A program made the translations under genes and the position numbers. The notes under the pieces are model-generated. The model had not been told where the DNA came from. It searched no databases and was given only the letters and a program-made list of their open reading frames with translations. From Catalinimonas niigatensis (lineage in GTDB: Bacteria > Bacteroidota > Bacteroidia > Cytophagales > Cyclobacteriaceae), in NCBI RefSeq assembly GCF_030506285.1, contig NZ_CP119422.1, forward strand, positions 62,001 to 126,000: a stretch of 64,000 nucleotides of DNA. Reading direction: 5' to 3'. Shown here piece after piece: positions 1 through 64,000 of this stretch (position 1 is its first letter; every line of letters begins with the position of its first letter).

Positions 1-66
1 TTATTTAGCTCAAGCTTTGCAATAGTTGAAATAGATTTAGAATACTTTGAAAATATAGCTACTTAA
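1..66 (+). CDS. C-terminal tail of a gene entering from the left edge (unidentified)
   Basis: Frame 1 is open from the first base to a TAA at 64-66 and gives 21 residues ending EYFENIAT. It stops 21 bases before the next gene on the same strand, which is the spacing expected within a gene series. The fragment is too short to identify, and an open frame of this length can arise by chance, so it is only a possible gene end. Confidence 0.3.
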   Translation, partial: LFSSSFAIVEIDLEYFENIAT

Positions 67-87
67 AAAAATAGACAAGATTAAATT

Positions 88-588
88 ATGATTGACTATG
101 TTTATAATGGAAAAATGCAGCAAAACATCTCTATTAGTAAGATGTTGCGGTTTGGTTTGACACAAGGCGGAGGCCCAATTCCCAGACTTACAGGTGGCGG
201 TAATACGACACATATTCACCAAACTAACGGATCATTCATTCCATTTGATGAGACTGCTAATAAAGGCATTGCATCAGGGTTATTAACTTGTGCCGCGGTA
301 TTGTTTGCCAGCACTGACCCCAACGCTGAACTAGGAACTTATGTCTATCATGCATTATCCGGGAGCGTTAACATTGCCACTATCAACAACGCAAGGGAAT
401 TCCTCGGCAACCCTCCGGCTAAATCGATCGTTGTGCTATATACTTTCCCTAATCCGTCTGATGATAATTACGTAGCTTCTGCGCAGGGCATTGTCAATTC
501 TGGCATTCCAGCTAACCAAGTATTGTTTGCGCCTAATCTACCTACCAGCCACTTCGGATCGGGCGGCGATTTTTTCATTGGAGTCTGA
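88..588 (+). CDS. Small protein with a possible CheD/CNF1-like Cys-His deamidase fold
   Basis: A 166-residue protein without signal peptide or membrane segment. The N-terminal third is rich in Gly and Thr. A segment around residues 63-93 reads ASGLLTC, then AVLF, a short DP-containing loop, GTYVYH and ALSG, placing Cys68 and His88 twenty residues apart. In CheD and CNF1-type deamidases a catalytic Cys after a strand and turn is followed by a His about 15-20 residues later on the next strand, and this layout resembles that. The rest alternates predicted strands and a helix and ends in a Gly-rich tail. No family was recognised with certainty, so deamidase is an inference from spacing and pattern only. 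The start at 88 gives an uninterrupted frame. The next gene is 170 bases downstream on the same strand. Confidence 0.55.
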   Translation: MIDYVYNGKMQQNISISKMLRFGLTQGGGPIPRLTGGGNTTHIHQTNGSFIPFDETANKGIASGLLTCAAVLFASTDPNAELGTYVYHALSGSVNIATINNAREFLGNPPAKSIVVLYTFPNPSDDNYVASAQGIVNSGIPANQVLFAPNLPTSHFGSGGDFFIGV

Positions 589-627
589 AATCGGAGCGTT
601 GTATAAATACGATTAGCTCTACTGGCG

Positions 628-652
628 CGCGTTTGAGTGCAACGGAAACGCG
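628..652. terminator. Hairpin after the first gene
   Basis: CGCGTTT (628-634) pairs with AAACGCG (646-652) around an 11-base loop, 40 bases past the stop of the gene at 88-588. There is no clear T-run, so it may be a weak terminator or another RNA structure. The rest of 589-760 shows nothing recognisable. Confidence 0.25.
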
Positions 653-760
653 TGACGATAGCTATTGTTGAAGTAATTATCTCATGACGCTACATTTGCC
701 TACAAAAAAAAACGAATCACCACTTTAACAATGGCTATTTCCTAAATAGTTTAATCCCTA

Positions 761-1237
761 TTGATGATATCAACTTGTGCTTTATTCATTAGTTTATCCT
801 GGTTGATTAGTATGATTGTCTTTTCATTAGCTAAGTTTAAGCCTGTAGAAAATAGTGGAAAGGTCTTTATTAAATCTGACAGGATAAATAAGTATTTAGG
901 CGTTCATATCTTTTCTTATCTTATTAGAAATTCTCCATTTAAGTTTTTAAATCTTGGAGTTTATTTAAAAAGCAACTCAATCCTTGAGATAAGCAGGGTT
1001 TATGAAGAGATCAGAAAGGCAGAACGCAACCATATATTTGCTTTTTTTCTGGTGACTATAGGAAGTATTATATTGCTGTTTTACAACAATCGTATCACTG
1101 ATATGCTATGTATCACTTTTTCAAATGTAATATTTAATGTATATCCTGTGCTCTCTTTACAATCAGTGAAGACCAGAATATCAAAAATAATTTGTAAACA
1201 AAATGACTTAGGAGAAAACAGGAACATCAATAGTTAG
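761..1237 (+). CDS. CrtO-like (glycosyl-4,4'-diaponeurosporenoate acyltransferase family) membrane protein
   Basis: A 158-residue protein with an N-terminal membrane segment (about residues 5-24), a soluble stretch, then EEIRKAERNH (82-91), a second hydrophobic segment (about 92-107) and FNVYPVLSLQ (125-134). The order E..R.AE..H, membrane helix, N.YP..LQ matches the CrtO family, which acylates the sugar of glycosylated carotenoids in staphylococci. Bacteroidota carry many short homologues whose substrates are unknown. No carotenoid genes are nearby, so the substrate cannot be inferred. The gene is noticeably AT-richer than the one before it. Membrane acyltransferase is likely; carotenoid specificity is not supported. 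Confidence 0.55.
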   Translation: MMISTCALFISLSWLISMIVFSLAKFKPVENSGKVFIKSDRINKYLGVHIFSYLIRNSPFKFLNLGVYLKSNSILEISRVYEEIRKAERNHIFAFFLVTIGSIILLFYNNRITDMLCITFSNVIFNVYPVLSLQSVKTRISKIICKQNDLGENRNINS

Positions 1238-1362
1238 CCCCCGTTCTTCCGCTGCGACTAACGGTTGAATGAATTTCTAATAAATTCATTGTACTTAAAA
1301 AATGTGTAAATTATCATGTAAAATAAAGACAATGACTCATTAACACCATGTAAATAAAGGAG

Positions 1363-1725
1363 ATGGAAATAACCCCCGAACACAATGCGCGGATGGCAAA
1401 TATAACCTTTGCATCAGTTTATCCGCACTACCTGACGAAGGTAGAGAAAAAAGGTAGAACGAAAGAAGAATTGCAACAAGTGATAGCGTGGTTGACTGGT
1501 TTTGATGAAAACAGATTGCAGACTCTCATAGATGAGAAAGTAACATTTAAGCATTTCTTTCAAGAGGCGGAGTTAAACCCTAAGGCTCACCTCATTACAG
1601 GAGTAATATGCGGTTATCGGATAGAAGAAATAGAAAATCCATTGACGCAACAAGTAAGGTATCTGGATAAGCTGGTAGACGAATTGGCGAAAGGTAGAAA
1701 GATGGAAAAAATATTAAGAGCGTAG
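1363..1725 (+). CDS. DUF2200 family protein
   Basis: A 120-residue cytoplasmic protein covering the whole DUF2200 family. Diagnostic stretches are FASVYPHYLTKVEKKGRTKE near residues 16-35, a WLTGFDE segment, HFFQEAELNP, GVICGYRIEEIE and the strongly conserved C-terminal part RYLDKLVDELAKG followed by KMEKILR. The family is common in bacteria and has no established function. Its size and compact helical look suggest a small single-domain protein. It stands alone, 125 bases after the CrtO-like gene and 250 bases before the next. The upstream GGAG at 1359-1362 abuts the ATG too closely for a normal Shine-Dalgarno, which is common in Bacteroidota. Family assignment is secure; function is unknown. 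Confidence 0.93.
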   Translation: MEITPEHNARMANITFASVYPHYLTKVEKKGRTKEELQQVIAWLTGFDENRLQTLIDEKVTFKHFFQEAELNPKAHLITGVICGYRIEEIENPLTQQVRYLDKLVDELAKGRKMEKILRA

Positions 1726-1976
1726 AACTAGAAATTACTGCTAACAGAAAAGCATATACCTTATGGCGGGTGAGATGCTACATTCAAGATTCTTAGCAGC
1801 CTCGTCAGCAATGGCATTGCATAAATATAGCGTTAAGCGTTTGTAATGCCTTTTATTAAATATTGTTTTCAAAATGAAATAAGCTAATAATCCAACCCGA
1901 TATGTCTATCTGAGTTATACCAGGAAAGGGATTTGAGCGTTATAACCTATATTTTTTTCACCAAACCACTCCTCTT

Positions 1977-2372
1977 ATGAAAACGTCTCTTTTTCAAATC
2001 ATTGGTACAGCCTGTATCGTATTGCTTATCAGTGCATTTACGCTCTTTCCCTACAATGATTTTGCTTTGAACGTAAAGGTGCAGGGTATGGAAAACAAAG
2101 ATCTGCTGAAGGAAGGACTTACGCCTGCCGAACTGGCGATCATGACTATAGAAAGCAACGACGAGAAGGTAAGCATAGAGAAATTTGAAGTGGTACTTGC
2201 CCGAGGTACACGCCCCATTTCCGTTGAATCAGTCAACGGAAATCAATATGATTTAATCAACTTCTCGGAACAGGCCAAAGCAGGGGATAGAATAGTTATT
2301 GAAGTCATGGAAACCAGCAGCACAATGCCACTGGATGAAAAAGCTTTATTTGCAAGTATCCCTATCAACTAG
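1977..2372 (+). CDS. Exported small protein resembling a GldM C-terminal-type domain
   Basis: A 131-residue protein with an N-terminal hydrophobic segment (about residues 5-24) acting as signal or membrane anchor. The remainder resembles the C-terminal beta domain of GldM-like proteins: a GLTPAELAIMTIE segment, an EKFEVVLARG strand, then a Gly-Asp turn (AKAGDRIVIEV). GldM is a T9SS/gliding motor subunit of over 500 residues. Here only one short domain is present, so this is not GldM itself. Similar lone domains occur in Bacteroidota secreted proteins of unknown role. A frameshifted relic follows immediately. Exported location is fairly sure; the fold is an inference. Confidence 0.55.
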   Translation: MKTSLFQIIGTACIVLLISAFTLFPYNDFALNVKVQGMENKDLLKEGLTPAELAIMTIESNDEKVSIEKFEVVLARGTRPISVESVNGNQYDLINFSEQAKAGDRIVIEVMETSSTMPLDEKALFASIPIN

Positions 2373-2452
2373 CTTTCAGCCAATTGCTTTTAAAGTGAAG
2401 CATGGACATTGCGTCGCTGTTTCTACTTCATAAAGTATATGCTCATTACTGT

Positions 2453-2726
2453 AAAACGACGAGCTTGTTCTACATCCAGGTGATGGAGTTACCGTTAACG
2501 GAAGCTTCCAAAGTCGTTTTACAGACTTCCTATTCTTAAAATTCAAGCCCTACAAATTTGATTTCTTCATCCATCAGGGAAATGATCTCTACATCTGCGA
2601 TCTAATACCTGCGCTGATTCTATGGCGATTACTGAGATTGTCGTATTTGATACCATTATCTTCATTGGTAAAGAAGTTGGCAAGTATAAATACGATTTGA
2701 CAAAAGGAAGAAGCAAACAATTTTGA
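2453..2726 (+). pseudogene. Frameshifted remnant of a small protein gene
   Basis: Two protein-like stretches lie in different frames. From 2455 the frame reads NDELVLHPGDGVTVNGSF and continues to about HQGNDLYICDLIP near 2610. From 2613 another frame reads ADSMAITEIVVFDT and continues to GKYKYDLTKGRSKQF with a TGA at 2724-2726. Joined, they make a continuous beta-rich sequence of about 88 residues, so a shift near 2610 and loss of the 5' end are likely. No start codon or full frame remains. The preceding exported gene (1977-2372) may be the intact relative or neighbour. The family was not identified. Confidence 0.4.
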
Positions 2727-2831
2727 ATGAAATGGCTTTTAGCAAAAATGAAAGGCTATAAAATTTGATTTTTTTTAATGTATCATGCGGATAAGCAAAT
2801 GCCTTTCAGAAGTTAATCACCAGAAATATTT

Positions 2832-4883
2832 ATGAATACCCAACTTAGCTCACCATCCAAAAATATTACCATTCATTTCATGCTGCAGGAAGACGGTTCA
2901 CCGGCTTACGCAGTCAAGCATCAGGGAACTACCATCATTGACAGATCTACGATGGGTTTTGATTTTCAGGACCAACCTTCTTTGGAGCGAGGTTTTGAAA
3001 TGACAGGTTCAGATACGAAGACTTTTGATGAGCGCTGGGAAATGCCCTGGGGAGAACAGCGGACAGTAAGGAATCATTATCATGAACTGATTGTCAATTT
3101 ACGGGAGAAACAAGCCCCTGAACGAAGACTGGATATTTACTTCCGTGCCTATGATGATGGCATCGCTTTTCGCTATCACTTTCCTGAGCAGCAAGGTGTA
3201 GATAGTCTCATCATCATGCATGAACGTACCCAGTTTAAGCTCACGGCAGATCATTTGTGCTGGTGGGCACCGGGTGACTGGGATATATATGAACACCTCT
3301 ACAATACCAGCCGCTTTACGGAAATTGATGCTACCAGCAAGCGGGATCATCCTAACCTCGCCCAGACCTATATACCTGAAAATGCAGTGAATACTCCTGT
3401 CACCATGCGTACCGATGAGGGGCTTCATCTGAGCTTTCATGAGGCTTGCATGATAGATTATGCAGACATGACTCTTAAGGTAGATGCTGAAAACCTGCTG
3501 ATGAGCAGTGATCTGGTAGGCTCTGACCGTTTGGGTTACAAAGTAAAACGCGCCCTGCCCTTTAGTACACCCTGGCGTACCCTACAGATCAGCGAAGATG
3601 CTGCCGGGCTGATTGAATCTAAATTAATCCTTAACCTCAATGAGCCTAATCAACTGGAAGATGTGAGTTGGGTTAAACCGATGAAATACATGGGCATATG
3701 GTGGGAAATGCACCTGGGCATCTCTACCTGGGATTATGAAATCACCCAGGACATGAATACCCAAACGACACAGCATGCAAAAGGCAACAAGCATGGAGCC
3801 ACCACTGAAAATGCCAAACGATACATAGACTTTGCTGCTGCCCACAATATCAAAGGGCTGCTTGTAGAAGGATGGAACACCGGATGGAACCATTGGTTAG
3901 GTTTTGAAGATAGGGAAGGGGTGTTTGATTTTGTTACCCCTTATCCTGATTATGATCTGGAAGAGGTAGTACGCTACGGTAAAGAGAAAGGAGTGGACAT
4001 CATCATGCATCATGAAACTTCTGCGGCGCCTCGTACCTACGAACTGCAGATGGATGCTGCCTATACTTTGATGGAATCCCTGGATATCCATTCCGTAAAA
4101 ACGGGCTATGTGGGTAAAATCATCCCGAAAGGAGAGTATCATCATGGGCAGTGGATGGTCAACCATTACAATAACTCCATGAAGAAAGCTGCTAAACATA
4201 AAATTGCCCTCAACATCCACGAACCCATCAAAGATACCGGCCTGCGGAGGACTTATCCCAATATGGTTTCCCGAGAAGGTCTGAGAGGACAGGAGTTTAA
4301 TGCCTGGGCTTTTGACGGAGGAAATCCTCCTGAACATTTATCGGTTATCGCTTTTACGCGTATGCTGAGTGGACCTATAGATTATACACCGGGAATTTTC
4401 AATATCAAATTAGCACCCTATAAAGAGGGAAATCAGATCAATACTACACTCGCTCATCAACTTGCCCTCTATGTGGTGATCTATAGCCCGGTACAAATGG
4501 CAGCAGATCTGATAGAAAGCTATGAAGGCCGGCCTGCTTTTCAGTTTATCAGAGATGTAGGCGTAGATTGGGAGCAGAGTAAGGTGCTTAACGGAGAAGT
4601 GGGCGACTTTGTGACCATCGCCAGGCAGGAAAAAGAGACGGGTAATTGGTTTGTTGGTGGGATCAGCGATGAACACGAACGTTCGCTGACCATCAGGTTT
4701 GACTTTTTGGAAAAAGGCAAAACGTATAAGTCTGTTGTGTACCGGGATGGAGAGGATGCCCACTGGAATGATAACCCCACCAGCATAAAGATTGAAGAGA
4801 TGAGGATAGATTACTCTACCGAAAAAACCTTCAGATTAGCTCCGGGAGGTGGATTTGCAATCAGCCTGATTCAAGAAGCGTAA
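2832..4883 (+). CDS. Glycoside hydrolase family 97, inverting alpha-glucosidase type, without signal peptide
   Basis: A 683-residue GH97 enzyme with the usual three parts: N-terminal beta-sandwich (to about 280), (beta/alpha)8 barrel (about 290-570) and C-terminal beta domain. Family signatures are HHETSAAPRTYE near 393-404, YHHGQWMVNHYN, NIHEPIKDTGLRRTYPN, SREGLRGQEF near 478-487 and SGPIDYTPGIFNI. The Glu residues in HHETS and in EGLRGQE match the calcium-binding and catalytic-base positions of SusB-type inverting alpha-glucosidases rather than the Asp-nucleophile retaining branch. Likely activity is release of glucose from alpha-glucosides. SusB is normally periplasmic, yet here an in-frame stop lies 15 bases before the ATG and no signal peptide can be read, so the enzyme appears cytoplasmic. 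It is followed by a DoxX gene after 15 bases. Confidence 0.93.
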   Translation: MNTQLSSPSKNITIHFMLQEDGSPAYAVKHQGTTIIDRSTMGFDFQDQPSLERGFEMTGSDTKTFDERWEMPWGEQRTVRNHYHELIVNLREKQAPERRLDIYFRAYDDGIAFRYHFPEQQGVDSLIIMHERTQFKLTADHLCWWAPGDWDIYEHLYNTSRFTEIDATSKRDHPNLAQTYIPENAVNTPVTMRTDEGLHLSFHEACMIDYADMTLKVDAENLLMSSDLVGSDRLGYKVKRALPFSTPWRTLQISEDAAGLIESKLILNLNEPNQLEDVSWVKPMKYMGIWWEMHLGISTWDYEITQDMNTQTTQHAKGNKHGATTENAKRYIDFAAAHNIKGLLVEGWNTGWNHWLGFEDREGVFDFVTPYPDYDLEEVVRYGKEKGVDIIMHHETSAAPRTYELQMDAAYTLMESLDIHSVKTGYVGKIIPKGEYHHGQWMVNHYNNSMKKAAKHKIALNIHEPIKDTGLRRTYPNMVSREGLRGQEFNAWAFDGGNPPEHLSVIAFTRMLSGPIDYTPGIFNIKLAPYKEGNQINTTLAHQLALYVVIYSPVQMAADLIESYEGRPAFQFIRDVGVDWEQSKVLNGEVGDFVTIARQEKETGNWFVGGISDEHERSLTIRFDFLEKGKTYKSVVYRDGEDAHWNDNPTSIKIEEMRIDYSTEKTFRLAPGGGFAISLIQEA

Positions 4884-4898
4884 GCGATAAATATATTC

Positions 4899-5252
4899 AT
4901 GGAGTTCACACAGATATCCCTCTATCTCATGGCTGCCTTGTATATACTGGCAGGCATCAATCACTTTATCAGTCCAAAAATGTATCTGAAGATTACCCCA
5001 GAGTGGGTACCTTATCCCGACAAGGTAAACCTTCTGGTGGGAACTGCTGAAATCGTACTTGGCATCTTGCTTTTATTTCCTGAATCCAGGGCAACGGCTG
5101 CCTGTGGTATTATCCTGCTACTGCTTGCGATTTTCCCTGCCAATGTCTACCACTATCAGAAAGCCAGGAGAAAAGGTAAAGGTGTATGGCTTACCTTGAT
5201 TCGTTTACCAGTACAAGCACTATTGGTTTACTGGGCCTATCTGTATACCTAA
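4899..5252 (+). CDS. DoxX-family membrane protein
   Basis: A 117-residue protein with four hydrophobic segments (about 5-20, 43-60, 66-84 and 98-115). The N-terminal ALYILAGINHFISPKMY and the NLLVGTAEIVLGILLL segment are typical of DoxX-like proteins. These small membrane proteins are mostly uncharacterised; some act in redox or quinone-linked processes. It starts 15 bases after GH97 and probably shares its transcript, though no functional link is evident. A good terminator follows at 5361. Confidence 0.85.
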   Translation: MEFTQISLYLMAALYILAGINHFISPKMYLKITPEWVPYPDKVNLLVGTAEIVLGILLLFPESRATAACGIILLLLAIFPANVYHYQKARRKGKGVWLTLIRLPVQALLVYWAYLYT

Positions 5253-5360
5253 GTGTGGTATTGTAAAAATACAGGTGATGTATAAAGACATTGGGACTAT
5301 AGCCAATAAAGAAGCTGTGATATTAGCTTAAGAAATAATTGTCCGATACAGATTCATAAA

Positions 5361-5405
5361 GCAAATAGATGTAAAATAATGTCTATTTGCTGTATTCTTT
5401 TTTGC
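5361..5405 (+). terminator. Rho-independent terminator after GH97-DoxX
   Basis: GCAAATAGA (5361-5369) pairs with TCTATTTGC (5382-5390) around a 12-base loop and is followed by a T-rich stretch. It would end the GH97-DoxX transcript. The rest of 5253-5684 shows no convincing gene or repeat. Confidence 0.6.
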
Positions 5406-5684
5406 CTGCACTTTGCATACACTCATACCCGAAGAGATTGTTGAGCAGTTTTATTAGGGACACAACATTGTTATTGTAAGGGATACTTTTATCAATTAGA
5501 ATTGACAAGGTTTCAAGTATAATGAGATCAGAATTTGATACTTACCCGGATAGATTCTTATCCATTGAATAAAAATACATATGTGAGGATTGTCTTTTCT
5601 TCATCTAAAGTCGTGCATCTTTTCAGCTTATCTTGCAGACTAATAAGTCAAAAGTATTCATGAAAATAGAAACGATTATCTAAG

Positions 5685-6335
5685 ATGTTAAATGAAATAA
5701 CCAGTATAAAAGCGATCAAATTAGGAATTGTTGTATTGTGTATGATGACTGCAACTCCTCTTTTCAGTCAGGGAATAGACTATACTGTGAAACCCAAAAA
5801 AATTAACTACAAAAATGAATGGAATAAAGGGTTGGTTACTTTTCATGATGGAAAAACCATTCAATGTGAATTATCTTACAACCCTTCGGCAGCAGAAAAC
5901 TCATTAAAAATAAAAGAGGGTAATAAGATCATAAAAGGCACAGTATCCAATGTCAAAAGCTTTGCCTATTATGATGAAGCTAATTCGTCAGAGCACAAGT
6001 ATTTTTGTTTCTCGGTTAGCAACAATAAACGGATGTTTGTAGAATTACTCTATAAAGACGCGTTTTACTCTATACTCGGAGGAAAATCTATCCTGAGTAG
6101 CAAGAAGGTTGAAAATACAAACACCATAACTTCTGATAATAATATTCAATACCAAAAATTCCTGATTGACATTGAACAGGGACTGATGTACGACCTTACC
6201 CCTGTAAATTTAAAAAGTATAATGCAGGATAAAGAAAAAGAAATTAAGGATTTTATAAGCACTAGGCAACTACAATTTAAAAGTATACAGGATTATACTC
6301 TAGTCATAAAGGAATATGAAAGACTGACGAAGTAG
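5685..6335 (+). CDS. Exported protein of unknown function
   Basis: A 216-residue protein with an N-terminal signal peptide (hydrophobic core about 12-26, cleavage likely after PLFSQG). After it comes an EWNKGLVTFHDGKTIQCELSY segment, a basic-hydrophobic beta-rich middle and a charged, probably helical C-terminus with KEKEIKDFI and LVIKEYERLTK. The opening pattern of W..G.V...G....G.L.Y resembles many Cytophagales secreted proteins of unknown role. No catalytic motif is visible. It stands alone between terminators at 5361 and 6451. Confidence 0.7.
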   Translation: MLNEITSIKAIKLGIVVLCMMTATPLFSQGIDYTVKPKKINYKNEWNKGLVTFHDGKTIQCELSYNPSAAENSLKIKEGNKIIKGTVSNVKSFAYYDEANSSEHKYFCFSVSNNKRMFVELLYKDAFYSILGGKSILSSKKVENTNTITSDNNIQYQKFLIDIEQGLMYDLTPVNLKSIMQDKEKEIKDFISTRQLQFKSIQDYTLVIKEYERLTK

Positions 6336-6450
6336 GCAATCCTGCTTTTCTAAGCTTTGCCATAAACACACTGGCAGAGGCTATCAATGTATATGATTAA
6401 CCATCCAGTTGTTTGAAACCAAAGGAATAGGATTGATCATGCAAAATAAA

Positions 6451-6487
6451 TGATGAAGCCAGCTTTGACTGGCTTGCTTTTTCATCA
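6451..6487 (+). terminator. Rho-independent terminator
   Basis: AAGCCAG (6456-6462) and CTGGCTT (6469-6475) form a stem with a 6-base loop, followed by GCTTTTT. Flanking TGATGA and TCATCA can extend the structure. It sits 116 bases past the exported-protein gene at 5685-6335. Confidence 0.6.
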
Positions 6488-6556
6488 TCAAATTTTGGAG
6501 AAGATTTATTCTACTGATAAACTCATGATCAGAGTTTATGTAAGCCGTCGTTTTGT

Positions 6557-6793
6557 TTAGATGTATATCGCGTAAGTATGTATTTCTGAGGAATTAGTTA
6601 CCTTTCCTTCTGCATCTGGAACATTATGAATAGTGCGTGTTTCTCCAGATGGCCCCATATTGAAATTCATTGCTTCATCTTTACGAATAAAACCGAAACC
6701 CCCGCAGGCAGATATAAACAATACCCATTCTTCTGTGTCAAAGTTATCAATGTTAGCTTTTAGATATTCTTCAGATGTAACTAGCTTTTTCAT
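6557..6793 (-). CDS. Small unknown protein
   Basis: About 78 residues from the MKKLVTSEEYLK start; a start ten codons upstream would give 88 residues but with a less usual N-terminus. It has a charged N-terminal helix, then a Gly/Cys-rich segment WVLFISACGGFGFIRKDE, and a C-terminus ending THTYAIYI-like (IHTYAIYI). No signal peptide or known family. The upstream region (6824-6930) is very AT-rich, as expected for a promoter. A leader-like helix followed by a short Gly/Cys/Thr-rich tail would also fit a modified-peptide precursor, but no modifying enzyme is adjacent, so this is only a possibility. Confidence 0.5.
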   Translation of the reverse strand: MKKLVTSEEYLKANIDNFDTEEWVLFISACGGFGFIRKDEAMNFNMGPSGETRTIHNVPDAEGKVTNSSEIHTYAIYI

Positions 6794-6934
6794 GATTAAA
6801 AAATTAAAAGTTTGTTGATTCACTGTGCTTATTCTAATATAGTAAAATAAATATTTACATTATTTATTTATTTAAATAATTTTCTATAAAAGTTTTATTG
6901 AAAGTTTACTCTACACAACTAAAAATATAGAGCT

Positions 6935-8128
6935 TTGAAAAGCAGAAAGGAAACGAGAGTTTTGGTGAATAGACAAAACAGATCGTTTCCCGATGAATCG
7001 GACTGCCGGGCGGCAATGTTTCATTGCCGAAGTTGCAGAAATTCTATGAGTAGTGCCGATTGTGCAGAACTTAGCCCGGAAGAAATTTATATCTCAGTTC
7101 ACTCTAGATTGACCCGCCGCAATGTACAGTTCTGTCAAGTAGCTCAGTATCTTAACGACACGGTAAAGGTAGCCAGTAATGAAGTTCGCATCACGGATTT
7201 TTTCCGAGAGCCAGGCCGCCGTTGACTTAGATTATATCTGTGTGGCCACGCACGTTACTGCCCAAGAAGAAAAAACTCAGGCTTTGTATTGATCGTACTG
7301 AATTGAGTTTTGGGATACATCAAGTTAAAATTCATATGGTGGTGGTCGGATACAGAGACATTTCTGTGCCGCTCTACTGGGAAATGTTGGACAATAACAG
7401 TGGTAATTCTTTTGTCAAAGGCGAAGTAATTTGTTGGGTTTTTGTATTGATTGGCACAGAGCAGATTGGTTTGGTCATTGGAGACCGAGAGTTCTTCGCT
7501 CATCAGTGCTTCAAATATCTCAAAGATAGAGGAATACGCTTTGTGATGTGCTTGCCTAACCTTCACAAGATTCATTGTCTAGGCGATCGTATACAAACTG
7601 TAACCACTTTAGTATTAACTGAAAACAAGCCACTTTCGCTCTGTAACTGTCTGGTTGATGGGGTAGTAGGGCAGGTATGGACGATGCTTTTGGAGGATGG
7701 GGACTATCTGTTCTTATTTGGTACGGTGGAAGTAATGTTCATGAGAGTGCTTTATCGTAAACGTTGGAGTATTGAAGAGGCCGCCGCAGCGGTCTGCTTT
7801 CAGAACATGAAAAAAATAGGGTTCAATTTAGAAGACACCCATTTGCAGGACAATAACAAGCTTAAAAAAGCAAGTGGCTCTAGTAAGTATAGCCTAGGCT
7901 TTTTGTGCTAGTTTAGGCATCTATTATTCCCGAAAAGTAGAGAGGATCAGAATAAAAAACTACGACTACAAAGTCAACAGCTTCGTGCAAAAGGGCATTG
8001 ATTTAGTGCAAGAATGCTTCCGTGCCGGGAACTATATACCTAACAAAGTACTTGACCGATTTTTTAGTGTTATCCGATACATTCAAATATTGACCCTTCA
8101 CCATCCGCCACTAAAAACGGTTGAATAG
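6935..8128 (+). pseudogene. Decayed IS4-type transposase
   Basis: Reading three frames in turn gives an IS4-family DDE transposase. The first part contains RRNVQFCQVAQYLND and ITDFFRE (near 7115-7212). A shift leads to AAVDLDYICVAT. From about 7255 comes the core LPKKKKLRLCIDRTELSFG, then LVIGDREF and KRWSIEEAAAAV, which supply the two Asp and the Glu of the active site, and GFNLEDTHL. Near 7890 another shift leads to ASLGIYYSRKVERIRIKNY and an end at 8128. At least two frameshifts make the gene inactive. Clear terminal inverted repeats or a target duplication were not found, so the element borders are uncertain. Confidence 0.8.
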
Positions 8129-8207
8129 AGTAATTTTTCTCAACTTCCTCTGACGATTTCATATTAAACTATGAAATGATAAATGCAAATCTTTCTTTAA
8201 TGAAATA

Positions 8208-9608
8208 TTAGTCTCTTAGATCTTCTATCTCTTCAGCTTTTAGAGGCAGGTAATCTCCTAATTTACGGCTGCCCTCATCGGTGATAAGAAAATTATCTTC
8301 AATACGTATTCCTCCGAAATCACGAATTTTATCCAGTTTTTCATAATTGATGAAGTTAGTATGTATTTTTTCGGCTTTCCAACGATCTATGAGTTCTGGA
8401 ATGATGTAAATGCCCGGTTCTACTGTTAATGTATTGGACAGTTCCAGTTCCTTACCCAGGCGAAGAGATTTTAATCCAAACTCCTTACTTTTTTTGATAG
8501 TGTCAGAATAACCTACAAAATGCTCACCCAGGTCTTCCATGTCATGTACATCCAGCCCGATCATATGGCCAAGGCCACACTGAAAAAACATCGTATGTGC
8601 CCCGGCATTTACGGCTTCTTTTGCATCTCCTTTCATAAGTCCTATCCCTTTCAGGCCGCTGACCAGTTCTTCCGCAGCCAGCAGATGGATATCCCGAAAG
8701 GGTACTCCCGGATGCAAGGCGTCCACTGCTTTGTGGTATGCTGAAAGTACGATATTGTACATGTCTTTTTGTAGAGGGCTAAAATGTTTGCTCACCGGAA
8801 AAGTACGCGTCAGGTCACCGGCATAGTGTAGCGGTGTTTCGGCCCCGGCATCCACCAACACCATATCACCTTCTTTCATGGTATTGCCATAGTAGTGGTT
8901 GTGCAGTGTTTGTCCATTGATGGTCAGAATAATTGGGTAGGCAATGTCGCCTCCTTCACTGATGGCCTTGCCTCTTACCTGACCCACCAGATCGTACTCC
9001 TTCATGCCCGGCCAGGCTGACTGAATAGCCAGCAGATGCATCTCGTTGGAGATATTGACTGCTTTCTCCATATCTTTTATTTCCTCATCACTTTTATAAG
9101 CCCTTTGTGCGATCACCGCATTGATCAAGTCCTGAGAAACATAAGCATCTATTTCGGTAAGTGGAATATTCAGAAGCTGATGCAGCTTGAACTCCCGTTC
9201 AGCACGATAGGGTGGCAGGAAGCGTATGCTTCTGTTTTTTTGCCGGGCCTTTTGAAGATAGCTGCTCAAATCCTTTAAAGAAGCAGACTTTGCAATTCCG
9301 CCTCTTTCTGCCCTGTCGGCGACAGAAGGCAAAGATCCGGTCCAGATGATATGGTCTATGGAAACATCATCTCCAAACAATATTTCCTGATCTTCATCCA
9401 GATCAATCACTACGGCAAGGTCGGGAATGTCAATACCTGTATAATACAAAAATGTGCTGTCCTGGCGAAAAGGATACCAATTGTCGCGAAAGTTCATGCT
9501 ACTTTCCTCATTACCCAGTAATAAGATCAGACCATCCTGAAACTGTTCTTTCAGAATCTGTCTTCTTTTCTGATATACCAGGATTTCAAATCTATCGGTG
9601 GTTGCCAT
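8208..9608 (-). CDS. Xaa-Pro aminopeptidase (aminopeptidase P, M24B)
   Basis: A 466-residue cytoplasmic metallopeptidase removing N-terminal residues ahead of proline. An N-terminal AMP_N domain (about 5-140) with NFRDNWYPFRQDSTFLYYTG precedes the pita-bread domain. Metal ligands are visible in VLVDAGAE and GDLTRTFPV (near 254-272), GLGHMIGLDVHDMED (near 345-358), TVEPGIYI (near 396) and GIRIEDNF (near 434). Length and motifs match family norms. It is the last gene of a minus-strand series, 11 bases after DPP-IV, which also acts on X-Pro bonds; together with the DUF885 protein they suggest processing of proline-rich peptides. Confidence 0.95.
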   Translation of the reverse strand: MATTDRFEILVYQKRRQILKEQFQDGLILLLGNEESSMNFRDNWYPFRQDSTFLYYTGIDIPDLAVVIDLDEDQEILFGDDVSIDHIIWTGSLPSVADRAERGGIAKSASLKDLSSYLQKARQKNRSIRFLPPYRAEREFKLHQLLNIPLTEIDAYVSQDLINAVIAQRAYKSDEEIKDMEKAVNISNEMHLLAIQSAWPGMKEYDLVGQVRGKAISEGGDIAYPIILTINGQTLHNHYYGNTMKEGDMVLVDAGAETPLHYAGDLTRTFPVSKHFSPLQKDMYNIVLSAYHKAVDALHPGVPFRDIHLLAAEELVSGLKGIGLMKGDAKEAVNAGAHTMFFQCGLGHMIGLDVHDMEDLGEHFVGYSDTIKKSKEFGLKSLRLGKELELSNTLTVEPGIYIIPELIDRWKAEKIHTNFINYEKLDKIRDFGGIRIEDNFLITDEGSRKLGDYLPLKAEEIEDLRD

Positions 9609-9619
9609 GTATTTTTTGA

Positions 9620-11917
9620 TTAATTTCCTGTATTGTTATTCGTTACTTCGTTCTTAGGTCCGGCAGGAAGATGCGTTTTGAGATAATGCGTCAACAATTC
9701 TCTCAGATGACGGCTGGTATTTTCACCTTCGTAAATGCCATGCGAACGATTGGGATAGGCCATCATAGAAAAAAACTTGTTATGCCTGATCAACTCATTG
9801 ACGATCACTTCCGTATTCTGATAGTGCACATTATCATCTCCGGTACCATGTACAATCAATAAATTGCCCTTAAGGTTTTTGGCAAATGTCAGCGGAGATC
9901 CTTCTTTATATCCTTCCTCATTTTCCCAGGGCAGACCCATATAGCGTTCCTGGTAAATATTATCGTACAAGAGCTGATTGCCCACTGGTGCTACCGACAT
10001 ACCGGTATGATACAATTCAGGATAACGGAACATCATGTTGAGGGTCATGGAACCGCCCCCGCTCCAGCCCCATACACCGATGCGGTCAACATCCACAAAA
10101 TCATAGGTTTTGAGAATTTCCCTAAGACCGCCTGCCTGATCCTGAGAAGAGATGATGCCAATTTTGCCATAGATGGATTTTCGCCAATCCCGTCCTTTAG
10201 GAGCAGGCGTTCCTCTATTGTCCATACTTATCACGATGTAGCCCTGCTGGGTCAGCATCAGGTGCCAGAGATAGTTACTTCCTCCCCAGCGATCAACGAC
10301 CGTCTGACCAGCAGGTTCACCGTAGACATGAAACAAAACCGGATACTTCCGACTGGGGTCAAAGTCATAAGGTTTCATCATATAGGCATCCATTTCAACG
10401 CCCCCATCAGTAGTCACTTTAAAAAATTCTGTGGAAGATTTTTTTAGTTGTGATACTTTATTTTTCAATTTTTCATTTTCTTCTAAAGATTTGACTATCT
10501 GATGTTTAGGTAAGCTGATCAAAGCTATACCTGGAGGTAGTCCTGCAGCAGAATAAGTATGAATTGCCCACTTGGCATTGGGAGAAATATTATAACTATG
10601 GGTACCGGCCTGACCTGCCGGGCTCAGCCGTTCTGCTTTCCCTTTTCGGTTTAACTTGCTTCTGTAAAGATAACGTTGAGTGGCATTATCAGGTGAGGCG
10701 ATGAAGTAGAGCCAGCCACCTTTTTCATCTATCCGGGCAATGCTGATCACATCAAATTCCCAGGGTGTGATATCAGTTTCTTCTCCGTTTTCCGGAGAAA
10801 TCAGATACACATGCTGCCAGCCGTTTTTCTCACTGATCCAGCTAAACTGCTTGCCCTCATTGATCCACTGCCAGTCATCCACCACATCCAGCCAGGCTTC
10901 ATCAGTATCGGTATAGACAGTCTTTACTTTACCGGAACTGGCTTCGCAGTACATCACCTCATTGGTATTTTGGTGTCGGTTGAGGTGCTGGATGTAGATA
11001 CCTTTGGTATCAGGGCTCCAGAGCATACGGGGAATGTAGTTGTTTTTCGGATCGCCTGGAACGTTCATCCACTGCGTCTGTCCTCCACTGGTGGCGATGA
11101 TACCTACTTTACAGGCCGAATTGTCCTGTCCTACTTTAGGATACTGTACCGGAATGGTATAAGAGTATATGGAATCCGTATTGTTGATCATGAGAAAATC
11201 CTGGATATCTGAAGCATCCAGTTGCCAGTAGGCTATCTTTTGCCCATCAGGACTCCACTGAAAGCCATCGCGAGCGCCAAATTCTTCTTCATAAGCCCAG
11301 TCAAAAGTACCGTTGATAATGTATTCGGTGCCATCTGAGGTGAGCTGTGTTACTTCTCCCTTATTCAGATTTTCAATATAAATATTATGTTCACTCACAT
11401 AAGCAACCCGATCGGATTGCGGAGAGAATTTGGCAAACATCAGAGAAGATTCGGGAAGATCACTTCCAAGTTGATGAAGTTCGGATGACTGGACATCCAA
11501 CACCCAATAATCACCGCGGGTATGATAGCGCCAGACTCTCTGAGTGTTGGTAAAGATCAGTAGCTTACTTTTGTCCGCTGACCATTCGTAGCCACGGATG
11601 GAAATTGGGTTGCTTGCTCCTTCAGGAATTAAGTGAGCTGAAGAAATTAAAATTTCTCTGTTTCCTTTATTCGTGGAATAACGTACAATATCTTGTCCAC
11701 CTTCAATTTGGATGGATGGCTCCAGCGTGGTATAACCTTCTCCTTCATCCAGCCATTGGCTTGAACCAAAGCTTTCTGAGGAAAACTCATTACTGGAAAA
11801 GATACGCTCTAAAGTGAGTAGCGCATCATCTTGCGCTTTTACAGTTTGAAGGGATATCGTTGCTACCAGCATGGCCAGGGCAAGTCTATACAGGAGTGTA
11901 GTAAATTGAATGTTCAT
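9620..11917 (-). CDS. Dipeptidyl peptidase IV (S9B)
   Basis: A 765-residue exported serine peptidase that releases X-Pro dipeptides. The signal peptide ends near TVKAQ (about residue 28). The N-terminal beta-propeller carries DWAYEEEFGARDGF, whose double Glu holds the substrate amino terminus. The C-terminal alpha/beta hydrolase has the nucleophile in GWGWSGGGSM (Ser near 621), the Asp in HGTGDDNVH (near 693) and the His in NRSHGIYE (near 725). It lies between the DUF885 gene (36 bases upstream) and aminopeptidase P (11 bases downstream), a likely operon of periplasmic and cytoplasmic proline-specific peptidases. Identity is secure. Confidence 0.96.
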   Translation of the reverse strand: MNIQFTTLLYRLALAMLVATISLQTVKAQDDALLTLERIFSSNEFSSESFGSSQWLDEGEGYTTLEPSIQIEGGQDIVRYSTNKGNREILISSAHLIPEGASNPISIRGYEWSADKSKLLIFTNTQRVWRYHTRGDYWVLDVQSSELHQLGSDLPESSLMFAKFSPQSDRVAYVSEHNIYIENLNKGEVTQLTSDGTEYIINGTFDWAYEEEFGARDGFQWSPDGQKIAYWQLDASDIQDFLMINNTDSIYSYTIPVQYPKVGQDNSACKVGIIATSGGQTQWMNVPGDPKNNYIPRMLWSPDTKGIYIQHLNRHQNTNEVMYCEASSGKVKTVYTDTDEAWLDVVDDWQWINEGKQFSWISEKNGWQHVYLISPENGEETDITPWEFDVISIARIDEKGGWLYFIASPDNATQRYLYRSKLNRKGKAERLSPAGQAGTHSYNISPNAKWAIHTYSAAGLPPGIALISLPKHQIVKSLEENEKLKNKVSQLKKSSTEFFKVTTDGGVEMDAYMMKPYDFDPSRKYPVLFHVYGEPAGQTVVDRWGGSNYLWHLMLTQQGYIVISMDNRGTPAPKGRDWRKSIYGKIGIISSQDQAGGLREILKTYDFVDVDRIGVWGWSGGGSMTLNMMFRYPELYHTGMSVAPVGNQLLYDNIYQERYMGLPWENEEGYKEGSPLTFAKNLKGNLLIVHGTGDDNVHYQNTEVIVNELIRHNKFFSMMAYPNRSHGIYEGENTSRHLRELLTHYLKTHLPAGPKNEVTNNNTGN

Positions 11918-11953
11918 AAATCAAACGGCTAGAGGTGTTAGAGCGTAAAATAT

Positions 11954-13676
11954 CTACAGATCGTAAAACTTCCATCTGGTTTTGAAATTCTTTTGAGGAG
12001 GCTCATCCAGCAAGATTGCTCTGAGCATTTCCACCGGCATCATATTTTCTCGCATCACAGCATCATGGTATTGCCGGTAGGTCATTTTACCACTGTCTAC
12101 CAGTTCTTTTTTGAGTGCTTCAAATTGTAAACCTCCGATCATGTAGGCCAACTGGTATAACGGACTATAGTTGCCTTCAAAAGAACGGCGTACTTCGCCT
12201 TCAGCATTGGCTCGTTCATGGCCGGCCTACCCGCTCTACCAGAAAGTCAATGCATTGCTGGGGTGTCCATTCGCCCAAATGGTAATTGAGTGAGAAGATG
12301 ATGCGTGCGCAGCGATGCATGCGCCAGAACAACATCCCAATCCGATCTTCCGCTGACTGGGGAAAGTTCAAGTCCCACAACAGCCTTTCCCAATACAATG
12401 CCCAGCCTTCCATCCAGAAGGGAGTATAGAAATTGCGGTAGGTTTTGTAGCGGTTGTTCATAAAGTACTGAAGGCCATGTCCGGCAATCAGCTCATGATG
12501 CACAGTAGAGCGGGAAAAATGGGGATTGTTGCCGCGCATACTCATTAGCTTATCCTCATGACTCATGGTATGGGTAGGATAGGAGATGATAATGGTTTCA
12601 CCACCCAGAAAGAAGGGATTCACGAGTTGTCGCTCGGGTGTCATCATGCTCATGCGCCAGCTTTCTTCTGCCAGTGGAGGGATGCTGATCAGGTCGTGCT
12701 CTTTCAGGAAATCTACGGATTCATTGTACAGCCTTAAGATTAGTTCGGGTTGCTTGCCGGGTGGCACATAAGTATTTTTTACTTGCTCAAGGGCTGCATG
12801 CCAGTCATTGCCAAATCCCATTTCCTGCGAAGCCTTGAGCATTTGCTCATCACACCAGGCAAACTCTTTGTTGGCAATCTCAATCAGTTTCTCCGGTGTA
12901 TAGGGAATCATCTCATTTTCCAGTTGACGGATCAGTTCTTCCTTTCCGATAGGATTGCCTACGATGCCACTGGCGTCTCTTTTCTGGGCGCTGATAACCT
13001 TGCTTTTCTTGTGCAGACTATCCGCATAGCTGGTCAGGAGCGTGTCTAGCTGATGATAGGGATGCTCAGTCCACCAGGTGAACATGGGGTCATAGCCATG
13101 ATAAAAAGTGTAGATATCAGAGAGAGCATCTTTCATTTCCTTAAGCACTTCAATGGATTGGTCGGCCATCTTGCTGTCAACAGAGTCGCCTTTGCTCAGT
13201 TTGTCCATCGCTCCTTTGAGATCTTTGGATAGTTCATTCAATTGACCTGCCACTTGCTGTCCTTCCATTGAAGTCCCTCTTCTTCGTCCTTGGTTAAGAT
13301 CATAGACTACGGAGGCAAAAGGAATCCAGGTCTGAATATCTGATAACTTCTGCTGTTGTCCTTTCAGTTGGTACTGACTTTCAGCCAATTCCTTTTGAAA
13401 CAACAGGTAATCAACCCGGCTTCCGGTAGGCAAATCATTAAAGGGAAGTTGTGCAAGTTGTTGCTGATAATCACTCATCAATTGCTGAAGTCTCTGTATA
13501 CGTTCAGGAGAACTTTTGATGGAATAGAATTTTGAAAGTATGTTCAGATCAGCCTGATAATGCACCATAAGGTTGTTCACTTCGCTGCTTTGCTGATAAA
13601 GTGGATTCAATTGAGATTGGGCAAAAGTATTGCAGCTCATCAGCAGAGCAATAAGGATTAAGCAGAAGTATCTCAT
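11954..13676 (-). pseudogene. DUF885 family exported protein, frame broken by a 4-base duplication
   Basis: The main frame (13676 to 12216, 486 codons) starts with a signal peptide (RYFCLILIALLMSCNTFAQ) and holds the DUF885 core with the metal-site-like HHELIAGHG near residue 395 and PFWMEGWALYWERLLWD. It ends prematurely at VERVGRP. The missing C-terminus continues in another frame: HERANAEGEVRRSFEGNYSP, then LYQLAYMIGGLQFEALKKEL and on to a stop at 11954. The break falls at GGCCGGCC (12220-12227); removing four bases restores VERVGHERANAE, the sequence expected of the family. The repaired protein would have about 570 residues. Either a recent slippage mutation or an assembly error explains it. 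DUF885 proteins are probable metallopeptidases, fitting the downstream peptidase genes. Confidence 0.85.
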
Positions 13677-13946
13677 ATAGATCAGGTGTGTAAGCTAATG
13701 CCACTTAGGATTCCAAAAGCAGCAATTGACAAGTTTAATAAATATCTGTCTGAAATAGAATCTTAAAAAGCAGCATCATGAATGAATATCAAAAAAAGTA
13801 AAGCGTATAAGGTGTCGGTTTTGATGGATAGATTTTCTTCATAGAGATAAACCCTGGAAGTATTGAATATTAGCTTTTGTCTTCCGGTTGTGGATCAATC
13901 TTCATGAGAGAAAATCAGGAACAATTAGTAGAGATTAGATTTGTAC

Positions 13947-16109
13947 TTATTCTGTCATAAAACGAAACTGATAATCGCTGAACGACCAGACATTTTTACC
14001 ATCTGGTATCACTACTTTCCCACTTTTATTACCTTCAGTATCCATTACAACATGTAAGCCGATCCGGGTAAATTCCCCATTTTTATAATCGTAGGTCTCA
14101 CCATCATCATCATACAATTCATACACATTGGGTTTATTCCCATAATGACGAATTTCAAGGGGGTGTTTACGATTATCCAATCTTGTGATTTCAGGAAACA
14201 GAGGAATGATCCCGCCATCTTTTACATATACAGGAATCTTACTTAGTCCCGGCGATGCAGTGATCACTTCTCCTTCACCAACCAATGCCCCGGTATAGAA
14301 ATCATACCATTTACCCTGGGGCAGTATTACCTTGCGTTCTTTCTCACCATCAAACAAGGGCGCTACCAACACCGATGGACCTACCATAAACTGGTCTTTA
14401 ACTTCTTGCTTTACCGCCATCGCATAAGGATTTTCAGTAGCATCAAAAGCCTCTTCTGACAAAGTAGGATCAATGGCATACCCTGCTTCCAGATTCATCG
14501 CTCGCATCGGAGGGATACCTTGAAAAGTATAATCGGCAAAGGCAGTATATAAATAAGGGATGAGCCTCATTCTTAGCTTTGCAATAGCATTCACATCCTC
14601 TGCTACATCTGGGAAAGACCAGGGTTTGGTACCATCAGCCCAGGCATTGATCATCGCCAAAGGAGAGAAGCATACGGTCTGCATGCGGCGTAACCACTCT
14701 TCTGAAGTCTGAGAAGCTCTCACTTCAGGTGTCCAGAGTACACCGATAAACGAACTATTGATCAGGGCAGTAATGAAATCGCGGTGATTATAATAATCAT
14801 TATACAGCACAAATGGAAAGGAAGAAGTGCCGGCATTAGCCCCACGAACCAGCCCGTAGGTACGAAGATTCTCATCTTGATACATTTTTGTGGTTACTTT
14901 TTGCATCAAAGAGCCGTAAATTTGTCTCATCTGTTCGGCAGAAGTTCCCGACGGAAACGTGGCCACATCCGGCCATAGCCAGGAATCATAACCATCGTTT
15001 TCATCCATTTTATAGCCACTCACTCCCATATTTAGCTGGTGTTTCTTAAAGTGGTCGGTCATTATTTTCTGAACTTCAGACATTGTATAGTCAGGAACAA
15101 GCCCATTCCAAACGGTATGGCTGGAGGTATAGGGCTTTATCTTCGTATACAATTCTCCATCGGGCGACACGTAGGGATTTATCCAAAGATTGGTACGGAT
15201 ATGTTTTTCTTTTAACCCTTCAACAAAGGATTCAGGATCTTCAAATCGGGACGTATCCCATTCGTAGGTACAAGGGTAAGATCGTGTCATCCAACCCGGT
15301 TCAAGTCCAACCACATTCAGAGGAAAGCCTCTTTTTTCAAACTCATTCACTTCATTTTGTACGTCTTTGTCTGTATACAAAGTGGGCACACGTTGCCAGA
15401 ATCCCAGCCCCCATTTAGGAGGTAATGTTCCCCCTCCATTCATGAGGTTATAACGGCGTACGACATCTAGCATGGTTTTACCGGCAAAAACAATAACTTC
15501 TACACCATCAGCAGGAACTAAAAATTCCAGATTGTCAGAATAGGGCTGTGCACTCCATTCAGGATCGGTATTACGGTCTCTGATTACCGGAGGATTCTTG
15601 CTATCCTTGCGTACACTGGTACCTGCCCAGACGTCTATGTAACGGGCAGCATTGATCAAAGCGCCGTATCCTCTGCTGGAAACAAAAAAGGGAACAGGAG
15701 CGTGTGTTCGTCCGTCATCTTCTCCTCCGTAATGGTCTACATGCAGCCGCATAATTCTGCCACGCTGCTCTACAGTTTTAAAATTCAACCCCAGACCAAA
15801 TATCTTCTCCTCTTTTTCTAAAGGAAAACGGATATATATTTTTCCGTCAACCACTTCAAAAGAAATATCTTCGTGGGCAAAAGGCAATGTATCTTCGCCC
15901 ATCTCAGCGATGGCATCCAGCCGGGAAGTGATGTCCAGTTCGCTCAGTAGATTAATAGTATCTGGAGACCCGAACGATATTTTCCAGACACCGGCAGCTT
16001 CCTTATTCCACTCTAGGTTACCTTGATTTTCTACATTTTGCTTATCTGTACATGAGGTTTGTCCTAGTATAAATATAAGGATATACATACCCATACTTCG
16101 TTTTTCCAT
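13947..16109 (-). CDS. Glycoside hydrolase family 31, lipoprotein
   Basis: The GH31 catalytic domain has GWMTRSYPCTYEWDTSRF, LWINPYVSPDG, the nucleophile segment GYKMDENDGYDSW, RGANAGTSSFPF and VLYNDYYNHRDF. The N-terminal beta-sandwich precedes it and a C-terminal beta domain with WYDFYTGALV and LYDDDGETYDYK follows. Family members hydrolyse alpha-glucosides, alpha-xylosides or alpha-galactosides; the exact substrate is not clear. The frame is open to an ATG at 16217, but MEKRSMGMYILIF at 16109 gives a proper lipoprotein signal with lipobox LGQTSC, so that start is preferred and yields 720 residues. Membrane anchoring fits a glycan-processing role. It diverges from the SusC gene 410 bases away and may belong to the same locus. 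Confidence 0.92.
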   Translation of the reverse strand: MEKRSMGMYILIFILGQTSCTDKQNVENQGNLEWNKEAAGVWKISFGSPDTINLLSELDITSRLDAIAEMGEDTLPFAHEDISFEVVDGKIYIRFPLEKEEKIFGLGLNFKTVEQRGRIMRLHVDHYGGEDDGRTHAPVPFFVSSRGYGALINAARYIDVWAGTSVRKDSKNPPVIRDRNTDPEWSAQPYSDNLEFLVPADGVEVIVFAGKTMLDVVRRYNLMNGGGTLPPKWGLGFWQRVPTLYTDKDVQNEVNEFEKRGFPLNVVGLEPGWMTRSYPCTYEWDTSRFEDPESFVEGLKEKHIRTNLWINPYVSPDGELYTKIKPYTSSHTVWNGLVPDYTMSEVQKIMTDHFKKHQLNMGVSGYKMDENDGYDSWLWPDVATFPSGTSAEQMRQIYGSLMQKVTTKMYQDENLRTYGLVRGANAGTSSFPFVLYNDYYNHRDFITALINSSFIGVLWTPEVRASQTSEEWLRRMQTVCFSPLAMINAWADGTKPWSFPDVAEDVNAIAKLRMRLIPYLYTAFADYTFQGIPPMRAMNLEAGYAIDPTLSEEAFDATENPYAMAVKQEVKDQFMVGPSVLVAPLFDGEKERKVILPQGKWYDFYTGALVGEGEVITASPGLSKIPVYVKDGGIIPLFPEITRLDNRKHPLEIRHYGNKPNVYELYDDDGETYDYKNGEFTRIGLHVVMDTEGNKSGKVVIPDGKNVWSFSDYQFRFMTE

Positions 16110-16320
16110 ACCGCTCTTCAGACTAATAGGTGGAATACTACCGGTGAGTTTAGATTGAAAGTAATTCAGGAGGCTATTATACATATTAATTTGGTTTAAA
16201 AAACCCTTGTGCGTCACCAGACATGTATAGGGGAAAGGCTACAGTTCTACCCCTTTATGAAGTAACAATTTAGTAACAGTAAGATAATTTGAAGTATAGA
16301 GATGAATCTATGCAAAGAAA

Positions 16321-16328
16321 TATCTTTG
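16321..16328 (+). promoter_or_regulatory. Possible -7 element upstream of SusC
   Basis: TATCTTTG matches the Bacteroidota -7 consensus TAnnTTTG and lies 193 bases before the SusC start in the divergent GH31-SusC region. A TTTG at 16288-16291 is too far for ideal -33 spacing. On the other strand 16371-16378 reads TATTTTTG and could serve GH31. The remainder of 16218-16520 is AT-rich with nothing else recognised. Confidence 0.25.
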
Positions 16329-16520
16329 TAGAAAGTTAACTATAACTAAAAAAAGATTACTTATATTAAACAAAAATAAGACATTTTACTTTCTGTCTCT
16401 TCCTCTACTTACCTTATAAAATTCCTGCTTGGCCAGAATAAAAGCCTGATTATTAATAATGTGCAAATTTTTATCCTATAAATTAATTATTGTGCGCAAA
16501 ACCTAACTCTCTATGAACCA

Positions 16521-19500
16521 ATGAAAAAACCTGTACAAAAAAATTATAATCTTAGAAGTTGTTTTCAGTTCACTGCATTGCTGCACTTCCTTCTACTATT
16601 GACAGCAGCAAGTGTACAGGCACAAGAGAAAACAGTTTCAGGTACGGTGTCCTCCGTTGAAGAAGGAAGCCTACCAGGGGTAAACGTACTGGTCAAAGGG
16701 ACTACCACAGGTACCGTCACTGATATGGATGGCAATTATCGGATTACTGTGCCCGCAAGTGAAAGCATCCTGGTCTTTTCTTCTATCGGTTATACTGCTG
16801 AGGAAATCACCGTAGGCAACCAGTCTATCCTCAATATTGAGTTGTTGCCCGATATACAATCATTAAGCGAAGTGGTCGTCACAGCCTTGGGTATAGAAAG
16901 AGAAAGCCAATCGCTAGGCTATGCCATACAGAAACTAGATGGTGAAAAGTTAAACGAATCACGGGAAACCAATTTTACCAATGCTTTGGCAGGAAAAGTG
17001 GCGGGCTTGGATATTAGGTCTAATACCGGCGTGGGAAGTTCTACTCGTGTGATTTTGCGCGGAGAATCTTCTCTGAGTGTCAATGGAAATCAACCGCTCT
17101 TTGTGGTGGATGGCATTCCTATAAGTAATGACATCAACAATTCAACCAGCGCTGACTATGGAAATGCTGCTGCTGAAATAAATCCGGCAGACATTGCCAG
17201 TGTCAACGTGCTGAAAGGTCCTGCTGCTGCTGCTTTATATGGCTCTCGGGCTGCTAATGGTGCCATTGTAATCACGACCAAATCAGGAAAGAACACGAAT
17301 GGAATTGGGATTTCTGTGAATTCCAGTGTCACTTTTGAAGACGTACTGCGCTTACCTCAATTTCAAAATAAGTTCGGCGGAGGTTCTAATGGTTTGTTTG
17401 AAGGTTCAAATTTTGGTTTTCAGGGCAATCTGGACTTATACCCCAATGGTATTCTGGATGGTTATGACGAAAGTTGGGGCCCCCGCCTGGATTATGGTCC
17501 CAACCGCGCTCAGTTTGACTCTCCCACCACCAATGGTTTCAGGGGAGGGGATGTTCACCTGCCCAACCGAGGAGACATCATTCCTACTCCATGGATCTCT
17601 CAGCCCAATAATGTTGAAGATTTCTTTGAAGTAGGCCAAACGATATTTAATAACGTAGCCGTTTCTGGTGGTAATGATAAAGGAAATTTCAGGTTGTCCC
17701 TTACCAATCTGGATCAAAACGGAATTGTGCCAAATAACGACCTGGTGAGGAATACAATGGCTTTGAACACGAGTTACAAGCTAACGGATAAGTTCAAGGC
17801 AGACTTATCGCTGAGTTATATCAAGACAGAAAGTGAAAATCGTCCTGACCAGGGATATGGCAGAAATACGCCCATGTATTTCATACTGTGGATGACCCGG
17901 CAGGTCAATATGAATAGTATGAGAGATTACTGGCAACCCGGATTGGAGGGTGTTCAGCAGTTTCAGTATAACTACGGTGAAAACCACAACAACCCATTTT
18001 TCTACCAGTATGAAAATACCTCTGGCCAGCTCAAAGACCATTTATTAGGCAGAGTAGCCTTAACCTATGATTTTACCGACAACCTGAGTTTGATGGTGCG
18101 TACCGGCACCGACTTATACAATGACTTTCGGTCTATCAGAAGGGCTGTCAGTACGGTTGGAACAGAGAAGGGGAGTTACCAGGAATCTACCTTTTATTTT
18201 GAAGAAAGAAATACGGATATGCTGCTAAAGTATGACTTTAAAAGCAAAGGGAAATTTGGTGCCGTTTTATCAGCAGGAGCCAACCGCCTGGATCAAAACA
18301 GGAGAAGCAATAATATGCTTGCCCCTGAGCTCCTCATTCCCGGCATATATAATCTGGGTAACAACGGAGCACCCTTACAAACCAATGCATTTAGTGCTGA
18401 AAAAAGAATCAACAGTGTGTACGGATTGGCACAGTTTGATTATGACAGCAAGTTGTTTTTAGACATTACCGGACGTAATGACTGGTCCAGTACTTTGCCG
18501 GAAAATAACAACTCCTACTTCTACCCATCGGTTTCTTTCAGTGCATTATTCAACGAAATATTTGCTTTGCCTGAGTTGGTTGATCTGGCTCAGTTGCGAC
18601 TGGGGTGGGCACAGGTGGGTAATGATACCGGCCCTTACCAATTGTTAAACTCTTTTGGATATGAACTCCCCTGGGGAGCAGAATTAGCCCTAACAGAGTC
18701 TGCCACCCTGAAAAATCCTCAACTTAAGCCAGAATCTATCAACACCTATGAAATTGGGGCGAATGTACAGCTATTTAAAAGCAGGTTAGGCATAGACGTG
18801 ACCTACTATGATATACGATCTAAAGATCAGATACTGAACATTCCCCTTACCGAAACCAGCGGCTATCAGTCCAGGGTCATCAACGCCGGAGAAATCCGAA
18901 ATCGGGGCGTTGAACTCATGTTAACCACTACGCCGGTCAGGCTGAACAACAGCTTTCAGTGGGATATCATGGTCAATTTTGCGAAAAATTATAGTGAGGT
19001 TCTTTCTTTAGCCGAGGGAATAGATGCTTTCGTACAGTCGGCACCGGGAGAAGAAGCCACCCTGGAAGCTAGAGTTGGGGAGCGGATGGGTGCTTTGTAT
19101 GGTCCAGGATTTGAAAGAGTAGCAGAAGGCCCTATGACAGGAGAAATCATTATTGGAGCCAATGGCCTGCCCATCAAAACCACCGAGCCTATCTATCTTG
19201 GGAACTTCAACCCTGACTGGACAGCAGGTATAACCAATTCATTTTCTTTTAAAGGTTTTTATGCCCGTGGTCTGTTGGATATCCGATATGGAGGTGTGTT
19301 CATTTCCCGCTTCTATAACAAAGCTATGGGTTCAGGTATCCTGGAAGAAACCGGAAGGGAAAGAGGAGCACGGGAACCGGGAACCGAATATGATGGCCTT
19401 TATTACCATGCCGGTGCGGTACAAAATGAGGATGAAACTTATAGCCAGAATTTGGTCAGCACAGATGGCACAGCAAGTGAAGGTATTTACGGTACCAGCG

Positions 19501-19805
19501 CCAGGAACTATTACAAAGTATACCACGACCACAACTCAGAATCTCAGTTGTTTGATGCTTCTTACATCAAATTGAGGGAAGTAGCCATAGGTTATAATTT
19601 ACCGCAAAAGCTGATGGGCAGGCTGCCTTTCAGAAATGTAAGGGTATCCTTTATTGGAAGGAATCTTAAACTCTGGACAGATAATCCACATTTTGATCCG
19701 GAAACGGCAGTAGCTACAACTGGCGGAGGTCTGATTCCCGGTTTTGAAAACATGAGTTTGCCCTCTACCAAAAGTTGGGGCTTCAACCTGAGTTTTAATC
19801 TGTAA
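16521..19805 (+). CDS. SusC/RagA-type TonB-linked outer membrane transporter
   Basis: A 1094-residue SusC-family protein. After a signal peptide ending at SVQAQ come a carboxypeptidase-like regulatory domain (about 36-120, with VSGTVSS and LPGVNVLVKGTTTGTVTDMD), a TonB plug (about 125-255, with LRGESSLSVNGNQPLFVVDG and LKGPAAAALYGSRAANGAI) and a 22-strand barrel ending in the aromatic-terminal KSWGFNLSFNL. SusC proteins import oligomers bound by the partner SusD lipoprotein. The SusD gene follows after 13 bases, and a six-gene plus-strand series reaches the DUF5690 transporter at 27519. The cargo is not stated by the sequence; the phosphodiesterase and the facing phosphonate operon suggest a phosphonate-bearing molecule. 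Confidence 0.96.
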   Translation: MKKPVQKNYNLRSCFQFTALLHFLLLLTAASVQAQEKTVSGTVSSVEEGSLPGVNVLVKGTTTGTVTDMDGNYRITVPASESILVFSSIGYTAEEITVGNQSILNIELLPDIQSLSEVVVTALGIERESQSLGYAIQKLDGEKLNESRETNFTNALAGKVAGLDIRSNTGVGSSTRVILRGESSLSVNGNQPLFVVDGIPISNDINNSTSADYGNAAAEINPADIASVNVLKGPAAAALYGSRAANGAIVITTKSGKNTNGIGISVNSSVTFEDVLRLPQFQNKFGGGSNGLFEGSNFGFQGNLDLYPNGILDGYDESWGPRLDYGPNRAQFDSPTTNGFRGGDVHLPNRGDIIPTPWISQPNNVEDFFEVGQTIFNNVAVSGGNDKGNFRLSLTNLDQNGIVPNNDLVRNTMALNTSYKLTDKFKADLSLSYIKTESENRPDQGYGRNTPMYFILWMTRQVNMNSMRDYWQPGLEGVQQFQYNYGENHNNPFFYQYENTSGQLKDHLLGRVALTYDFTDNLSLMVRTGTDLYNDFRSIRRAVSTVGTEKGSYQESTFYFEERNTDMLLKYDFKSKGKFGAVLSAGANRLDQNRRSNNMLAPELLIPGIYNLGNNGAPLQTNAFSAEKRINSVYGLAQFDYDSKLFLDITGRNDWSSTLPENNNSYFYPSVSFSALFNEIFALPELVDLAQLRLGWAQVGNDTGPYQLLNSFGYELPWGAELALTESATLKNPQLKPESINTYEIGANVQLFKSRLGIDVTYYDIRSKDQILNIPLTETSGYQSRVINAGEIRNRGVELMLTTTPVRLNNSFQWDIMVNFAKNYSEVLSLAEGIDAFVQSAPGEEATLEARVGERMGALYGPGFERVAEGPMTGEIIIGANGLPIKTTEPIYLGNFNPDWTAGITNSFSFKGFYARGLLDIRYGGVFISRFYNKAMGSGILEETGRERGAREPGTEYDGLYYHAGAVQNEDETYSQNLVSTDGTASEGIYGTSARNYYKVYHDHNSESQLFDASYIKLREVAIGYNLPQKLMGRLPFRNVRVSFIGRNLKLWTDNPHFDPETAVATTGGGLIPGFENMSLPSTKSWGFNLSFNL

Positions 19806-19818
19806 AAGGCAAAAGACC

Positions 19819-21339
19819 ATGAAAAATTACTATATCAAAACACTAGTACTGCTGCTCTCCCTGAATCTTGTATCATTGAGTTGTACCGATGATTTTGAGG
19901 AGATCAACACTAATCCCAATGCGCCGGAGCAGTTAAGCAGCCCTGGTTTGCTTTTACCGACCATCATACGGAATGTCATGCGGGATCATTATACCGCTTC
20001 CTGGACAAGAGGCAATATCGTAGCGGATTATACCGCCAATCAGTTTGTCAGTGCGTTTGACTGGACACCCTCCGATGCAAGCGGATATTTTCTATGGGAT
20101 TATTATAACCACATGAGGAATCTGAATACCATGATGGAACTGGCAAAAGAGAGAGAAATGCAAAATAATGAAGGAGTAGGCCTGGTATTAAAGTCATTCA
20201 TGTTTCAGTCTATGACCGATGTATTTGGTGATATTCCTTATTCGGAAGCTATCCAGGCAAAAAGTAATAATATCAATTTTCCGGTATATGATACGCAGGA
20301 GGAAATTTATAATGGAATTCTGGCAGACCTTGAGCAAGCCAATGTTTTATTGGGATCGGGAAATGATGCACTGACAGGAGATATACTGTACCAGGGGGAT
20401 GTGCTCAAGTGGAAAAAGTTTGCCAATTCCCTCAGGATGAGATGCCTGATGCGGATTTCAGACCGCAGAGACCCTTCGGCAGAAATGTCAAAAATGTATG
20501 GAGATCCTGCTCAATATCCTATGTTTGAAAGTTATCAGGACCAGGCAGCTTTGCAATACCTGGATCAGTTGGGCAACGAATTTCCCCGCTATCGTGCAAC
20601 TGTAGGTGATTTTGCCGGCACTACCCATGCTTCTACAACCTTGATTGGTAAACTTCAGGAATTGAATGATCCCCGACTCTTTGTCTTTGCACAGCCTACT
20701 CCTGCCACAGCCGGAAGCAACAACCGCGTATATGCCGGAGTGCCCAATGGCATTGCCAACGAGGATCTCTACAATGGCGGTAGTGCCAATCAGTCGCCTC
20801 CCGGTCTGCTCTGGGCACCGATCAACTGGGACCCTGAACTGGCTTCTCCCACTGCTGCACAAAGTATGTTGATGAGCAATTCTGAACTGCAATTGATTCT
20901 GGCAGAAGCCGCAGAAAAAGGGTATATCAGCGGAGATGCAGCAGGTTTTTATAGAAAAGGTATACAGGATCAGTTTGACTATTATGCCAGCAGAATTCCT
21001 GCGAATTATAACTTTCCTACCGCCGCAGATGTGCAGCCCGATCCCACTTACTATACCCAGGATCAGGTGGCTTACACCGGTACACAGGAAGAAAAACTGC
21101 AAAAGATATGGTTGCAAAAGTGGCTGTCTCTATTTAACACCGGTTATGAAGGCTGGTCTGAGTGGCGGAGAACCGGTGTACCTGAAATCACGGCAGGTCC
21201 AAACAGTCTGGGCTTTGTTCCGCTAAGACATCTCTATCCCTTAACCGAGCAAAATTTCAACAAGGAAAACTATGATGCGGCAGTAGCCCGACAGGGGACA
21301 GACAATACCCAGACCCGCGTTTGGTGGGATGTGGATTGA
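19819..21339 (+). CDS. SusD/RagB-type substrate-binding lipoprotein
   Basis: A 506-residue outer-membrane lipoprotein with signal and lipobox VSLSC at about 18-22, then DDFEEINTNPNAPEQL, which is typical of the SusD-like 2 branch. Other family stretches are FLWDYYNHMRNLNTMMELA, LKSFMFQSMTDVFGDIPYSEA, KWKKFANSLRMRCLMRISDR near the middle, and WLQKWLSLFNTGYEGWSEWR near the end. It caps the SusC barrel and binds cargo at the surface. The 13-base spacing after SusC supports co-expression. Identity is secure; ligand unknown. Confidence 0.95.
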   Translation: MKNYYIKTLVLLLSLNLVSLSCTDDFEEINTNPNAPEQLSSPGLLLPTIIRNVMRDHYTASWTRGNIVADYTANQFVSAFDWTPSDASGYFLWDYYNHMRNLNTMMELAKEREMQNNEGVGLVLKSFMFQSMTDVFGDIPYSEAIQAKSNNINFPVYDTQEEIYNGILADLEQANVLLGSGNDALTGDILYQGDVLKWKKFANSLRMRCLMRISDRRDPSAEMSKMYGDPAQYPMFESYQDQAALQYLDQLGNEFPRYRATVGDFAGTTHASTTLIGKLQELNDPRLFVFAQPTPATAGSNNRVYAGVPNGIANEDLYNGGSANQSPPGLLWAPINWDPELASPTAAQSMLMSNSELQLILAEAAEKGYISGDAAGFYRKGIQDQFDYYASRIPANYNFPTAADVQPDPTYYTQDQVAYTGTQEEKLQKIWLQKWLSLFNTGYEGWSEWRRTGVPEITAGPNSLGFVPLRHLYPLTEQNFNKENYDAAVARQGTDNTQTRVWWDVD

Positions 21340-21390
21340 CCTTATGCTTCTACCCGGAGATGTTAAACTTTGATGAACTAAGCAACCAAC

Positions 21391-23904
21391 ATGAAAAATA
21401 TATATTTAATAACTGTTTTCTTCTTTTTATGCCTCCTGTCTCAGCCCCTACAGGCACAGGGCCCTATTGTACATCTACCCCTGAATACTGATCTCAACGA
21501 TGGGAGTGGTAACAATTTACATGCAACAGATGCGGGTGATGAGGCTACTGTATTTGTGGAAGATGCTACCAGAGGTACGGTAGCCAGATTTCCCATAGCT
21601 GCCCACGCCCAGCTACCGCTTGATCCGAAATTGGACTTTGGTACAGAAGACTTTTCAGTAGCCTTTTGGGTGAAGGTAGACAATGCTGCTATTCCCGGCA
21701 GTGATCCGGTGATCATTGGCAACAAAGACTGGGGCAGTGGCGGTAATCCTGGTTTCTTAGTAGCCCTGGATGGGGCCAACGAAGCAGGTTCTCATCTCTG
21801 GACTGTCAACGTAGCCGATGGAGCAGGAGGCAGGCTGGATTGGGATGCCGATGATAATGCCACGCCTACATTGACCGATAACCAATGGCATTTTGTGGCC
21901 GTGGTGTTTGATCGGGATGCTACCATGAATGTATATCTGGATGGAGAACTTCGGCAAAGTGATGTGGCAGAAGATTCCAAGAATTTGACCCTGGTTCCTG
22001 GAGATCTGGGTCCCGATGCTTTGCCACTGACTATTATGCAGGATGCTACCGGTGCTTACAGCGCTGACTTTGAAGCTTTCCTGGATGACATACTGGTATA
22101 TGACCGGGTCCTTACTGCTGAAGAAGTAACTGAGCTGAATGAAAATGGCTATACAGTCAACCCTTCTTTGGGAGCGGATGTGTACCTGCCTTTTGATGGA
22201 AACCTCAACGATGCGAGTGGGAATAATTTACATGCGGTAGATGCAGGTACTGAGGCCACTGTATTTGTGGAAGATGCAGCCAGAGGCACGGTAGCCAGAT
22301 TTCCCATAGCTGCCCACGCCCAGCTACCGCTTGATCCGAAATTGGACTTTGGTACAGAAGACTTTTCAGTAGCCTTTTGGGTGAAGGTAGACAATGCTGC
22401 TATTCCCGGCAGTGATCCGGTGATCATTGGCAACAAAGACTGGGGCAGTGGTGGTAATCCTGGTTTCTTAGTAGCCCTGGATGGGGCCAACGAAGCAGGT
22501 TCTCATCTCTGGACTGTCAACGTAGCTGATGGAGCAGGAGGCAGGCTGGATTGGGATGCCGATGATAATGCCACGCCTACATTGACCGATAACCAATGGC
22601 ATTTTGTGGCCGTGGTGTTTGACCGGGATGCCACCATGAATGTGTATCTGGATGGAGAACTTCGGCAAAGTGATGTGGCAGAAGATTCCAAGAATTTGAC
22701 CCTGGTTCCTGGAGATCTGGCTCCTGATGCTTTGCCACTGACTATTATGCAGGATGCTACCGGTGCTTACAGCGCTGACTTTGAAGCTTTCCTGGATGAT
22801 GTTAGAGTGTGGAAAGGTAAAGCATTGAATGCTGAAGAAATCAATGAAGTTTTTGGTTTTGTTGTTGAACAACCCAATGACGAAGCCTACGGAGCCGATA
22901 TTTATCTGCCTTTAGATACTGATTTGAATGACCTCACCGCCAATGCAATCCATGCTACCGACGCAGGTACAGAGACCACCCAATTCGTAGAAGATGCCAT
23001 ACGGGGTACGGTAGCAGAATTTCCAGTGGCAGCCCATGCCCAGTTTCCGGCAGATGCTCCCTTACTGGACTTCGGCACAGAAGATTTTAGCATGGCCTTC
23101 TGGATCAAAATTGATCCTAACCTTTCTACTCCGGGGGATCCGGTGATTCTTGGTAACAAAGACTGGGGCAGTGGCGGTAATCCCGGCTTCCTGGTAGGTC
23201 TGGACGGGGCTGATGATCCTGCCGCCCATTTGTGGACCGTAAATGTAGCGGATGGTGCTGGCGGAAGATTGGACTGGGATGCCGATGATAACCAGACTCC
23301 CAACCTGAAAGATGGCTACTGGCACTTGGTAGCCCTGGCTTTTGACCGTGATGCTACCCTGAATGTGTATCTGGATGGAGAACTCAGACAAAGCGATCCG
23401 GCAGATGATGCTAAGAATTTGACGCTGACCCCAGGTAGCCTTACCTCGCCTTATCCATTGACAATTATGCAGGATGCTACCGGTGCTTATGGGGATGATT
23501 TCGTAGCACGACTGGACAATATCCGTATCTGGAAAAAAGTCATTAGTGCAGAAGAAGTAGCCACTATTTTTGAAATGGACAAAGGAAATGGCACCGGTGG
23601 AGAAGGTGAAATTGTGCTGGGAAACAATCCTTTAGAAGAAATTCCTGATAATTTCAAAGTGTATCCTAACCCAATCGTCAATGGTCAGGCATCTATTCGT
23701 TATTATTTGGCGGCTCCATCAGATATGAGCATTAGCATTTATAATAGAGTAGGACTGAGAATACAGACTGTCCTTAATGAGAAGATGGCTGCTGGTGAAC
23801 ATACACTGAACTGGGATGCTTCTGCTTATCCATCAGGTTTGTACTACTTCCGTATAGAAGGTGATCATTTAAAAAAAACCACTAAAGTAATACTGCTTAA
23901 ATAG
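21391..23904 (+). CDS. Secreted protein with three LamG-like domains and a T9SS sorting tail
   Basis: An 837-residue protein with a signal peptide ending at PLQAQG, three consecutive concanavalin A/LamG-like modules (about 25-250, 262-487 and 505-725) and a C-terminal T9SS type A sorting domain (about 750-837, FKVYPNPIVNG to GLYYFRIEGD and KTTKVILLK). Each module carries LDFGTEDFS, IIGNKDWGSGGNPGFLV, GGRLDWDADDN, NVYLDGELRQSD and TIMQDATGAY. Such modules bind glycans or other surface ligands. The first two are almost identical at DNA level. The position between SusD and a lipoprotein suggests a cell-surface binding protein for the substrate handled by this locus. No catalytic domain is seen. 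Confidence 0.9.
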   Translation: MKNIYLITVFFFLCLLSQPLQAQGPIVHLPLNTDLNDGSGNNLHATDAGDEATVFVEDATRGTVARFPIAAHAQLPLDPKLDFGTEDFSVAFWVKVDNAAIPGSDPVIIGNKDWGSGGNPGFLVALDGANEAGSHLWTVNVADGAGGRLDWDADDNATPTLTDNQWHFVAVVFDRDATMNVYLDGELRQSDVAEDSKNLTLVPGDLGPDALPLTIMQDATGAYSADFEAFLDDILVYDRVLTAEEVTELNENGYTVNPSLGADVYLPFDGNLNDASGNNLHAVDAGTEATVFVEDAARGTVARFPIAAHAQLPLDPKLDFGTEDFSVAFWVKVDNAAIPGSDPVIIGNKDWGSGGNPGFLVALDGANEAGSHLWTVNVADGAGGRLDWDADDNATPTLTDNQWHFVAVVFDRDATMNVYLDGELRQSDVAEDSKNLTLVPGDLAPDALPLTIMQDATGAYSADFEAFLDDVRVWKGKALNAEEINEVFGFVVEQPNDEAYGADIYLPLDTDLNDLTANAIHATDAGTETTQFVEDAIRGTVAEFPVAAHAQFPADAPLLDFGTEDFSMAFWIKIDPNLSTPGDPVILGNKDWGSGGNPGFLVGLDGADDPAAHLWTVNVADGAGGRLDWDADDNQTPNLKDGYWHLVALAFDRDATLNVYLDGELRQSDPADDAKNLTLTPGSLTSPYPLTIMQDATGAYGDDFVARLDNIRIWKKVISAEEVATIFEMDKGNGTGGEGEIVLGNNPLEEIPDNFKVYPNPIVNGQASIRYYLAAPSDMSISIYNRVGLRIQTVLNEKMAAGEHTLNWDASAYPSGLYYFRIEGDHLKKTTKVILLK
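21550..22089 (+). repeat. LamG repeat copy 1
   Basis: A block of about 540 bases that recurs 711 bases downstream (22261-22800) with roughly ten mismatches, nearly all silent. The length is a multiple of three, so the frame is kept. This indicates a recent duplication or gene conversion. Confidence 0.9.
22261..22800 (+). repeat. LamG repeat copy 2
   Basis: Second copy of the block at 21550-22089, about 98 percent identical by eye. The third module (about 22975-23515) keeps the same motifs but is much more diverged. Confidence 0.9.
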
Positions 23905-23947
23905 GAATTAGTCAGAACATGATTGTAATACTTCAAAAAATATAAAA

Positions 23948-24424
23948 ATGAAATATACCCATATACTATTTCCGTGGCTACTTCTCATTTACCTTGTGAT
24001 GATGACCGGATGTGACGAACATGGAGATCCACAGGCAGAGATCAATTTGAATGACCAGCAAAAAGCTGCTGTTTCCATGCGTGGTACCTGGGGACAACCT
24101 TCTCAGGTAACGCTTCCCGAAGGTACTACTGAAGGGGTATTAGATAGCCTGCTGCTGGAGTTTAGAATTTCCGATGCATACGCACCCAGTACGTTTAACG
24201 CTGCTGGTGCCGGTTATTTTTTTAGTGCAGATAATGGGCTTTGGAACTGGGTAGGAGAATCCAACACCAATATCGCTTTAAGCAATGTGACGCCCATTAC
24301 TCAGATTGAAGTGATAAAAGAAGCTTCTACCATTCGCATTACTTTTACCTATGAGGGTACGGAGGGCGCGCGAACTTCAGGGCTAGGAGCGTATGGTGTG
24401 ACTTTGAAAAAAACGGGGCCTTAA
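23948..24424 (+). CDS. Small lipoprotein of the SusCD locus, unknown function
   Basis: A 158-residue lipoprotein with signal and lipobox MMTGC (Cys22) followed by DEHGDP, which suggests anchoring. The rest is predicted beta-rich with RGTWGQPSQVTLPEGTTEGV, FRISDAYAPSTFNAAGAGYF, NGLWNW, and an ITQIEVIKEASTIRITFTYE strand. It ends SGLGAYGVTLKK. Small lipoproteins of this sort often occupy the third or fourth position after SusCD, where they assist ligand binding, but the family was not recognised. It lies 43 bases after the LamG gene and 91 before the phosphodiesterase, on the same strand. Confidence 0.75.
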   Translation: MKYTHILFPWLLLIYLVMMTGCDEHGDPQAEINLNDQQKAAVSMRGTWGQPSQVTLPEGTTEGVLDSLLLEFRISDAYAPSTFNAAGAGYFFSADNGLWNWVGESNTNIALSNVTPITQIEVIKEASTIRITFTYEGTEGARTSGLGAYGVTLKKTGP

Positions 24425-24515
24425 GGAGGGAGTGAAGTGTAATCATGGGAGCTATGACAAACGTTGTCCTCTATTCATCTTACATTCTTCTCAATAAATT
24501 AATACGCAGAAATCA

Positions 24516-26168
24516 ATGAGGTTTTATCAGATCCTTACCCTTTCTTTAGTCTTTATGAGTTTGCATTCTGCCTGTGATAGCGGGGAAGAAAATCCTGCAT
24601 TGGATGTCAAACATGTCATCGTCATTGGGGTAGATGGAATGAGCCCCAACGGAATCATGAACGCCAGTACGCCGGTGATGGACGATATGATGCAGAACGG
24701 TTCTTACACGCTGCATGCCAGGGGTGTGTTGCCAACCAGTAGCAGTTCCAATTGGGCATCTATGGTTTCAGGTGCCGGACCTGAGCAGCATGGAGTTACC
24801 TCCAATGGTTGGGAAAGAGATGATTATATACTACCTCCGGTAGTTACTGGTACTGAAGAAATTTTCCCTACCATTTTTGGAGTCGCCAGGCAGCAGCGCC
24901 CTGACCTGGAAATAGGTGCAATCTATCACTGGTCAGGCTTTGGACGCTTAATAGAAAAGAGCGCCCTGGATTATGATGTTACCGATGGATCTGAACATGC
25001 CATCAGCCAGAAGGCGGTTGCTTATATCAACAATAAAAAACCGGACTTTCTCTTTGTTCATCTGGATCATGTGGACCATGCCGGTCATCATGATGGCCAT
25101 AAAACAGAGCCTTACTATCATTCAGTGTCAGTAGCAGACTCACTGATAGGCAATATCATTCAGGCTACCAAAGACGCTGGTATTTTTGAAGAAAGTGTTT
25201 TTATTGTTTCTTCAGATCATGGAGGCATTGGCTACGGACACGGTGGAGAAACGACTGATGAGATTGAAATTCCTTTTATCATATATGGAAAAGGAGTAAA
25301 GAAGAACCATCTGATTGCTGAAAAAATATATACCTACGACAATGCGGCCACTGTGGCTTTTTTGCTGGGACTTAAGCAGCCTTATGCCTGGATTGGCAAG
25401 CCGGTAAAAAGTGGTTTTGAAGGCTTTGATGTGCCAGAAATCGGAAATCAAAAAGTGTTGATTGCTTCTCCAATCATTTATCCCAAAGCTCATTTATATG
25501 AACCTGCCGGTGGATTCTTTTTGGATGAAGCACATGAAGTCAACATGGAATCCGTGAGTGATGGAGCGGAGATAAGATATACGCTGGATGGTAGCGAACC
25601 GGATAGAAATTCTACTTTATATAAGGCTCCCTTCCCGCTCCACAAAAGTGCAGTAGTGAAGGCCAAAGCTTTTCTGGGTGAAAACGAAGAAAGTAATACT
25701 TCGGAAGCCTTTTTCCGCCTGGTGAAAAGTAATGCCGATAATGGGATAAAGTACAGCTATTATGAGGGGGAGAACTGGAAGTTCCTTCCTGTATTTGCCA
25801 CCCTAAAACCTAAAAAATCAGGCAGGAAATATCAGTTCAGAGTAGATGATATCAACGAAAAAAAGGATCAGTTTGCCATTCGTTTTACCTCCTTTCTTAA
25901 AATTGATACAGCCGGTGAGTACCGCTTTTATACCAGTTCGGATGATGGTAGTAAATTGTTTATAGAAGGGGAAGAAATAGTTAATAATGATGGTGGACAT
26001 GGCGTCATTGAAAGAATGGGAAGTGTAGAGTTGACTGCTGGTTTTTATGAAATTAATGTGGAGTATTTCAATGAAGGCGGTGGTGGCTGGCTGGATGTGT
26101 ACTATAAAGGACCGGGAATTACCAAACAAATCATCCCTGCGAATAAGCTTTACTTCAATAAGCAATGA
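24516..26168 (+). CDS. Surface lipoprotein phosphodiesterase (alkaline phosphatase superfamily) with chitobiase-C-type and PA14 domains
   Basis: A 550-residue lipoprotein (lipobox LHSAC, Cys20). The first domain (about 30-300) is a type I phosphodiesterase/nucleotide pyrophosphatase-like fold with a complete two-metal site: VIGVDGMSPNG (Asp40), nucleophile in LPTSSSSNWASM (Ser near 76), HLDHVDHAGHHDGH, SSDHGGIGYGHGGE. Then comes a chitobiase C-terminal-type beta domain (about 335-400, YTLDGSEPDRNS) and a PA14-like domain (about 445-545, FYTSSDDGSKLFIEGE and GWLDVYYKG) that may bind glycan. Its superfamily also contains PhnA. A phosphate- or phosphonate-ester substrate at the cell surface is likely; which one is not shown. 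The next gene, an organophosphate-carrier-like transporter, starts 40 bases later. Confidence 0.88.
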   Translation: MRFYQILTLSLVFMSLHSACDSGEENPALDVKHVIVIGVDGMSPNGIMNASTPVMDDMMQNGSYTLHARGVLPTSSSSNWASMVSGAGPEQHGVTSNGWERDDYILPPVVTGTEEIFPTIFGVARQQRPDLEIGAIYHWSGFGRLIEKSALDYDVTDGSEHAISQKAVAYINNKKPDFLFVHLDHVDHAGHHDGHKTEPYYHSVSVADSLIGNIIQATKDAGIFEESVFIVSSDHGGIGYGHGGETTDEIEIPFIIYGKGVKKNHLIAEKIYTYDNAATVAFLLGLKQPYAWIGKPVKSGFEGFDVPEIGNQKVLIASPIIYPKAHLYEPAGGFFLDEAHEVNMESVSDGAEIRYTLDGSEPDRNSTLYKAPFPLHKSAVVKAKAFLGENEESNTSEAFFRLVKSNADNGIKYSYYEGENWKFLPVFATLKPKKSGRKYQFRVDDINEKKDQFAIRFTSFLKIDTAGEYRFYTSSDDGSKLFIEGEEIVNNDGGHGVIERMGSVELTAGFYEINVEYFNEGGGGWLDVYYKGPGITKQIIPANKLYFNKQ

Positions 26169-26208
26169 GGCGGTTTTTTGTGAATTTCAAACATAGCATA
26201 GGTAATCC

Positions 26209-27519
26209 ATGAAAAGTATTCGCCCATTAAAAGATACAAGTGGCATATTTTTCATTCTGTGGTGCATGCTGGCATCTTTTGGGGCTTATTTCTGTATGTA
26301 TGCTTTCCGCAAACCTTTTACTACCAGCCTCTATGAAGGGTATCAACTTTGGGGCATAGGCTATAAAACGGTCTTGATTATCTCCCAGGTACTTGGCTAT
26401 ATGATTTCCAAATTTGTGGGTATCAAGGTCATTTCGGAACTTCGCCCTTCCCGCCGGATATTCCTCATCCTGGGATTGATTCTTTTTGCAGAAGCCGCTT
26501 TGCTGGGTTTTGGATTGGTACCTTTTCCTTTCAACTTTGTCTTTCTCTTTCTTAGTGGACTGCCGCTGGGCATGGTCTGGGGAGTTGTATTTAGTTTTTT
26601 AGAAGGTAGACGGGTTACCGAAGTGATATCTATTGGGCTCAGTATCAGCCTGATTGTAGCCTCGGGAATATTGAAAACTATTTATCTGGAACTACATCAA
26701 TGGTTGCCTGCCATCTCAGAATTCTGGATGCCTTTTGTCATTGGCCTCTTGTTCCTGCCGCTGTTTTGTTTTTTTGTTTGGATGCTTTCGGTCATTCCCG
26801 AACCTTCACACGAAGATAAATTGCTGCGCAAAGAAAGACGACCGATGAACCGGCAGGATAAAAAGCTGGTACTGAAAGAATATGGTTTTGGGCTTGCCTG
26901 CTTGGTGATGGTCTATGCACTACTGGCTACTTTAAGGGATTTCAGGGATAATTTCTCAGTAGAGATTTGGACTGAAATCACTGTAGACTGGAATAGCACA
27001 GTATTTTCACAGACGGAAATGATCAGCGGATGTATCGTGTTGCTGGCAGTGGGCGCCATATCGGTATTTAAAAATAATGTACGGGCATTCCGCTTCACCC
27101 TTCTCCTGATCACTTTCGGTATTGTGCTTAGTGGTGTGAGTACTTTGCTGTTTCAGGAAGGCATATTGTCACCTTTTCTTTGGATGCTTTTCTTAGGAAT
27201 AGGTTTGTTTTTGGCTTATATCCCTATACAAACAGCTTTGTTTGAAAGAATGATTGCCGCTTACCGGATCAATGCCAATGCAGGTTTTTTTGTGTACATT
27301 TGTGATGCCATTGGCTATCTGGGAAGTGTAGGGTTGTTGATATACAAAGAGTTTTTTGCCAAAGAGCTGCGCTGGTCTGTCGTACTCATTGAGTTTAGCT
27401 TTTTGACCACTTTGGCAAGCCTGCTACTGCTGTTGGTGGTGTATGTATTTTACTACAGAAAGCTCAAAACCTATCCAGCCATACAACCCTCCAGGGAGCC
27501 GGTAGAATCTTATATTTAA
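26209..27519 (+). CDS. DUF5690 family membrane transporter, MFS-like
   Basis: A 436-residue protein with about twelve hydrophobic segments, matching DUF5690. The N-terminus MLASFGAYFCMYAFRKPFTT closely resembles the first helix of organophosphate:phosphate antiporters such as GlpT and UhpT. A central cytoplasmic loop (about 200-220, EDKLLRKERRPMNRQ) separates two six-helix halves. Inner-membrane import of a phosphate- or phosphonate-containing solute is a reasonable inference. It ends the plus-strand series and its last four bases overlap the 3' end of the FAD oxidoreductase gene on the other strand, so the import and catabolic operons converge. Confidence 0.88.
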   Translation: MKSIRPLKDTSGIFFILWCMLASFGAYFCMYAFRKPFTTSLYEGYQLWGIGYKTVLIISQVLGYMISKFVGIKVISELRPSRRIFLILGLILFAEAALLGFGLVPFPFNFVFLFLSGLPLGMVWGVVFSFLEGRRVTEVISIGLSISLIVASGILKTIYLELHQWLPAISEFWMPFVIGLLFLPLFCFFVWMLSVIPEPSHEDKLLRKERRPMNRQDKKLVLKEYGFGLACLVMVYALLATLRDFRDNFSVEIWTEITVDWNSTVFSQTEMISGCIVLLAVGAISVFKNNVRAFRFTLLLITFGIVLSGVSTLLFQEGILSPFLWMLFLGIGLFLAYIPIQTALFERMIAAYRINANAGFFVYICDAIGYLGSVGLLIYKEFFAKELRWSVVLIEFSFLTTLASLLLLLVVYVFYYRKLKTYPAIQPSREPVESYI

Positions 27520-28667
27520 AAAAGAGAAGCGATGTTCTCTTCAGCGAATCCTGCACTGGAAGTCATGCCTTTGCCACCGATACCCGTAAAAATATGGATA
27601 TTGTCAGAGGAGGTATGGCTGAAAATTTCATCGGCATGCTGGCTGTAGTAGCCTGCCCAGCTGCTAGCAATTTGACGTACATCAAAAGTGACTATCTTCT
27701 GAGCTTCCTGTAAAATTAAATCATTAATATCTTGGTTGATGTGAAAACCTAATTGTTCACTTTGGGCAGCTTCGGCATATTCATGAGAATCACCGATGAC
27801 GATACTTCCATCAGGAGTCTGTTTAAACAGGATATGCACGCCCCACTTTTTGAGTTCCTCATAATGTTTGGGTGTCTTTAAAGTAGAGTAGGAAGGACAT
27901 TCGGTAAATGACTCATAACGACGGATAGATAAGCCAGTGAGTATATTTCCGGAGAGGGAAACGTCAGGCAGAGGAAAGCTGCGCATCATCTGCAATTTAC
28001 TCACCATCATGCCGCTCTCATTATATAATTTAGGAAACAAGAGTCTGAATTCGGCTCCGCTGCAAATGATACTCTTTTCTGCCGTAAAGTTTTCTTCCTG
28101 CGCAGTGTTGACCCTGACTCCATGTACGGTGGATTCTATCGCAGTAGCAGCGCTATAATTCCGGTAGACAAAATGTGTGTATCGCTGCTGCATAAAAGCG
28201 ATCAGGCGGTGGATCATCAGTTCCGGTTCCACGCTGATTTCCTGGGGAAAGTACAAACCTTCCAGCACATAAGCAGCATTCAGGGAAGGCCATTGCTGCA
28301 GGCATTGTTGCCGGGTCAACAACTCGCAGGCATATCCTTTGGTGTCAAATATTTGTTTGGATTCATGCAGTAGCTGCTGCTCTTCCGGATCTGATGCCAG
28401 GTACACACTTCCGTTTTTTCTCACCGAAATGTCAAATTGCTTTTGAATGTCCTGATAAATTTCCAGCCCTCTGACACCATAGTCAAACCACCTGCCTGCC
28501 ATGCCGGAGGGCACAACCTGTCCGAAATTCCTGACGGTAGCTGACTGCGGACCAGCATTTTTCTCCAGTAAAAGTACGCTTAATCCTTTTTTAAGGGCAT
28601 GATAGGCATGAAAAGTGCCCACTACTCCGGCTCCTACTACGATCAGATCAAAATGTTTTTGTGCCAT
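27516..28667 (-). CDS. FAD-dependent oxidoreductase, TIGR03364 type, of phosphonate catabolism
   Basis: A 383-residue DAO-superfamily flavoprotein. The dinucleotide motif GAGVVG is at residues 12-17, followed by LLLEKNAGPQSATVRNFGQ, the signature of the TIGR03364 group, and by SGMAGRWFDYG. The C-terminus has HIFTGIGGKGMTSSAGFAEE. This group recurs next to phosphonate breakdown genes, and related flavoenzymes have been reported to oxidise 2-aminoethylphosphonate or its N-methyl form to phosphonoacetaldehyde. That product is the substrate of the next-door PhnY, whose stop is 48 bases upstream. It would thus replace the usual transaminase PhnW, which is not seen here. Substrate assignment is inference from family and context. 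Confidence 0.88.
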   Translation of the reverse strand: MAQKHFDLIVVGAGVVGTFHAYHALKKGLSVLLLEKNAGPQSATVRNFGQVVPSGMAGRWFDYGVRGLEIYQDIQKQFDISVRKNGSVYLASDPEEQQLLHESKQIFDTKGYACELLTRQQCLQQWPSLNAAYVLEGLYFPQEISVEPELMIHRLIAFMQQRYTHFVYRNYSAATAIESTVHGVRVNTAQEENFTAEKSIICSGAEFRLLFPKLYNESGMMVSKLQMMRSFPLPDVSLSGNILTGLSIRRYESFTECPSYSTLKTPKHYEELKKWGVHILFKQTPDGSIVIGDSHEYAEAAQSEQLGFHINQDINDLILQEAQKIVTFDVRQIASSWAGYYSQHADEIFSHTSSDNIHIFTGIGGKGMTSSAGFAEENIASLF

Positions 28668-28715
28668 AGGTTGAAAAACAATGGGGGTAAATGTATTAAA
28701 AACGAGAACATATAT

Positions 28716-30167
28716 TTACCAGGGAAGAGAGTAGGTTTTGACATAACTAAAACATTTCATCGCCTCAATGACTCCCTCTTTGATACCCAATCCAGAATCT
28801 TTGATTCCACCAAAAGGAGACTTTTCAAGACGATAACCAGGCACCTCATTGATATTGACTGTACCTACCTTTAGGGATTTTATGGCTTTAATGGCATGTT
28901 CCAGGTTCTGGGTAACTACTCCTGAGGCTAGTCCGTAAACGGTAGAATTCGTAAGTGCAATGGCATCATCCAGGTCTTTGACTTTCATAATAGGAGCCAA
29001 GGGACCAAAAGACTCACAAGTCACCATCTGGGCATTACGGGGCACGTTGGCAATCACCGTTGGTTCCATCAGCGCACCATGTCTCTGGCCACCTAGCAAA
29101 ACCCGGGCACCTTGCGCTACTGCTTTTTGTACTACTTCCTCCAGGTACTTAGCCGCTGGTTCATCAATCACTGTCCCTACCCGGGTGGCAGGGTCAGATG
29201 GATCGCCAAAAGTATATTGCTTAGCTTCTTCCACAAAGCGTTCTGTGAAAGTGTCTGCTATTTTTTTATGCACCAGAATTCTTTTGACAGCAGTGCAACG
29301 CTGGCCGGAATTACGAAATGAGCCCTCTGCTGCCAGCTTGATGGCCAAATCCATATCCGCATCATCCAGGACGATCAGTGCCGCATTGCCGCCCAGTTCC
29401 AGTACCAGTTTTTTATAGCCAACTGAACTGGCAATGGACTTTCCTACCGCTACACTACCTGTAAAAGAAACGAGCTGCACACGTTTGTCCTGCACCAGCA
29501 CTTGCGCTACTTCTTTCGTTGGACCGACAAGTACACTCAACATATAAGGAGGCAGACCTGCTTCGTACAATAATTCTGTAAAGCGTATGGCAGTTAGAGG
29601 AGTTTTTTCCGAGGGTTTCAGGATCAGTGGTGCGCCTGCTGCAATCGCCGGAGCTACTTTGTGTACCACCTGGTTGAGTGGATGGTTGAAGGGTGTGATG
29701 GCCACGGCCAAGTCAATAGGCTCCCGACAGGTATAGATTTTTCTGGCTTTACCCTGGGGTGAGATATCACAGGAATAAATGTCCCCATCATCCTGTAGGG
29801 CTTCCATGGCAGCGAAGCTAAGCACATCAGTAGCGCGCCCTACTTCATAGAGAGTTTCATTGATGCTTAGTCCTGACTCGGCACAAATCAGTTGAGCAAA
29901 CATTTCCTTACGTTCCAGCAACAGTTGTTTGGTCTTATCAAGGATCTCGTATCTTTCGTAGCGGGTCAATGGCTGGCCTCCTTTAAGACCGGCAGCAATG
30001 GCGCTTTGTGTATCTTTCAGCGTGGCCTGGCTTACCGTACCCACCAGGCTGCCGTTGTAAGGATTGTATACTTCCAGCATAGAATTGCCCGGCAGCTTTT
30101 CCCCGGCGATATAACTATGAAGTTCAAGCATAGCTTGGTCAGAACTTGGGTGTATTTTCGTTTGCAT
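28716..30167 (-). CDS. phnY: Phosphonoacetaldehyde dehydrogenase
   Basis: A 483-residue NAD(P)-dependent aldehyde dehydrogenase that oxidises phosphonoacetaldehyde to phosphonoacetate. Active-site residues are in LELGGNAALIV (Glu257) and NSGQRCTAVKR (Cys291); TPFNHPLNQVVHKVAPA and SFTGSVAVGKSI form the cofactor site. The C-terminus EVPGYRLEKSPFGGIKDSG is typical of the PhnY branch. It sits between phnA (11 bases upstream) and the FAD oxidoreductase (48 bases downstream), the expected order of substrate flow in reverse. Length is normal for the family. Identity rests on both sequence and neighbours. Confidence 0.92.
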   Translation of the reverse strand: MQTKIHPSSDQAMLELHSYIAGEKLPGNSMLEVYNPYNGSLVGTVSQATLKDTQSAIAAGLKGGQPLTRYERYEILDKTKQLLLERKEMFAQLICAESGLSINETLYEVGRATDVLSFAAMEALQDDGDIYSCDISPQGKARKIYTCREPIDLAVAITPFNHPLNQVVHKVAPAIAAGAPLILKPSEKTPLTAIRFTELLYEAGLPPYMLSVLVGPTKEVAQVLVQDKRVQLVSFTGSVAVGKSIASSVGYKKLVLELGGNAALIVLDDADMDLAIKLAAEGSFRNSGQRCTAVKRILVHKKIADTFTERFVEEAKQYTFGDPSDPATRVGTVIDEPAAKYLEEVVQKAVAQGARVLLGGQRHGALMEPTVIANVPRNAQMVTCESFGPLAPIMKVKDLDDAIALTNSTVYGLASGVVTQNLEHAIKAIKSLKVGTVNINEVPGYRLEKSPFGGIKDSGLGIKEGVIEAMKCFSYVKTYSLPW

Positions 30168-30178
30168 GGGAAAATGGG

Positions 30179-31426
30179 TCAGTCAGCAATGCCATTGAGG
30201 CAAAACTCAAAAATATCAAAGTTTCTGGGATCACCGGCAGCTTTGGCCTGGTATTCAGTATTCAAGGGATGAGAAATGGCCATAGGTACCATCTCTTCGT
30301 AACGGCCTCCATGAGAGCGTAAGCCTGAATCCAGGGCGGAAAGGTCGTGATCTGCCGGGGTCTTGCCCAGTACTGTATCTCTTCCGGAAAGAACTATTAG
30401 GTCACCAATTCGATCTCCGGGTTGCTCCAGCAAGTGTAAAGAGGTATCGCGCCCATGTACTTCCGTGATTCCCGGCTGTTGTAATAGCCATGTCTTTACT
30501 TCTGCCTCAGCCATGCCTTCCGGTAAATAAACCACGACATAAGAGCCCAGCGCTCCGTGATGTTTGACATAAGGATCAGTGATTGGGCAAATGATCCTGA
30601 AGCCCTGGCCAAATTTCTCCTCAAGTAAACTTCCAAGGTAAATGACTTTAGGACTGCCATCAGGATTTTGTTTGGCGTTCATGCCATGGTCAGCGGTAAT
30701 GCCTACTATGGCACCTAAATCAAGCAGTCGGCCAAATTCAGTGTCAATGGCCTGGTAGAACGCCAGTGATTCAGCTGCCTCCGGCGCATACTTATGCTGC
30801 ATATAATCGGTAAGGGATAGGTAGAGGAAATCAGCTTTCTTCTGTTGTAGTAAAGCTACGCCTGCTTTAAGAACAAATAAGCTGGCCTCGGCACTGTATA
30901 CTGGAGGCGTATCCAGACCGATGAATTTATTCACCTGAGCAATTCCATGTGTGTCTTCCCGGGCTTCCGTAGCTTTTTCAGCAGAGAAAGCGATGCCTTC
31001 TAACTCGTGAGATAAAATATCCCTGAGTTTGTCTTTGGCAGTGATCACGGCTACTTTACGTCCTGTCTTAGCAGCAGCAGCCAGTATGGTGGGGGTACGT
31101 AAGTATTCAGCGGAATTCATCATAATTTCCTGATCACGTTCACGGTCATAAAAGAAATTACCACAGATGCCATGTAGGGCTGGGGAGACTCCCGTTACGA
31201 TAGAAGTATTATTTACATTGGTAAAAGAAGGTAAAGCGCCCCGAACCATGCCCCTGTACCCACGGAGGGCCATTTTCTTAAGGTTAGGCATTTTATCCCG
31301 GGCAAGGGCTACATCCAGATATTCGTCTCCACAACCGTCAAAGCAAATGACGACTACTGCTTTGTCAGGTAAATGATAGGTTTTTCCATTAACCGAAAAT
31401 GCATTCATACTTTTAGTCAATTCCAT
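30179..31426 (-). CDS. phnA: Phosphonoacetate hydrolase
   Basis: A 415-residue alkaline phosphatase-superfamily enzyme that cleaves the C-P bond of phosphonoacetate to acetate and phosphate. The metal and catalytic residues are all present: ICFDGCGDEYLD (Asp30), nucleophile Thr69 in ALPSFTNVNNTSIVTG, SLTDYMQHKY (Asp and His), ITADHGMNAK, and the late His in GLRSHGGRYEEMVP. The length matches known PhnA. It is the first gene of the catabolic operon. Candidate regulatory repeats lie 35-94 bases upstream, between it and the XRE-cupin gene. Cytoplasmic location follows from the absent signal peptide. Confidence 0.96.
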   Translation of the reverse strand: MELTKSMNAFSVNGKTYHLPDKAVVVICFDGCGDEYLDVALARDKMPNLKKMALRGYRGMVRGALPSFTNVNNTSIVTGVSPALHGICGNFFYDRERDQEIMMNSAEYLRTPTILAAAAKTGRKVAVITAKDKLRDILSHELEGIAFSAEKATEAREDTHGIAQVNKFIGLDTPPVYSAEASLFVLKAGVALLQQKKADFLYLSLTDYMQHKYAPEAAESLAFYQAIDTEFGRLLDLGAIVGITADHGMNAKQNPDGSPKVIYLGSLLEEKFGQGFRIICPITDPYVKHHGALGSYVVVYLPEGMAEAEVKTWLLQQPGITEVHGRDTSLHLLEQPGDRIGDLIVLSGRDTVLGKTPADHDLSALDSGLRSHGGRYEEMVPMAISHPLNTEYQAKAAGDPRNFDIFEFCLNGIAD

Positions 31427-31460
31427 GTATTTAATAATCTGTACTGAATCAAGAAGATTG

Positions 31461-31520
31461 TTTAGTATATATAACTAAAGTTTAGCATAAATATACCACA
31501 TCAAACTTAAATTAGCTTGA
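31461..31520 (-). promoter_or_regulatory. Candidate promoter and operator for the phnA operon
   Basis: On the minus strand 31502-31509 reads TAAGTTTG, a match to the Bacteroidota -7 consensus TAnnTTTG; a clear -33 element at normal spacing is absent. The same bases lie inside an imperfect 20-bp palindrome, TCAAACTTAAATTAGCTTGA (31501-31520). Nearer the gene, TTTAG (31461-31465), CTAAA (31475-31479) and TTTAG (31481-31485) form inverted repeats. The adjacent XRE-cupin regulator could bind either; this is inference. Confidence 0.4.
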
Positions 31521-31623
31521 TTTTTTTTGTTGTTTGCAAAATTCTTAACTTTTAAAGTGCTCTTGCTAATTAGCATGGTACCTAATCAAAGAAAAATAGG
31601 AAAGGTAAAATTTAAAGCGCCGC

Positions 31624-32196
31624 TCAGGAAAAGAAATAATAAACCAGCATAAGAGCATCTTCCTGTCCATGATTGGAAAGCTTATGTCCGATACGGCCAT
31701 CAAAAAAGAGAGAATCTCCGGCATAAAGGGTATATTTTTTTTTACCGATTGTATATTCAATACTTCCTTTAAGAAAGTACTTGTACTCATGGGCATCTGT
31801 TTTTACCGTTTGTGTTCTTCCAGCCCCTGCCTTCACTTCCAGCAAAACAATGTCAACAGCTTGATCCTTAATATTGGTTGTGAGTACACGCCGGTAAGTG
31901 AAACCTTCCTCGGGCTCTTTTTCAAAAGATTTGTACTGGCTTTCTCTTTTCACAATGACCTTAGGTTCTATATTCATCTGATCTATGCCATTAAAGAAAT
32001 CATTCAGATCAAGCTTCAGCGCTTTAATAATTTTAAAAAGTACCGGCAAAGAGGGTATGGTACGGTTGTTTTCTATCTGAGAAATTAATCCTTTGCTTAC
32101 TCCCGCAGCATCCGCAAGTTCTTGCACAGTCACTCCGATGCGTTTGCGTTCTTCTCTTATTTTCTGACTGACTTGTAAGAGGATATGATCTTCCAT
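31624..32196 (-). CDS. XRE-family regulator with C-terminal cupin domain
   Basis: A 190-residue regulator. Residues about 10-65 are a helix-turn-helix (RKRIGVTVQELADAAGVSKG and SQIENNRTIPSLPVLFKI). Residues about 105-188 form a cupin (VLLEVKAGAGRTQTVKTDAH and YTLYAGDSLFFDGRIGHKLS). XRE-cupin proteins commonly sense a small catabolic substrate and control the next operon. It lies 197 bases upstream of phnA on the same strand, with palindromes in the gap, so control of the phosphonate operon is a natural reading. The effector is unknown. Confidence 0.93.
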   Translation of the reverse strand: MEDHILLQVSQKIREERKRIGVTVQELADAAGVSKGLISQIENNRTIPSLPVLFKIIKALKLDLNDFFNGIDQMNIEPKVIVKRESQYKSFEKEPEEGFTYRRVLTTNIKDQAVDIVLLEVKAGAGRTQTVKTDAHEYKYFLKGSIEYTIGKKKYTLYAGDSLFFDGRIGHKLSNHGQEDALMLVYYFFS

Positions 32197-32520
32197 AATA
32201 GGTTGTTAGATGATACTGATATGTCTTCAGGAGTCATTGTAGTCATTATATTCAGCACTACTCAATGCACACCCAGGCGTATTAATAATTGCTTGCTTCA
32301 AAACTAATGATGAATGCAGACGGTAAGTTAAGAATATTTCCTTTCGTTACTTGAATGTTTTTGCCAATCTAAAAAGTAGAGATTACTTGTTTTCAGCATC
32401 CTATCAAAGATACCAGCATAGATCTGTACCTGTTTGTTATGCGTCAATAAATAGCTTTTGAAGGCATTTTAAAACCAGCAGGAGTACTTTGCAGGCGGAA
32501 GTTTTAAACAGGATAGCTTA

Positions 32521-32560
32521 GAATAAACATTAAAATCTCCACTATTTCTGGTGTTTATTC
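32521..32560. promoter_or_regulatory. Inverted repeat upstream of the RND operon
   Basis: GAATAAACA (32521-32529) and TGTTTATTC (32552-32560) are perfect inverted arms 22 bases apart, in the divergent region between the XRE-cupin gene and the efflux operon. It may be an operator. The rest of 32197-32703 has no gene that can be supported. Confidence 0.3.
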
Positions 32561-32766
32561 AAATCAAACCTCAAGCAGCGACTGCACTGATCCAGGAGGC
32601 AGGGTAGTAATTTCATAAACATAGCTCCCTAAATAAAGGTTAAAAAATAGGAGTGGTTGAATAAAGGAAAGATAATTTGTCGTAGGATAATCCCAGATTA
32701 GTAATGAAACGCTTTAAAGTGAATATGAATTACCAGAAGAATTTTTTTAGCTGTTTTGTTGAAAAC

Positions 32767-34167
32767 ATGGGCATCACACGAAAGCATTCAGTGACCATTT
32801 CTGTGTTTTTTCTAGCTTATGCTGCAATTTCCATGACAGCTTGTTCTCCTAAAACCATGACAGCTACCCTGCCTATGGACTCACCGGAGGCATTCTCCTA
32901 CTCAGGAGATCAGACTCCTCCTCAAGAGTGGTGGACTACCTTTGAGGATCAGGAATTGAATGTAATGGTGGACCAGGCACTTGATTCAAACTTCAATTTG
33001 TTGACAGTCTGGTTCCGCTTCAGGGAAGCTCAGGCAGTGGTTGACCGGCAATCCTCTTTTTTGTTACCGGATATTGAAGCTTCTGTTAGAAGTAGCTTGA
33101 ACCGTCCTCAGCCTGATTTTGTAGGAGGTGAAAATGTACAGCTTGGGCTTTCAGCTTTTTACGAAGTAGACCTCTGGGGCCGGATACACGCCTTGGTAGA
33201 TGCTGAAAATTACCGTGCAGAGGCAACTTTTTCCGATTATCAGGCTGCCGCGATCTCATTATCGGGAGAAATTACCAGCACTTGGTATCAGTTACAGGCA
33301 GCATGGCAACAGCTGGCACTGGTAGAGGAGCAGATTGAAACTAATGAAAAAATATTAAGCTTCATTAAGGCTCAGTTTGGAAGTGGGCAGATCAGAAGTG
33401 TGGATATCCTCCGGCAACAACAGTTAGTAGAAGCGACCCGTGAACAAAAGATTTTAACCGAATCCAGGATCGAAGTACTTGAACACCAACTAGCCGTTTT
33501 ACAGGGGCTACCTCCTCAAAATGAAATTGTGTATAGTCCCGATAGCTTACCAGCACTACCTCCATTACCCGAAACCGGAATTCCCATGGAGCTTGTTCGG
33601 AGGCGACCTGATGTGCAAAGTGCCTTTCAACTCTTACAAGCTTCTGATAGGGAGATGGCAGCAGCAATTAGTAATAAATATCCCAGGTTGAGTGTTTCAA
33701 CCTCAATCCAGTTAAGAGCAAATAATTTTGATAATCTGTTTGAAGACTGGGCATATTCTCTTGCCGGCAATCTGGTTGCTCCTTTATTTTATGGCGGAAG
33801 ATTAAATGCTGAAGTTGACCGGACAGAGGCTGTAAAAAATCAACGCCTGTATGAATATGGACAGACTGTTTTGGTGGCATTTCAGGAAGTTGAAGACGCA
33901 CTGATACAGGAAAGGAAACAACTTGAGAGTATTGAGGTTTTAGAAGAACAGCTACTACTTGCCGAACAAGCCTATGGACAGCTTCGCATTGAATATTTTA
34001 ATGGGATGAGTGATTATCTCGCTGTGCTTACTGCGCTTAATCAGGAGCAGCAACTCCGCAGAGATCTTATTTCGTCAAATTTAATGCTGTTACAGTACAG
34101 AATAGCACTGTACAGGGCTTTGGCTGGTGGATTTGAAATGGCAAGAGAGACTGAAAATAGATTATAA
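32767..34167 (+). CDS. RND efflux outer membrane lipoprotein, TolC/NodT type
   Basis: An outer-membrane channel subunit with two repeated coiled-coil barrels: EWWTTFEDQELNVMVDQALD, WFRFREAQAVVDRQSS, YEVDLWGRIHALVDAE, RQQQLVEATREQ, IPMELVRRRPDVQSAFQLL, LVAPLFYGGRLNAEVDR and VAFQEVEDALIQE are all family markers. The frame opens at 32704, but MGITRKHSV at 32767 gives a proper lipoprotein signal ending ISMTAC, so that start is preferred (466 residues). It begins an OMF-MFP-RND operon, with the fusion protein starting 5 bases after its stop. Substrate not predictable. Confidence 0.92.
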   Translation: MGITRKHSVTISVFFLAYAAISMTACSPKTMTATLPMDSPEAFSYSGDQTPPQEWWTTFEDQELNVMVDQALDSNFNLLTVWFRFREAQAVVDRQSSFLLPDIEASVRSSLNRPQPDFVGGENVQLGLSAFYEVDLWGRIHALVDAENYRAEATFSDYQAAAISLSGEITSTWYQLQAAWQQLALVEEQIETNEKILSFIKAQFGSGQIRSVDILRQQQLVEATREQKILTESRIEVLEHQLAVLQGLPPQNEIVYSPDSLPALPPLPETGIPMELVRRRPDVQSAFQLLQASDREMAAAISNKYPRLSVSTSIQLRANNFDNLFEDWAYSLAGNLVAPLFYGGRLNAEVDRTEAVKNQRLYEYGQTVLVAFQEVEDALIQERKQLESIEVLEEQLLLAEQAYGQLRIEYFNGMSDYLAVLTALNQEQQLRRDLISSNLMLLQYRIALYRALAGGFEMARETENRL

Positions 34168-34172
34168 ACTAC

Positions 34173-35408
34173 ATGAACAACAAAAAAAAGAAGCTGCTCA
34201 TCTGTTTGGTTATTCTGGTAGTAGGAGGAGCAATTACATCTCTTATTTTCCTCACAGAACCCACTGCCAGCCGTACTGGTGCAACCAAAGAAACTGCTAT
34301 GCTGGTGGAAGTTACCGAAGTGGAAAGGGGGACATTTCAACCTACCATTGTGGCAACGGGTACAGTACAACCTTCCAAGGAAATTATATTAAGTGCTCGG
34401 GTGAGCGGAGAGGTTAATGATCGTTATCCGGAATTTACGCCCGGTGGCTTCGTCAGAAAAGGAGAACCCTTGCTCCAAATTGATCCTGCTGATTACAGGA
34501 ATACCCTGGAGTTGCGAAAAAGTGATTTGCAGCAGGCTGTTTCGGCTCTTAATATTGAGATGGGGCGTCAGGATGTAGCCCAAAAAGGATACCAGCTTGT
34601 TGATGAAAGTCTGCCCGGAATGAATACAGATCTCGTGCTGCGCGAACCGCAGCTCAATGCCGTAAAAGCCAGTGTGCAGGCTGCTAGGGCAGCTGTAAAT
34701 CAGGCAGAGCTCAATCTGCAAAGAACAAGAATAAAAGCTCCATTTGACGCGCATATTCTTAGCCGTAATGTTAATGAAGGCTCTCAGGTGGCAGTGGGCG
34801 ATAATTTGGGCCGTCTGGTGGGTATGGATGAATACTGGGTAGTAGTCAATGTTCCACTCTCCAGCTTGCGGTGGCTTTCTTTTTCCGATTCGGATGAACA
34901 GAAAGGTTCAATGGTCAGGGTTAGAGATCGTAAAGCATGGGGAGAAGGAGAGTATCGCACGGGTTATCTCTATAAAATGATTGGTGCGCTTGAAAATCAA
35001 ACCCGTCTGGCAAGGGTGTTGGTATCGGTTCCTGACCCACTATCATACCGGAACGACTCCTTACCTGTATTGATGATCAATGGTTTTGTAGAGGCTCATA
35101 TTCAGGCAGAGGAGATAGAAGATGTGATCCGGCTAAGCCGGGATTATGTGCGGGATGATGAGACTGTGTGGGTCATGGAAGATGAGAAACTACAAATCAG
35201 GGAGGTTGACATCGTTTTCAGCGATGCTAAATACGCTTATCTCCGTAGTGGCTTGCATGATGGTGATCAGATAGTGATGACTAATCTGGCTACTGTAAGT
35301 GAGGGCGCCAGCCTCCGTTTGGAAGGGGATGATAGCGAAACTGAACAGGACTCTCTCTCAAGCATGGCCACCAAAACTCAGGCTCAAACACAATCCTCAC
35401 AAGAGTAG
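34173..35408 (+). CDS. RND efflux membrane fusion protein
   Basis: A 411-residue periplasmic adaptor anchored by an N-terminal helix (about 6-28). A lipoyl/barrel-sandwich part ([20 protein letters not shown] and [20 protein letters not shown]) flanks a coiled-coil hairpin (about 105-185, with [14 protein letters not shown] and [17 protein letters not shown]). A beta-barrel and membrane-proximal region follow. It links the inner-membrane pump encoded 5 bases downstream with the outer-membrane channel encoded upstream. The Gln/Ser/Thr-rich tail after residue 385 is low complexity. Confidence 0.93.
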
Positions 35409-35413
35409 ACCAG

Positions 35414-38400
35414 ATGAATGACAGCAGCTCAAATCAAAATGAAAAAAATTATCGTGGTCCCATAGCGTATATGGCCCAAAACCCTCTTGTGAGTAATTTA
35501 CTCATGATCATTCTAATCGGCGGAGGGATCTGGACCATGTACAATGTCCAAAAGGAGGTTTTTCCTCAATTCCAACTGGATATGGTGGAGATTAGTGTAG
35601 TCTATCCGGGGGCTGCGCCTGCAGAAGTAGAGCAAGGAATTCTGATGCCGGTGGAGGAAGCTGTAAGAGGAATACAGGGGATCAAAGAAATAGTATCTAC
35701 TGCCAATGAAGGGTCAGGTGAGGTACTGATTGAACTGGTGGCTGGCTCAGACCGCATGAAAATTTTTCAGGACATTGATCAGGCTATTGCCCGGATTACC
35801 ACTTTTCCTGACGAAATAGAAGAGCCGGAGGTCCGCCTTCAGGCCAATCAGCGTGATGTAATGGAAATTGGCTTGTATGGAGATGTGGATATCTGGACCC
35901 TTAGGAAATTAGGAGAACGCCTGCGTGACCGCCTGCTGAATGATGAAAATATCACCCAGGTAGAACTCGGAAATGTGCCTGATTATATGACGCATATTGA
36001 AATTCCTCGGCATCGCTTACGGGAGTATAATATCACTCTGGGACAAGTGGCCGACATTGTCCGGCAGTCTAGCGAGGATGTTCCTGCAGGTGATGTGTCT
36101 ACCAACACAGGAGAAATTCTACTGCGCATGAAAGAGCGTAAACAGTGGGCTGAAGAGTTTGGAAATATTGAAATAATCACTTCAGAATCAGGTGCCACCG
36201 TAACGCTGGCGGATATTGCTGAAATTACTGATGGTTTTGAGGAAACCGGCTTCCATTCACAATTCAATCGACAGCCTTCAGTAGAACTTTCAATTTACAG
36301 GATTGGAGATCAGTCACCCCTGGAGATAGAGTCAACGGTTAAGCAGATTCTTACCGAATTTGAAGCTTCACTGCCTCCGGGCGTACAATATAGAATTGAA
36401 GGTAATCGTGCAGAAGATTATCGGGAGCGCTTGTCTCTGCTTACCGAAAATGGATTACTTGCTATTGTGATTGTTTTATTTATACTGACACTTTTTCTGG
36501 AGTATAAGCTGGCATTCTGGGTCATGATGGGTATGGCCATATCCTTTGTTGGTGCAATGGTTTTTCTTCCTGTCATAGGGGTAAGTATCAATATGATTTC
36601 TATGTTTGGCTTTCTGGTTGTGCTAGGCATAGTGGTAGATGATGCTATAGTGGTAGGAGAAAATATTTACGAATACCGCCAGCAGGGCATGGGTATGATG
36701 GAATCTGCTATCAAGGGTGCACAAAACATTTCCAGACCGGTAGTTTTCAGCATTCTTACCACAATAATTGCTTTTGTACCTCTACTGTTCCTTCCCGGTA
36801 CCACCGGTAAATTCTGGTGGCCTTTACCCGCTGTAGTGATTGTAGTGTTAATCGTTTCCTTATTTGAAGCACTGTTTATCCTTCCTGCGCATCTGGGACA
36901 CAGTTCTAAAAAAGACAGTTTAAAGATAGGGCGTTATCTGGAGCGTTGGCAACGATACTTTTCCAACCTCTTTCAGATTTTTATAGACCGCTACTACCGT
37001 CCATTTCTTAAGCTTTGTCTACAAAACCGATACATCACTTTAAGTGCAGCAGTAGCCCTACTGGTGGTAGTTGGTGGATATGGATACAGCGATCATATGG
37101 GTATGATCATGATGCCCGAGGTAGCAGCGGATGAGATAGAAGGGGCAGTGAGGCTGCCTGTCAGTACGACTCCCGAGCAGGCAGAAACCATTGCTAATCA
37201 GATTACACAGTCTACCCTTCAGATGTTTGATGAACACCAGCTATATCAAGTGGCAGAAGGAGTGAAAACCAATGTGCGGGGTCAGAATTTCATTGACATA
37301 GAAATTGTGATGAAACCACCGGATCAGCGCGACATGACAGCCCAGGAAGTCATAGAACTATGGCGGGATGAAATTGGTGAAATTGCAGGGGTAGACCAGA
37401 TTACCTTTGAGGCAGAGCGTGGACCAGGAGGTGCTGCGCAGGACATCAGTGTTGATCTGAGTCATAATGATATTGATGTACTTGAAAAAGCCAGCCAGGC
37501 TTTTGTTGAGCGAGTAGAATCTTTTGAAAATACACGGGATGTCAATGATAATTATAATAAGGGTAAGCTTCAGCTTGATTTCAATCTTCTTCCCGAAGGT
37601 CGCAATCTGGGATTAACTTCCTCAGCGGTGGGGCAGCAGATCAGAGATGCGTTTTATGGGGCACTAGCAATGCGCCAGCTTCGGGGAAATAACGAGGTGG
37701 AAGTACGGGTAAAGTTACCACTGGAAGAACGCAGGGATATATACAACCTGGAAGACTTTCTCATTCGTACTCCTGATAGCACAGAAGTTCCTCTGCTGGA
37801 TATAGTCACAGTGGAGCAACGGGAAGCTTTTACCTCCATTAACCGGCGGAATGGACGCCGGGTAGTAACAGTAGGAATGGATACCGAGCCAGCGAATGCT
37901 GTTACGCAAGTGCTGGAATCTTTGAACCAGGAAGTACTTCCTCAACTTAGATCTGATTTTCCCGGTATCACCTGGAGTTTTGAGGGAAGTCAGGCTGACA
38001 TGAGAGAATCAACCCAGACACTCTGGGGAGGATTTTCGCTCGCCATGATGATCATTTATGCTTTGCTTGCAGTAGCTTTTAATAGTTATATACAACCTTT
38101 GATTGTGATGACAGCCATTCCTTTCGGTATCGTTGGTGCAGTCATAGGCCATATTCTACTAGGCTATGATTTATCGCTGGTAAGCCTGATGGGGGTGATT
38201 GCTTTATCCGGTGTGGTGGTCAACGACTCTCTGATTATGGTAGATTACGCGAATAAGAAACGAAAGGAGCTATCGGTTTTTGATGCCATTCACGAAGCAG
38301 GTACCCGACGTTTCAGACCGATAATTCTTACTACTTTGACTACCTTCGGCGGGCTAACCCCTATCATTCTGGAAACTTCACAGCAGGCAAATAACCTCAT

Positions 38401-38539
38401 TCCTATGGCCATATCCTTGGGATTTGGAATCGTCTTCGCTACCTCTATTATCTTGCTTATCGTTCCTTGTCTGTACATGATTCTGGAAGATGCAGTAACA
38501 GTAACCAAAAAGACCAAAGAAGCAGTCACAGCATCCTGA
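35414..38539 (+). CDS. RND-family efflux permease, AcrB-like
   Basis: A 1041-residue HAE1-type pump with twelve hydrophobic segments and two large periplasmic loops. Family markers include [20 protein letters not shown] near 50-70, [19 protein letters not shown] (the paired Asp of the proton relay in TM4), [16 protein letters not shown], and the second-half [20 protein letters not shown] with [17 protein letters not shown]. It would drive proton-coupled export through the tripartite complex with its two upstream partners. The operon is complete. No regulator of the TetR or two-component type is adjacent, only an inverted repeat upstream of the first gene. Confidence 0.96.
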
Positions 38540-38622
38540 GAAAGTAAAAATATTTGTACTGGCAGTTTTCAAAATCAAAGCTTATACTTGACCTTCAGGG
38601 GTTTACTGACACTTAGCTTAAA

Positions 38623-39792
38623 TTATTCAATGATGTGAAAGTGTTCCAGATGTTCTTCTTTTAATGACAGCCCTACGCCTGGCTTATGGTCATCTAACTG
38701 TAAGTTTCCATTTTCAGCTATGGCTTCGCCATCAAAAATATACCAGAACATTTCATTCCCTACCTCAATATCGGTCTGAGGAAAATACTCTGCCATGGGG
38801 CAGGCAAACGAACTCATGATGACGTGCAGGTTATGCATTTGTCCACCGTGGGGAATTACTTCAACGCCATGTACCTGAGCCATGCTACAGATTTTTTGTG
38901 CTTCGGTAAATCCGCCCACCCGATTGGTGTCAAACTGAAAAATATCCAGTGCCTGAGCGTTTAGCAAATCATGGAAGCCATAGCGGGTAAATTCATGCTC
39001 TCCACTTGAGATTGGAATATCCGTATATTGCTTCAGTTTGGCAAAATTGTGGATCTCATCGGGAAGCAAAAGTTCTTCCACCCAGCGTAATTGGTAAGGT
39101 TCCAGGGCCTTAAGAAAACGTTTGGCATAAGGAAGGTTAAAACCCATGTAGGCATCCAGCATAATATCCACTTCGTCGCCTACAGTTTCCCTAACTGCTT
39201 TGACCATCTCAACATTCTTTTTCATGCCAGCCAGCCCTTCAGTCATCGGATAGCCACAGCGTAGTTTCATGCCTTTGAATCCCTGCTCTTTAAATTTTGC
39301 GGCTTCCTGTTGCAGGCTATCCAGATCACGGGTATAGAGTCTACTATAGTAAGCAGGGATAACTTCTTTGGTTCTGCCTCCCAACAACATAAATACCGGT
39401 TGTTGGAACGCTTTTCCTTTGATATCCCAAAGGGCAATGTCCAACGCGCTTATGGCGGCCAGTACGGCTCCTTTTCTGCCATAGGCTAAACTGGAACGGT
39501 ACATTTTCTCAAACAGATATTCCGTGTTCAGAGGGTTTTCATTCAGTAAAAGAGGTGCCAGCTTAGCGTCAATGATGTTTTTCGTAATATCAGGGCACAG
39601 TCCGGCATTGCCAATACCCTTTATTCCATCATCTGTTGTAATCTCTACCACCAGCCAGCTAAAAAAACGAAAAGGAGCCTGAGAATCCTGCTGAAAGGGT
39701 AGGGCGCTAAGCGGAGTAGTAAAAATGGTATCGCTGGTTTTAACTGGCCCTTGCCATTGGTAAAGCTTGGTTTTCACATCCAGTATTTTCAT
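38623..39792 (-). CDS. Enolase-superfamily acid-sugar dehydratase, rhamnonate dehydratase-like
   Basis: A 389-residue MR/MLE-type enzyme. The magnesium ligands are in IMLDAYMGFN, WVEELLLPDE and SSGEHEFTRYGF; the general-acid/base His lies in VIPHGGQMHNLH, with FDTNRVGGFTEAQKI before it. The order and spacing, and the C-terminal HKPGVGLSL segment, resemble L-rhamnonate dehydratase and related sugar-acid dehydratases, which eliminate water from an aldonic acid to give a 2-keto-3-deoxy acid. The exact sugar acid is not determinable. It follows the GH39 gene by 101 bases on the same strand, so both may act in a glycoside-to-sugar-acid route. Confidence 0.85.
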   Translation of the reverse strand: MKILDVKTKLYQWQGPVKTSDTIFTTPLSALPFQQDSQAPFRFFSWLVVEITTDDGIKGIGNAGLCPDITKNIIDAKLAPLLLNENPLNTEYLFEKMYRSSLAYGRKGAVLAAISALDIALWDIKGKAFQQPVFMLLGGRTKEVIPAYYSRLYTRDLDSLQQEAAKFKEQGFKGMKLRCGYPMTEGLAGMKKNVEMVKAVRETVGDEVDIMLDAYMGFNLPYAKRFLKALEPYQLRWVEELLLPDEIHNFAKLKQYTDIPISSGEHEFTRYGFHDLLNAQALDIFQFDTNRVGGFTEAQKICSMAQVHGVEVIPHGGQMHNLHVIMSSFACPMAEYFPQTDIEVGNEMFWYIFDGEAIAENGNLQLDDHKPGVGLSLKEEHLEHFHIIE

Positions 39793-39893
39793 GCTTTGCT
39801 TAGGGTTAGTTTTGCATACTTTTATTTCAATAAAAAAAACAGGATCAGAGGAGCTGAAATGAACTGATGCTCATAGGATTTTTGTCTGTTGGC

Positions 39894-41669
39894 TCACCAG
39901 CTAAGTTTCAGCAGGCTTACACCCCGACGGGGTAAATTCATCTGTATTACCGCTTCACCATCTTCTGTTTTTACCCACTCCGGTGAACTAAGCAATGTTA
40001 GCTGTCCTGCTTTTTCAAGTTCGGCAATTTGTTCCTCTGAAGGGTTCTGGGGTGATCCCATCTCTTTCCAGACTTCATAAGCATTGCTGTTTTCCTGGTC
40101 AATCCGATAGTGATGCAGTAGAGCCTGACTGACTGGAATTCCTTTCATGTTCACGGCTACGGAAGAGGCCGGGGCGTCAAGATAATCATCATGGTAGTTC
40201 CAAACCATTACAGTAGCTGTGTGATCATCTACGGCAGCCAGTGCATTGATATCCGGATTTTCTCCTCTCACGCTTACGTCACGTACATCCTCAAAATCAT
40301 AAGCAAGTTCATTTGCTGTACTGGCTGTCAGGTTATTGCCTGCGTCTGAAGAAGGATGGCTACTCACTTCTACACGCTTGCCCTGCATCATACCAAACAT
40401 GCGGAACACATTCAACACCGGCTTATCTACGCCATTGGTGGCCATATCGCGGAATCCTGCAAACCAAGGCTGATCTTCAAATTCAAATCCCCAGGTAACA
40501 GCTCCCAGGAGATTTACCCCGTGATGGTCAGCGAGATCATATTTGCGGGCAAAAGAAGCGGCGGTGTAACTGGAGTACATGGTGCCATTCCGGTAAGCGT
40601 TGTGGGGATAATCTTCTTCTGAACATGCGGCACAACCTTCAGGATCGGATTCACCAATGATGATGGGCAAATCTTTTAGGCTTGGATAAGATGCCACGAT
40701 TTCAAATCCTCTGTCAATGTCACGTAACTGTTTTCCCATATCCATCTGCACAACGCCGTCCACCAGTTTAGGATTACCTTTGGCATGGAAGGTAATAAAG
40801 TCAAGCGGCGCACCAATTTCACCAGTTACATGGTTTTTTCCGCTGATGATATGGTCCAGAAAAGTAGTAAGAAATTCAGCCGCCTCGTCCCAGCCTGGGC
40901 CGGTAGTTTCAGGGCCACCCATTCTGGCAGTGGGCAGCGCCCTTTTTACAGCATCAGCAGTGTAATCATATAATTTGATGTATTCCTCAGTGGTTCCCCG
41001 CCAGTATCCAATATTGGGTTCATTCCACAGTTCCCAGTACCAGCTTTCTACTTCTTTTTTTCCATAGCGATCTACACTATGCTTTACCCATTGGAATACG
41101 AGTTCAGCCCACTTTTCATAATCCTTGGGAGGATAAGCCCAGCCAGTATAGATCTCATCATATTCAGCACCTGGTTTCCAGTAGTGGCGGTAGGGTTCGG
41201 GCTGGGTTGACAAAGCTTTGGGCATAAACCCTATCTGTGCCATAGGCTTCATCCCTCGTTCAATGTAGGTATCAAAAATTTTATCTATAATCGTCCAGTC
41301 ATACACAGGATTGCCATTTTCATCTTCGGTATAAGCATTGGAAGAACCCCATTTGAGGGCTGCGCGTGGCCCTTCATCAGTCACCAGCAGGCTATGTGCA
41401 CGAACATATACCGGTACCGGGCTAAGCGCGGCAATTTCTGAAAGAAGTTTTTTCCCATCCTTCATGTAAGTATAATTGGGTTCATCGTAGCCCCACCAGG
41501 CCCATATAGGTTTCATTTCTCCTTTTTCCAGAGAAAAATCTACTTGTATGGAGACCGTATCTGCTTCAGTTGAAGAGGATTGGGCAAAAGTAGGTGGAGT
41601 AATAGGGGGGTAAAGGAACAGAAAAGCGATAATGGTCCCCACTTTTGGTATGAACTGTTTTACTGGCAT
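39894..41669 (-). CDS. Exported glycoside hydrolase family 39-like enzyme
   Basis: A 591-residue exported enzyme; the signal peptide ends near PPTFAQ (about residue 30). The barrel has WWGYDEPNYTYMKDG, YDWTIIDKIFDTYIERGMKP, the acid/base Glu in WYWELWNEPNIGYWRG (near 216) and the probable nucleophile Glu in LPIIIGESDPEGCAACS (near 340). A C-terminal beta domain with DDHTATVMVWNYHDDYLDAP follows. GH39 members are beta-xylosidases or alpha-L-iduronidases; beta-xylosidase-like action is more probable from these motifs. It precedes the dehydratase gene and likely shares its transcript. Confidence 0.85.
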   Translation of the reverse strand: MPVKQFIPKVGTIIAFLFLYPPITPPTFAQSSSTEADTVSIQVDFSLEKGEMKPIWAWWGYDEPNYTYMKDGKKLLSEIAALSPVPVYVRAHSLLVTDEGPRAALKWGSSNAYTEDENGNPVYDWTIIDKIFDTYIERGMKPMAQIGFMPKALSTQPEPYRHYWKPGAEYDEIYTGWAYPPKDYEKWAELVFQWVKHSVDRYGKKEVESWYWELWNEPNIGYWRGTTEEYIKLYDYTADAVKRALPTARMGGPETTGPGWDEAAEFLTTFLDHIISGKNHVTGEIGAPLDFITFHAKGNPKLVDGVVQMDMGKQLRDIDRGFEIVASYPSLKDLPIIIGESDPEGCAACSEEDYPHNAYRNGTMYSSYTAASFARKYDLADHHGVNLLGAVTWGFEFEDQPWFAGFRDMATNGVDKPVLNVFRMFGMMQGKRVEVSSHPSSDAGNNLTASTANELAYDFEDVRDVSVRGENPDINALAAVDDHTATVMVWNYHDDYLDAPASSVAVNMKGIPVSQALLHHYRIDQENSNAYEVWKEMGSPQNPSEEQIAELEKAGQLTLLSSPEWVKTEDGEAVIQMNLPRRGVSLLKLSW

Positions 41670-41742
41670 AGGTTGAAGTCGTATGTATTCTAATCAGTTG
41701 GCCTAATACAAATCATTGTTTTAGGTCTCTGAATTTACCGAT

Positions 41743-41900
41743 TTAAAAGTTTATAGCAATACGCCCGGCGATGTTCCAGCTAAAATCTATAGCTGACTGC
41801 TGTTCATACGCTGAAAAATTACCAAGGGAATACCATTGCCAGCCAAGTAGGGATAAATTTCAACGTCAGTACAATCACATGAAAGGAGGGATAGAAATGC
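41743..41900 (-). pseudogene. Possible relic of an outer membrane protein 3' end
   Basis: On the minus strand a frame ending at 41743 reads WQWYSLGNFSAYEQQS then AIDFSWNIAGRIAINF, a typical alternating beta-strand with terminal Phe. Upstream a different frame gives HFYPSFHVIVLTLKF. The pattern suggests a frameshifted barrel-protein remnant, but the stretch is short and could be chance. The remainder of 41670-42261 shows no gene. Confidence 0.22.
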
Positions 41901-42261
41901 AGTTGTTCAACTTACTATTTGAGGGATGATAGGCAATGTTACTCTACCCAACATGAAACATAATTGTTTTGCAAAAATGCTACTGACACCTATCCAGACA
42001 TTGAAAGTCTGATTTACCATCAAACCATAAGGTTGGCTGTTTTTATCCTAATGATGGCGATAAAGCTGAAGCGGAGCAGTGTGCAGTATCAGTGGGCAGG
42101 AGTGTAGTAGATGTAATGGAATAAAATTTTGAATTAAATCCTAATGACAAAATATATATTAAGTAAACTGATGATAGTGCTGTATAAATATGTAGTTGAG
42201 ATGATATAACTTTTGAAATCTAAGTTTTTACTATCATATTTACTGGCTTAAAATCTATACT

Positions 42262-43971
42262 ATGATTCGTAAGCATTTTGTTCATTTCATTGTTCCCGTC
42301 TTTTTTCTTGTACTATCCTGCGCCCCGGAAGTTCCAACTGAAGAACCCGCACCCATTGGTCTGATCGCAGACAGCGCCATGGTGGTAAGCGCCCATCCAC
42401 TGGCATCAAAGGTAGGAGCGGATATTATGAAAAAGGGTGGAAACGCAGTAGATGCCGCCATCGCTACCCAGTTTGCGCTGGCTGTCGTATATCCAGCAGC
42501 GGGAAACATTGGCGGAGGCGGTTTTATGGTGATCAGAAATGCTGATGGTAGCACCGATGCTTTGGATTACAGGGAGAAAGCGCCCCTGGCCGGAGGTAGA
42601 GATATGTATCTGGATGAAGACAAAAATGTCATTGAGGATCTGAGTACCAAAGGACATCTGGCTGCCGGAGTGCCCGGATCAGTGGATGGGATGGTAAAAG
42701 CCCATGAAAAATATGGGTCTCTTGCCTGGAGTGAGTTGCTTCAACCCGCCATTGACCTGGCCGCTGATGGATTTGAACTTACTGAAAAGGAAGCCAGTGG
42801 GTTGAACCGCTATCAGGAAAATCATATGGATGCCAATACAATCACTCCTGAGTTTCTGGTCAAAGAAGACGGCTGGAAAGCCGGAGATATCATTTACATG
42901 AAAGAGTTAGCTCATACCCTGGAACTGATTCGTGATCAGGGGAGAGAAGGTTTTTATGCCGGAGAAACAGCTGAGAACTTAGTCGCTGAAATGGAAAGAG
43001 GAAATGGAATTATCAGCCTGGAAGATTTGGCCAGATATAAAGCTAAATTCCGTACTCCGGTAATATCTGAGTATGACAATTACAAAATAATATCCATGCC
43101 TCCTCCATCCAGCGGAGGTATTGCTCTGGTGCAGTTACTTCAAAGTGTAGAAGATTTTGCCATTGATGGGATGGGACACAATACGGCACCAACCGTACAC
43201 CTGATGGTAGAAGCAGAAAGAAGAATATATGCTGACCGGGCTGCACATCTGGGAGATATGGACTTTTATCCTGTGCCCTTGAGCGAACTGATGCAAAAGG
43301 AATATAATGTAGCCCGCATGGACAGCTTTGACCCGGAAGAAGCTACTCCTAGCTTAGCAGTATCTGAAGGTAAGCCTGCTGTAGCTGAATCTATGGAAAC
43401 TACTCATTTTTCAGTAATAGACCCAGCAGGGAATGCAGTATCGGTAACGACTACCTTGAACGGAGGATTTGGCAACAAAGTAGTGGTAGCTGGATCAGGC
43501 TTTTTCTTAAACAATGAAATGGATGACTTTAGTATCAAACCTGGTTATCCTAATATGTTTGGATTGGTAGGAGGGGAAGCCAATGCCATTGAGCCTGAGA
43601 AAAGGATGCTTAGTTCTATGACCCCCACGATTGTAGAGAAAGATGGTAAATTACTGATGGTAGTGGGTACTCCTGGTGGTTCTACCATCATCACTTCAGT
43701 ATACCAGACCATCCTCAATGTACTGGAGCATGGCATGGGTATGCAGGCAGCTGTTGATGCCAAACGCTTTCACCATCAGTGGAAGCCGGATACGATTTTT
43801 GTAGAGACCAACGCCTTTGATAGTACTACTATGCAGTCACTGGAAGCCATGGGGCATAAGCTGATGGATAGAGGAAGTATCGGAAGGGTAGATGCTATCC
43901 TGGTTTTGCCGGATGGAAGACTTGAAGGGGGAGCTGATCCCAGAGGAGACGATGCCGCTGCTGGTTTCTAA
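42262..43971 (+). CDS. ggt: Gamma-glutamyltransferase, lipoprotein
   Basis: A 569-residue N-terminal nucleophile hydrolase that moves or hydrolyses the gamma-glutamyl group of glutathione-like thiols and peptides. The lipobox FLVLSC places the anchored Cys at 20. VSAHPLASKVGADIMKKGG and GNAVDAAIATQFALAV start the large subunit. Self-cleavage is expected before Thr380 in METTHFSVIDPAGNAVSVTT, the catalytic Thr of the small subunit. EMDDFSIKPG and SSMTPTIVEKDGKLLMVVG follow, and the substrate-binding PGGS appears in VVGTPGGSTIITSVYQ. It stands alone and has a strong terminator right after it. The nearby bshB1 suggests bacillithiol rather than glutathione as the main thiol, though a direct link is speculative. 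Confidence 0.96.
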   Translation: MIRKHFVHFIVPVFFLVLSCAPEVPTEEPAPIGLIADSAMVVSAHPLASKVGADIMKKGGNAVDAAIATQFALAVVYPAAGNIGGGGFMVIRNADGSTDALDYREKAPLAGGRDMYLDEDKNVIEDLSTKGHLAAGVPGSVDGMVKAHEKYGSLAWSELLQPAIDLAADGFELTEKEASGLNRYQENHMDANTITPEFLVKEDGWKAGDIIYMKELAHTLELIRDQGREGFYAGETAENLVAEMERGNGIISLEDLARYKAKFRTPVISEYDNYKIISMPPPSSGGIALVQLLQSVEDFAIDGMGHNTAPTVHLMVEAERRIYADRAAHLGDMDFYPVPLSELMQKEYNVARMDSFDPEEATPSLAVSEGKPAVAESMETTHFSVIDPAGNAVSVTTTLNGGFGNKVVVAGSGFFLNNEMDDFSIKPGYPNMFGLVGGEANAIEPEKRMLSSMTPTIVEKDGKLLMVVGTPGGSTIITSVYQTILNVLEHGMGMQAAVDAKRFHHQWKPDTIFVETNAFDSTTMQSLEAMGHKLMDRGSIGRVDAILVLPDGRLEGGADPRGDDAAAGF

Positions 43972-43997
43972 ATCTAATAGTGAAGACAATAATACAG

Positions 43998-44024
43998 AAA
44001 AGCCGTTTAATTTACGGCTTTTTT
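43998..44024 (+). terminator. Rho-independent terminator after ggt
   Basis: AAAAGCCGT (43998-44006) and ACGGCTTTT (44014-44022) form a 9-bp stem with a 7-base loop and run into further T residues, 27 bases past the ggt stop. Confidence 0.85.
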
Positions 44025-44084
44025 AGTATGGAGCTCATCTTCTCTTTCCATGATGAAAATTATTATCAGTCCATCTTATTGATA

Positions 44085-44486
44085 CTAGTTTACATGCTTT
44101 TCTAAAATCTGCTCTAACGACTGTTGAGTGAGTGGCTTGTTAACATAGTCAACTATTTTTGTTTTTTTTGCCCGCTCTACATCCGATGGATTCAGCGAAG
44201 TTGTGAGCATAATAATGATGACGGAGGGTTTACCCGGAAGCTCCATTCTCTGATAGGCTTCCAGAAAGTCAAATCCATCCATAACCGGCATATTAACATC
44301 AAGCAAGATGAGCTCGGGTAGACATAACTGTTGCTGTTCTTGTTTTTGCAGCACATCAAGTGCTTCTTTTCCGTTGTGGGCTTGCAGTATTTTTTCAGCA
44401 AATCCCATTTCCATAATCATCAGTTCATTGATAAAATTGGTGGTTTCATCATCATCAACCAATAAGATACATTTTACTTTCTTCAT
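44085..44486 (-). CDS. CheY-like single-domain response regulator
   Basis: A 133-residue receiver domain without output domain. Acidic pocket residues are in LLVDDDETTN (11-13), the phosphoacceptor is Asp63 in LILLDVNMPVMDG, the Thr is in MLTTS and the conserved Lys is Lys117 in VNKPLT. It follows the multi-PAS kinase by 25 bases on the same strand and very probably receives phosphate from it. Single receivers of this type relay signals to other proteins or modulate the kinase. No DNA-binding part is present. Confidence 0.95.
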   Translation of the reverse strand: MKKVKCILLVDDDETTNFINELMIMEMGFAEKILQAHNGKEALDVLQKQEQQQLCLPELILLDVNMPVMDGFDFLEAYQRMELPGKPSVIIIMLTTSLNPSDVERAKKTKIVDYVNKPLTQQSLEQILEKHVN

Positions 44487-44510
44487 TTCTTCTACTATTC
44501 TTCCATTATA

Positions 44511-47500
44511 TTAAGCATTAAAAATTTGTTTAAAGTACACGCTAAAAATGCTTCCTTCACCTACCTTACTTTGTACTTCAATTTTTCCTCCGGCATTCTC
44601 AACGATCTTTTTTACGATATATAAGCCTATACCTGTACCTTCAACATGATCATGTAAGCGCTTAAACATGGCAAAGATTTTACTTTCATCCGTCAAATCC
44701 ATTCCTAATCCATTATCCTCAACCGTAAAGATCAGATACTCGCCTTCTGGATAACACTGTAAACGGATGATAGTTTGACGATTGGGCGAACGATATTTAA
44801 TAGCATTGGAAATTAAGTTGTAAACAATACTACGGGCGTTTTTGGCAGAGAAATGAACCAAGGTACACTGATGGAGATCCATTTCAAAATGTGCACCTGC
44901 TTCTTCTATCTGAGATGCCAGATCTAATTTGACTTCATGGATTACTGCTGTGATGTCGATCTGTACCGCATCTTCATGGCTTCCTTCACGCTGCACTTTA
45001 GCAATTTGTGTGAGGTCATTCAGCGTCCTTTTAAAGCGTTCTATTGAACTTGTAATCATACCACTCAGCTTGGTAGTCATTGGCGACTCCCGGCTTTCCT
45101 GAGAAAGGTTTCGTAACAATGCAATCATTAAACCTTCTATGTTGGAGATTGGAGCCCTCAAATCATGGGAGGCTGTGTAAATAAAGTTATCCATGTCTGC
45201 ATTGATATAACTAAGCTGCTGATTACTGCTGGACAATTCTTCATTGCTGGCCTGTATCTCTTCATTGGCTGCTCTCAACTCCTCATTCGTTGCGGCCAGT
45301 TGCTGAGATAAATCATGAAGGCTTTCTTCTGCCTTTTTACGTTCGTGAATATCAATGACTGCCCCTACAAATCCCTCATATTCACCGCCTGCATTAAACT
45401 TGGGAATTCCGATATCAATGGCCCAGCGGTATTGTCCATCTGCTCCCCTAAGCCGGTAGGCCAGGCTAAAAGAAATTTGTTTTGTATTGGCATTCAGGAA
45501 AATATCAGCTGCAGCTTTGGAGTCATCGGGATGAACTGCCTGAAGCCATCCCAATCCTAAACCGATAGCTTCCGTTTGTCCGGTGTATTCGTACCACTGT
45601 TTGTTGAGGTAGGTACATTGCCCGTCGGGACGGGTTACCCAGATCATCACAGGTACATTATCGGCCATCATCCGAAAGTATTGTTCTCTTTCTTCCACTT
45701 TCTTTCGGGCTACCACTTGGTCAGTAACTTCATAAGCGAAGACCAGAATGCCATCTATGTTACCATGATGATCCCGACGAGCCTGATACGTAAAGGTGAA
45801 GTAAAGCTCCTCCAGAGGGGCTCCCTGGTGACGAGCTGCCAGTAAGGGAAATTCATGGGCTATAAAAGTCTCACCTGTCTTATAAACTTTGTCAAGAATG
45901 CCAAGAACGCTTGTGCCTTTCAGTTCCGGAAGCGCTTCAATCAGAGGTTTGCCTCGCAACTCCCTTCCCGGAAAGATCTGCTGGTAGGCAGGATTGACCA
46001 ATTGGTAGACCAGTTCCTCACCCTCAAGGATTACTATGGGAGCTGGAGCCTGCATAAATAAATCATGCAATATTTGTCGCTGACTTTCGGCTTCTTTCTG
46101 CGCATATTGAAGCTCCTGGGTACGTTCCTGCACCCTGTCTTCCAATTCCTGATTCAGAAGTATTAGTTTTTCTTCGCTTTGTTCTACTAATTTACGTGCC
46201 CGTACCTGTGCTGTTACTTCATAGGCAAATACCAGAATACCATCAATCGTGCCTGTAAGGTTGCGTGTGGGCTGATAGATGAAGTTATAAAAGTTTTGAC
46301 CTAACTCTCCTTCATTTTTATGGTCAAGTTGTACCATCATTTCTTGGGCATGAAAACTTTCTCCGGTACGGTATACTTCATCCAGAAGCCCAAAAATAGG
46401 TTGACCTTCCAACTCTGGCATGGCTTCCCGAATGGGTTTGTTCAGTATGGGGCGGTCGCCCACCAACTTTTGGTAAAGCGGATTGACCAGATGAAAAATA
46501 TGCTCCGGGCCACGGAAAATACAAATTAAGGCTGGAGCCTGCATTAATAGATTATAAAGCTTGCTCCGCTCTACTTCTGCTTCGGTCCGGGCTAGTTCTA
46601 ACTCACTGGTACGACTTGCTACGCGTTCTTCCAGCTCCTTATTAAGTTTTTCAATCTCCTGCATACTCTCCACCTGCTCGGTGATATCGGAGACCAGCGT
46701 GAAAAATCCAACCACTTCTCCTTCCTGTATATCGGGTACATAACTGGTGCGGATATGCTTTACAAAATCTTCGCGGTATGGCATTTTAGCCACAAAATCC
46801 AGGCGCTCTCCTGCCAGTGCCCTGTCAATATATTTTTTTACACCCTGATATGCTTTTTGACCCACTATCTCATCTACTGGCCTGCCCAGCAGTGCTTCTG
46901 GCTTTTGGTTAAACCAGGATTCATAGGCCTGATTGGCGAAACGGTATTTTTCCTCCCTGTCCAGATATCCAATCAATGCAGGCACGGCATTGGTAATGAG
47001 ACGTAATTGTTTTTCGCTGTTTCCTACTTTTTGTCGTGCCATTACCTGCTCGCTTACATCAATCACAATGTTAATGATTCCAATAACTTCACCTTGTGCA
47101 TTTTTGAGCGGTTGGTAAACAGTATGGTAATAGCCTTTTACCAATTCTACATCGTGCTGTAAGGTAGCCGGAGATTCGTTAAATTCAACAGCTTTTCCGG
47201 TAGTGTAAACCTCAGAGAGCACAGCTTCGTAACCTTGTCCCTCCAGTTCGGGAAGGGCTTTAAATAAAGGCTTTCCCAGCACTTCATCAGCATTACGACC
47301 CATAACTTCACCCATCAATGGGTTGACCAGTTCTATGATATGGTCTCTTCCTTCAAAAATACCAATGGCTACCGGAGCTTGCATAAAAAAGTCAATCAGC
47401 CTTATTTGTTGCCAGTTGGCTTCGTCAAGAGCAGCTTGCGCTCTGCCTGTTAGATCCTTAATATGCTGCTGATCACTCAGTTGCTCAGTAGCGTCACTGA

Positions 47501-47957
47501 TTTTGTGGATGATGTAGAGAACATCACCATGATCATCCAGCACGGGAGTATTCACAGGATTCCAATATTTTTTTTCAAATCCTCCACCTGATGTAGAAGA
47601 AGACAAGGGCACATCATAGCGTTGCATCTCCATCTGATGAGGTTGTAGTGTTGCCAGCACTTTTTGCAAAGATGCATGAAGGTTCTTTACTGCTTTAGGC
47701 TCAGAACTATCAGGAAATACTTCTGAGAAATGCCTGCCTATAATTTCCTCTCGTTTGCGATGTATTGCGATGAGATAATGATTACTTGCGGTGAGAATGT
47801 GCAAGTCAGTAGACAAAATCAAATAAAGATCCGGAACAGTTTCCAATACTTTGAGCATGTCTGGTGAGAGCGGGTTCTTCCGGGTCATGAATAGCTGAAG
47901 TTTTGCAAATAGAAGAAGGAATTTATCATTTATTGATTGTAAACATCTTTCAGGCAA
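44511..47957 (-). CDS. Multi-PAS sensor histidine kinase
   Basis: A 1148-residue soluble kinase without clear membrane segments. Six PAS modules can be read at about 35-130, 190-305, 320-430, 475-590, 640-755 and 765-885. Three of them (second, fourth, fifth) share the opening MQAP followed by a segment ending LVNP and a LPELEG or LPELKG turn, so they are internal duplicates. Helical linkers rich in Glu and Arg (LNKELEERVASRTSELELAR and others) join them, and a long coiled coil (NEELRAANEEIQASNEELSS) leads to HisKA with the phosphorylated His near 931 in IYTASHDLRAPISN. HATPase motifs are NLISNAIKYRS, VEDNGLGMDL and GTGIGLYIVKK. The start may instead be MTRKNPLS, 23 codons later. It pairs with the receiver 25 bases downstream. 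Confidence 0.94.
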   Translation of the reverse strand: MPERCLQSINDKFLLLFAKLQLFMTRKNPLSPDMLKVLETVPDLYLILSTDLHILTASNHYLIAIHRKREEIIGRHFSEVFPDSSEPKAVKNLHASLQKVLATLQPHQMEMQRYDVPLSSSTSGGGFEKKYWNPVNTPVLDDHGDVLYIIHKISDATEQLSDQQHIKDLTGRAQAALDEANWQQIRLIDFFMQAPVAIGIFEGRDHIIELVNPLMGEVMGRNADEVLGKPLFKALPELEGQGYEAVLSEVYTTGKAVEFNESPATLQHDVELVKGYYHTVYQPLKNAQGEVIGIINIVIDVSEQVMARQKVGNSEKQLRLITNAVPALIGYLDREEKYRFANQAYESWFNQKPEALLGRPVDEIVGQKAYQGVKKYIDRALAGERLDFVAKMPYREDFVKHIRTSYVPDIQEGEVVGFFTLVSDITEQVESMQEIEKLNKELEERVASRTSELELARTEAEVERSKLYNLLMQAPALICIFRGPEHIFHLVNPLYQKLVGDRPILNKPIREAMPELEGQPIFGLLDEVYRTGESFHAQEMMVQLDHKNEGELGQNFYNFIYQPTRNLTGTIDGILVFAYEVTAQVRARKLVEQSEEKLILLNQELEDRVQERTQELQYAQKEAESQRQILHDLFMQAPAPIVILEGEELVYQLVNPAYQQIFPGRELRGKPLIEALPELKGTSVLGILDKVYKTGETFIAHEFPLLAARHQGAPLEELYFTFTYQARRDHHGNIDGILVFAYEVTDQVVARKKVEEREQYFRMMADNVPVMIWVTRPDGQCTYLNKQWYEYTGQTEAIGLGLGWLQAVHPDDSKAAADIFLNANTKQISFSLAYRLRGADGQYRWAIDIGIPKFNAGGEYEGFVGAVIDIHERKKAEESLHDLSQQLAATNEELRAANEEIQASNEELSSSNQQLSYINADMDNFIYTASHDLRAPISNIEGLMIALLRNLSQESRESPMTTKLSGMITSSIERFKRTLNDLTQIAKVQREGSHEDAVQIDITAVIHEVKLDLASQIEEAGAHFEMDLHQCTLVHFSAKNARSIVYNLISNAIKYRSPNRQTIIRLQCYPEGEYLIFTVEDNGLGMDLTDESKIFAMFKRLHDHVEGTGIGLYIVKKIVENAGGKIEVQSKVGEGSIFSVYFKQIFNA

Positions 47958-48159
47958 TTACGGTAGCATCCATAGATATCATCTACTTAACTACATCATC
48001 ATAACTCCCGAACATAACAAATGATCTTCCGTTAAAAAATGATTGAGCTCAAAAGATGTGTTTTTCGCGCTAAATATAAGTGAGTTTATTCTTTTTACCT
48101 GTACCATTTAAGTTTAATTATTAATCCTTCATACGTTTTTAATTGCCATATAGAGTCAG

Positions 48160-48879
48160 ATGAAATTAGATATATTAGTTATCGCAGTACATCCGGATGA
48201 TGCAGAACTCGGATGCGGAGGCACGATCGCTTCTCATGTAGCGATGGGCAAAAAAGTAGGTATTGTTGATTTGACCGCCGGAGAGTTGGGTACGCGCGGT
48301 ACTGTTGAAATTCGTGCCCGCGAATCCGCTGCTTCCAGCAAAGTGCTGGGTATAAAAGTGAGAGAAAACCTGGGTTTTGCCGATGGTTTTTTTGCCAATG
48401 ACCGCAAGCATCAGCTGGAAGTAATCCGAATCATTAGGAAATACCAGCCTGAACAGGTAATTGCCAATGCTGTTAATGATCGCCATCCAGACCATGGGAG
48501 AGCGGCTCAGCTGAGCCGTGATGCTTGTTTTCTGTCGGGCCTCAGGATGATTGAAACCATAGAAGAAGGAAAGGTACAGGAAAGTTGGAGGCCCAAACAG
48601 CTCTGGCATATGGTGCAGAGCCAGTACATTGTGCCGGATATTGTGGTAGATGTATCAGCGCATTGGGAAACAAAAATGGAGGCTATTCGCTGTTTCAAGT
48701 CCCAATTTGATGCCACCCAGGGAGATGAACCCGGTACCTTCCTGACTACCCCCCTGTTTATGAAGTTTGTAGAAGCCCGGGGGCAGGAATATGGCCATGC
48801 AATAAGCGCTGCTTATGGAGAAGGCTTTACCAATGACAAACAACTGGGCGTGAATTCACTTTTTGATTTTAAGTTGTAA
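48160..48879 (+). CDS. bshB1: Bacillithiol biosynthesis deacetylase BshB1
   Basis: A 239-residue LmbE/PIG-L-type zinc deacetylase that removes acetyl from GlcNAc-malate in bacillithiol synthesis. Zinc ligands are His11 and Asp14 in AVHPDDAELGCGG and His112 in NDRHPDHGRA. LTAGELGTRGTVEIRARE and LGFADGFF are BshB1-specific. The C-terminal RCFKSQFDATQ and YGEGFTNDKQLGVNSLFDF segments also match. No other bsh gene is in the window. A repeat array follows its stop. Confidence 0.95.
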   Translation: MKLDILVIAVHPDDAELGCGGTIASHVAMGKKVGIVDLTAGELGTRGTVEIRARESAASSKVLGIKVRENLGFADGFFANDRKHQLEVIRIIRKYQPEQVIANAVNDRHPDHGRAAQLSRDACFLSGLRMIETIEEGKVQESWRPKQLWHMVQSQYIVPDIVVDVSAHWETKMEAIRCFKSQFDATQGDEPGTFLTTPLFMKFVEARGQEYGHAISAAYGEGFTNDKQLGVNSLFDFKL

Positions 48880-48917
48880 GATAAGGCTGCATGACGAGGA
48901 GGATGCTTGATGACATT

Positions 48918-49263
48918 GTAAAGATAATGAATTAACCCTCTGAGTAGCACTACACTGTGCTTGCAACCAGCGTCTGTAGTCTTGAGCAAGGCGGTAAGCT
49001 ACCTCATGACCAGGTGTTGAACCTCTCCGACGCTTGGATCAGTGGTATATGACCAGGTGTTGAACCTCTCAGTTGCCTTGCTGGGAGTTACATGACCAGG
49101 TAATTGACCATTGCGCAGCGCGGCGCACTGTCTCAAACCATGGTTTGGACCTCTGCGACGAGCAACTCAGTACTACATTACCAAGTCATGCAGTACTGAG
49201 TAAGGCTGCCATTTGTTTCATGACCAGATAATGAACCTCTGTGCAAAGCAGCGCGGTAAATGA
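48918..49263. repeat. Degenerate tandem repeat of about 43-bp period
   Basis: Units begin near 48963, 49006, 49049, 49092, 49135, 49178 and 49220, and an earlier weaker unit is visible from about 48918. The best-kept part reads ATGACCAGGT, two variable bases, then TGAACCTCT, often followed by GCG and an AGC-N-GC segment. The units at 49006 and 49049 share 22 identical bases; others drift strongly. A period of 43 is not a multiple of three and stops occur in all frames, so it is non-coding. It occupies most of the 568-base gap after bshB1. The remainder of the gap (49264-49447) holds nothing clear. Confidence 0.75.
49166..49200. repeat. Inverted repeat within the 43-bp array
   Basis: CTCAGTACT (49166-49174) and AGTACTGAG (49192-49200) are perfect arms around a 17-base loop that contains the degenerate ACCAAGT core of the array unit. 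It could form a stem in RNA or single-stranded DNA. Confidence 0.5.
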
Positions 49264-49447
49264 AAGTAAGCATTACTCATCAATTGCGGGTGGAAGTCAC
49301 TTATAAGCCTTCATTATGTATATGTGATGATAAATGTATCCGGCTTATGTTATCATGAAATAAAAAAAGAGGCTGCCTTTCTAATGTGAAAAACAAACCT
49401 CTTCTTGGAAAACATGGGGCTACTTACTTGCTTGATGCTGTGGTTTC

Positions 49448-50209
49448 TTATCTGTTTCTGATCAAATAGGTTGTAAATGCCTGTCCGTCAATTTCAGTAT
49501 ATTTGAAGTCTTCACCACCGTTGAAAGAAACATTGTTGATGTTAAGCGGAGAAGAAAACTTGGTGTATTTAAAATTTGCCAGGTCATTGAAAACAGCACT
49601 TTCAAATGAGACACCATCCGGAAATTTCGCGTACTTGAAATTAGCTTCTTCTTCAAATACTACGTCAGCATATTGGGGTTGGTCTGAGAAATCAGCGTAT
49701 TTGAAGTTGGCGTCTTCCTCAAAGATTGAACCGCTAAAGTCAGGCCCATCAGCAAATTCTGCATACTTGAAATTGGCTTCCCGGTTAAAGACCGTCCTGG
49801 CAAAGCTGGCTTTTTCTTCAAAATCAGAATACTTAAATTCACTTGCTCTTTCAAAAACACATTGTTCAAACAGCACATCTTCCTCAAAGTGAGCGATGTA
49901 AGTGTCATCATCTTCATTATAATAAGCGAGGACATCATCCAAAAATGTACACTTAATAAAGCGGATACTATTTTCAACAGTGCTTTCGTACTGTTTGTTG
50001 CTGCCAAACCAGCCATCTCCTTTTCTCTTTGAGGTTTGATTTTCTAAATTCGTCAGATCCAAAACACCGCTTACTTTTACATTTTCATAATCTACCACTT
50101 CTCCACGGTTGATCTGTGCTATGATATCTTCTGCACGAACTGTTTTTTGGGCATACGCCTGGGAGCCAATCAGTAAAAAAAGTGCTAGTATCAAGGAGTT
50201 AGTCTTCAT
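49448..50209 (-). CDS. Exported pentapeptide-type repeat protein with 11-residue units
   Basis: A 253-residue protein with a signal peptide ending at SQAYAQ (about residue 21). Residues about 112-240 repeat with an exact 22-residue spacing: FKY recurs at 125, 147, 169, 191, 213 and 235, each followed two residues later by Phe or a similar residue. Each 22-mer consists of two 11-residue units with Phe spaced 5 and 6 apart, for example ANFKYAEFADG then PDFSGSIFEED. This is the long-unit variant of pentapeptide-repeat proteins and should form a right-handed beta solenoid. Function is unknown; it may be a periplasmic or surface binding protein. It is flanked by a terminator and the Gfo/Idh gene upstream. 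Confidence 0.85.
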   Translation of the reverse strand: MKTNSLILALFLLIGSQAYAQKTVRAEDIIAQINRGEVVDYENVKVSGVLDLTNLENQTSKRKGDGWFGSNKQYESTVENSIRFIKCTFLDDVLAYYNEDDDTYIAHFEEDVLFEQCVFERASEFKYSDFEEKASFARTVFNREANFKYAEFADGPDFSGSIFEEDANFKYADFSDQPQYADVVFEEEANFKYAKFPDGVSFESAVFNDLANFKYTKFSSPLNINNVSFNGGEDFKYTEIDGQAFTTYLIRNR

Positions 50210-50334
50210 GGTTCAGTTAGTTTAGTTAAAAAGTATACTTTAACTTTTCAATCCCTGTGCCACCTCGGAAAATGGGCCTGAGGAGCCAGAAACAATGATT
50301 GGAAATGGATTAAATGTACGCATTCGTGCATTTG

Positions 50335-50350
50335 TGTACAGTATCGTACA
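50335..50350. promoter_or_regulatory. Inverted repeat upstream of the repeat-protein gene
   Basis: TGTACAGTATCGTACA has perfect TGTAC/GTACA arms with a 6-base spacer; a further TGTACG lies at 50315. It is 126 bases before the start of the gene at 50209 and could be a regulator site. Evidence is the symmetry only. Confidence 0.25.
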
Positions 50351-50378
50351 AAAAAAAAGCTTCACCCTGAGATGAAGC
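50350..50378 (-). terminator. Rho-independent terminator after the Gfo/Idh/MocA gene
   Basis: On the minus strand GCTTCA, an 8-base loop and TGAAGC are followed by nine T residues. It lies 25 bases past the stop of the gene at 50403 and separates that operon from the repeat-protein gene. Confidence 0.85.
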
Positions 50379-50402
50379 CTTACTAGTTTTTGAAAGCAAT
50401 AA

Positions 50403-51734
50403 TTAAATCACTTTGGTTTTTCCGGGAACCGGAACGGGGTATTTTCCATCAGGTCCTGGTACTATCGGAGGTGTAGCATCAAAACTATAGGTCTGAGGCA
50501 TCAGGCTCATGTCAGAATTAAGTGCTTCATCCCAGCTTACTACATTGCCGGAATAGGTTGCCATCCTTCCCAAAAGAGCTGTCATGGTACTTTTTGCGCC
50601 ATTCTCAGCATCTGTCAATAACTCACCTCCACTGACGATGGTAGCGAACAGTTTATCATGTTCTACCTGATAAGGGTTAGGCTCATTTTTATTTCTGAAT
50701 TTCCATAGTTCTTTTCCTTTCAGATCAGAAATCATGGTTACTCCATCGGTAGTTGCGCGGCCTTTGGTTCCTACAAAGCTTTCAGAGACTTTGTTCATGC
50801 ACCCTTCCTGATGGCGGCACTGGCTATTGATCATAGTGCCATCCTCGTAATGGAATTCTACAAAGTGATGGTCAAAGATTTCTCCGTGGTCAGGACCAGT
50901 ACGTACTTCACGTCCACCCATGCCCTGCGCCATCACCGGATAAGATTGCTTGGCCCAGTTGGCAACATCTATATTATGGATATGCTGCTCCATGATGTGG
51001 TCACCACATAGCCAGTTGAAGTAGTACCAATTACGCATCTGGTATTCCATTTCCGTTTGCTGAGGTTGGCGCTCACGTACCCAAACCCCGCTGCTATTCC
51101 AGTACACCTGTCCACCTACAATGTCCCCAATCTCTCCGTTGTGCAGTCTTTTCATCAGTTCCAGATAGCTATCCTGGTAATGGCGCTGTAGACCTACAAC
51201 CACATTGAGCTTTTTCTGCTTGGCCTGTTGAGCTACCTCCAGCACTTTGCGGACACCAGGTGCATCAGTGGCTACTGGCTTCTCCATGAATACATGCTTC
51301 CCCTGATTGATAGCTTCCTCAAAATGAATAGGGCGGAAACCGGGAGGAGTGGCCAGGATGACGACATCTGCCAGGGCTATGGCATTTTTGTAACCGTCAA
51401 ATCCTACAAATTTATGATCTTCAGGAACGTCCACCCGTCCGGATTTGCCGTGCTTTTTCATCAGGTTATCGTAGCTTTCGTCCAGACGATCTTTGAAAGC
51501 GTCAGCCATTGCAACCAGTTTCACATCTTCTTTTACACTCAGTGCCTGAACTGCGGCTCCGGTACCTCTGCCACCACAACCAATAACGGCTACTCTTAGG
51601 GTTTCTTTACCACCCACATAAGCACTGGCTCCTACAGGTAGTTGACTTAAGAATACACTGCCGGCCGCTGCTACGGCAGAGCTTTTGACAAAGCTTCGGC
51701 GATTGATACTTTTATTAAACTCAGTGTTTTTCAT
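50403..51734 (-). CDS. Gfo/Idh/MocA family oxidoreductase with Tat signal
   Basis: A 443-residue NAD(P)-dependent oxidoreductase. The N-terminus NRRSFVKSSAVAAAGSVFLS is a twin-arginine signal, so the folded, cofactor-loaded enzyme is exported; TatA is encoded at 58357. The Rossmann motif is VAVIGCGGRGTGAA and the family Lys lies in HVFMEKPVATDA. The C-terminal part GRMATYSGNVVSWDEALNS is typical of the large exported subfamily found in Bacteroidota and Planctomycetota. Substrate unknown, presumably a sugar or cyclitol. It follows the SUMF1-like gene by 26 bases. Confidence 0.94.
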   Translation of the reverse strand: MKNTEFNKSINRRSFVKSSAVAAAGSVFLSQLPVGASAYVGGKETLRVAVIGCGGRGTGAAVQALSVKEDVKLVAMADAFKDRLDESYDNLMKKHGKSGRVDVPEDHKFVGFDGYKNAIALADVVILATPPGFRPIHFEEAINQGKHVFMEKPVATDAPGVRKVLEVAQQAKQKKLNVVVGLQRHYQDSYLELMKRLHNGEIGDIVGGQVYWNSSGVWVRERQPQQTEMEYQMRNWYYFNWLCGDHIMEQHIHNIDVANWAKQSYPVMAQGMGGREVRTGPDHGEIFDHHFVEFHYEDGTMINSQCRHQEGCMNKVSESFVGTKGRATTDGVTMISDLKGKELWKFRNKNEPNPYQVEHDKLFATIVSGGELLTDAENGAKSTMTALLGRMATYSGNVVSWDEALNSDMSLMPQTYSFDATPPIVPGPDGKYPVPVPGKTKVI

Positions 51735-51760
51735 GAGAATATAGGTTTGTTGTAAATTGG

Positions 51761-52852
51761 TTAAATATCTTCTATAGGTTCAGGCCAAAAAGATTTGATC
51801 TGTTCTTCACTGGGTGGATTAAGCGGTCTGATGATCCGAAATCCCACAAAACGGGCATCGGTATGCCACCAGTTGCTTTTAGGAATCTGAGGGTCCTGCT
51901 GCTTCCACTGCGGATTGGAAGGAATACGGGAGGCAGAACGAAGTACTTCGGGATCATCATCCCAGGAGCCACCTCTTACAGTGCGGGGATAAAGTTCAGT
52001 AGGAGGGTTGTAAGGTACCTGTACACCATCGCCAAGTGAAGCGTAAAAGTCAGGTGCATACTGATCCAGCGTCCATTCGGATACATTGCCATGCATATCG
52101 TACAAGCCCCAGGGATTTGGCTTTTTAACACCTACTTTTTCATAACCTCCGTTGGTATTTCCATAGTGCCAGGCGTATTCATCCAACTGAGCATCATCAT
52201 CACCAAATGAATAAGCAGTGGTAGTACCTGCCCGGCAGGCATATTCCCATTCCGCTTCGGTAGGCAGACGATAAAAGACGCCGGTCTTAGCCGATAGCCA
52301 TTTACAGAACATCTGGGCAGAATATTGAGTCATGCAAATCGCCGGATATCCGTACTTACCCATTCCGAAGCTCATATCCAGATAAGGTGGAGTAGGACGG
52401 GACACCGCATCTACTGAGGGAATGTTAGCACTTTCAATTCCTCCCGATTCCATGGCCAGTCTTTTTTCCTGTTCCTGAAATACAAAAATCTCAAACAGAT
52501 CCCAGGTCGTTTCGGTACTGGCCATCCAGAAAGGATCAATTTTCACCTTCACCTGAGGACCTTCGTCTTCTTTATGGTTGGGCTCATTCTCGGGGCTACC
52601 CATCATAAACTCTCCGCCCTCTATGGGAAGCATGGTAAATGCCACTTGGCTGCCGGGAACAGTAGTCGTATACGGTTCAAATTTATCTTGCTGGATGGAC
52701 GGAGTCCAGAGAGATTTAATTTTATGAGCAGGTAGGATAAGTACGCAGAGAATGAGCAGGATCAATCCTCTGTTGAATAGGTTTAGGTGTAAAAAAAATG
52801 ACTTTATATATTGCAAGAACCCCTGGCAACATCTGTTCAAACTATTTCTCAT
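51761..52852 (-). CDS. Sulfatase-modifying-factor (FGE)-like domain protein lacking the catalytic Cys
   Basis: A 363-residue protein with an N-terminal membrane segment (about 28-44) and an FGE-sulfatase domain (about 70-350): IEGGEFMMGSPENEPNHKED, YRLPTEAEWEYACRAGT, HYGNTNGGYEKVGVKKPNPW, GLYDMHGNVSEWTLDQY, RTVRGGSWDDDPEVLRSASR and DARFVGFRIIR. In active formylglycine-generating enzymes the position after GGSW and a nearby residue carry Cys; here it is GGSWDDDPEVLRSASR with none. It is therefore probably a binding or structural relative. It lies in series with the Gfo/Idh gene, 26 bases upstream of it. Confidence 0.88.
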   Translation of the reverse strand: MRNSLNRCCQGFLQYIKSFFLHLNLFNRGLILLILCVLILPAHKIKSLWTPSIQQDKFEPYTTTVPGSQVAFTMLPIEGGEFMMGSPENEPNHKEDEGPQVKVKIDPFWMASTETTWDLFEIFVFQEQEKRLAMESGGIESANIPSVDAVSRPTPPYLDMSFGMGKYGYPAICMTQYSAQMFCKWLSAKTGVFYRLPTEAEWEYACRAGTTTAYSFGDDDAQLDEYAWHYGNTNGGYEKVGVKKPNPWGLYDMHGNVSEWTLDQYAPDFYASLGDGVQVPYNPPTELYPRTVRGGSWDDDPEVLRSASRIPSNPQWKQQDPQIPKSNWWHTDARFVGFRIIRPLNPPSEEQIKSFWPEPIEDI

Positions 52853-52957
52853 TCAATCTAGGTGCTTTAAAAATTGTTAATAATATACGATGAAAAGAGC
52901 AAAATTTGCCAAAATTTAACTAAATCATTAAGCCTTGACAAACATTTTAATTGATAA

Positions 52958-53395
52958 TTACTCTATTTTGACATTTAACGTCTGACTGGCCTGCCGAATT
53001 TCTACTTTCGCCTCATCGTAGTTCGGTCTGCTGAATTTAGGATTATGGTTGTTGGAAAAGCCATAAGGTTCTTTGGGAATGCCTACCAGATTGGTATCCA
53101 GCTTATCATTATCGTTTTTATCCTGATAAACTGCCAAGGCATATTCGCCAAAGGGAATATCCTTAAAAATGAGCGTTACTTCTCCTGATTCATTTAAGGA
53201 AAGCTTGTTGGCCTTATAAGGTTTTTCATCAGGAAAGGAGGCTTTGGTAGAAAAAAAGGCAATTTGTATTGAGCCTTCCTTGCTTTCAATTCCATTGACA
53301 ACCACGGTTACGCTGGCAGTTTCTTTATTTTGCGCATTCACCTGAAAAGGACATACGATTCCTAAAAGAAAAAGCCATTTAAATAAGTGTATCAT
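52958..53395 (-). CDS. DUF2141 exported protein
   Basis: A 145-residue protein with a signal peptide (FLLGIVCPFQVNAQ) and a complete DUF2141 domain: VVNGIESKEGSIQIAFFST, FKDIPFGEYALAVYQDKNDN, DTNLVGIPKEPYGFSNN and a final VKIE strand. The predicted beta-sandwich occurs widely in secreted Bacteroidota proteins; no activity is known. The DKNDNDKLD stretch may bind calcium. It follows the second Gfo/Idh gene by 30 bases. Confidence 0.94.
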   Translation of the reverse strand: MIHLFKWLFLLGIVCPFQVNAQNKETASVTVVVNGIESKEGSIQIAFFSTKASFPDEKPYKANKLSLNESGEVTLIFKDIPFGEYALAVYQDKNDNDKLDTNLVGIPKEPYGFSNNHNPKFSRPNYDEAKVEIRQASQTLNVKIE

Positions 53396-53425
53396 AAAGG
53401 TATAACCAGAAAAAAGCTACAATGA

Positions 53426-54493
53426 TTATTGTAGCTCAACGGTTTTTCCGGTTTTAAAAGATTGATCAGCAGCCAGTACGATTTTCATGCTGTTGATGGC
53501 ATCCTGATGGTGCTGAGATAAGTCCATATCTTCCTGAATGGCACGTAGAAATAACTCCTGCTCCAGGTCACATAATCCCTGATGATCAGGTTCATCTGCC
53601 GTATTCACAATTTCGTCAGGTTTAGTAAATTTCCCCTGGGCATCGCGATCAGCCTTGTGTACTTTAAGTGCATTGGTTTTAGAGTGGGCATCCACATCAT
53701 CTGACGCACTTTGCGAGTCCATGATGCTTACACTTCCTTTAGGGCCTACTACATCTTTGACAAAAAATGCGGTTTCGCTCATCATCGGGCCCCATCCTGC
53801 TTCGTACCAGCCTACTGAACCATCGTCAAAAGTAACCTGCAGATGGCCGTAGTTGTACATGTCTTGATGAATTTCATCGCTGAGTCGGGCACCAATCCCA
53901 CTTACTCTGACAGGTTTGGCACCGGTCATCAGACACATCACATCTACATAATGAACTCCACAGTCAACAATGGGTGACATGGATTTCATCAGGTTTTTAT
54001 GTGTTTCCCAGGTTGAGCCACTGCTCTGCTGGTTGAGATTCATACGCATTACGAGAGGTTTGCCCAGCGTTTTTGAGATTTCAATAAACTTCTTCCAGGC
54101 GGGATGTACTCTGACAATATAACCTATCAGCAATTTTTTGTTGTATTCTTTGGCAGCTTTGGCTATTTCTTCACATTTTTCAACAGTTTCTGCCAGAGGT
54201 TTTTCACAAAAAACATGCGCTCCCGCTTTGAAGCTTTTGAGAATATACTCGTAGTGGGTATCAGGATAGCTGTTGATTGATACCGCATCGGGTTGAGTAG
54301 TTTCAATGGCAGTATCAATATTATCAAACAAAGCGATGTCTCCACCTAGTTCTTTTGCCAGTTTTTCGCGGCTTTCTGCACCACGGCTTACCAGACCTAC
54401 GATATTAAATTCAGGCATTTTGTGATAGGCTTTGGCATGAGACGCGCCCATATTTCCACAACCTACAACTAAGACATTGATAGGGGTACTCAT
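53426..54493 (-). CDS. Gfo/Idh/MocA family oxidoreductase, cytoplasmic
   Basis: A 355-residue NAD(P)-dependent oxidoreductase without signal peptide. The Rossmann motif is NVLVVGCGNMGASHAKAYHK at the N-terminus, and the catalytic Lys is in VFCEKPLAETVEKC. The C-terminal beta-sheet domain carries MRMNLNQQSSGSTWETHKN, VDCGVHYVDVMCLMTG and DDGSVGWYEAGWGPMMSET. Substrate not predictable. It heads the minus-strand series with DUF2141, SUMF1-like and the exported Gfo/Idh genes; two paralogues, one exported and one cytoplasmic, hint at stepwise processing of one sugar. Confidence 0.93.
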   Translation of the reverse strand: MSTPINVLVVGCGNMGASHAKAYHKMPEFNIVGLVSRGAESREKLAKELGGDIALFDNIDTAIETTQPDAVSINSYPDTHYEYILKSFKAGAHVFCEKPLAETVEKCEEIAKAAKEYNKKLLIGYIVRVHPAWKKFIEISKTLGKPLVMRMNLNQQSSGSTWETHKNLMKSMSPIVDCGVHYVDVMCLMTGAKPVRVSGIGARLSDEIHQDMYNYGHLQVTFDDGSVGWYEAGWGPMMSETAFFVKDVVGPKGSVSIMDSQSASDDVDAHSKTNALKVHKADRDAQGKFTKPDEIVNTADEPDHQGLCDLEQELFLRAIQEDMDLSQHHQDAINSMKIVLAADQSFKTGKTVELQ

Positions 54494-54712
54494 AATGAAT
54501 TACTCGTTTATGTAGTGTTAAAAATCTGTTGAGAAATGTAATATTAAATAAATTTTCAGCTTTGGCCAGAGCAGAACTTTATTTTTAACTGACAAATTGT
54601 AGGATACATAAATAGCAGGCTTAGAATTTTGGTTAACAGCCCATAAATTTAACTAAGCCAATAGGGGAGTTGTCTTCTGCTGTGAGGAAGTAAAAAACAG
54701 AAGTTTACAAAT

Positions 54713-56035
54713 ATGAGAAAACTGGAACAGTACCTTTTCCAATCGGTTGACAATACTTTCCTGGTAATTTTCAGGGCGGCTTTCGGTTTTCTAATCACCG
54801 CTGAGGCCTGGGGGGCCATCATGACCGGATGGGTACGCAGGGCATTTATTGAGCCCGTGATGACATTCCCTTTCATAGATTTTTCCTGGCTTCAGCCCCT
54901 GCCGGGCAATGGCATGTACTTTTATTTTTTTGTCATGGGTTGTTTCGGAATCCTGGTGATGCTTGGATACCAGTATCGCTTGGCTATTGTCATCTATACG
55001 CTGCTTTGGACGGCGGTATACCTGATGCAAAAAACCAACTATAACAATCATTACTATCTGCTGGTACTACTAAGCTTCATTATGTGTTTTGTTCCGGCAC
55101 ATCGGGCTTTTTCTTTGGACGCAAAATTCAAACCTGCTTTATATTCTTTGACCTGTCCTAATTGGTGCAGAGTGATATTTATCGTACAGATAGGCATTGT
55201 CTATACTTATGCAGGGATTGCGAAGCTGAATATGGACTGACTGCAGGCAGAATCAGTGCAGGCAATTCTTGTTTCTAAGTCAGATTACTGGCTGCTGGGA
55301 GATATATTGCAGGAGCGTTGGGTACATTGGTTTATTGCCATTGGAGGAGTTTTGTTTGACTTGCTCATTACGCCAATGCTACTATGGAAGCGTACACGTA
55401 TCTGGGCATTTGGGATAGCTATATTTTTTCATCTGTTCAATTCCGTTATCTTTCAGGTAGGTATATTTCCCTTCATGGGTATCGCTTTATGCATCTTCTT
55501 TTTTCCACCTGAAGCTATTCATACAGTATTTATACCCAAAAGGCCAGCGATCCATCAAAGTAATATCTATCCCATACACAAACCCCTGGTATGGGGGCTT
55601 ATCGTTTGGGTGTTGGTTCAGGCAGGGGTACCTTCTCGCCATTGGCTTTACGACAGCCATGTGCAGTGGACTGAAGAAGGACACAGGCTATCCTGGCGCA
55701 TGATGCTGAGAAGTAAAAGTGGCTATGTAAATTTCAAAGTATTTGATCCTGAGTCTGGTAAAACAGAATTTGTGGACAAATCAAAATACCTCACGTCTAA
55801 ACAACAACGTATGATAGCCTCCAGGCCCGATATGTGCTGGCAATTTGTGCAAAAGCTTAAGGAAGAATACGCAGAACAAGGCAAGCCCAATGTTGAAATT
55901 TATGCGATTGGAAAAGTTGGGATCAATGGAAGAACGGAGCAAGCGCTATTTGATCCAGAAAGAAATTTAGCCGAGGTAGCATGGCATCCATTTCGCAAGT
56001 CAGATTGGCTACTGCCTTTGGATGTGACAGAATAA
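54713..56035 (+). pseudogene. HTTM / vitamin K-dependent gamma-carboxylase-like membrane protein interrupted by in-frame TGA
   Basis: Two parts in one frame, 175 codons (to 55240) and then to 56035, form a single HTTM protein of about 440 residues. The N-terminal half has four or more membrane helices and TNYNNHYYLLVLLSFIMC, FVPAHRAFSLDA and IGIVYTYAGIAKLNMD. The TGA (55238-55240) stands where the family usually has a Trp directly after the Asp. The second half continues with LGDILQERWVHWF, GGVLFDLLITPMLLW, IFFHLFNSVIFQVG and the carboxylase-like GHRLSWRMMLRSKSGYVNF and FVQKLKEEYAE. A single TGG to TGA change would explain it. Internal reinitiation is possible but unlikely to give function. 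Mutation or sequencing error cannot be separated here. Confidence 0.85.
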
Positions 56036-56067
56036 TTTCATTATTACACAAAACTACGCTTTGGATA

Positions 56068-56535
56068 CTAAAGGCAATTGGTCTTCCGACGCGTATCAGC
56101 GATTTCCATAATTTTCCATCCATCCTGGCTTTTATATAATTGCATAGCATTGACTCCGCAGTGGCTGAAATTCTTGCCTAAGTAAAATTGATATGGAGTC
56201 CAGGCGCTTGCAAGCCTGTCATCAATTTTGATGTCATAAGCAGTAATCTTTTCATCCCAGATTTCATCATGGGGAATGCCGACAGCCTGGATAAACTTTT
56301 CTAAAGATACTTCCTGAAGACTGACAATACCATCTTTCTCAATAATAGTAAGCAAACGGGCCTGGGGAGCCATCGCTGCTCTTACCATAGTGGAATCTCC
56401 TTGTCTCATACCCTCAAAAAGCTGCTCAATAGTTTTGATTACTTCTTCCTTCTCTGATTGTCCATAGGAAGCCAGACTGAGAAAAAGTGGAAGTGAATAA
56501 ATAATTATGCGTAATAAATTTTTCTTGTACCTCAT
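56068..56535 (-). CDS. NTF2-like fold (DUF4440-type) exported protein
   Basis: A 155-residue protein with a signal peptide ending near LASYGQ (about residue 25). The rest resembles SnoaL/DUF4440-type domains: VIKTIEQLFEGMRQGDSTMV, MAPQARLLTIIEKDG, DIKIDDRLASAWTPYQFYLG, and a final NAMQLYKSQDGWKIMEIADT. These domains bind small molecules or act as simple enzymes; no catalytic residues can be assigned. It ends convergently 32 bases after the HTTM gene. Confidence 0.85.
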   Translation of the reverse strand: MRYKKNLLRIIIYSLPLFLSLASYGQSEKEEVIKTIEQLFEGMRQGDSTMVRAAMAPQARLLTIIEKDGIVSLQEVSLEKFIQAVGIPHDEIWDEKITAYDIKIDDRLASAWTPYQFYLGKNFSHCGVNAMQLYKSQDGWKIMEIADTRRKTNCL

Positions 56536-56575
56536 AATAATTGTAGTTTCGCCCTGAATTATGAAATACTAATTA

Positions 56576-57157
56576 ATGAAAAGTATCGCAGTATTTTGTG
56601 CTTCCAGAACAGGAAATGATTCAGTTTATCAGAAAACAGCTGCCAAAGTAGGTAGTATGCTCGCTGAGAAAGGCATACGGATTATTTATGGAGGCGGAAA
56701 AGTGGGTTTAATGGGTGCAGTGGCTGATGCTGCGTTAGCGGCAGGTGGGGAGGTAATAGGGGTAATACCCTATTTTTTGGATGACAAAGAAGTTGCCCAC
56801 AAAGGCCTGACCGAACTTATCATGGTGGAATCCATGCATGAGCGAAAAATGAAAATGTCTGAACTTTCAGAAGCGGTGCTTACTTTGCCAGGTGGTTTTG
56901 GTACTTTGGAAGAGTTGACGGAGATGCTGACCTGGTCTCAACTGGACTTACATCGCAAGCCTATTGGAATCTTAAACACTCATGGTTATTACAATTTGAT
57001 GGAAAAGCTGTTTGACCAAATGCTGAAAGAAGGATTTTTAGCAAAAGAAACCAGAAAAATCGCTATTTTTGATCATGATCCTGAGCATTTGTTTAATAAA
57101 ATGTGCAGCTTTGTGCCAGAACACTTATCCCAGTGGGTGGATAAAGATAAAACATAA
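56576..57157 (+). CDS. LOG family protein (TIGR00730)
   Basis: A 193-residue Rossmann-like enzyme of the lysine-decarboxylase-like/LOG group, usually a nucleoside 5'-monophosphate phosphoribohydrolase that frees bases from cytokinin or other nucleotides. Motifs are IYGGGKVGLMGAVADAAL, the MHERKMKMSELSEAV segment and the signature PGGFGTLEELTEMLTW. GILNTHGYYNLMEKLFDQM follows. Length and motifs match the family. A hairpin terminator follows at once. Confidence 0.95.
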   Translation: MKSIAVFCASRTGNDSVYQKTAAKVGSMLAEKGIRIIYGGGKVGLMGAVADAALAAGGEVIGVIPYFLDDKEVAHKGLTELIMVESMHERKMKMSELSEAVLTLPGGFGTLEELTEMLTWSQLDLHRKPIGILNTHGYYNLMEKLFDQMLKEGFLAKETRKIAIFDHDPEHLFNKMCSFVPEHLSQWVDKDKT

Positions 57158-57159
57158 AA

Positions 57160-57189
57160 AAAGCTCAAGAACACGTGCTCCTGAGCTTT
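57160..57189. terminator. Bidirectional terminator between convergent genes
   Basis: AAAGCTCA (57160-57167) and TGAGCTTT (57182-57189) form the stem. On the minus strand it is followed by a run of seven T residues; on the plus strand the tail is weaker. It serves the gene at 57212 and probably also the LOG gene. Confidence 0.75.
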
Positions 57190-57211
57190 CTGCTAAACTA
57201 ACCAAACCAAA

Positions 57212-57961
57212 CTATACCGTTTGAGATGTAACATCTCTATCTTTGATGACCTTTTTGAGGCGTGCTATCGCTTGGGTGGCACGGACTTCATTAAGGTCAT
57301 TGATATTTTCAATCATTTTGTTTTTCTCATCCTTTGTAATGACCTTGTTATTTAATAACAACAAAATCTCTGTTTTCTGTTTCACTGAAGCCAATTTTTC
57401 TGAAATAATCTCTTGCTTTGACTTTTCAAGGCTCAATGGAGCACGATCAGCACGTTTTTCCTTTTCTATGGGAGCAGCCTCATCTTTACTCATGTAGTCC
57501 ATCTCTTCGGCCGGAGTAGGTTCATATCCGGCAGCCCTGATGATCCAGGCAAGAATATTCCTATAAGCTTTTCCGATGGCCCTGGTCTGAGCCATAGAGG
57601 CTATAGCAAACTCCTGATAGTTTCTTTTGCCGTTTTCAAGATTACTACAAATCGCAAAGCCTGATCCTACGGTTTGCTGTGACTTTAGGTCAAACAATTT
57701 TACCAACGCCTGATATTTAATTTCCTTTTCTCCGGTGCTATAATTAGTTAGAGCTTCAATTACTGGTACAATGCCTAATCGGGCACCTGCGTACTGCCAA
57801 CCTTCTACATTTACGTATGCTTTACCTTGTATATTATGAAACAGCTTATTTTCTTTAATAAAGCGAGCCAAGTCCTGTGCTAAATGCAAGGTTTCGTAAG
57901 AGTTGGCGATATCATAATTCTCTATTACTTTCTTCTCAATATTCTTTGTTTGTGGACTCAT
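57212..57961 (-). CDS. Phage-type conserved protein of unknown function
   Basis: A 249-residue cytoplasmic protein. The central part IQGKAYVNVEGWQYAGARLG, SGFAICSNLENGKRNYQEFA, ASMAQTRAIGKAYRNILAWI and AAGYEPTPAEEMDYM matches a conserved family seen in many phage and some chromosomal genomes, where it often sits near recombination or nuclease genes. The C-terminal quarter (about 175-245) is Lys/Glu-rich and probably helical with KTEILLLLNNKVITKDEKNK. No neighbouring phage genes are present, so it may be a domesticated remnant or a chromosomal member. Activity is unknown. Confidence 0.75.
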   Translation of the reverse strand: MSPQTKNIEKKVIENYDIANSYETLHLAQDLARFIKENKLFHNIQGKAYVNVEGWQYAGARLGIVPVIEALTNYSTGEKEIKYQALVKLFDLKSQQTVGSGFAICSNLENGKRNYQEFAIASMAQTRAIGKAYRNILAWIIRAAGYEPTPAEEMDYMSKDEAAPIEKEKRADRAPLSLEKSKQEIISEKLASVKQKTEILLLLNNKVITKDEKNKMIENINDLNEVRATQAIARLKKVIKDRDVTSQTV

Positions 57962-58356
57962 TTTTGTTTTTTTATGTCGTATACATAAAACGAAAACGAG
58001 TTCAAATTAGTGCCGAATACTTAAAAAAAGTATATTCTTAAAAAACTGAATTTCAAGGGTTTATGGTATTAATGATAGTAAGCCTGTAAAAGTTCCTCTA
58101 CAAGCCAGAGCAAAGCTTACCTTTTTATAGAAGCATATTATTCATTGGGGAAAAATTTTTATGGAAAGCTCACCTTCTGGAATTGCTTATAAAATTTATA
58201 TGATCAATATGTTGATGGTGGCTGAAGTCAGAGAAAATCAGTTATTGCTATAAATTTAATTTGAATGGGCACTTTTACTTCAGGAAATTAGTTAAATTGA
58301 ACAATCATACCCTATATTAGGCATTAATTGAAAAAACTATTTTAAACGCTATAGCT
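57962..58356. other. Intergenic region without recognised gene
   Basis: AT-rich spacer between the divergent phage-type gene and tatA. No open frame with protein-like features, no repeat array and no clear TAnnTTTG element was found; both promoters presumably lie here. Confidence 0.5.
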
Positions 58357-58560
58357 ATGTTACAATCTCTTTTATTCATCGGTGGTTTGGGAGGATGGGA
58401 AATTATGGTCATTCTTCTGGTAGTACTTGTCTTTTTTGGTGCCAACAAGATTCCTGAAATTGCAAGGGGAATGGGTAAGGGTATTCGCGAGTTCAAAGAC
58501 GCAACCAAAGAAATTAAAAATGAAATTGAGAGTGGAGTGAAACTGGAAGATAAGAAATAA
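58357..58560 (+). CDS. tatA: Sec-independent translocase subunit TatA/E
   Basis: A 67-residue protein: short N-terminal periplasmic part, one membrane helix (about 13-29, WEIMVILLVVLVFFG), the hinge and amphipathic helix NKIPEIARGMGKGIREFKDA, and a charged tail. This is the standard TatA/E layout. It supports export of folded Tat substrates such as the RR-signal oxidoreductase at 50403-51734. A strong terminator follows, so it is a single-gene unit. Confidence 0.96.
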   Translation: MLQSLLFIGGLGGWEIMVILLVVLVFFGANKIPEIARGMGKGIREFKDATKEIKNEIESGVKLEDKK

Positions 58561-58582
58561 CATTTTTCAAACTCAACAATTC

Positions 58583-58611
58583 AAAAGCTGCCTGATGGCA
58601 GCTTTTTTTTT
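58583..58611 (+). terminator. Rho-independent terminator after tatA
   Basis: AAAAGCTGCC (58583-58592) and GGCAGCTTTT (58597-58606) form a 10-bp stem with a TGAT loop and a continuing T-run. Confidence 0.9.
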
Positions 58612-58830
58612 GCCTTAAATATACATTCTTGTGCTCCTGTTATCTTACTTATCACTGATAAATCTTAATCTTAGCAAGGTATCTGACTAAAAATATTTGA
58701 TCCAGTGCTGCTGATAATGTGTAGCGTTATTTCCCCATTCTAGCCTTATATTTTGAGAATAAACCTATGAGAGATATTGCAAAAGGTGAAAATGAAGCAT
58801 TGCATTGATTTTGAAGTACTATAACAAATC

Positions 58831-60297
58831 ATGCAACTAACCTTTAAAGATAAGATGAGAACACACACTTTATTCACTCCTGTATTTATCGTATTGGTAT
58901 TTATTTTCAGCAGTTGTTCTACCAATCCGGTGACCGGAAAAAAAGAGTTTATGCTGCTTTCTAAAAGCCAGGAAATTGAGATGGGTAAACAGTCCGATCC
59001 TGAGATAGTAAATTTTTTTGGACTTTATGACGACAAAAACCTTCAAAACTTTATTCAAGATCGGGGTAAAAAAATGGTAGCTGTTTCTCATCGTGAAGAT
59101 TTAAAATACGAATTTAAAATCGTTGACTCTCCGGTAATCAATGCTTTTGCTGTTCCGGGCGGTTATGTGTATTTCACCAGAGGGATCATGGCGCATTTTA
59201 ATAATGAAGCTGAATTTGCGGGGGTACTTGGTCATGAGATTGGCCACATCACGGCAAGACATTCGGCTAAGCAATACAGCAGTTCCATGCTTGCCCAGGT
59301 AGGGTTGGTAGCTGGAATGGTAATTTCACCGGAATTTGCACAGTTCGCAGATATTGCACAGCAAGGCATTGGGCTTTTGTTCTTACAGTTTAGTAGAAAT
59401 CATGAAAAGGAATCTGACAAACTTGGTGTAGAGTATTCAACCAAAATCGGTTATGATGCGGAGGAAATGGCTGGTTTTTTTCAAACGCTGCACAGGATTG
59501 GTCAGGTCTCTGGAGGAGGGGCAACCCCTACGTTTCTCTCAACCCATCCTGACCCTCAGGATCGTGAACAGAGAGTACAGAAATTGGCCACAGATTGGAA
59601 AAAGAAGCTGAACCAAGATAACTTAAAGACTGAACGCGACAGTTATCTCCAGATGATTGACGGGATGGTCTACGGAGAAGATCCCAAACAAGGTTTTGTG
59701 GAAAACAACGCTTTTTATCATCCGGTACTGAAATTTAAGTTTCCTATACCCAAGCAATGGACAGTACAGAATACACCTCAGCAGGTACAGATGGCCGAAA
59801 GAGATGGTAATGCATTGATGGTCATGAGTCTGGCCAAGGGAAACTCATTAGAGGAAACTGGTCGTGCCATTCTTGAGCAGAATCAACTGGAACTGGTGGA
59901 ATCTAAAGAGCTTAATGTGAATGGTTTATCTGCTCTGGTGGTGATCGCTGATCAAAAACAGGAACAAGGTACAATCAGGACATTAACATATCTCATTCAA
60001 TATGATGGGAATATCTACAACATGATGGGAATCAGTAGATTAGAAGATTTCAACAATTACAGTGATGCATTTGTCAGTAGTATGGGTAATTTCAGTGAAC
60101 TGAAAGACCCAAACAAATTAAATGTAAAACCTGACAGGATTATTATCAAAAAAATTCCATCCTCAGGTACGCTTGCCCAGGCTTTTAGTGCATTGAATGT
60201 GCCTAAAAACCGTGCGGAAGAGTTGGCAATCTTAAATGGGATGAACCTAAATGATAAGGTTGAAAAAGATATGTTGATCAAAACGATCGGAAAATAA
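58831..60297 (+). CDS. M48 family metalloprotease lipoprotein
   Basis: A 488-residue protein with a lipoprotein signal (VFIFSSC) followed by STNPVTGKKEFMLLSKSQE, the usual M48 loosely-conserved N-terminus. The zinc motif is GVLGHEIGHITARHS (HEIGH near 135-139) and the third ligand Glu is in NHEKESDKLGVEYS. STHPDPQDREQRVQKLA follows. The C-terminal half adds an extra beta domain and a short RNGxL-like tail (RAEELAILNGMNLNDKVEKD) that suggests envelope binding. M48 lipoproteins handle outer membrane or periplasmic quality control. An internal start, MRTHTLF, is a good alternative and would give a cleaner signal. Confidence 0.94.
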   Translation: MQLTFKDKMRTHTLFTPVFIVLVFIFSSCSTNPVTGKKEFMLLSKSQEIEMGKQSDPEIVNFFGLYDDKNLQNFIQDRGKKMVAVSHREDLKYEFKIVDSPVINAFAVPGGYVYFTRGIMAHFNNEAEFAGVLGHEIGHITARHSAKQYSSSMLAQVGLVAGMVISPEFAQFADIAQQGIGLLFLQFSRNHEKESDKLGVEYSTKIGYDAEEMAGFFQTLHRIGQVSGGGATPTFLSTHPDPQDREQRVQKLATDWKKKLNQDNLKTERDSYLQMIDGMVYGEDPKQGFVENNAFYHPVLKFKFPIPKQWTVQNTPQQVQMAERDGNALMVMSLAKGNSLEETGRAILEQNQLELVESKELNVNGLSALVVIADQKQEQGTIRTLTYLIQYDGNIYNMMGISRLEDFNNYSDAFVSSMGNFSELKDPNKLNVKPDRIIIKKIPSSGTLAQAFSALNVPKNRAEELAILNGMNLNDKVEKDMLIKTIGK

Positions 60298-60302
60298 AAA
60301 AA

Positions 60303-60327
60303 GGCAGGGAGTCTTCACTCCCTTTTC
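60303..60327. terminator. Terminator between convergent genes
   Basis: AGGGAG (60306-60311) and CTCCCT (60318-60323) form a 6-bp stem with a TCTTCA loop; A-rich sequence lies before and T-rich after. It sits between the M48 and transglutaminase stops. Confidence 0.55.
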
Positions 60328-60329
60328 TA

Positions 60330-61181
60330 CTACTGTTCCACAACCTGTACCGAATGATCCGTACAGTTAATACCGCTGGGCTTGATGTGGCCTCTTAATG
60401 GGCTACAATCCTCATAATCCTGTCCGTCGGCTACTTTTATATAATGATAGTCTGCCCAAAGATTGTTGGTAGGGTCTAGGCCTATCCATCCATATTTAGG
60501 AATGGAAACTTCTACCCAGGCATGCATTTGCGCAGAACCTACAAACTTTTTCCCCTGATTGAGATAGCCGGAAACATAACGTGCCGGAATATGCTGGCTG
60601 CGTAAGATCCCCAGCATCAGGTGGCTGTAATCCTGACATACTCCGCAGGGTTTGCTCCACACCTCTCCGGCAGTGGTACGTACAGTTGTTGAATTAGGCG
60701 TGTATTTGATATATTGATAAATCGCCTGGTTGAGTTGCTTCACGTAATCCAGGAGATACATGTGTTGTTGATAAAGCATATTTTCGGGAATCCACTGCTG
60801 CGCATATTCTGTCAGGCGAGTCTGTTTTATATACAGGTAATGATCCACCAGGAATGCTTCAGAATTCAATATTTGCTGCTCATCTACAAGACTGAATTGT
60901 TCATTTCTAATCGGAATATATCCTTCGCTGTCTTTTTGAACTTTACAGTCATATTTAAAAGCAAATTCATTAAAAGGTCCGGCTATTCTGAAACAAATGC
61001 TCTCGTAGCCAAATACGTTTTTACTACGGAAGGGATCACCATCATTAGAATTGCTGCTTTTTTCCCAGGTTACCTGCTGGTTTTCATTATCACATGGCCT
61101 AACCAGGAATTCAAAGAAAGCCTCGTGTACATCATGGTCGTACTCATTCTGGGCTTCATATCCAATGTGAAAATTCATCAT
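60330..61181 (-). CDS. Transglutaminase-like protein
   Basis: A 283-residue protein with an N-terminal bacterial transglutaminase-like domain (about 1-110) and a transglutaminase core. The Cys-His-Asp triad is in GVCQDYSHLML (Cys182), SAQMHAWVEV (His220) and GWIGLDPTNN (Asp236). It is the last gene of the operon with the ATP-grasp and alpha-E proteins, a set known to occur together in many bacteria and predicted to make or process a peptide. Here the enzyme may act as peptidase or crosslinker on that product. No signal peptide is present. Confidence 0.94.
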   Translation of the reverse strand: MMNFHIGYEAQNEYDHDVHEAFFEFLVRPCDNENQQVTWEKSSNSNDGDPFRSKNVFGYESICFRIAGPFNEFAFKYDCKVQKDSEGYIPIRNEQFSLVDEQQILNSEAFLVDHYLYIKQTRLTEYAQQWIPENMLYQQHMYLLDYVKQLNQAIYQYIKYTPNSTTVRTTAGEVWSKPCGVCQDYSHLMLGILRSQHIPARYVSGYLNQGKKFVGSAQMHAWVEVSIPKYGWIGLDPTNNLWADYHYIKVADGQDYEDCSPLRGHIKPSGINCTDHSVQVVEQ

Positions 61182-62129
61182 CTAGTACTGTAAATATTGT
61201 CGCTCCAAAGCCCTACCAATGTCAAGAAGTTGTTCTTCAAGCTGATATAAAAATTCTTCTTTTTCAAGTATATCTTCTACAGTTAAGTAATTCATATAGG
61301 CAATAAGTTTACCGGTGGTGAATTCTACGGAATCAGGGGTAATGGGTTTGTGATCACTGATAATTTTTAAGTTTTGCTGCAATTCTTTCAGATTAAACAG
61401 AACCGATTTCGGAAATTTTTTATTTAAAATTAAAAATTCAATCCCTCTTTCTCTGTTGGGTGATTCATGGTAATAATTTCTACTCATGTCAAATCCACCG
61501 GCACTGCGTAACAGAGAAGCCCAATGATAACCGGTAATCGCCGGGCTAAGTTTATCAGTGCTCATTTTATCAATATCTTCCAGTTTAGTAATCAGGATTT
61601 TACAGATTTGCAAAGCACGTTCAAGATTGATGCCTGTTCTGATCATGGACCATGACTGATTTCTGAGTATTGTATTATCAGCTACACCTTTGATAATATT
61701 CACATAGTTAAGTACATGTTTACAGAAATCATAAGGTCCTTTTTTGATGATAATTTCTTCATTAAATTCACTGGTAGAGTGATAAAAACGATTGACAGTT
61801 TCCCAAACCTCAGTAGAAAGGTTATCACGAATGCCCCGGGCATTTTCCCTGGCCAGGGATAGATAATTCTTGATAGAAAAAAGATATTGTTCATCTACTG
61901 TAAGAAACAGGATCACTTTTTCATCATCAATCTGTTCATGCGTTTTGAAATAAGCTTCCGTAGCACCCGCCATAGAAAGCATAGACTCTAAGGCAAGTTG
62001 TTTATTGAGGGCACGGGGGGCATCCGCAGAAGATAAAAATTGTGCATTGAGGTATCTGGCAAGGTGTTCAAGTCTTTCTATGTATCTTCCTGTCCAGAAA
62101 AGGCTATTGGCGGTTCTTGATAACATCAT
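61182..62129 (-). CDS. Alpha-E domain protein
   Basis: An all-helical alpha-E protein of about 315 residues. MLSRTANSLFWTGRYIERLE marks its start and is strongly conserved in the family; a start at 62189 would overlap the preceding gene by 56 bases and adds an unrelated stretch, so the ATG near 62129 is preferred. Later markers are REHARGIRD-like ARENARGIRDNLSTEVWE and ALQICKILITKLE. Its first Met follows the ATP-grasp stop by only 4 bases, and the transglutaminase begins immediately after. The function of alpha-E proteins is unknown; context implies a role with the ATP-grasp ligase. Confidence 0.93.
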   Translation of the reverse strand: MMLSRTANSLFWTGRYIERLEHLARYLNAQFLSSADAPRALNKQLALESMLSMAGATEAYFKTHEQIDDEKVILFLTVDEQYLFSIKNYLSLARENARGIRDNLSTEVWETVNRFYHSTSEFNEEIIIKKGPYDFCKHVLNYVNIIKGVADNTILRNQSWSMIRTGINLERALQICKILITKLEDIDKMSTDKLSPAITGYHWASLLRSAGGFDMSRNYYHESPNRERGIEFLILNKKFPKSVLFNLKELQQNLKIISDHKPITPDSVEFTTGKLIAYMNYLTVEDILEKEEFLYQLEEQLLDIGRALERQYLQY

Positions 62130-62133
62130 AATA

Positions 62134-63606
62134 TTAATCCTGAAAAACCCAGGTGTCTTTTGAGCCACCGCCCTGGGATGAGTTGACAATCAAATTACCT
62201 TTACGTAGGGCCACCCGTGTCAGCCCTCCTTTGCATACGTGCTCTATATTATTTCCGGTCAATGAAAAAGTCCTGAGATCTATATGACGGGGTTCAAATA
62301 AATTGTTCTCTTCTATATAGGTGGAGTGTACCGACAGAGACATGGTAGGTTGGGCAATGTATTTCCTGCGATTGCTCTTGATTACTTCTTTAAAATTGGC
62401 AATTTCTTCTTTGGTGGCGCGATTGCCGATAAAGATACCATATCCACCCGATTCATCTACCGGTTTTACCACCAGCTTATGGATATTTTCCAGTACATAC
62501 TGTAAGTCTTCATCCTTTTCACAGCGGTAGGTATGTACATTGCTCAGGATAGGAGACTCATCCAGATAATATTTGATGATGTCAGGCACATAGGTATATA
62601 CTGCTTTGTCATCAGCTACTCCGGTGCCAATCGCATTGGCCAGACTTACATTTCCTTCTCTATAGGCTGAGATCAGGCCAGGTACACCCAGCATAGAATC
62701 TTTTCGGAAGACTAAAGGGTCCATAAACTCATCGTCCACTCTACGGTAGATTACATCTACTTTCTTAGGACCATAAATGGTCTTCATATAAACAAAGTTA
62801 TTATCTACGAAAAGGTCGCGGCCTTCTACCAGTTGAATACCCATTTGCAAAGCAAGAAATGAGTGTTCATAATAAGCTGAATTGTACATACCCGGGGTAA
62901 GTAACACACATTCAGGGTCGTCTACACCTTGAGGAGCGATACTGCGCATGACTTCCGATAAGATTTCCGGATAATCTACTACCGGATGTACATTACTTTT
63001 GAAAAATAAAGTAGGCACAGTTTTTTTGGTCGCAATGCGGTTAGAGAGCACATAACTCACTCCTGAGGGGCATCTCAGATTATCCTCCAATACATAGTAT
63101 TTTCCGTCGGAATGCTTGATGAGGTCAGTACCGGATACATGTACATAAACCTCTTTGTTGGGGTTAAAATCGTGAACATGTTTGCAGTAATGATTGGATG
63201 AAAAGATCAGCTCTTTGGGTACTACCTTATCTTTCAGGATTTTCTTGTCATTATAAATATCCTGTAAGAACAGGTTTAAAGCACGATTACGTTGTATAAT
63301 CCCTTTTTCAATCAGTTCCCACTCACGATTAGGAATTACCCTGGGAAACAGGTCAAACGGGAAAATTCGTTCTACGCCCTGATCTTTATCAGAATAAACA
63401 TTAAAGGTAATCCCCTGATCAAAAGAAGATCGCTTGGCGTATTCATTTAGGTCTTTAAAATCCTTGATGGATATTTGAGAAAAATAGTTATGTACCCGCT
63501 GATAATGCTTTCGTATTTTTTCGTCTTCATTATACACTTCATCCAGCAGATGGGGTTCAAAAGGATAAGCATCAAAAAGATCTTCCAGACAATTTTCTTG
63601 CTCCAT
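62134..63606 (-). CDS. Circularly permuted ATP-grasp protein
   Basis: A protein of about 490 residues from the MEQENCLEDLFDAYPFE start at 63606; the longer open frame to 63696 lacks a credible N-terminus. Family markers are GITFNVYSD, FPFDLFPRVIPNREWELIEK, VEGRDLFVDNNFVYMKTIYG, LLTPGMYNSAYYEHSFLALQ and the nucleotide-binding KPVDESGGYGIFIG. C-terminal parts include LRTFSLTG and KGGLTRVALRKGNLIVNSSQ. ATP-grasp enzymes join carboxylates to amines, so a peptide or amide bond is formed. It heads the operon with alpha-E and transglutaminase. Substrates are unknown. Confidence 0.93.
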   Translation of the reverse strand: MEQENCLEDLFDAYPFEPHLLDEVYNEDEKIRKHYQRVHNYFSQISIKDFKDLNEYAKRSSFDQGITFNVYSDKDQGVERIFPFDLFPRVIPNREWELIEKGIIQRNRALNLFLQDIYNDKKILKDKVVPKELIFSSNHYCKHVHDFNPNKEVYVHVSGTDLIKHSDGKYYVLEDNLRCPSGVSYVLSNRIATKKTVPTLFFKSNVHPVVDYPEILSEVMRSIAPQGVDDPECVLLTPGMYNSAYYEHSFLALQMGIQLVEGRDLFVDNNFVYMKTIYGPKKVDVIYRRVDDEFMDPLVFRKDSMLGVPGLISAYREGNVSLANAIGTGVADDKAVYTYVPDIIKYYLDESPILSNVHTYRCEKDEDLQYVLENIHKLVVKPVDESGGYGIFIGNRATKEEIANFKEVIKSNRRKYIAQPTMSLSVHSTYIEENNLFEPRHIDLRTFSLTGNNIEHVCKGGLTRVALRKGNLIVNSSQGGGSKDTWVFQD

Positions 63607-63838
63607 AGATTTAAAACGGTTGTGCGTATTTCTAAAAATAGGAAAAAATAACAAAACACAACGATTCTGATGGTAAAGCTTAAAAAATATTGCCAATCAC
63701 TTAACGAGCAATACAAAATTAAATAAAATTAATAGCAAATGATATTTTGATCTGTATCCTGTATATATGAGTTATCAGATCTTACAATTACGGTATCAGA
63801 ATAGATAAGCCTTTCTTTCATCAATTCAAATGGACAGA

Positions 63839-64000
63839 CTAATTCCTAACGTTTTGAAACAAAAAAGCTTTCAACACACCAAAAAACTCATCGTCCACAA
63901 AATACCGGGTATACATATTCAATGGTAAAAAATCTATTGCTTTTCTAAGTCTGGGCAGATAGAAGGGACAACTCGCAAGCGTTGTATTGGCTGCAGCATC
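63839..64000 (-). CDS. C-terminal part of a gene leaving at the right edge (unidentified)
   Basis: The minus-strand frame is open from the window end to a TAG at 63839-63841 and encodes 53 residues with a protein-like composition, including FYLPRLRKAIDFLPLNMYTR, YFVDDEFFGVLKAF and an end at FQNVRN. No start lies inside the window. The family was not recognised. The 232 bases between it and the ATP-grasp start hold nothing else and probably carry that operon's promoter. Confidence 0.5.
   Translation of the reverse strand, partial: DAAANTTLASCPFYLPRLRKAIDFLPLNMYTRYFVDDEFFGVLKAFLFQNVRN

Follow-up and report, generated by a model that had tools for sequence, protein, structure and literature searches.

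The closest described counterparts of the locus analyzed here are the PusCD complexes of Flavobacterium, SusCD-like pairs with phosphodiesterases that are defined by low-phosphate induction and that, according to one sentence in PMC8115612, co-localize with phosphonate-degrading enzymes. A second counterpart is the hydrolytic PbfD-PhnY-PhnA pathway, in which FAD enzymes of the PbfD family (TIGR03364) oxidize N-methyl-aminoethylphosphonate or aminoethylphosphonate (AEP) to phosphonoacetaldehyde, and of which Luteolibacter luteus, with its PbfD2, PhnY, and PhnA, is a named example (PMC10590968). The pathway account in that source treats neither DUF5690 nor outer-membrane uptake, and its text contains no TonB or phosphodiesterase. 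The importers AepXVW, AepP, and AepSTU provide dedicated AEP uptake for mineralization, and the text of PMC8316502 mentions no TonB or outer-membrane component for them. In PMC10752948, phosphonate is mentioned only as a predicted biosynthetic cluster. The GlpQ-GlpT system of Escherichia coli combines the gene of a diester phosphodiesterase with an adjoining gene for a GlpT-fold transporter. To our knowledge, the bacterial AEP transporters described so far belong to the inner membrane.

Here we analyze ten genes of Catalinimonas niigatensis (GCF_030506285.1, contig NZ_CP119422.1) at positions 16521–32196 of a 64 000-nucleotide stretch, hereafter the window. Like PusCD, the locus has a SusC and SusD pair, placed beside phosphoesterase and phosphonate enzymes rather than CAZymes, with one GH31 gene divergently upstream. 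It differs in carrying DUF5690, TIGR03364/PbfD, PhnA/PhnY, and XRE-cupin genes, which the passages on PusCD in PMC8115612 do not name. Its three catabolic enzymes are those of the PbfD-PhnY-PhnA pathway, here accompanied by a TonB-linked transporter, a phosphodiesterase, and DUF5690, and the purpose we propose for it, AEP uptake for mineralization, is that of AepXVW, AepP, and AepSTU, with an outer-membrane component in addition. The first-pass annotation of this DNA had called the pairing of SusCD with C–P catabolism new; the co-localization already reported for PusCD (PMC8115612) makes this an overstatement, and the locus type is not wholly new.

Two probable convergent operons

All ten genes lie where the first-pass annotation had placed them and were compared with NCBIfam (TIGR) and Pfam models at curated cut-offs; confirmed too is the 4-bp overlap it had noted between the 3′ ends of the DUF5690 and FAD oxidoreductase genes (27516–27519). 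On the plus strand, SusC, a TonB-linked outer-membrane transporter (16521–19805; TIGR04056, 627 bits, cut-off 368), is followed by a SusD-like_2 surface lipoprotein (19819–21339; PF12771, 310 bits, cut-off 27), a T9SS-sorted protein with three LamG repeats that is presumed to be a surface binding protein (21391–23904; PF13385 in three stretches, TIGR04183 tail with 31 bits, cut-off 23), and a small lipoprotein of 158 aa without a family match (23948–24424). Next come a lipoprotein phosphodiesterase (PDE; 24516–26168) composed of PF01663 (105 bits, cut-off 23), CHB_HEX_C (PF13290), and PA14 (PF07691), and DUF5690, a predicted GlpT/OPA-like inner-membrane transporter (26209–27519; PF18943, 503 bits, cut-off 25). 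The gaps from SusC through DUF5690 measure 13, 51, 43, 91, and 40 bp. No CAZyme gene, the mark of a polysaccharide utilization locus, occurs among the family-assigned genes of this SusCD operon.

The minus strand encodes the FAD oxidoreductase of the PbfD family (27516–28667; TIGR03364, 369 bits, cut-off 285), the phosphonoacetaldehyde dehydrogenase PhnY (28716–30167; TIGR03250, 656 bits, cut-off 636), and the phosphonoacetate hydrolase PhnA (30179–31426; TIGR02335, 506 bits, cut-off 408), separated by 48 and 11 bp. Gene spacing on both strands fits two convergent operons. Beyond PhnA, also on the minus strand, lies an XRE-cupin transcription regulator (31624–32196; HTH_3 and Cupin_2), presumably local to the locus, and substrate control may therefore apply.

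PbfD, PhnY, and PhnA thus stand together on one strand, all over their curated cut-offs, and the route from phosphonoacetaldehyde to acetate and phosphate that had been read from PhnY and PhnA holds as stated. Neither PhnW (TIGR02326) nor a PhnX-like protein (TIGR03351) gave a match over cut-off anywhere in the genome, so PbfD is likely the entry enzyme of the AEP pathway in this organism. By analogy with members of its family (PMC10590968), it would act on AEP or N-methyl-AEP.

The phosphodiesterase and DUF5690, a predicted transporter

The chitobiase-type domain CHB_HEX_C of the PDE is an addition to the domains listed in the first-pass annotation. Residues D40, S76, D187, H191, D234, and H235 of the PDE align with D30, T69, D207, H211, D246, and H247 of the window's PhnA, which we take to be the two-metal ligands and the Ser/Thr nucleophile; judged from this alignment, the PDE keeps a putative alkaline-phosphatase-type metal site. 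H242, part of a GHGG motif and itself unaligned, is likely the last metal ligand. The predicted model (mean pLDDT 59.8) has NPP-type phosphodiesterases as its best structural matches; it is poor outside the catalytic domain, and CHB and PA14 were therefore left uninterpreted. Among 13 full-length relatives, eight, perhaps nine, are encoded at C–P loci and four away from C–P genes, and the same domain set recurs inside PbfA-PhnA-PhnY-TIGR03364 operons (L202, L204, and L207). The protein is a probable phosphonate/phosphate diester hydrolase. In the PDE-LamG proteins of two Sphingobacterium loci (L044 and L049), the DHGG motif is missing its aspartate, and these proteins may be non-catalytic. The PDE gene lies 40 bp from that of DUF5690, an arrangement like that of GlpQ and GlpT; GlpQ belongs to a different phosphodiesterase family.

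DUF5690 is a Pfam family of unknown function for which a literature search found no paper. Its description as GlpT-like was borne out by the predicted fold: the AF2 model (mean pLDDT 87) had G6PT/SLC37A4 and GlpT as its seven best Foldseek matches in the PDB (query TM 0.65–0.67), with other MFS carriers close behind. A comparison of the DUF5690 profile with GlpT/UhpT/UhpC by hhalign gave a weak match (probability 10.6, E 0.003, 102 columns), the MFS_1 match fell below its cut-off, and PDB sequences yielded no match to the profile at E up to 1. Invariant across 19 DUF5690 sequences, R34-K35 in TM1 and R243 in TM7 correspond to R45-K46 and R269 of GlpT (the TM1 pair aligned by hhalign, TM7 by eye and ungapped), which in GlpT bind the phosphate.

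Linkage across Bacteroidota

In 395 genomes surveyed across the phylum, 48 DUF5690 genes were found, the window's counted, and C–P genes were sought within ~10 kb of each. They occurred at 34 of the 48 loci; the other 14, among them the second copy in the C. niigatensis genome itself (L074), had no recognized C–P gene. SusC-SusD pairs were present at 17/34 C–P-linked loci versus 0/14 others, XRE-cupin homologues at 21/34 versus 0/14, and PDEs at 22/34 versus 1/14. Likewise, DUF5690 was encoded by 29 of the 32 genomes with TIGR03364 versus 13 of the 363 without, the two genes lying ≤5 kb apart in 23/32, and SusCD stood near TIGR03364 at 17/32 loci. Twelve of the FAD genes had first been labelled distant by a narrow HMM; NCBIfam confirmed five of them, and all 12 of their genomes contained a match over the cut-off. 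The first-pass annotation held that the two halves of the locus belong together and named conserved synteny as the check; run on the 395 genomes, that check did not overturn the claim, which the recurrence of the linkage in other Bacteroidota supports.

The link between SusCD and phosphonate enzymes is frequent, not universal. Single operons join the two at, for example, L075 (SusC-SusD-PDE-HD-PhnA-PhnY-PhnW-FAD-DUF5690) and L133 (SusC-SusD-PDE-PbfA-PDE-DUF5690-PbfD-PhnX). SusCD is absent at 17 of the 34 C–P-linked DUF5690 loci, and the loci of [Flexibacter] (L059) and Chitinophaga (L070) have PDE, PhnA, PhnY, an FAD enzyme, and DUF5690 but no SusCD within the fetched stretch. The window's set of SusCD, PhnA, PhnY, and PbfD was repeated at no labelled locus, L075 having PhnW and a different FAD enzyme. 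Weak matches to the PhnA model (256/395 genomes) were set aside in favor of the eight over cut-off; two of these eight class genomes, the window's and G278, have SusCD, and some of the other stretches stop at a contig end. Many carriers are Pedobacter and Sphingobacterium, with Runella also among the genera, and we therefore dropped the idea of a marine-only origin.

SusC is 45–46% identical to the SusCs of five Cyclobacteriaceae/Cytophagales TIGR03364 loci. In a SusD tree of 77 rows, one supported clade held 22 phosphonate-locus SusDs, and a second, of 14 rows, held 11 more, the window's included, plus three paralogues; one phosphonate-locus SusD and all 40 background rows fell outside both. 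The 40 background loci contained no C–P, DUF5690, or XRE-cupin gene within flanks of ~6 kb, which are shorter than those at the phosphonate loci. Of the 17 genomes whose FAD locus includes SusCD, five had their best match to the window's SusD at that locus and 12 had it elsewhere, without C–P genes. At the Sphingobacterium locus L049, SusD comes from another Pfam family. Homologues of the small lipoprotein adjoin PDE-LamG, PbfA, and DUF5690 in Sphingobacterium (L044, L049, and L052).

Some of these observations would also suit a general organophosphate system, in which the PDE would hydrolyze diesters of phospholipid, teichoic-acid-like, or nucleotide type, the phosphorylated product would enter through DUF5690 in the manner of GlpT, and only part of the diet would go through the phn operon. 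The NPP-type folds nearest to the PDE and the 14 DUF5690 loci without C–P genes are consistent with it, as are the GDPD and Metallophos proteins of background SusD-locus operons (8/89 proteins each) and the nearest SusD paralogue in the same genome (52% identical), which adjoins metallophosphoesterase-LamG and XRE-cupin genes without a C–P gene. At the surveyed loci, however, SusCD accompanies DUF5690 solely where C–P genes are present, and several loci hold SusCD and C–P enzymes in one operon; we regard such a general system as unlikely.

Far less credible is a chance juxtaposition of a phosphonate operon and an ordinary glycan SusCD locus that takes in the divergent GH31 gene (13947–16217), ~300 bp upstream of SusC. 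Convergent operons need not be functionally linked, and no operator common to both halves was found: the regions preceding SusC, PhnA, and the XRE gene, compared for words and palindromes in common, gave short AT-rich matches only (≤16 bases with two mismatches, taken as raw matches), which were not counted as evidence. Against coincidence stand the linkage at 17 loci from six family codes in the surveyed phylum, the SusD clades, and the genes past GH31, the next three of which encode two peptidases and a DUF885 protein. Glycoside hydrolases were missing from the 25 families listed (of 55) for phosphonate operons and equally from the 25 listed (of 69) for background SusD operons, so their absence was not counted as evidence. 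We give least credence to SusCD as a capped channel for free AEP itself, with the PDE kept for another purpose: four SusCD C–P loci lack a labelled PDE (L144, L152, L155, and L159), but the preference of PDE for C–P-linked DUF5690 loci and the PDE domain set inside the three PbfA-PhnA-PhnY-TIGR03364 operons speak against it.

A candidate route for bound phosphonate

We are fairly confident that the locus is a phosphonate-utilization SusCD system operating as follows. SusC and SusD, with the T9SS-sorted LamG protein and the 158-aa lipoprotein assisting, would capture an ester conjugate of (N-methyl-)aminoethylphosphonate, which would cross the outer membrane through the pair. The lipoprotein PDE, acting either on the cell surface or in the periplasm, would cleave the phosphonate monoester to release free aminophosphonate, as its fold, catalytic residues, and gene company suggest. 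Given its fold and invariant arginines, DUF5690 may then bring this product into the cytoplasm, perhaps as an antiporter with phosphate. There, on family-level assignments, the PbfD-type FAD oxidase would convert it to phosphonoacetaldehyde, PhnY would yield phosphonoacetate, and PhnA would cleave the C–P bond to give acetate and phosphate, reactions that are known from characterized relatives. Control of the locus probably falls to the XRE-cupin protein, which would respond to the substrate.

The locus type is a candidate surface-to-cytoplasm route for phosphonate bound in lipids and glycans. It gives DUF5690 a predicted, testable function, links the domain architecture of the PDE to phosphonates, extends the range reported for pbfA-phnY-phnA clusters, and names Pedobacter, Sphingobacterium, and Runella as genera for its study. 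Because related islands occur across the phylum, uptake and digestion of phosphonate-bearing molecules probably form one unit in these bacteria. We put at even odds the broader view of a phylum-wide class of phosphonate-devoted SusCD loci, with their own SusD lineages, DUF5690 permeases, ester hydrolases (PDE-CHB-PA14, short PDE, and PDE-LamG), a swappable C–P set (PbfD, PbfA, PhnW, PhnX-like, PhnY-PhnA, and HD oxygenase), and an XRE-cupin protein for local regulation. If this class is real, glycans and lipids decorated with (N-methyl-)AEP, whether from animals, protists, or microbes, would be foraged by Bacteroidota as discrete resources.

Gene order and predicted catabolic capacity

The window covers bases 62001–126000 of a 7.13-Mb, single-contig genome. 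All ten locus genes named in the first-pass annotation were recovered in place, nine of them assigned by family models; the small lipoprotein matched no family model. They form two convergent runs, susC-susD-LamG-lipoprotein-phosphodiesterase (PDE)-DUF5690 on the plus strand and phnA-phnY-FAD enzyme on the minus strand, with the XRE-cupin gene upstream of phnA; the runs overlap by 4 bp at 27516–27519. Lipoprotein-type starts are seen in the translated SusD (SLSC-TDDFEE), small lipoprotein (MTGC-DEHGD) and PDE (HSAC-DSGEE), each followed past the cysteine by acidic residues, a pattern that we take to resemble Bacteroidota surface-export signals. Within the T9SS protein (21391–23904), the LamG repeats are near-identical by eye over long stretches, a sign of recent internal duplication. 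A GH31 family gene (13947–16217) is divergent from susC, ~300 bp upstream, with peptidase genes further out.

The FAD enzyme scored 369 bits against the TIGR03364 cut-off of 285. In the sections of PMC10590968 consulted, one TIGR03364 member is counted among the PbfD enzymes, which oxidise N-methyl-aminoethylphosphonate (N-methyl-AEP) to phosphonoacetaldehyde; one PbfD enzyme oxidises AEP just 4-fold slower, and PbfD2-PhnY-PhnA is given as a possible full pathway in Luteolibacter luteus. Neither PhnW nor a PhnX-like gene exceeded cut-off in the window's genome, so that FAD enzyme-PhnY-PhnA is the sole route from aminophosphonate to phosphate among the families searched.

Linkage of SusCD, DUF5690 and phosphonate genes

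In a phylum sample of 395 evenly drawn genomes, the window's included, DUF5690 exceeded cut-off at 48 places in 42 genomes. All 48 neighbourhoods (window included, some ending at contig ends) were examined, with reading frames labelled by HMMs built from sequences of this analysis at self-chosen thresholds; NCBIfam upheld nine of nine checked labels (four PhnW, five FAD). Carbon-phosphorus (C-P) genes, counted as PhnX-like, PbfD, PbfA, PhnW, PhnA, PhnY or HD oxygenase, occurred at 34 loci. SusC-SusD pairs were found at 17 of these, spanning six family codes, versus 0 of the 14 other loci (Fisher p = 6.7e-4, kinship ignored), and at 16/33 with the window left out. The XRE-cupin gene (21/34 versus 0/14) and the PDE (22/34 versus 1/14) were distributed similarly. 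Several loci place SusCD and C-P enzymes on one strand with gaps below 250 bp, most tellingly L075 (SusC-SusD-PDE-HD-PhnA-PhnY-PhnW-FAD-DUF5690). Conserved adjacency of the two halves, proposed as a check in the first-pass annotation, is seen at half of the C-P-linked DUF5690 loci, so the refuting condition set there, a lack of such synteny, was not borne out; the other half show no SusCD. The window's exact gene set recurs at none of the labelled loci, and PhnA carriers at large mostly lack SusCD (present in 2/8 PhnA-bearing genomes of the taxonomic class). TIGR03364 exceeded cut-off in 32 of the 395 genomes; DUF5690 accompanied it in 29 of these versus 13/363 others, with the two genes ≤5 kb apart in 23/32 and SusCD nearby in 17/32.

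A scan of named genome contigs with the window's FAD enzyme yielded 35 loci (34 Bacteroidota, one Lentisphaerales), a redundant set with many Pedobacter and some loci ending at contig ends. By tblastn, DUF5690 was present at 28, an XRE-cupin homologue at 25, SusC and SusD together at 17, and PhnA plus PhnY at two, [Flexibacter] L059 and Chitinophaga L070, both without SusCD. A PhnX-like cluster, two members of which were confirmed by NCBIfam, was present at 14. Three Sphingobacterium loci (L044, L049, L052) repeat the window's plan with different enzymes: PDE-LamG, a small-lipoprotein homologue, a metallophosphoesterase, PbfA and DUF5690 converge on PhnX-like and PbfD genes. At its far end L049 carries a SusD assigned to a different Pfam family, SusD_RagB, together with a truncated frame that resembles the end of SusC but has no Pfam family match.

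PbfA (over the NCBIfam cut-off) accompanies PhnA and PhnY in Bacteroidota at L059, L070, L202, L204 and L207 (the last three in the GTDB sense), in contrast to the statement, in the portion of PMC12366243 consulted, that pbfA-phnY-phnA is confined to Proteobacteria.

The window's genome holds a second DUF5690 copy (L074, 7381–12176; G000:C1, about 6345380–6350175) with a short PDE, a PHP-domain phosphoesterase and a class III aminotransferase; L074 contains no recognised C-P enzyme and is possibly a second aminophosphonate locus. Similar aminotransferases adjoin PDE-CHB-PA14 genes at L211 and L212, and lie beside PhnX-like and PbfA genes at L121.

SusD relationships and a possible general organophosphate role

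The main alternative to a phosphonate-utilisation SusCD locus, judged less likely, is that the SusCD half is a general organophosphate system, with the phn operon serving part of the diet only. The window's SusD was searched in 35 genomes, its own and 34 of the 35 named-locus genomes (Lentisphaerales excluded), and 40 neighbourhoods of high-ranking matches away from the FAD locus served as background. None of the 40 contained a C-P gene, DUF5690 or XRE-cupin homologue, within flanks of ~6 kb versus ~10 kb in the DUF5690 survey. Three other close matches (the own paralogue L112; L113, L114) also had no C-P genes. At L112 (G000:C1:6152000-6171900), where the SusD is 52% identical, the paralogous SusCD pair lies beside genes for an XRE-cupin homologue and a metallophosphoesterase-LamG protein; it looks like a sister organophosphorus locus. 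In 5 of the 17 genomes whose FAD locus carries SusCD (Cyclobacteriaceae/Cytophagales), the locus SusD was the genome's best match; in the remaining 12, of which 11 are Pedobacter and one is Runella, the top match lay elsewhere, with no C-P gene there.

In a maximum-likelihood tree of 77 SusDs (34 phosphonate-locus, 40 background, three close matches), 22 phosphonate-locus SusDs formed one starred clade, 11, including the window's, formed a second with the three close matches, and one (L115) was placed elsewhere. All background rows fell outside both clades, and the phosphonate-locus label required 5 changes versus a shuffled mean of 25.5. L163 and L186, the background loci that are sister to the 22-member clade, show one weak PDE match apiece in their operons.

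From 26 phosphonate SusCD loci (3/11 Pedobacter loci used; one operon without another gene, a few unrelated downstream genes counted in), 97 further operon proteins were scanned and included 18 PF01663, 11 DAO, 10 DUF5690 and 8 HD proteins; the 89 background proteins included 12 FecR, 8 GDPD, 8 Metallophos and 2 PF01663. Calcineurin-like phosphoesterases, GDPD and FecR/sigma-70 pairs occur in the background operons (L160–L199). By these contents, kin of the window's SusD may act on organophosphates at large, a point in support of the alternative. Glycoside hydrolases were seen neither among the listed 25 of 55 phosphonate nor the listed 25 of 69 background operon families, so their absence does not discriminate.

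Phosphodiesterase and DUF5690

The PDE catalytic domain is NPP-like, with aligned metal ligands and a serine in the nucleophile position. Among its 13 full-length relatives over 380 bits in the 395 genomes (window excluded), eight lie at C-P loci, and a ninth (L215) is accompanied by SusC-like frames, an XRE-cupin gene and a cut HAD frame that scored 99 bits under the PhnX label and matches Pfam HAD_2; the other four, of which two adjoin a class III aminotransferase, lack C-P genes. At L202, L204 and L207 a ~820-aa version (two PDE domains, CHB and PA14) shares operons with PbfA, PhnA, PhnY and TIGR03364, and with PhnW at L204 and L207. NCBIfam cut-offs were passed at all three by PbfA, PhnA and TIGR03364; PhnY fell narrowly below its cut-off of 636 at L202 and L207 (634, 633). 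The parts consulted of PMC6935376 place AEP and N-methyl-AEP on invertebrate N-glycans, and a work listed in the references of PMC10590968 concerns a shellfish sphingolipid with N-methyl-AEP; we propose such esters as the kind of substrate the PDE would cleave.

The DUF5690 profile matched no PDB chain. For an AlphaFold model built from 19 sequences (mean pLDDT 87), the seven best fold matches were all to human G6PT or E. coli GlpT (query TM 0.65–0.67), with other MFS carriers close behind. R34-K35 (helix 1) and R243 (helix 7) are invariant across the 19 sequences. hhalign placed YAFRKPF on GlpT YLVRKNF (R45-K46) at a low probability of 10.6 (E 0.003), and helix 7 was matched, ungapped and by eye, to GlpT R269; in GlpT, these arginines hold the phosphate. 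Given the predicted fold and invariant arginines, DUF5690 is likely a carrier of phosphoryl or phosphonyl anions, and its gene company points to aminophosphonate as cargo.

Among the open-licence papers searched, none turned up on DUF5690, and SusD was paired with AEP only in a reference-list mention. PMC8115612, on the phosphate-utilisation SusCD-like systems (PusCD) of Flavobacterium, already states that PusCD complexes lie together with phosphonate-degrading enzymes. The window's locus is accordingly placed with the PusCD kind; what would be new is a testable role for DUF5690.
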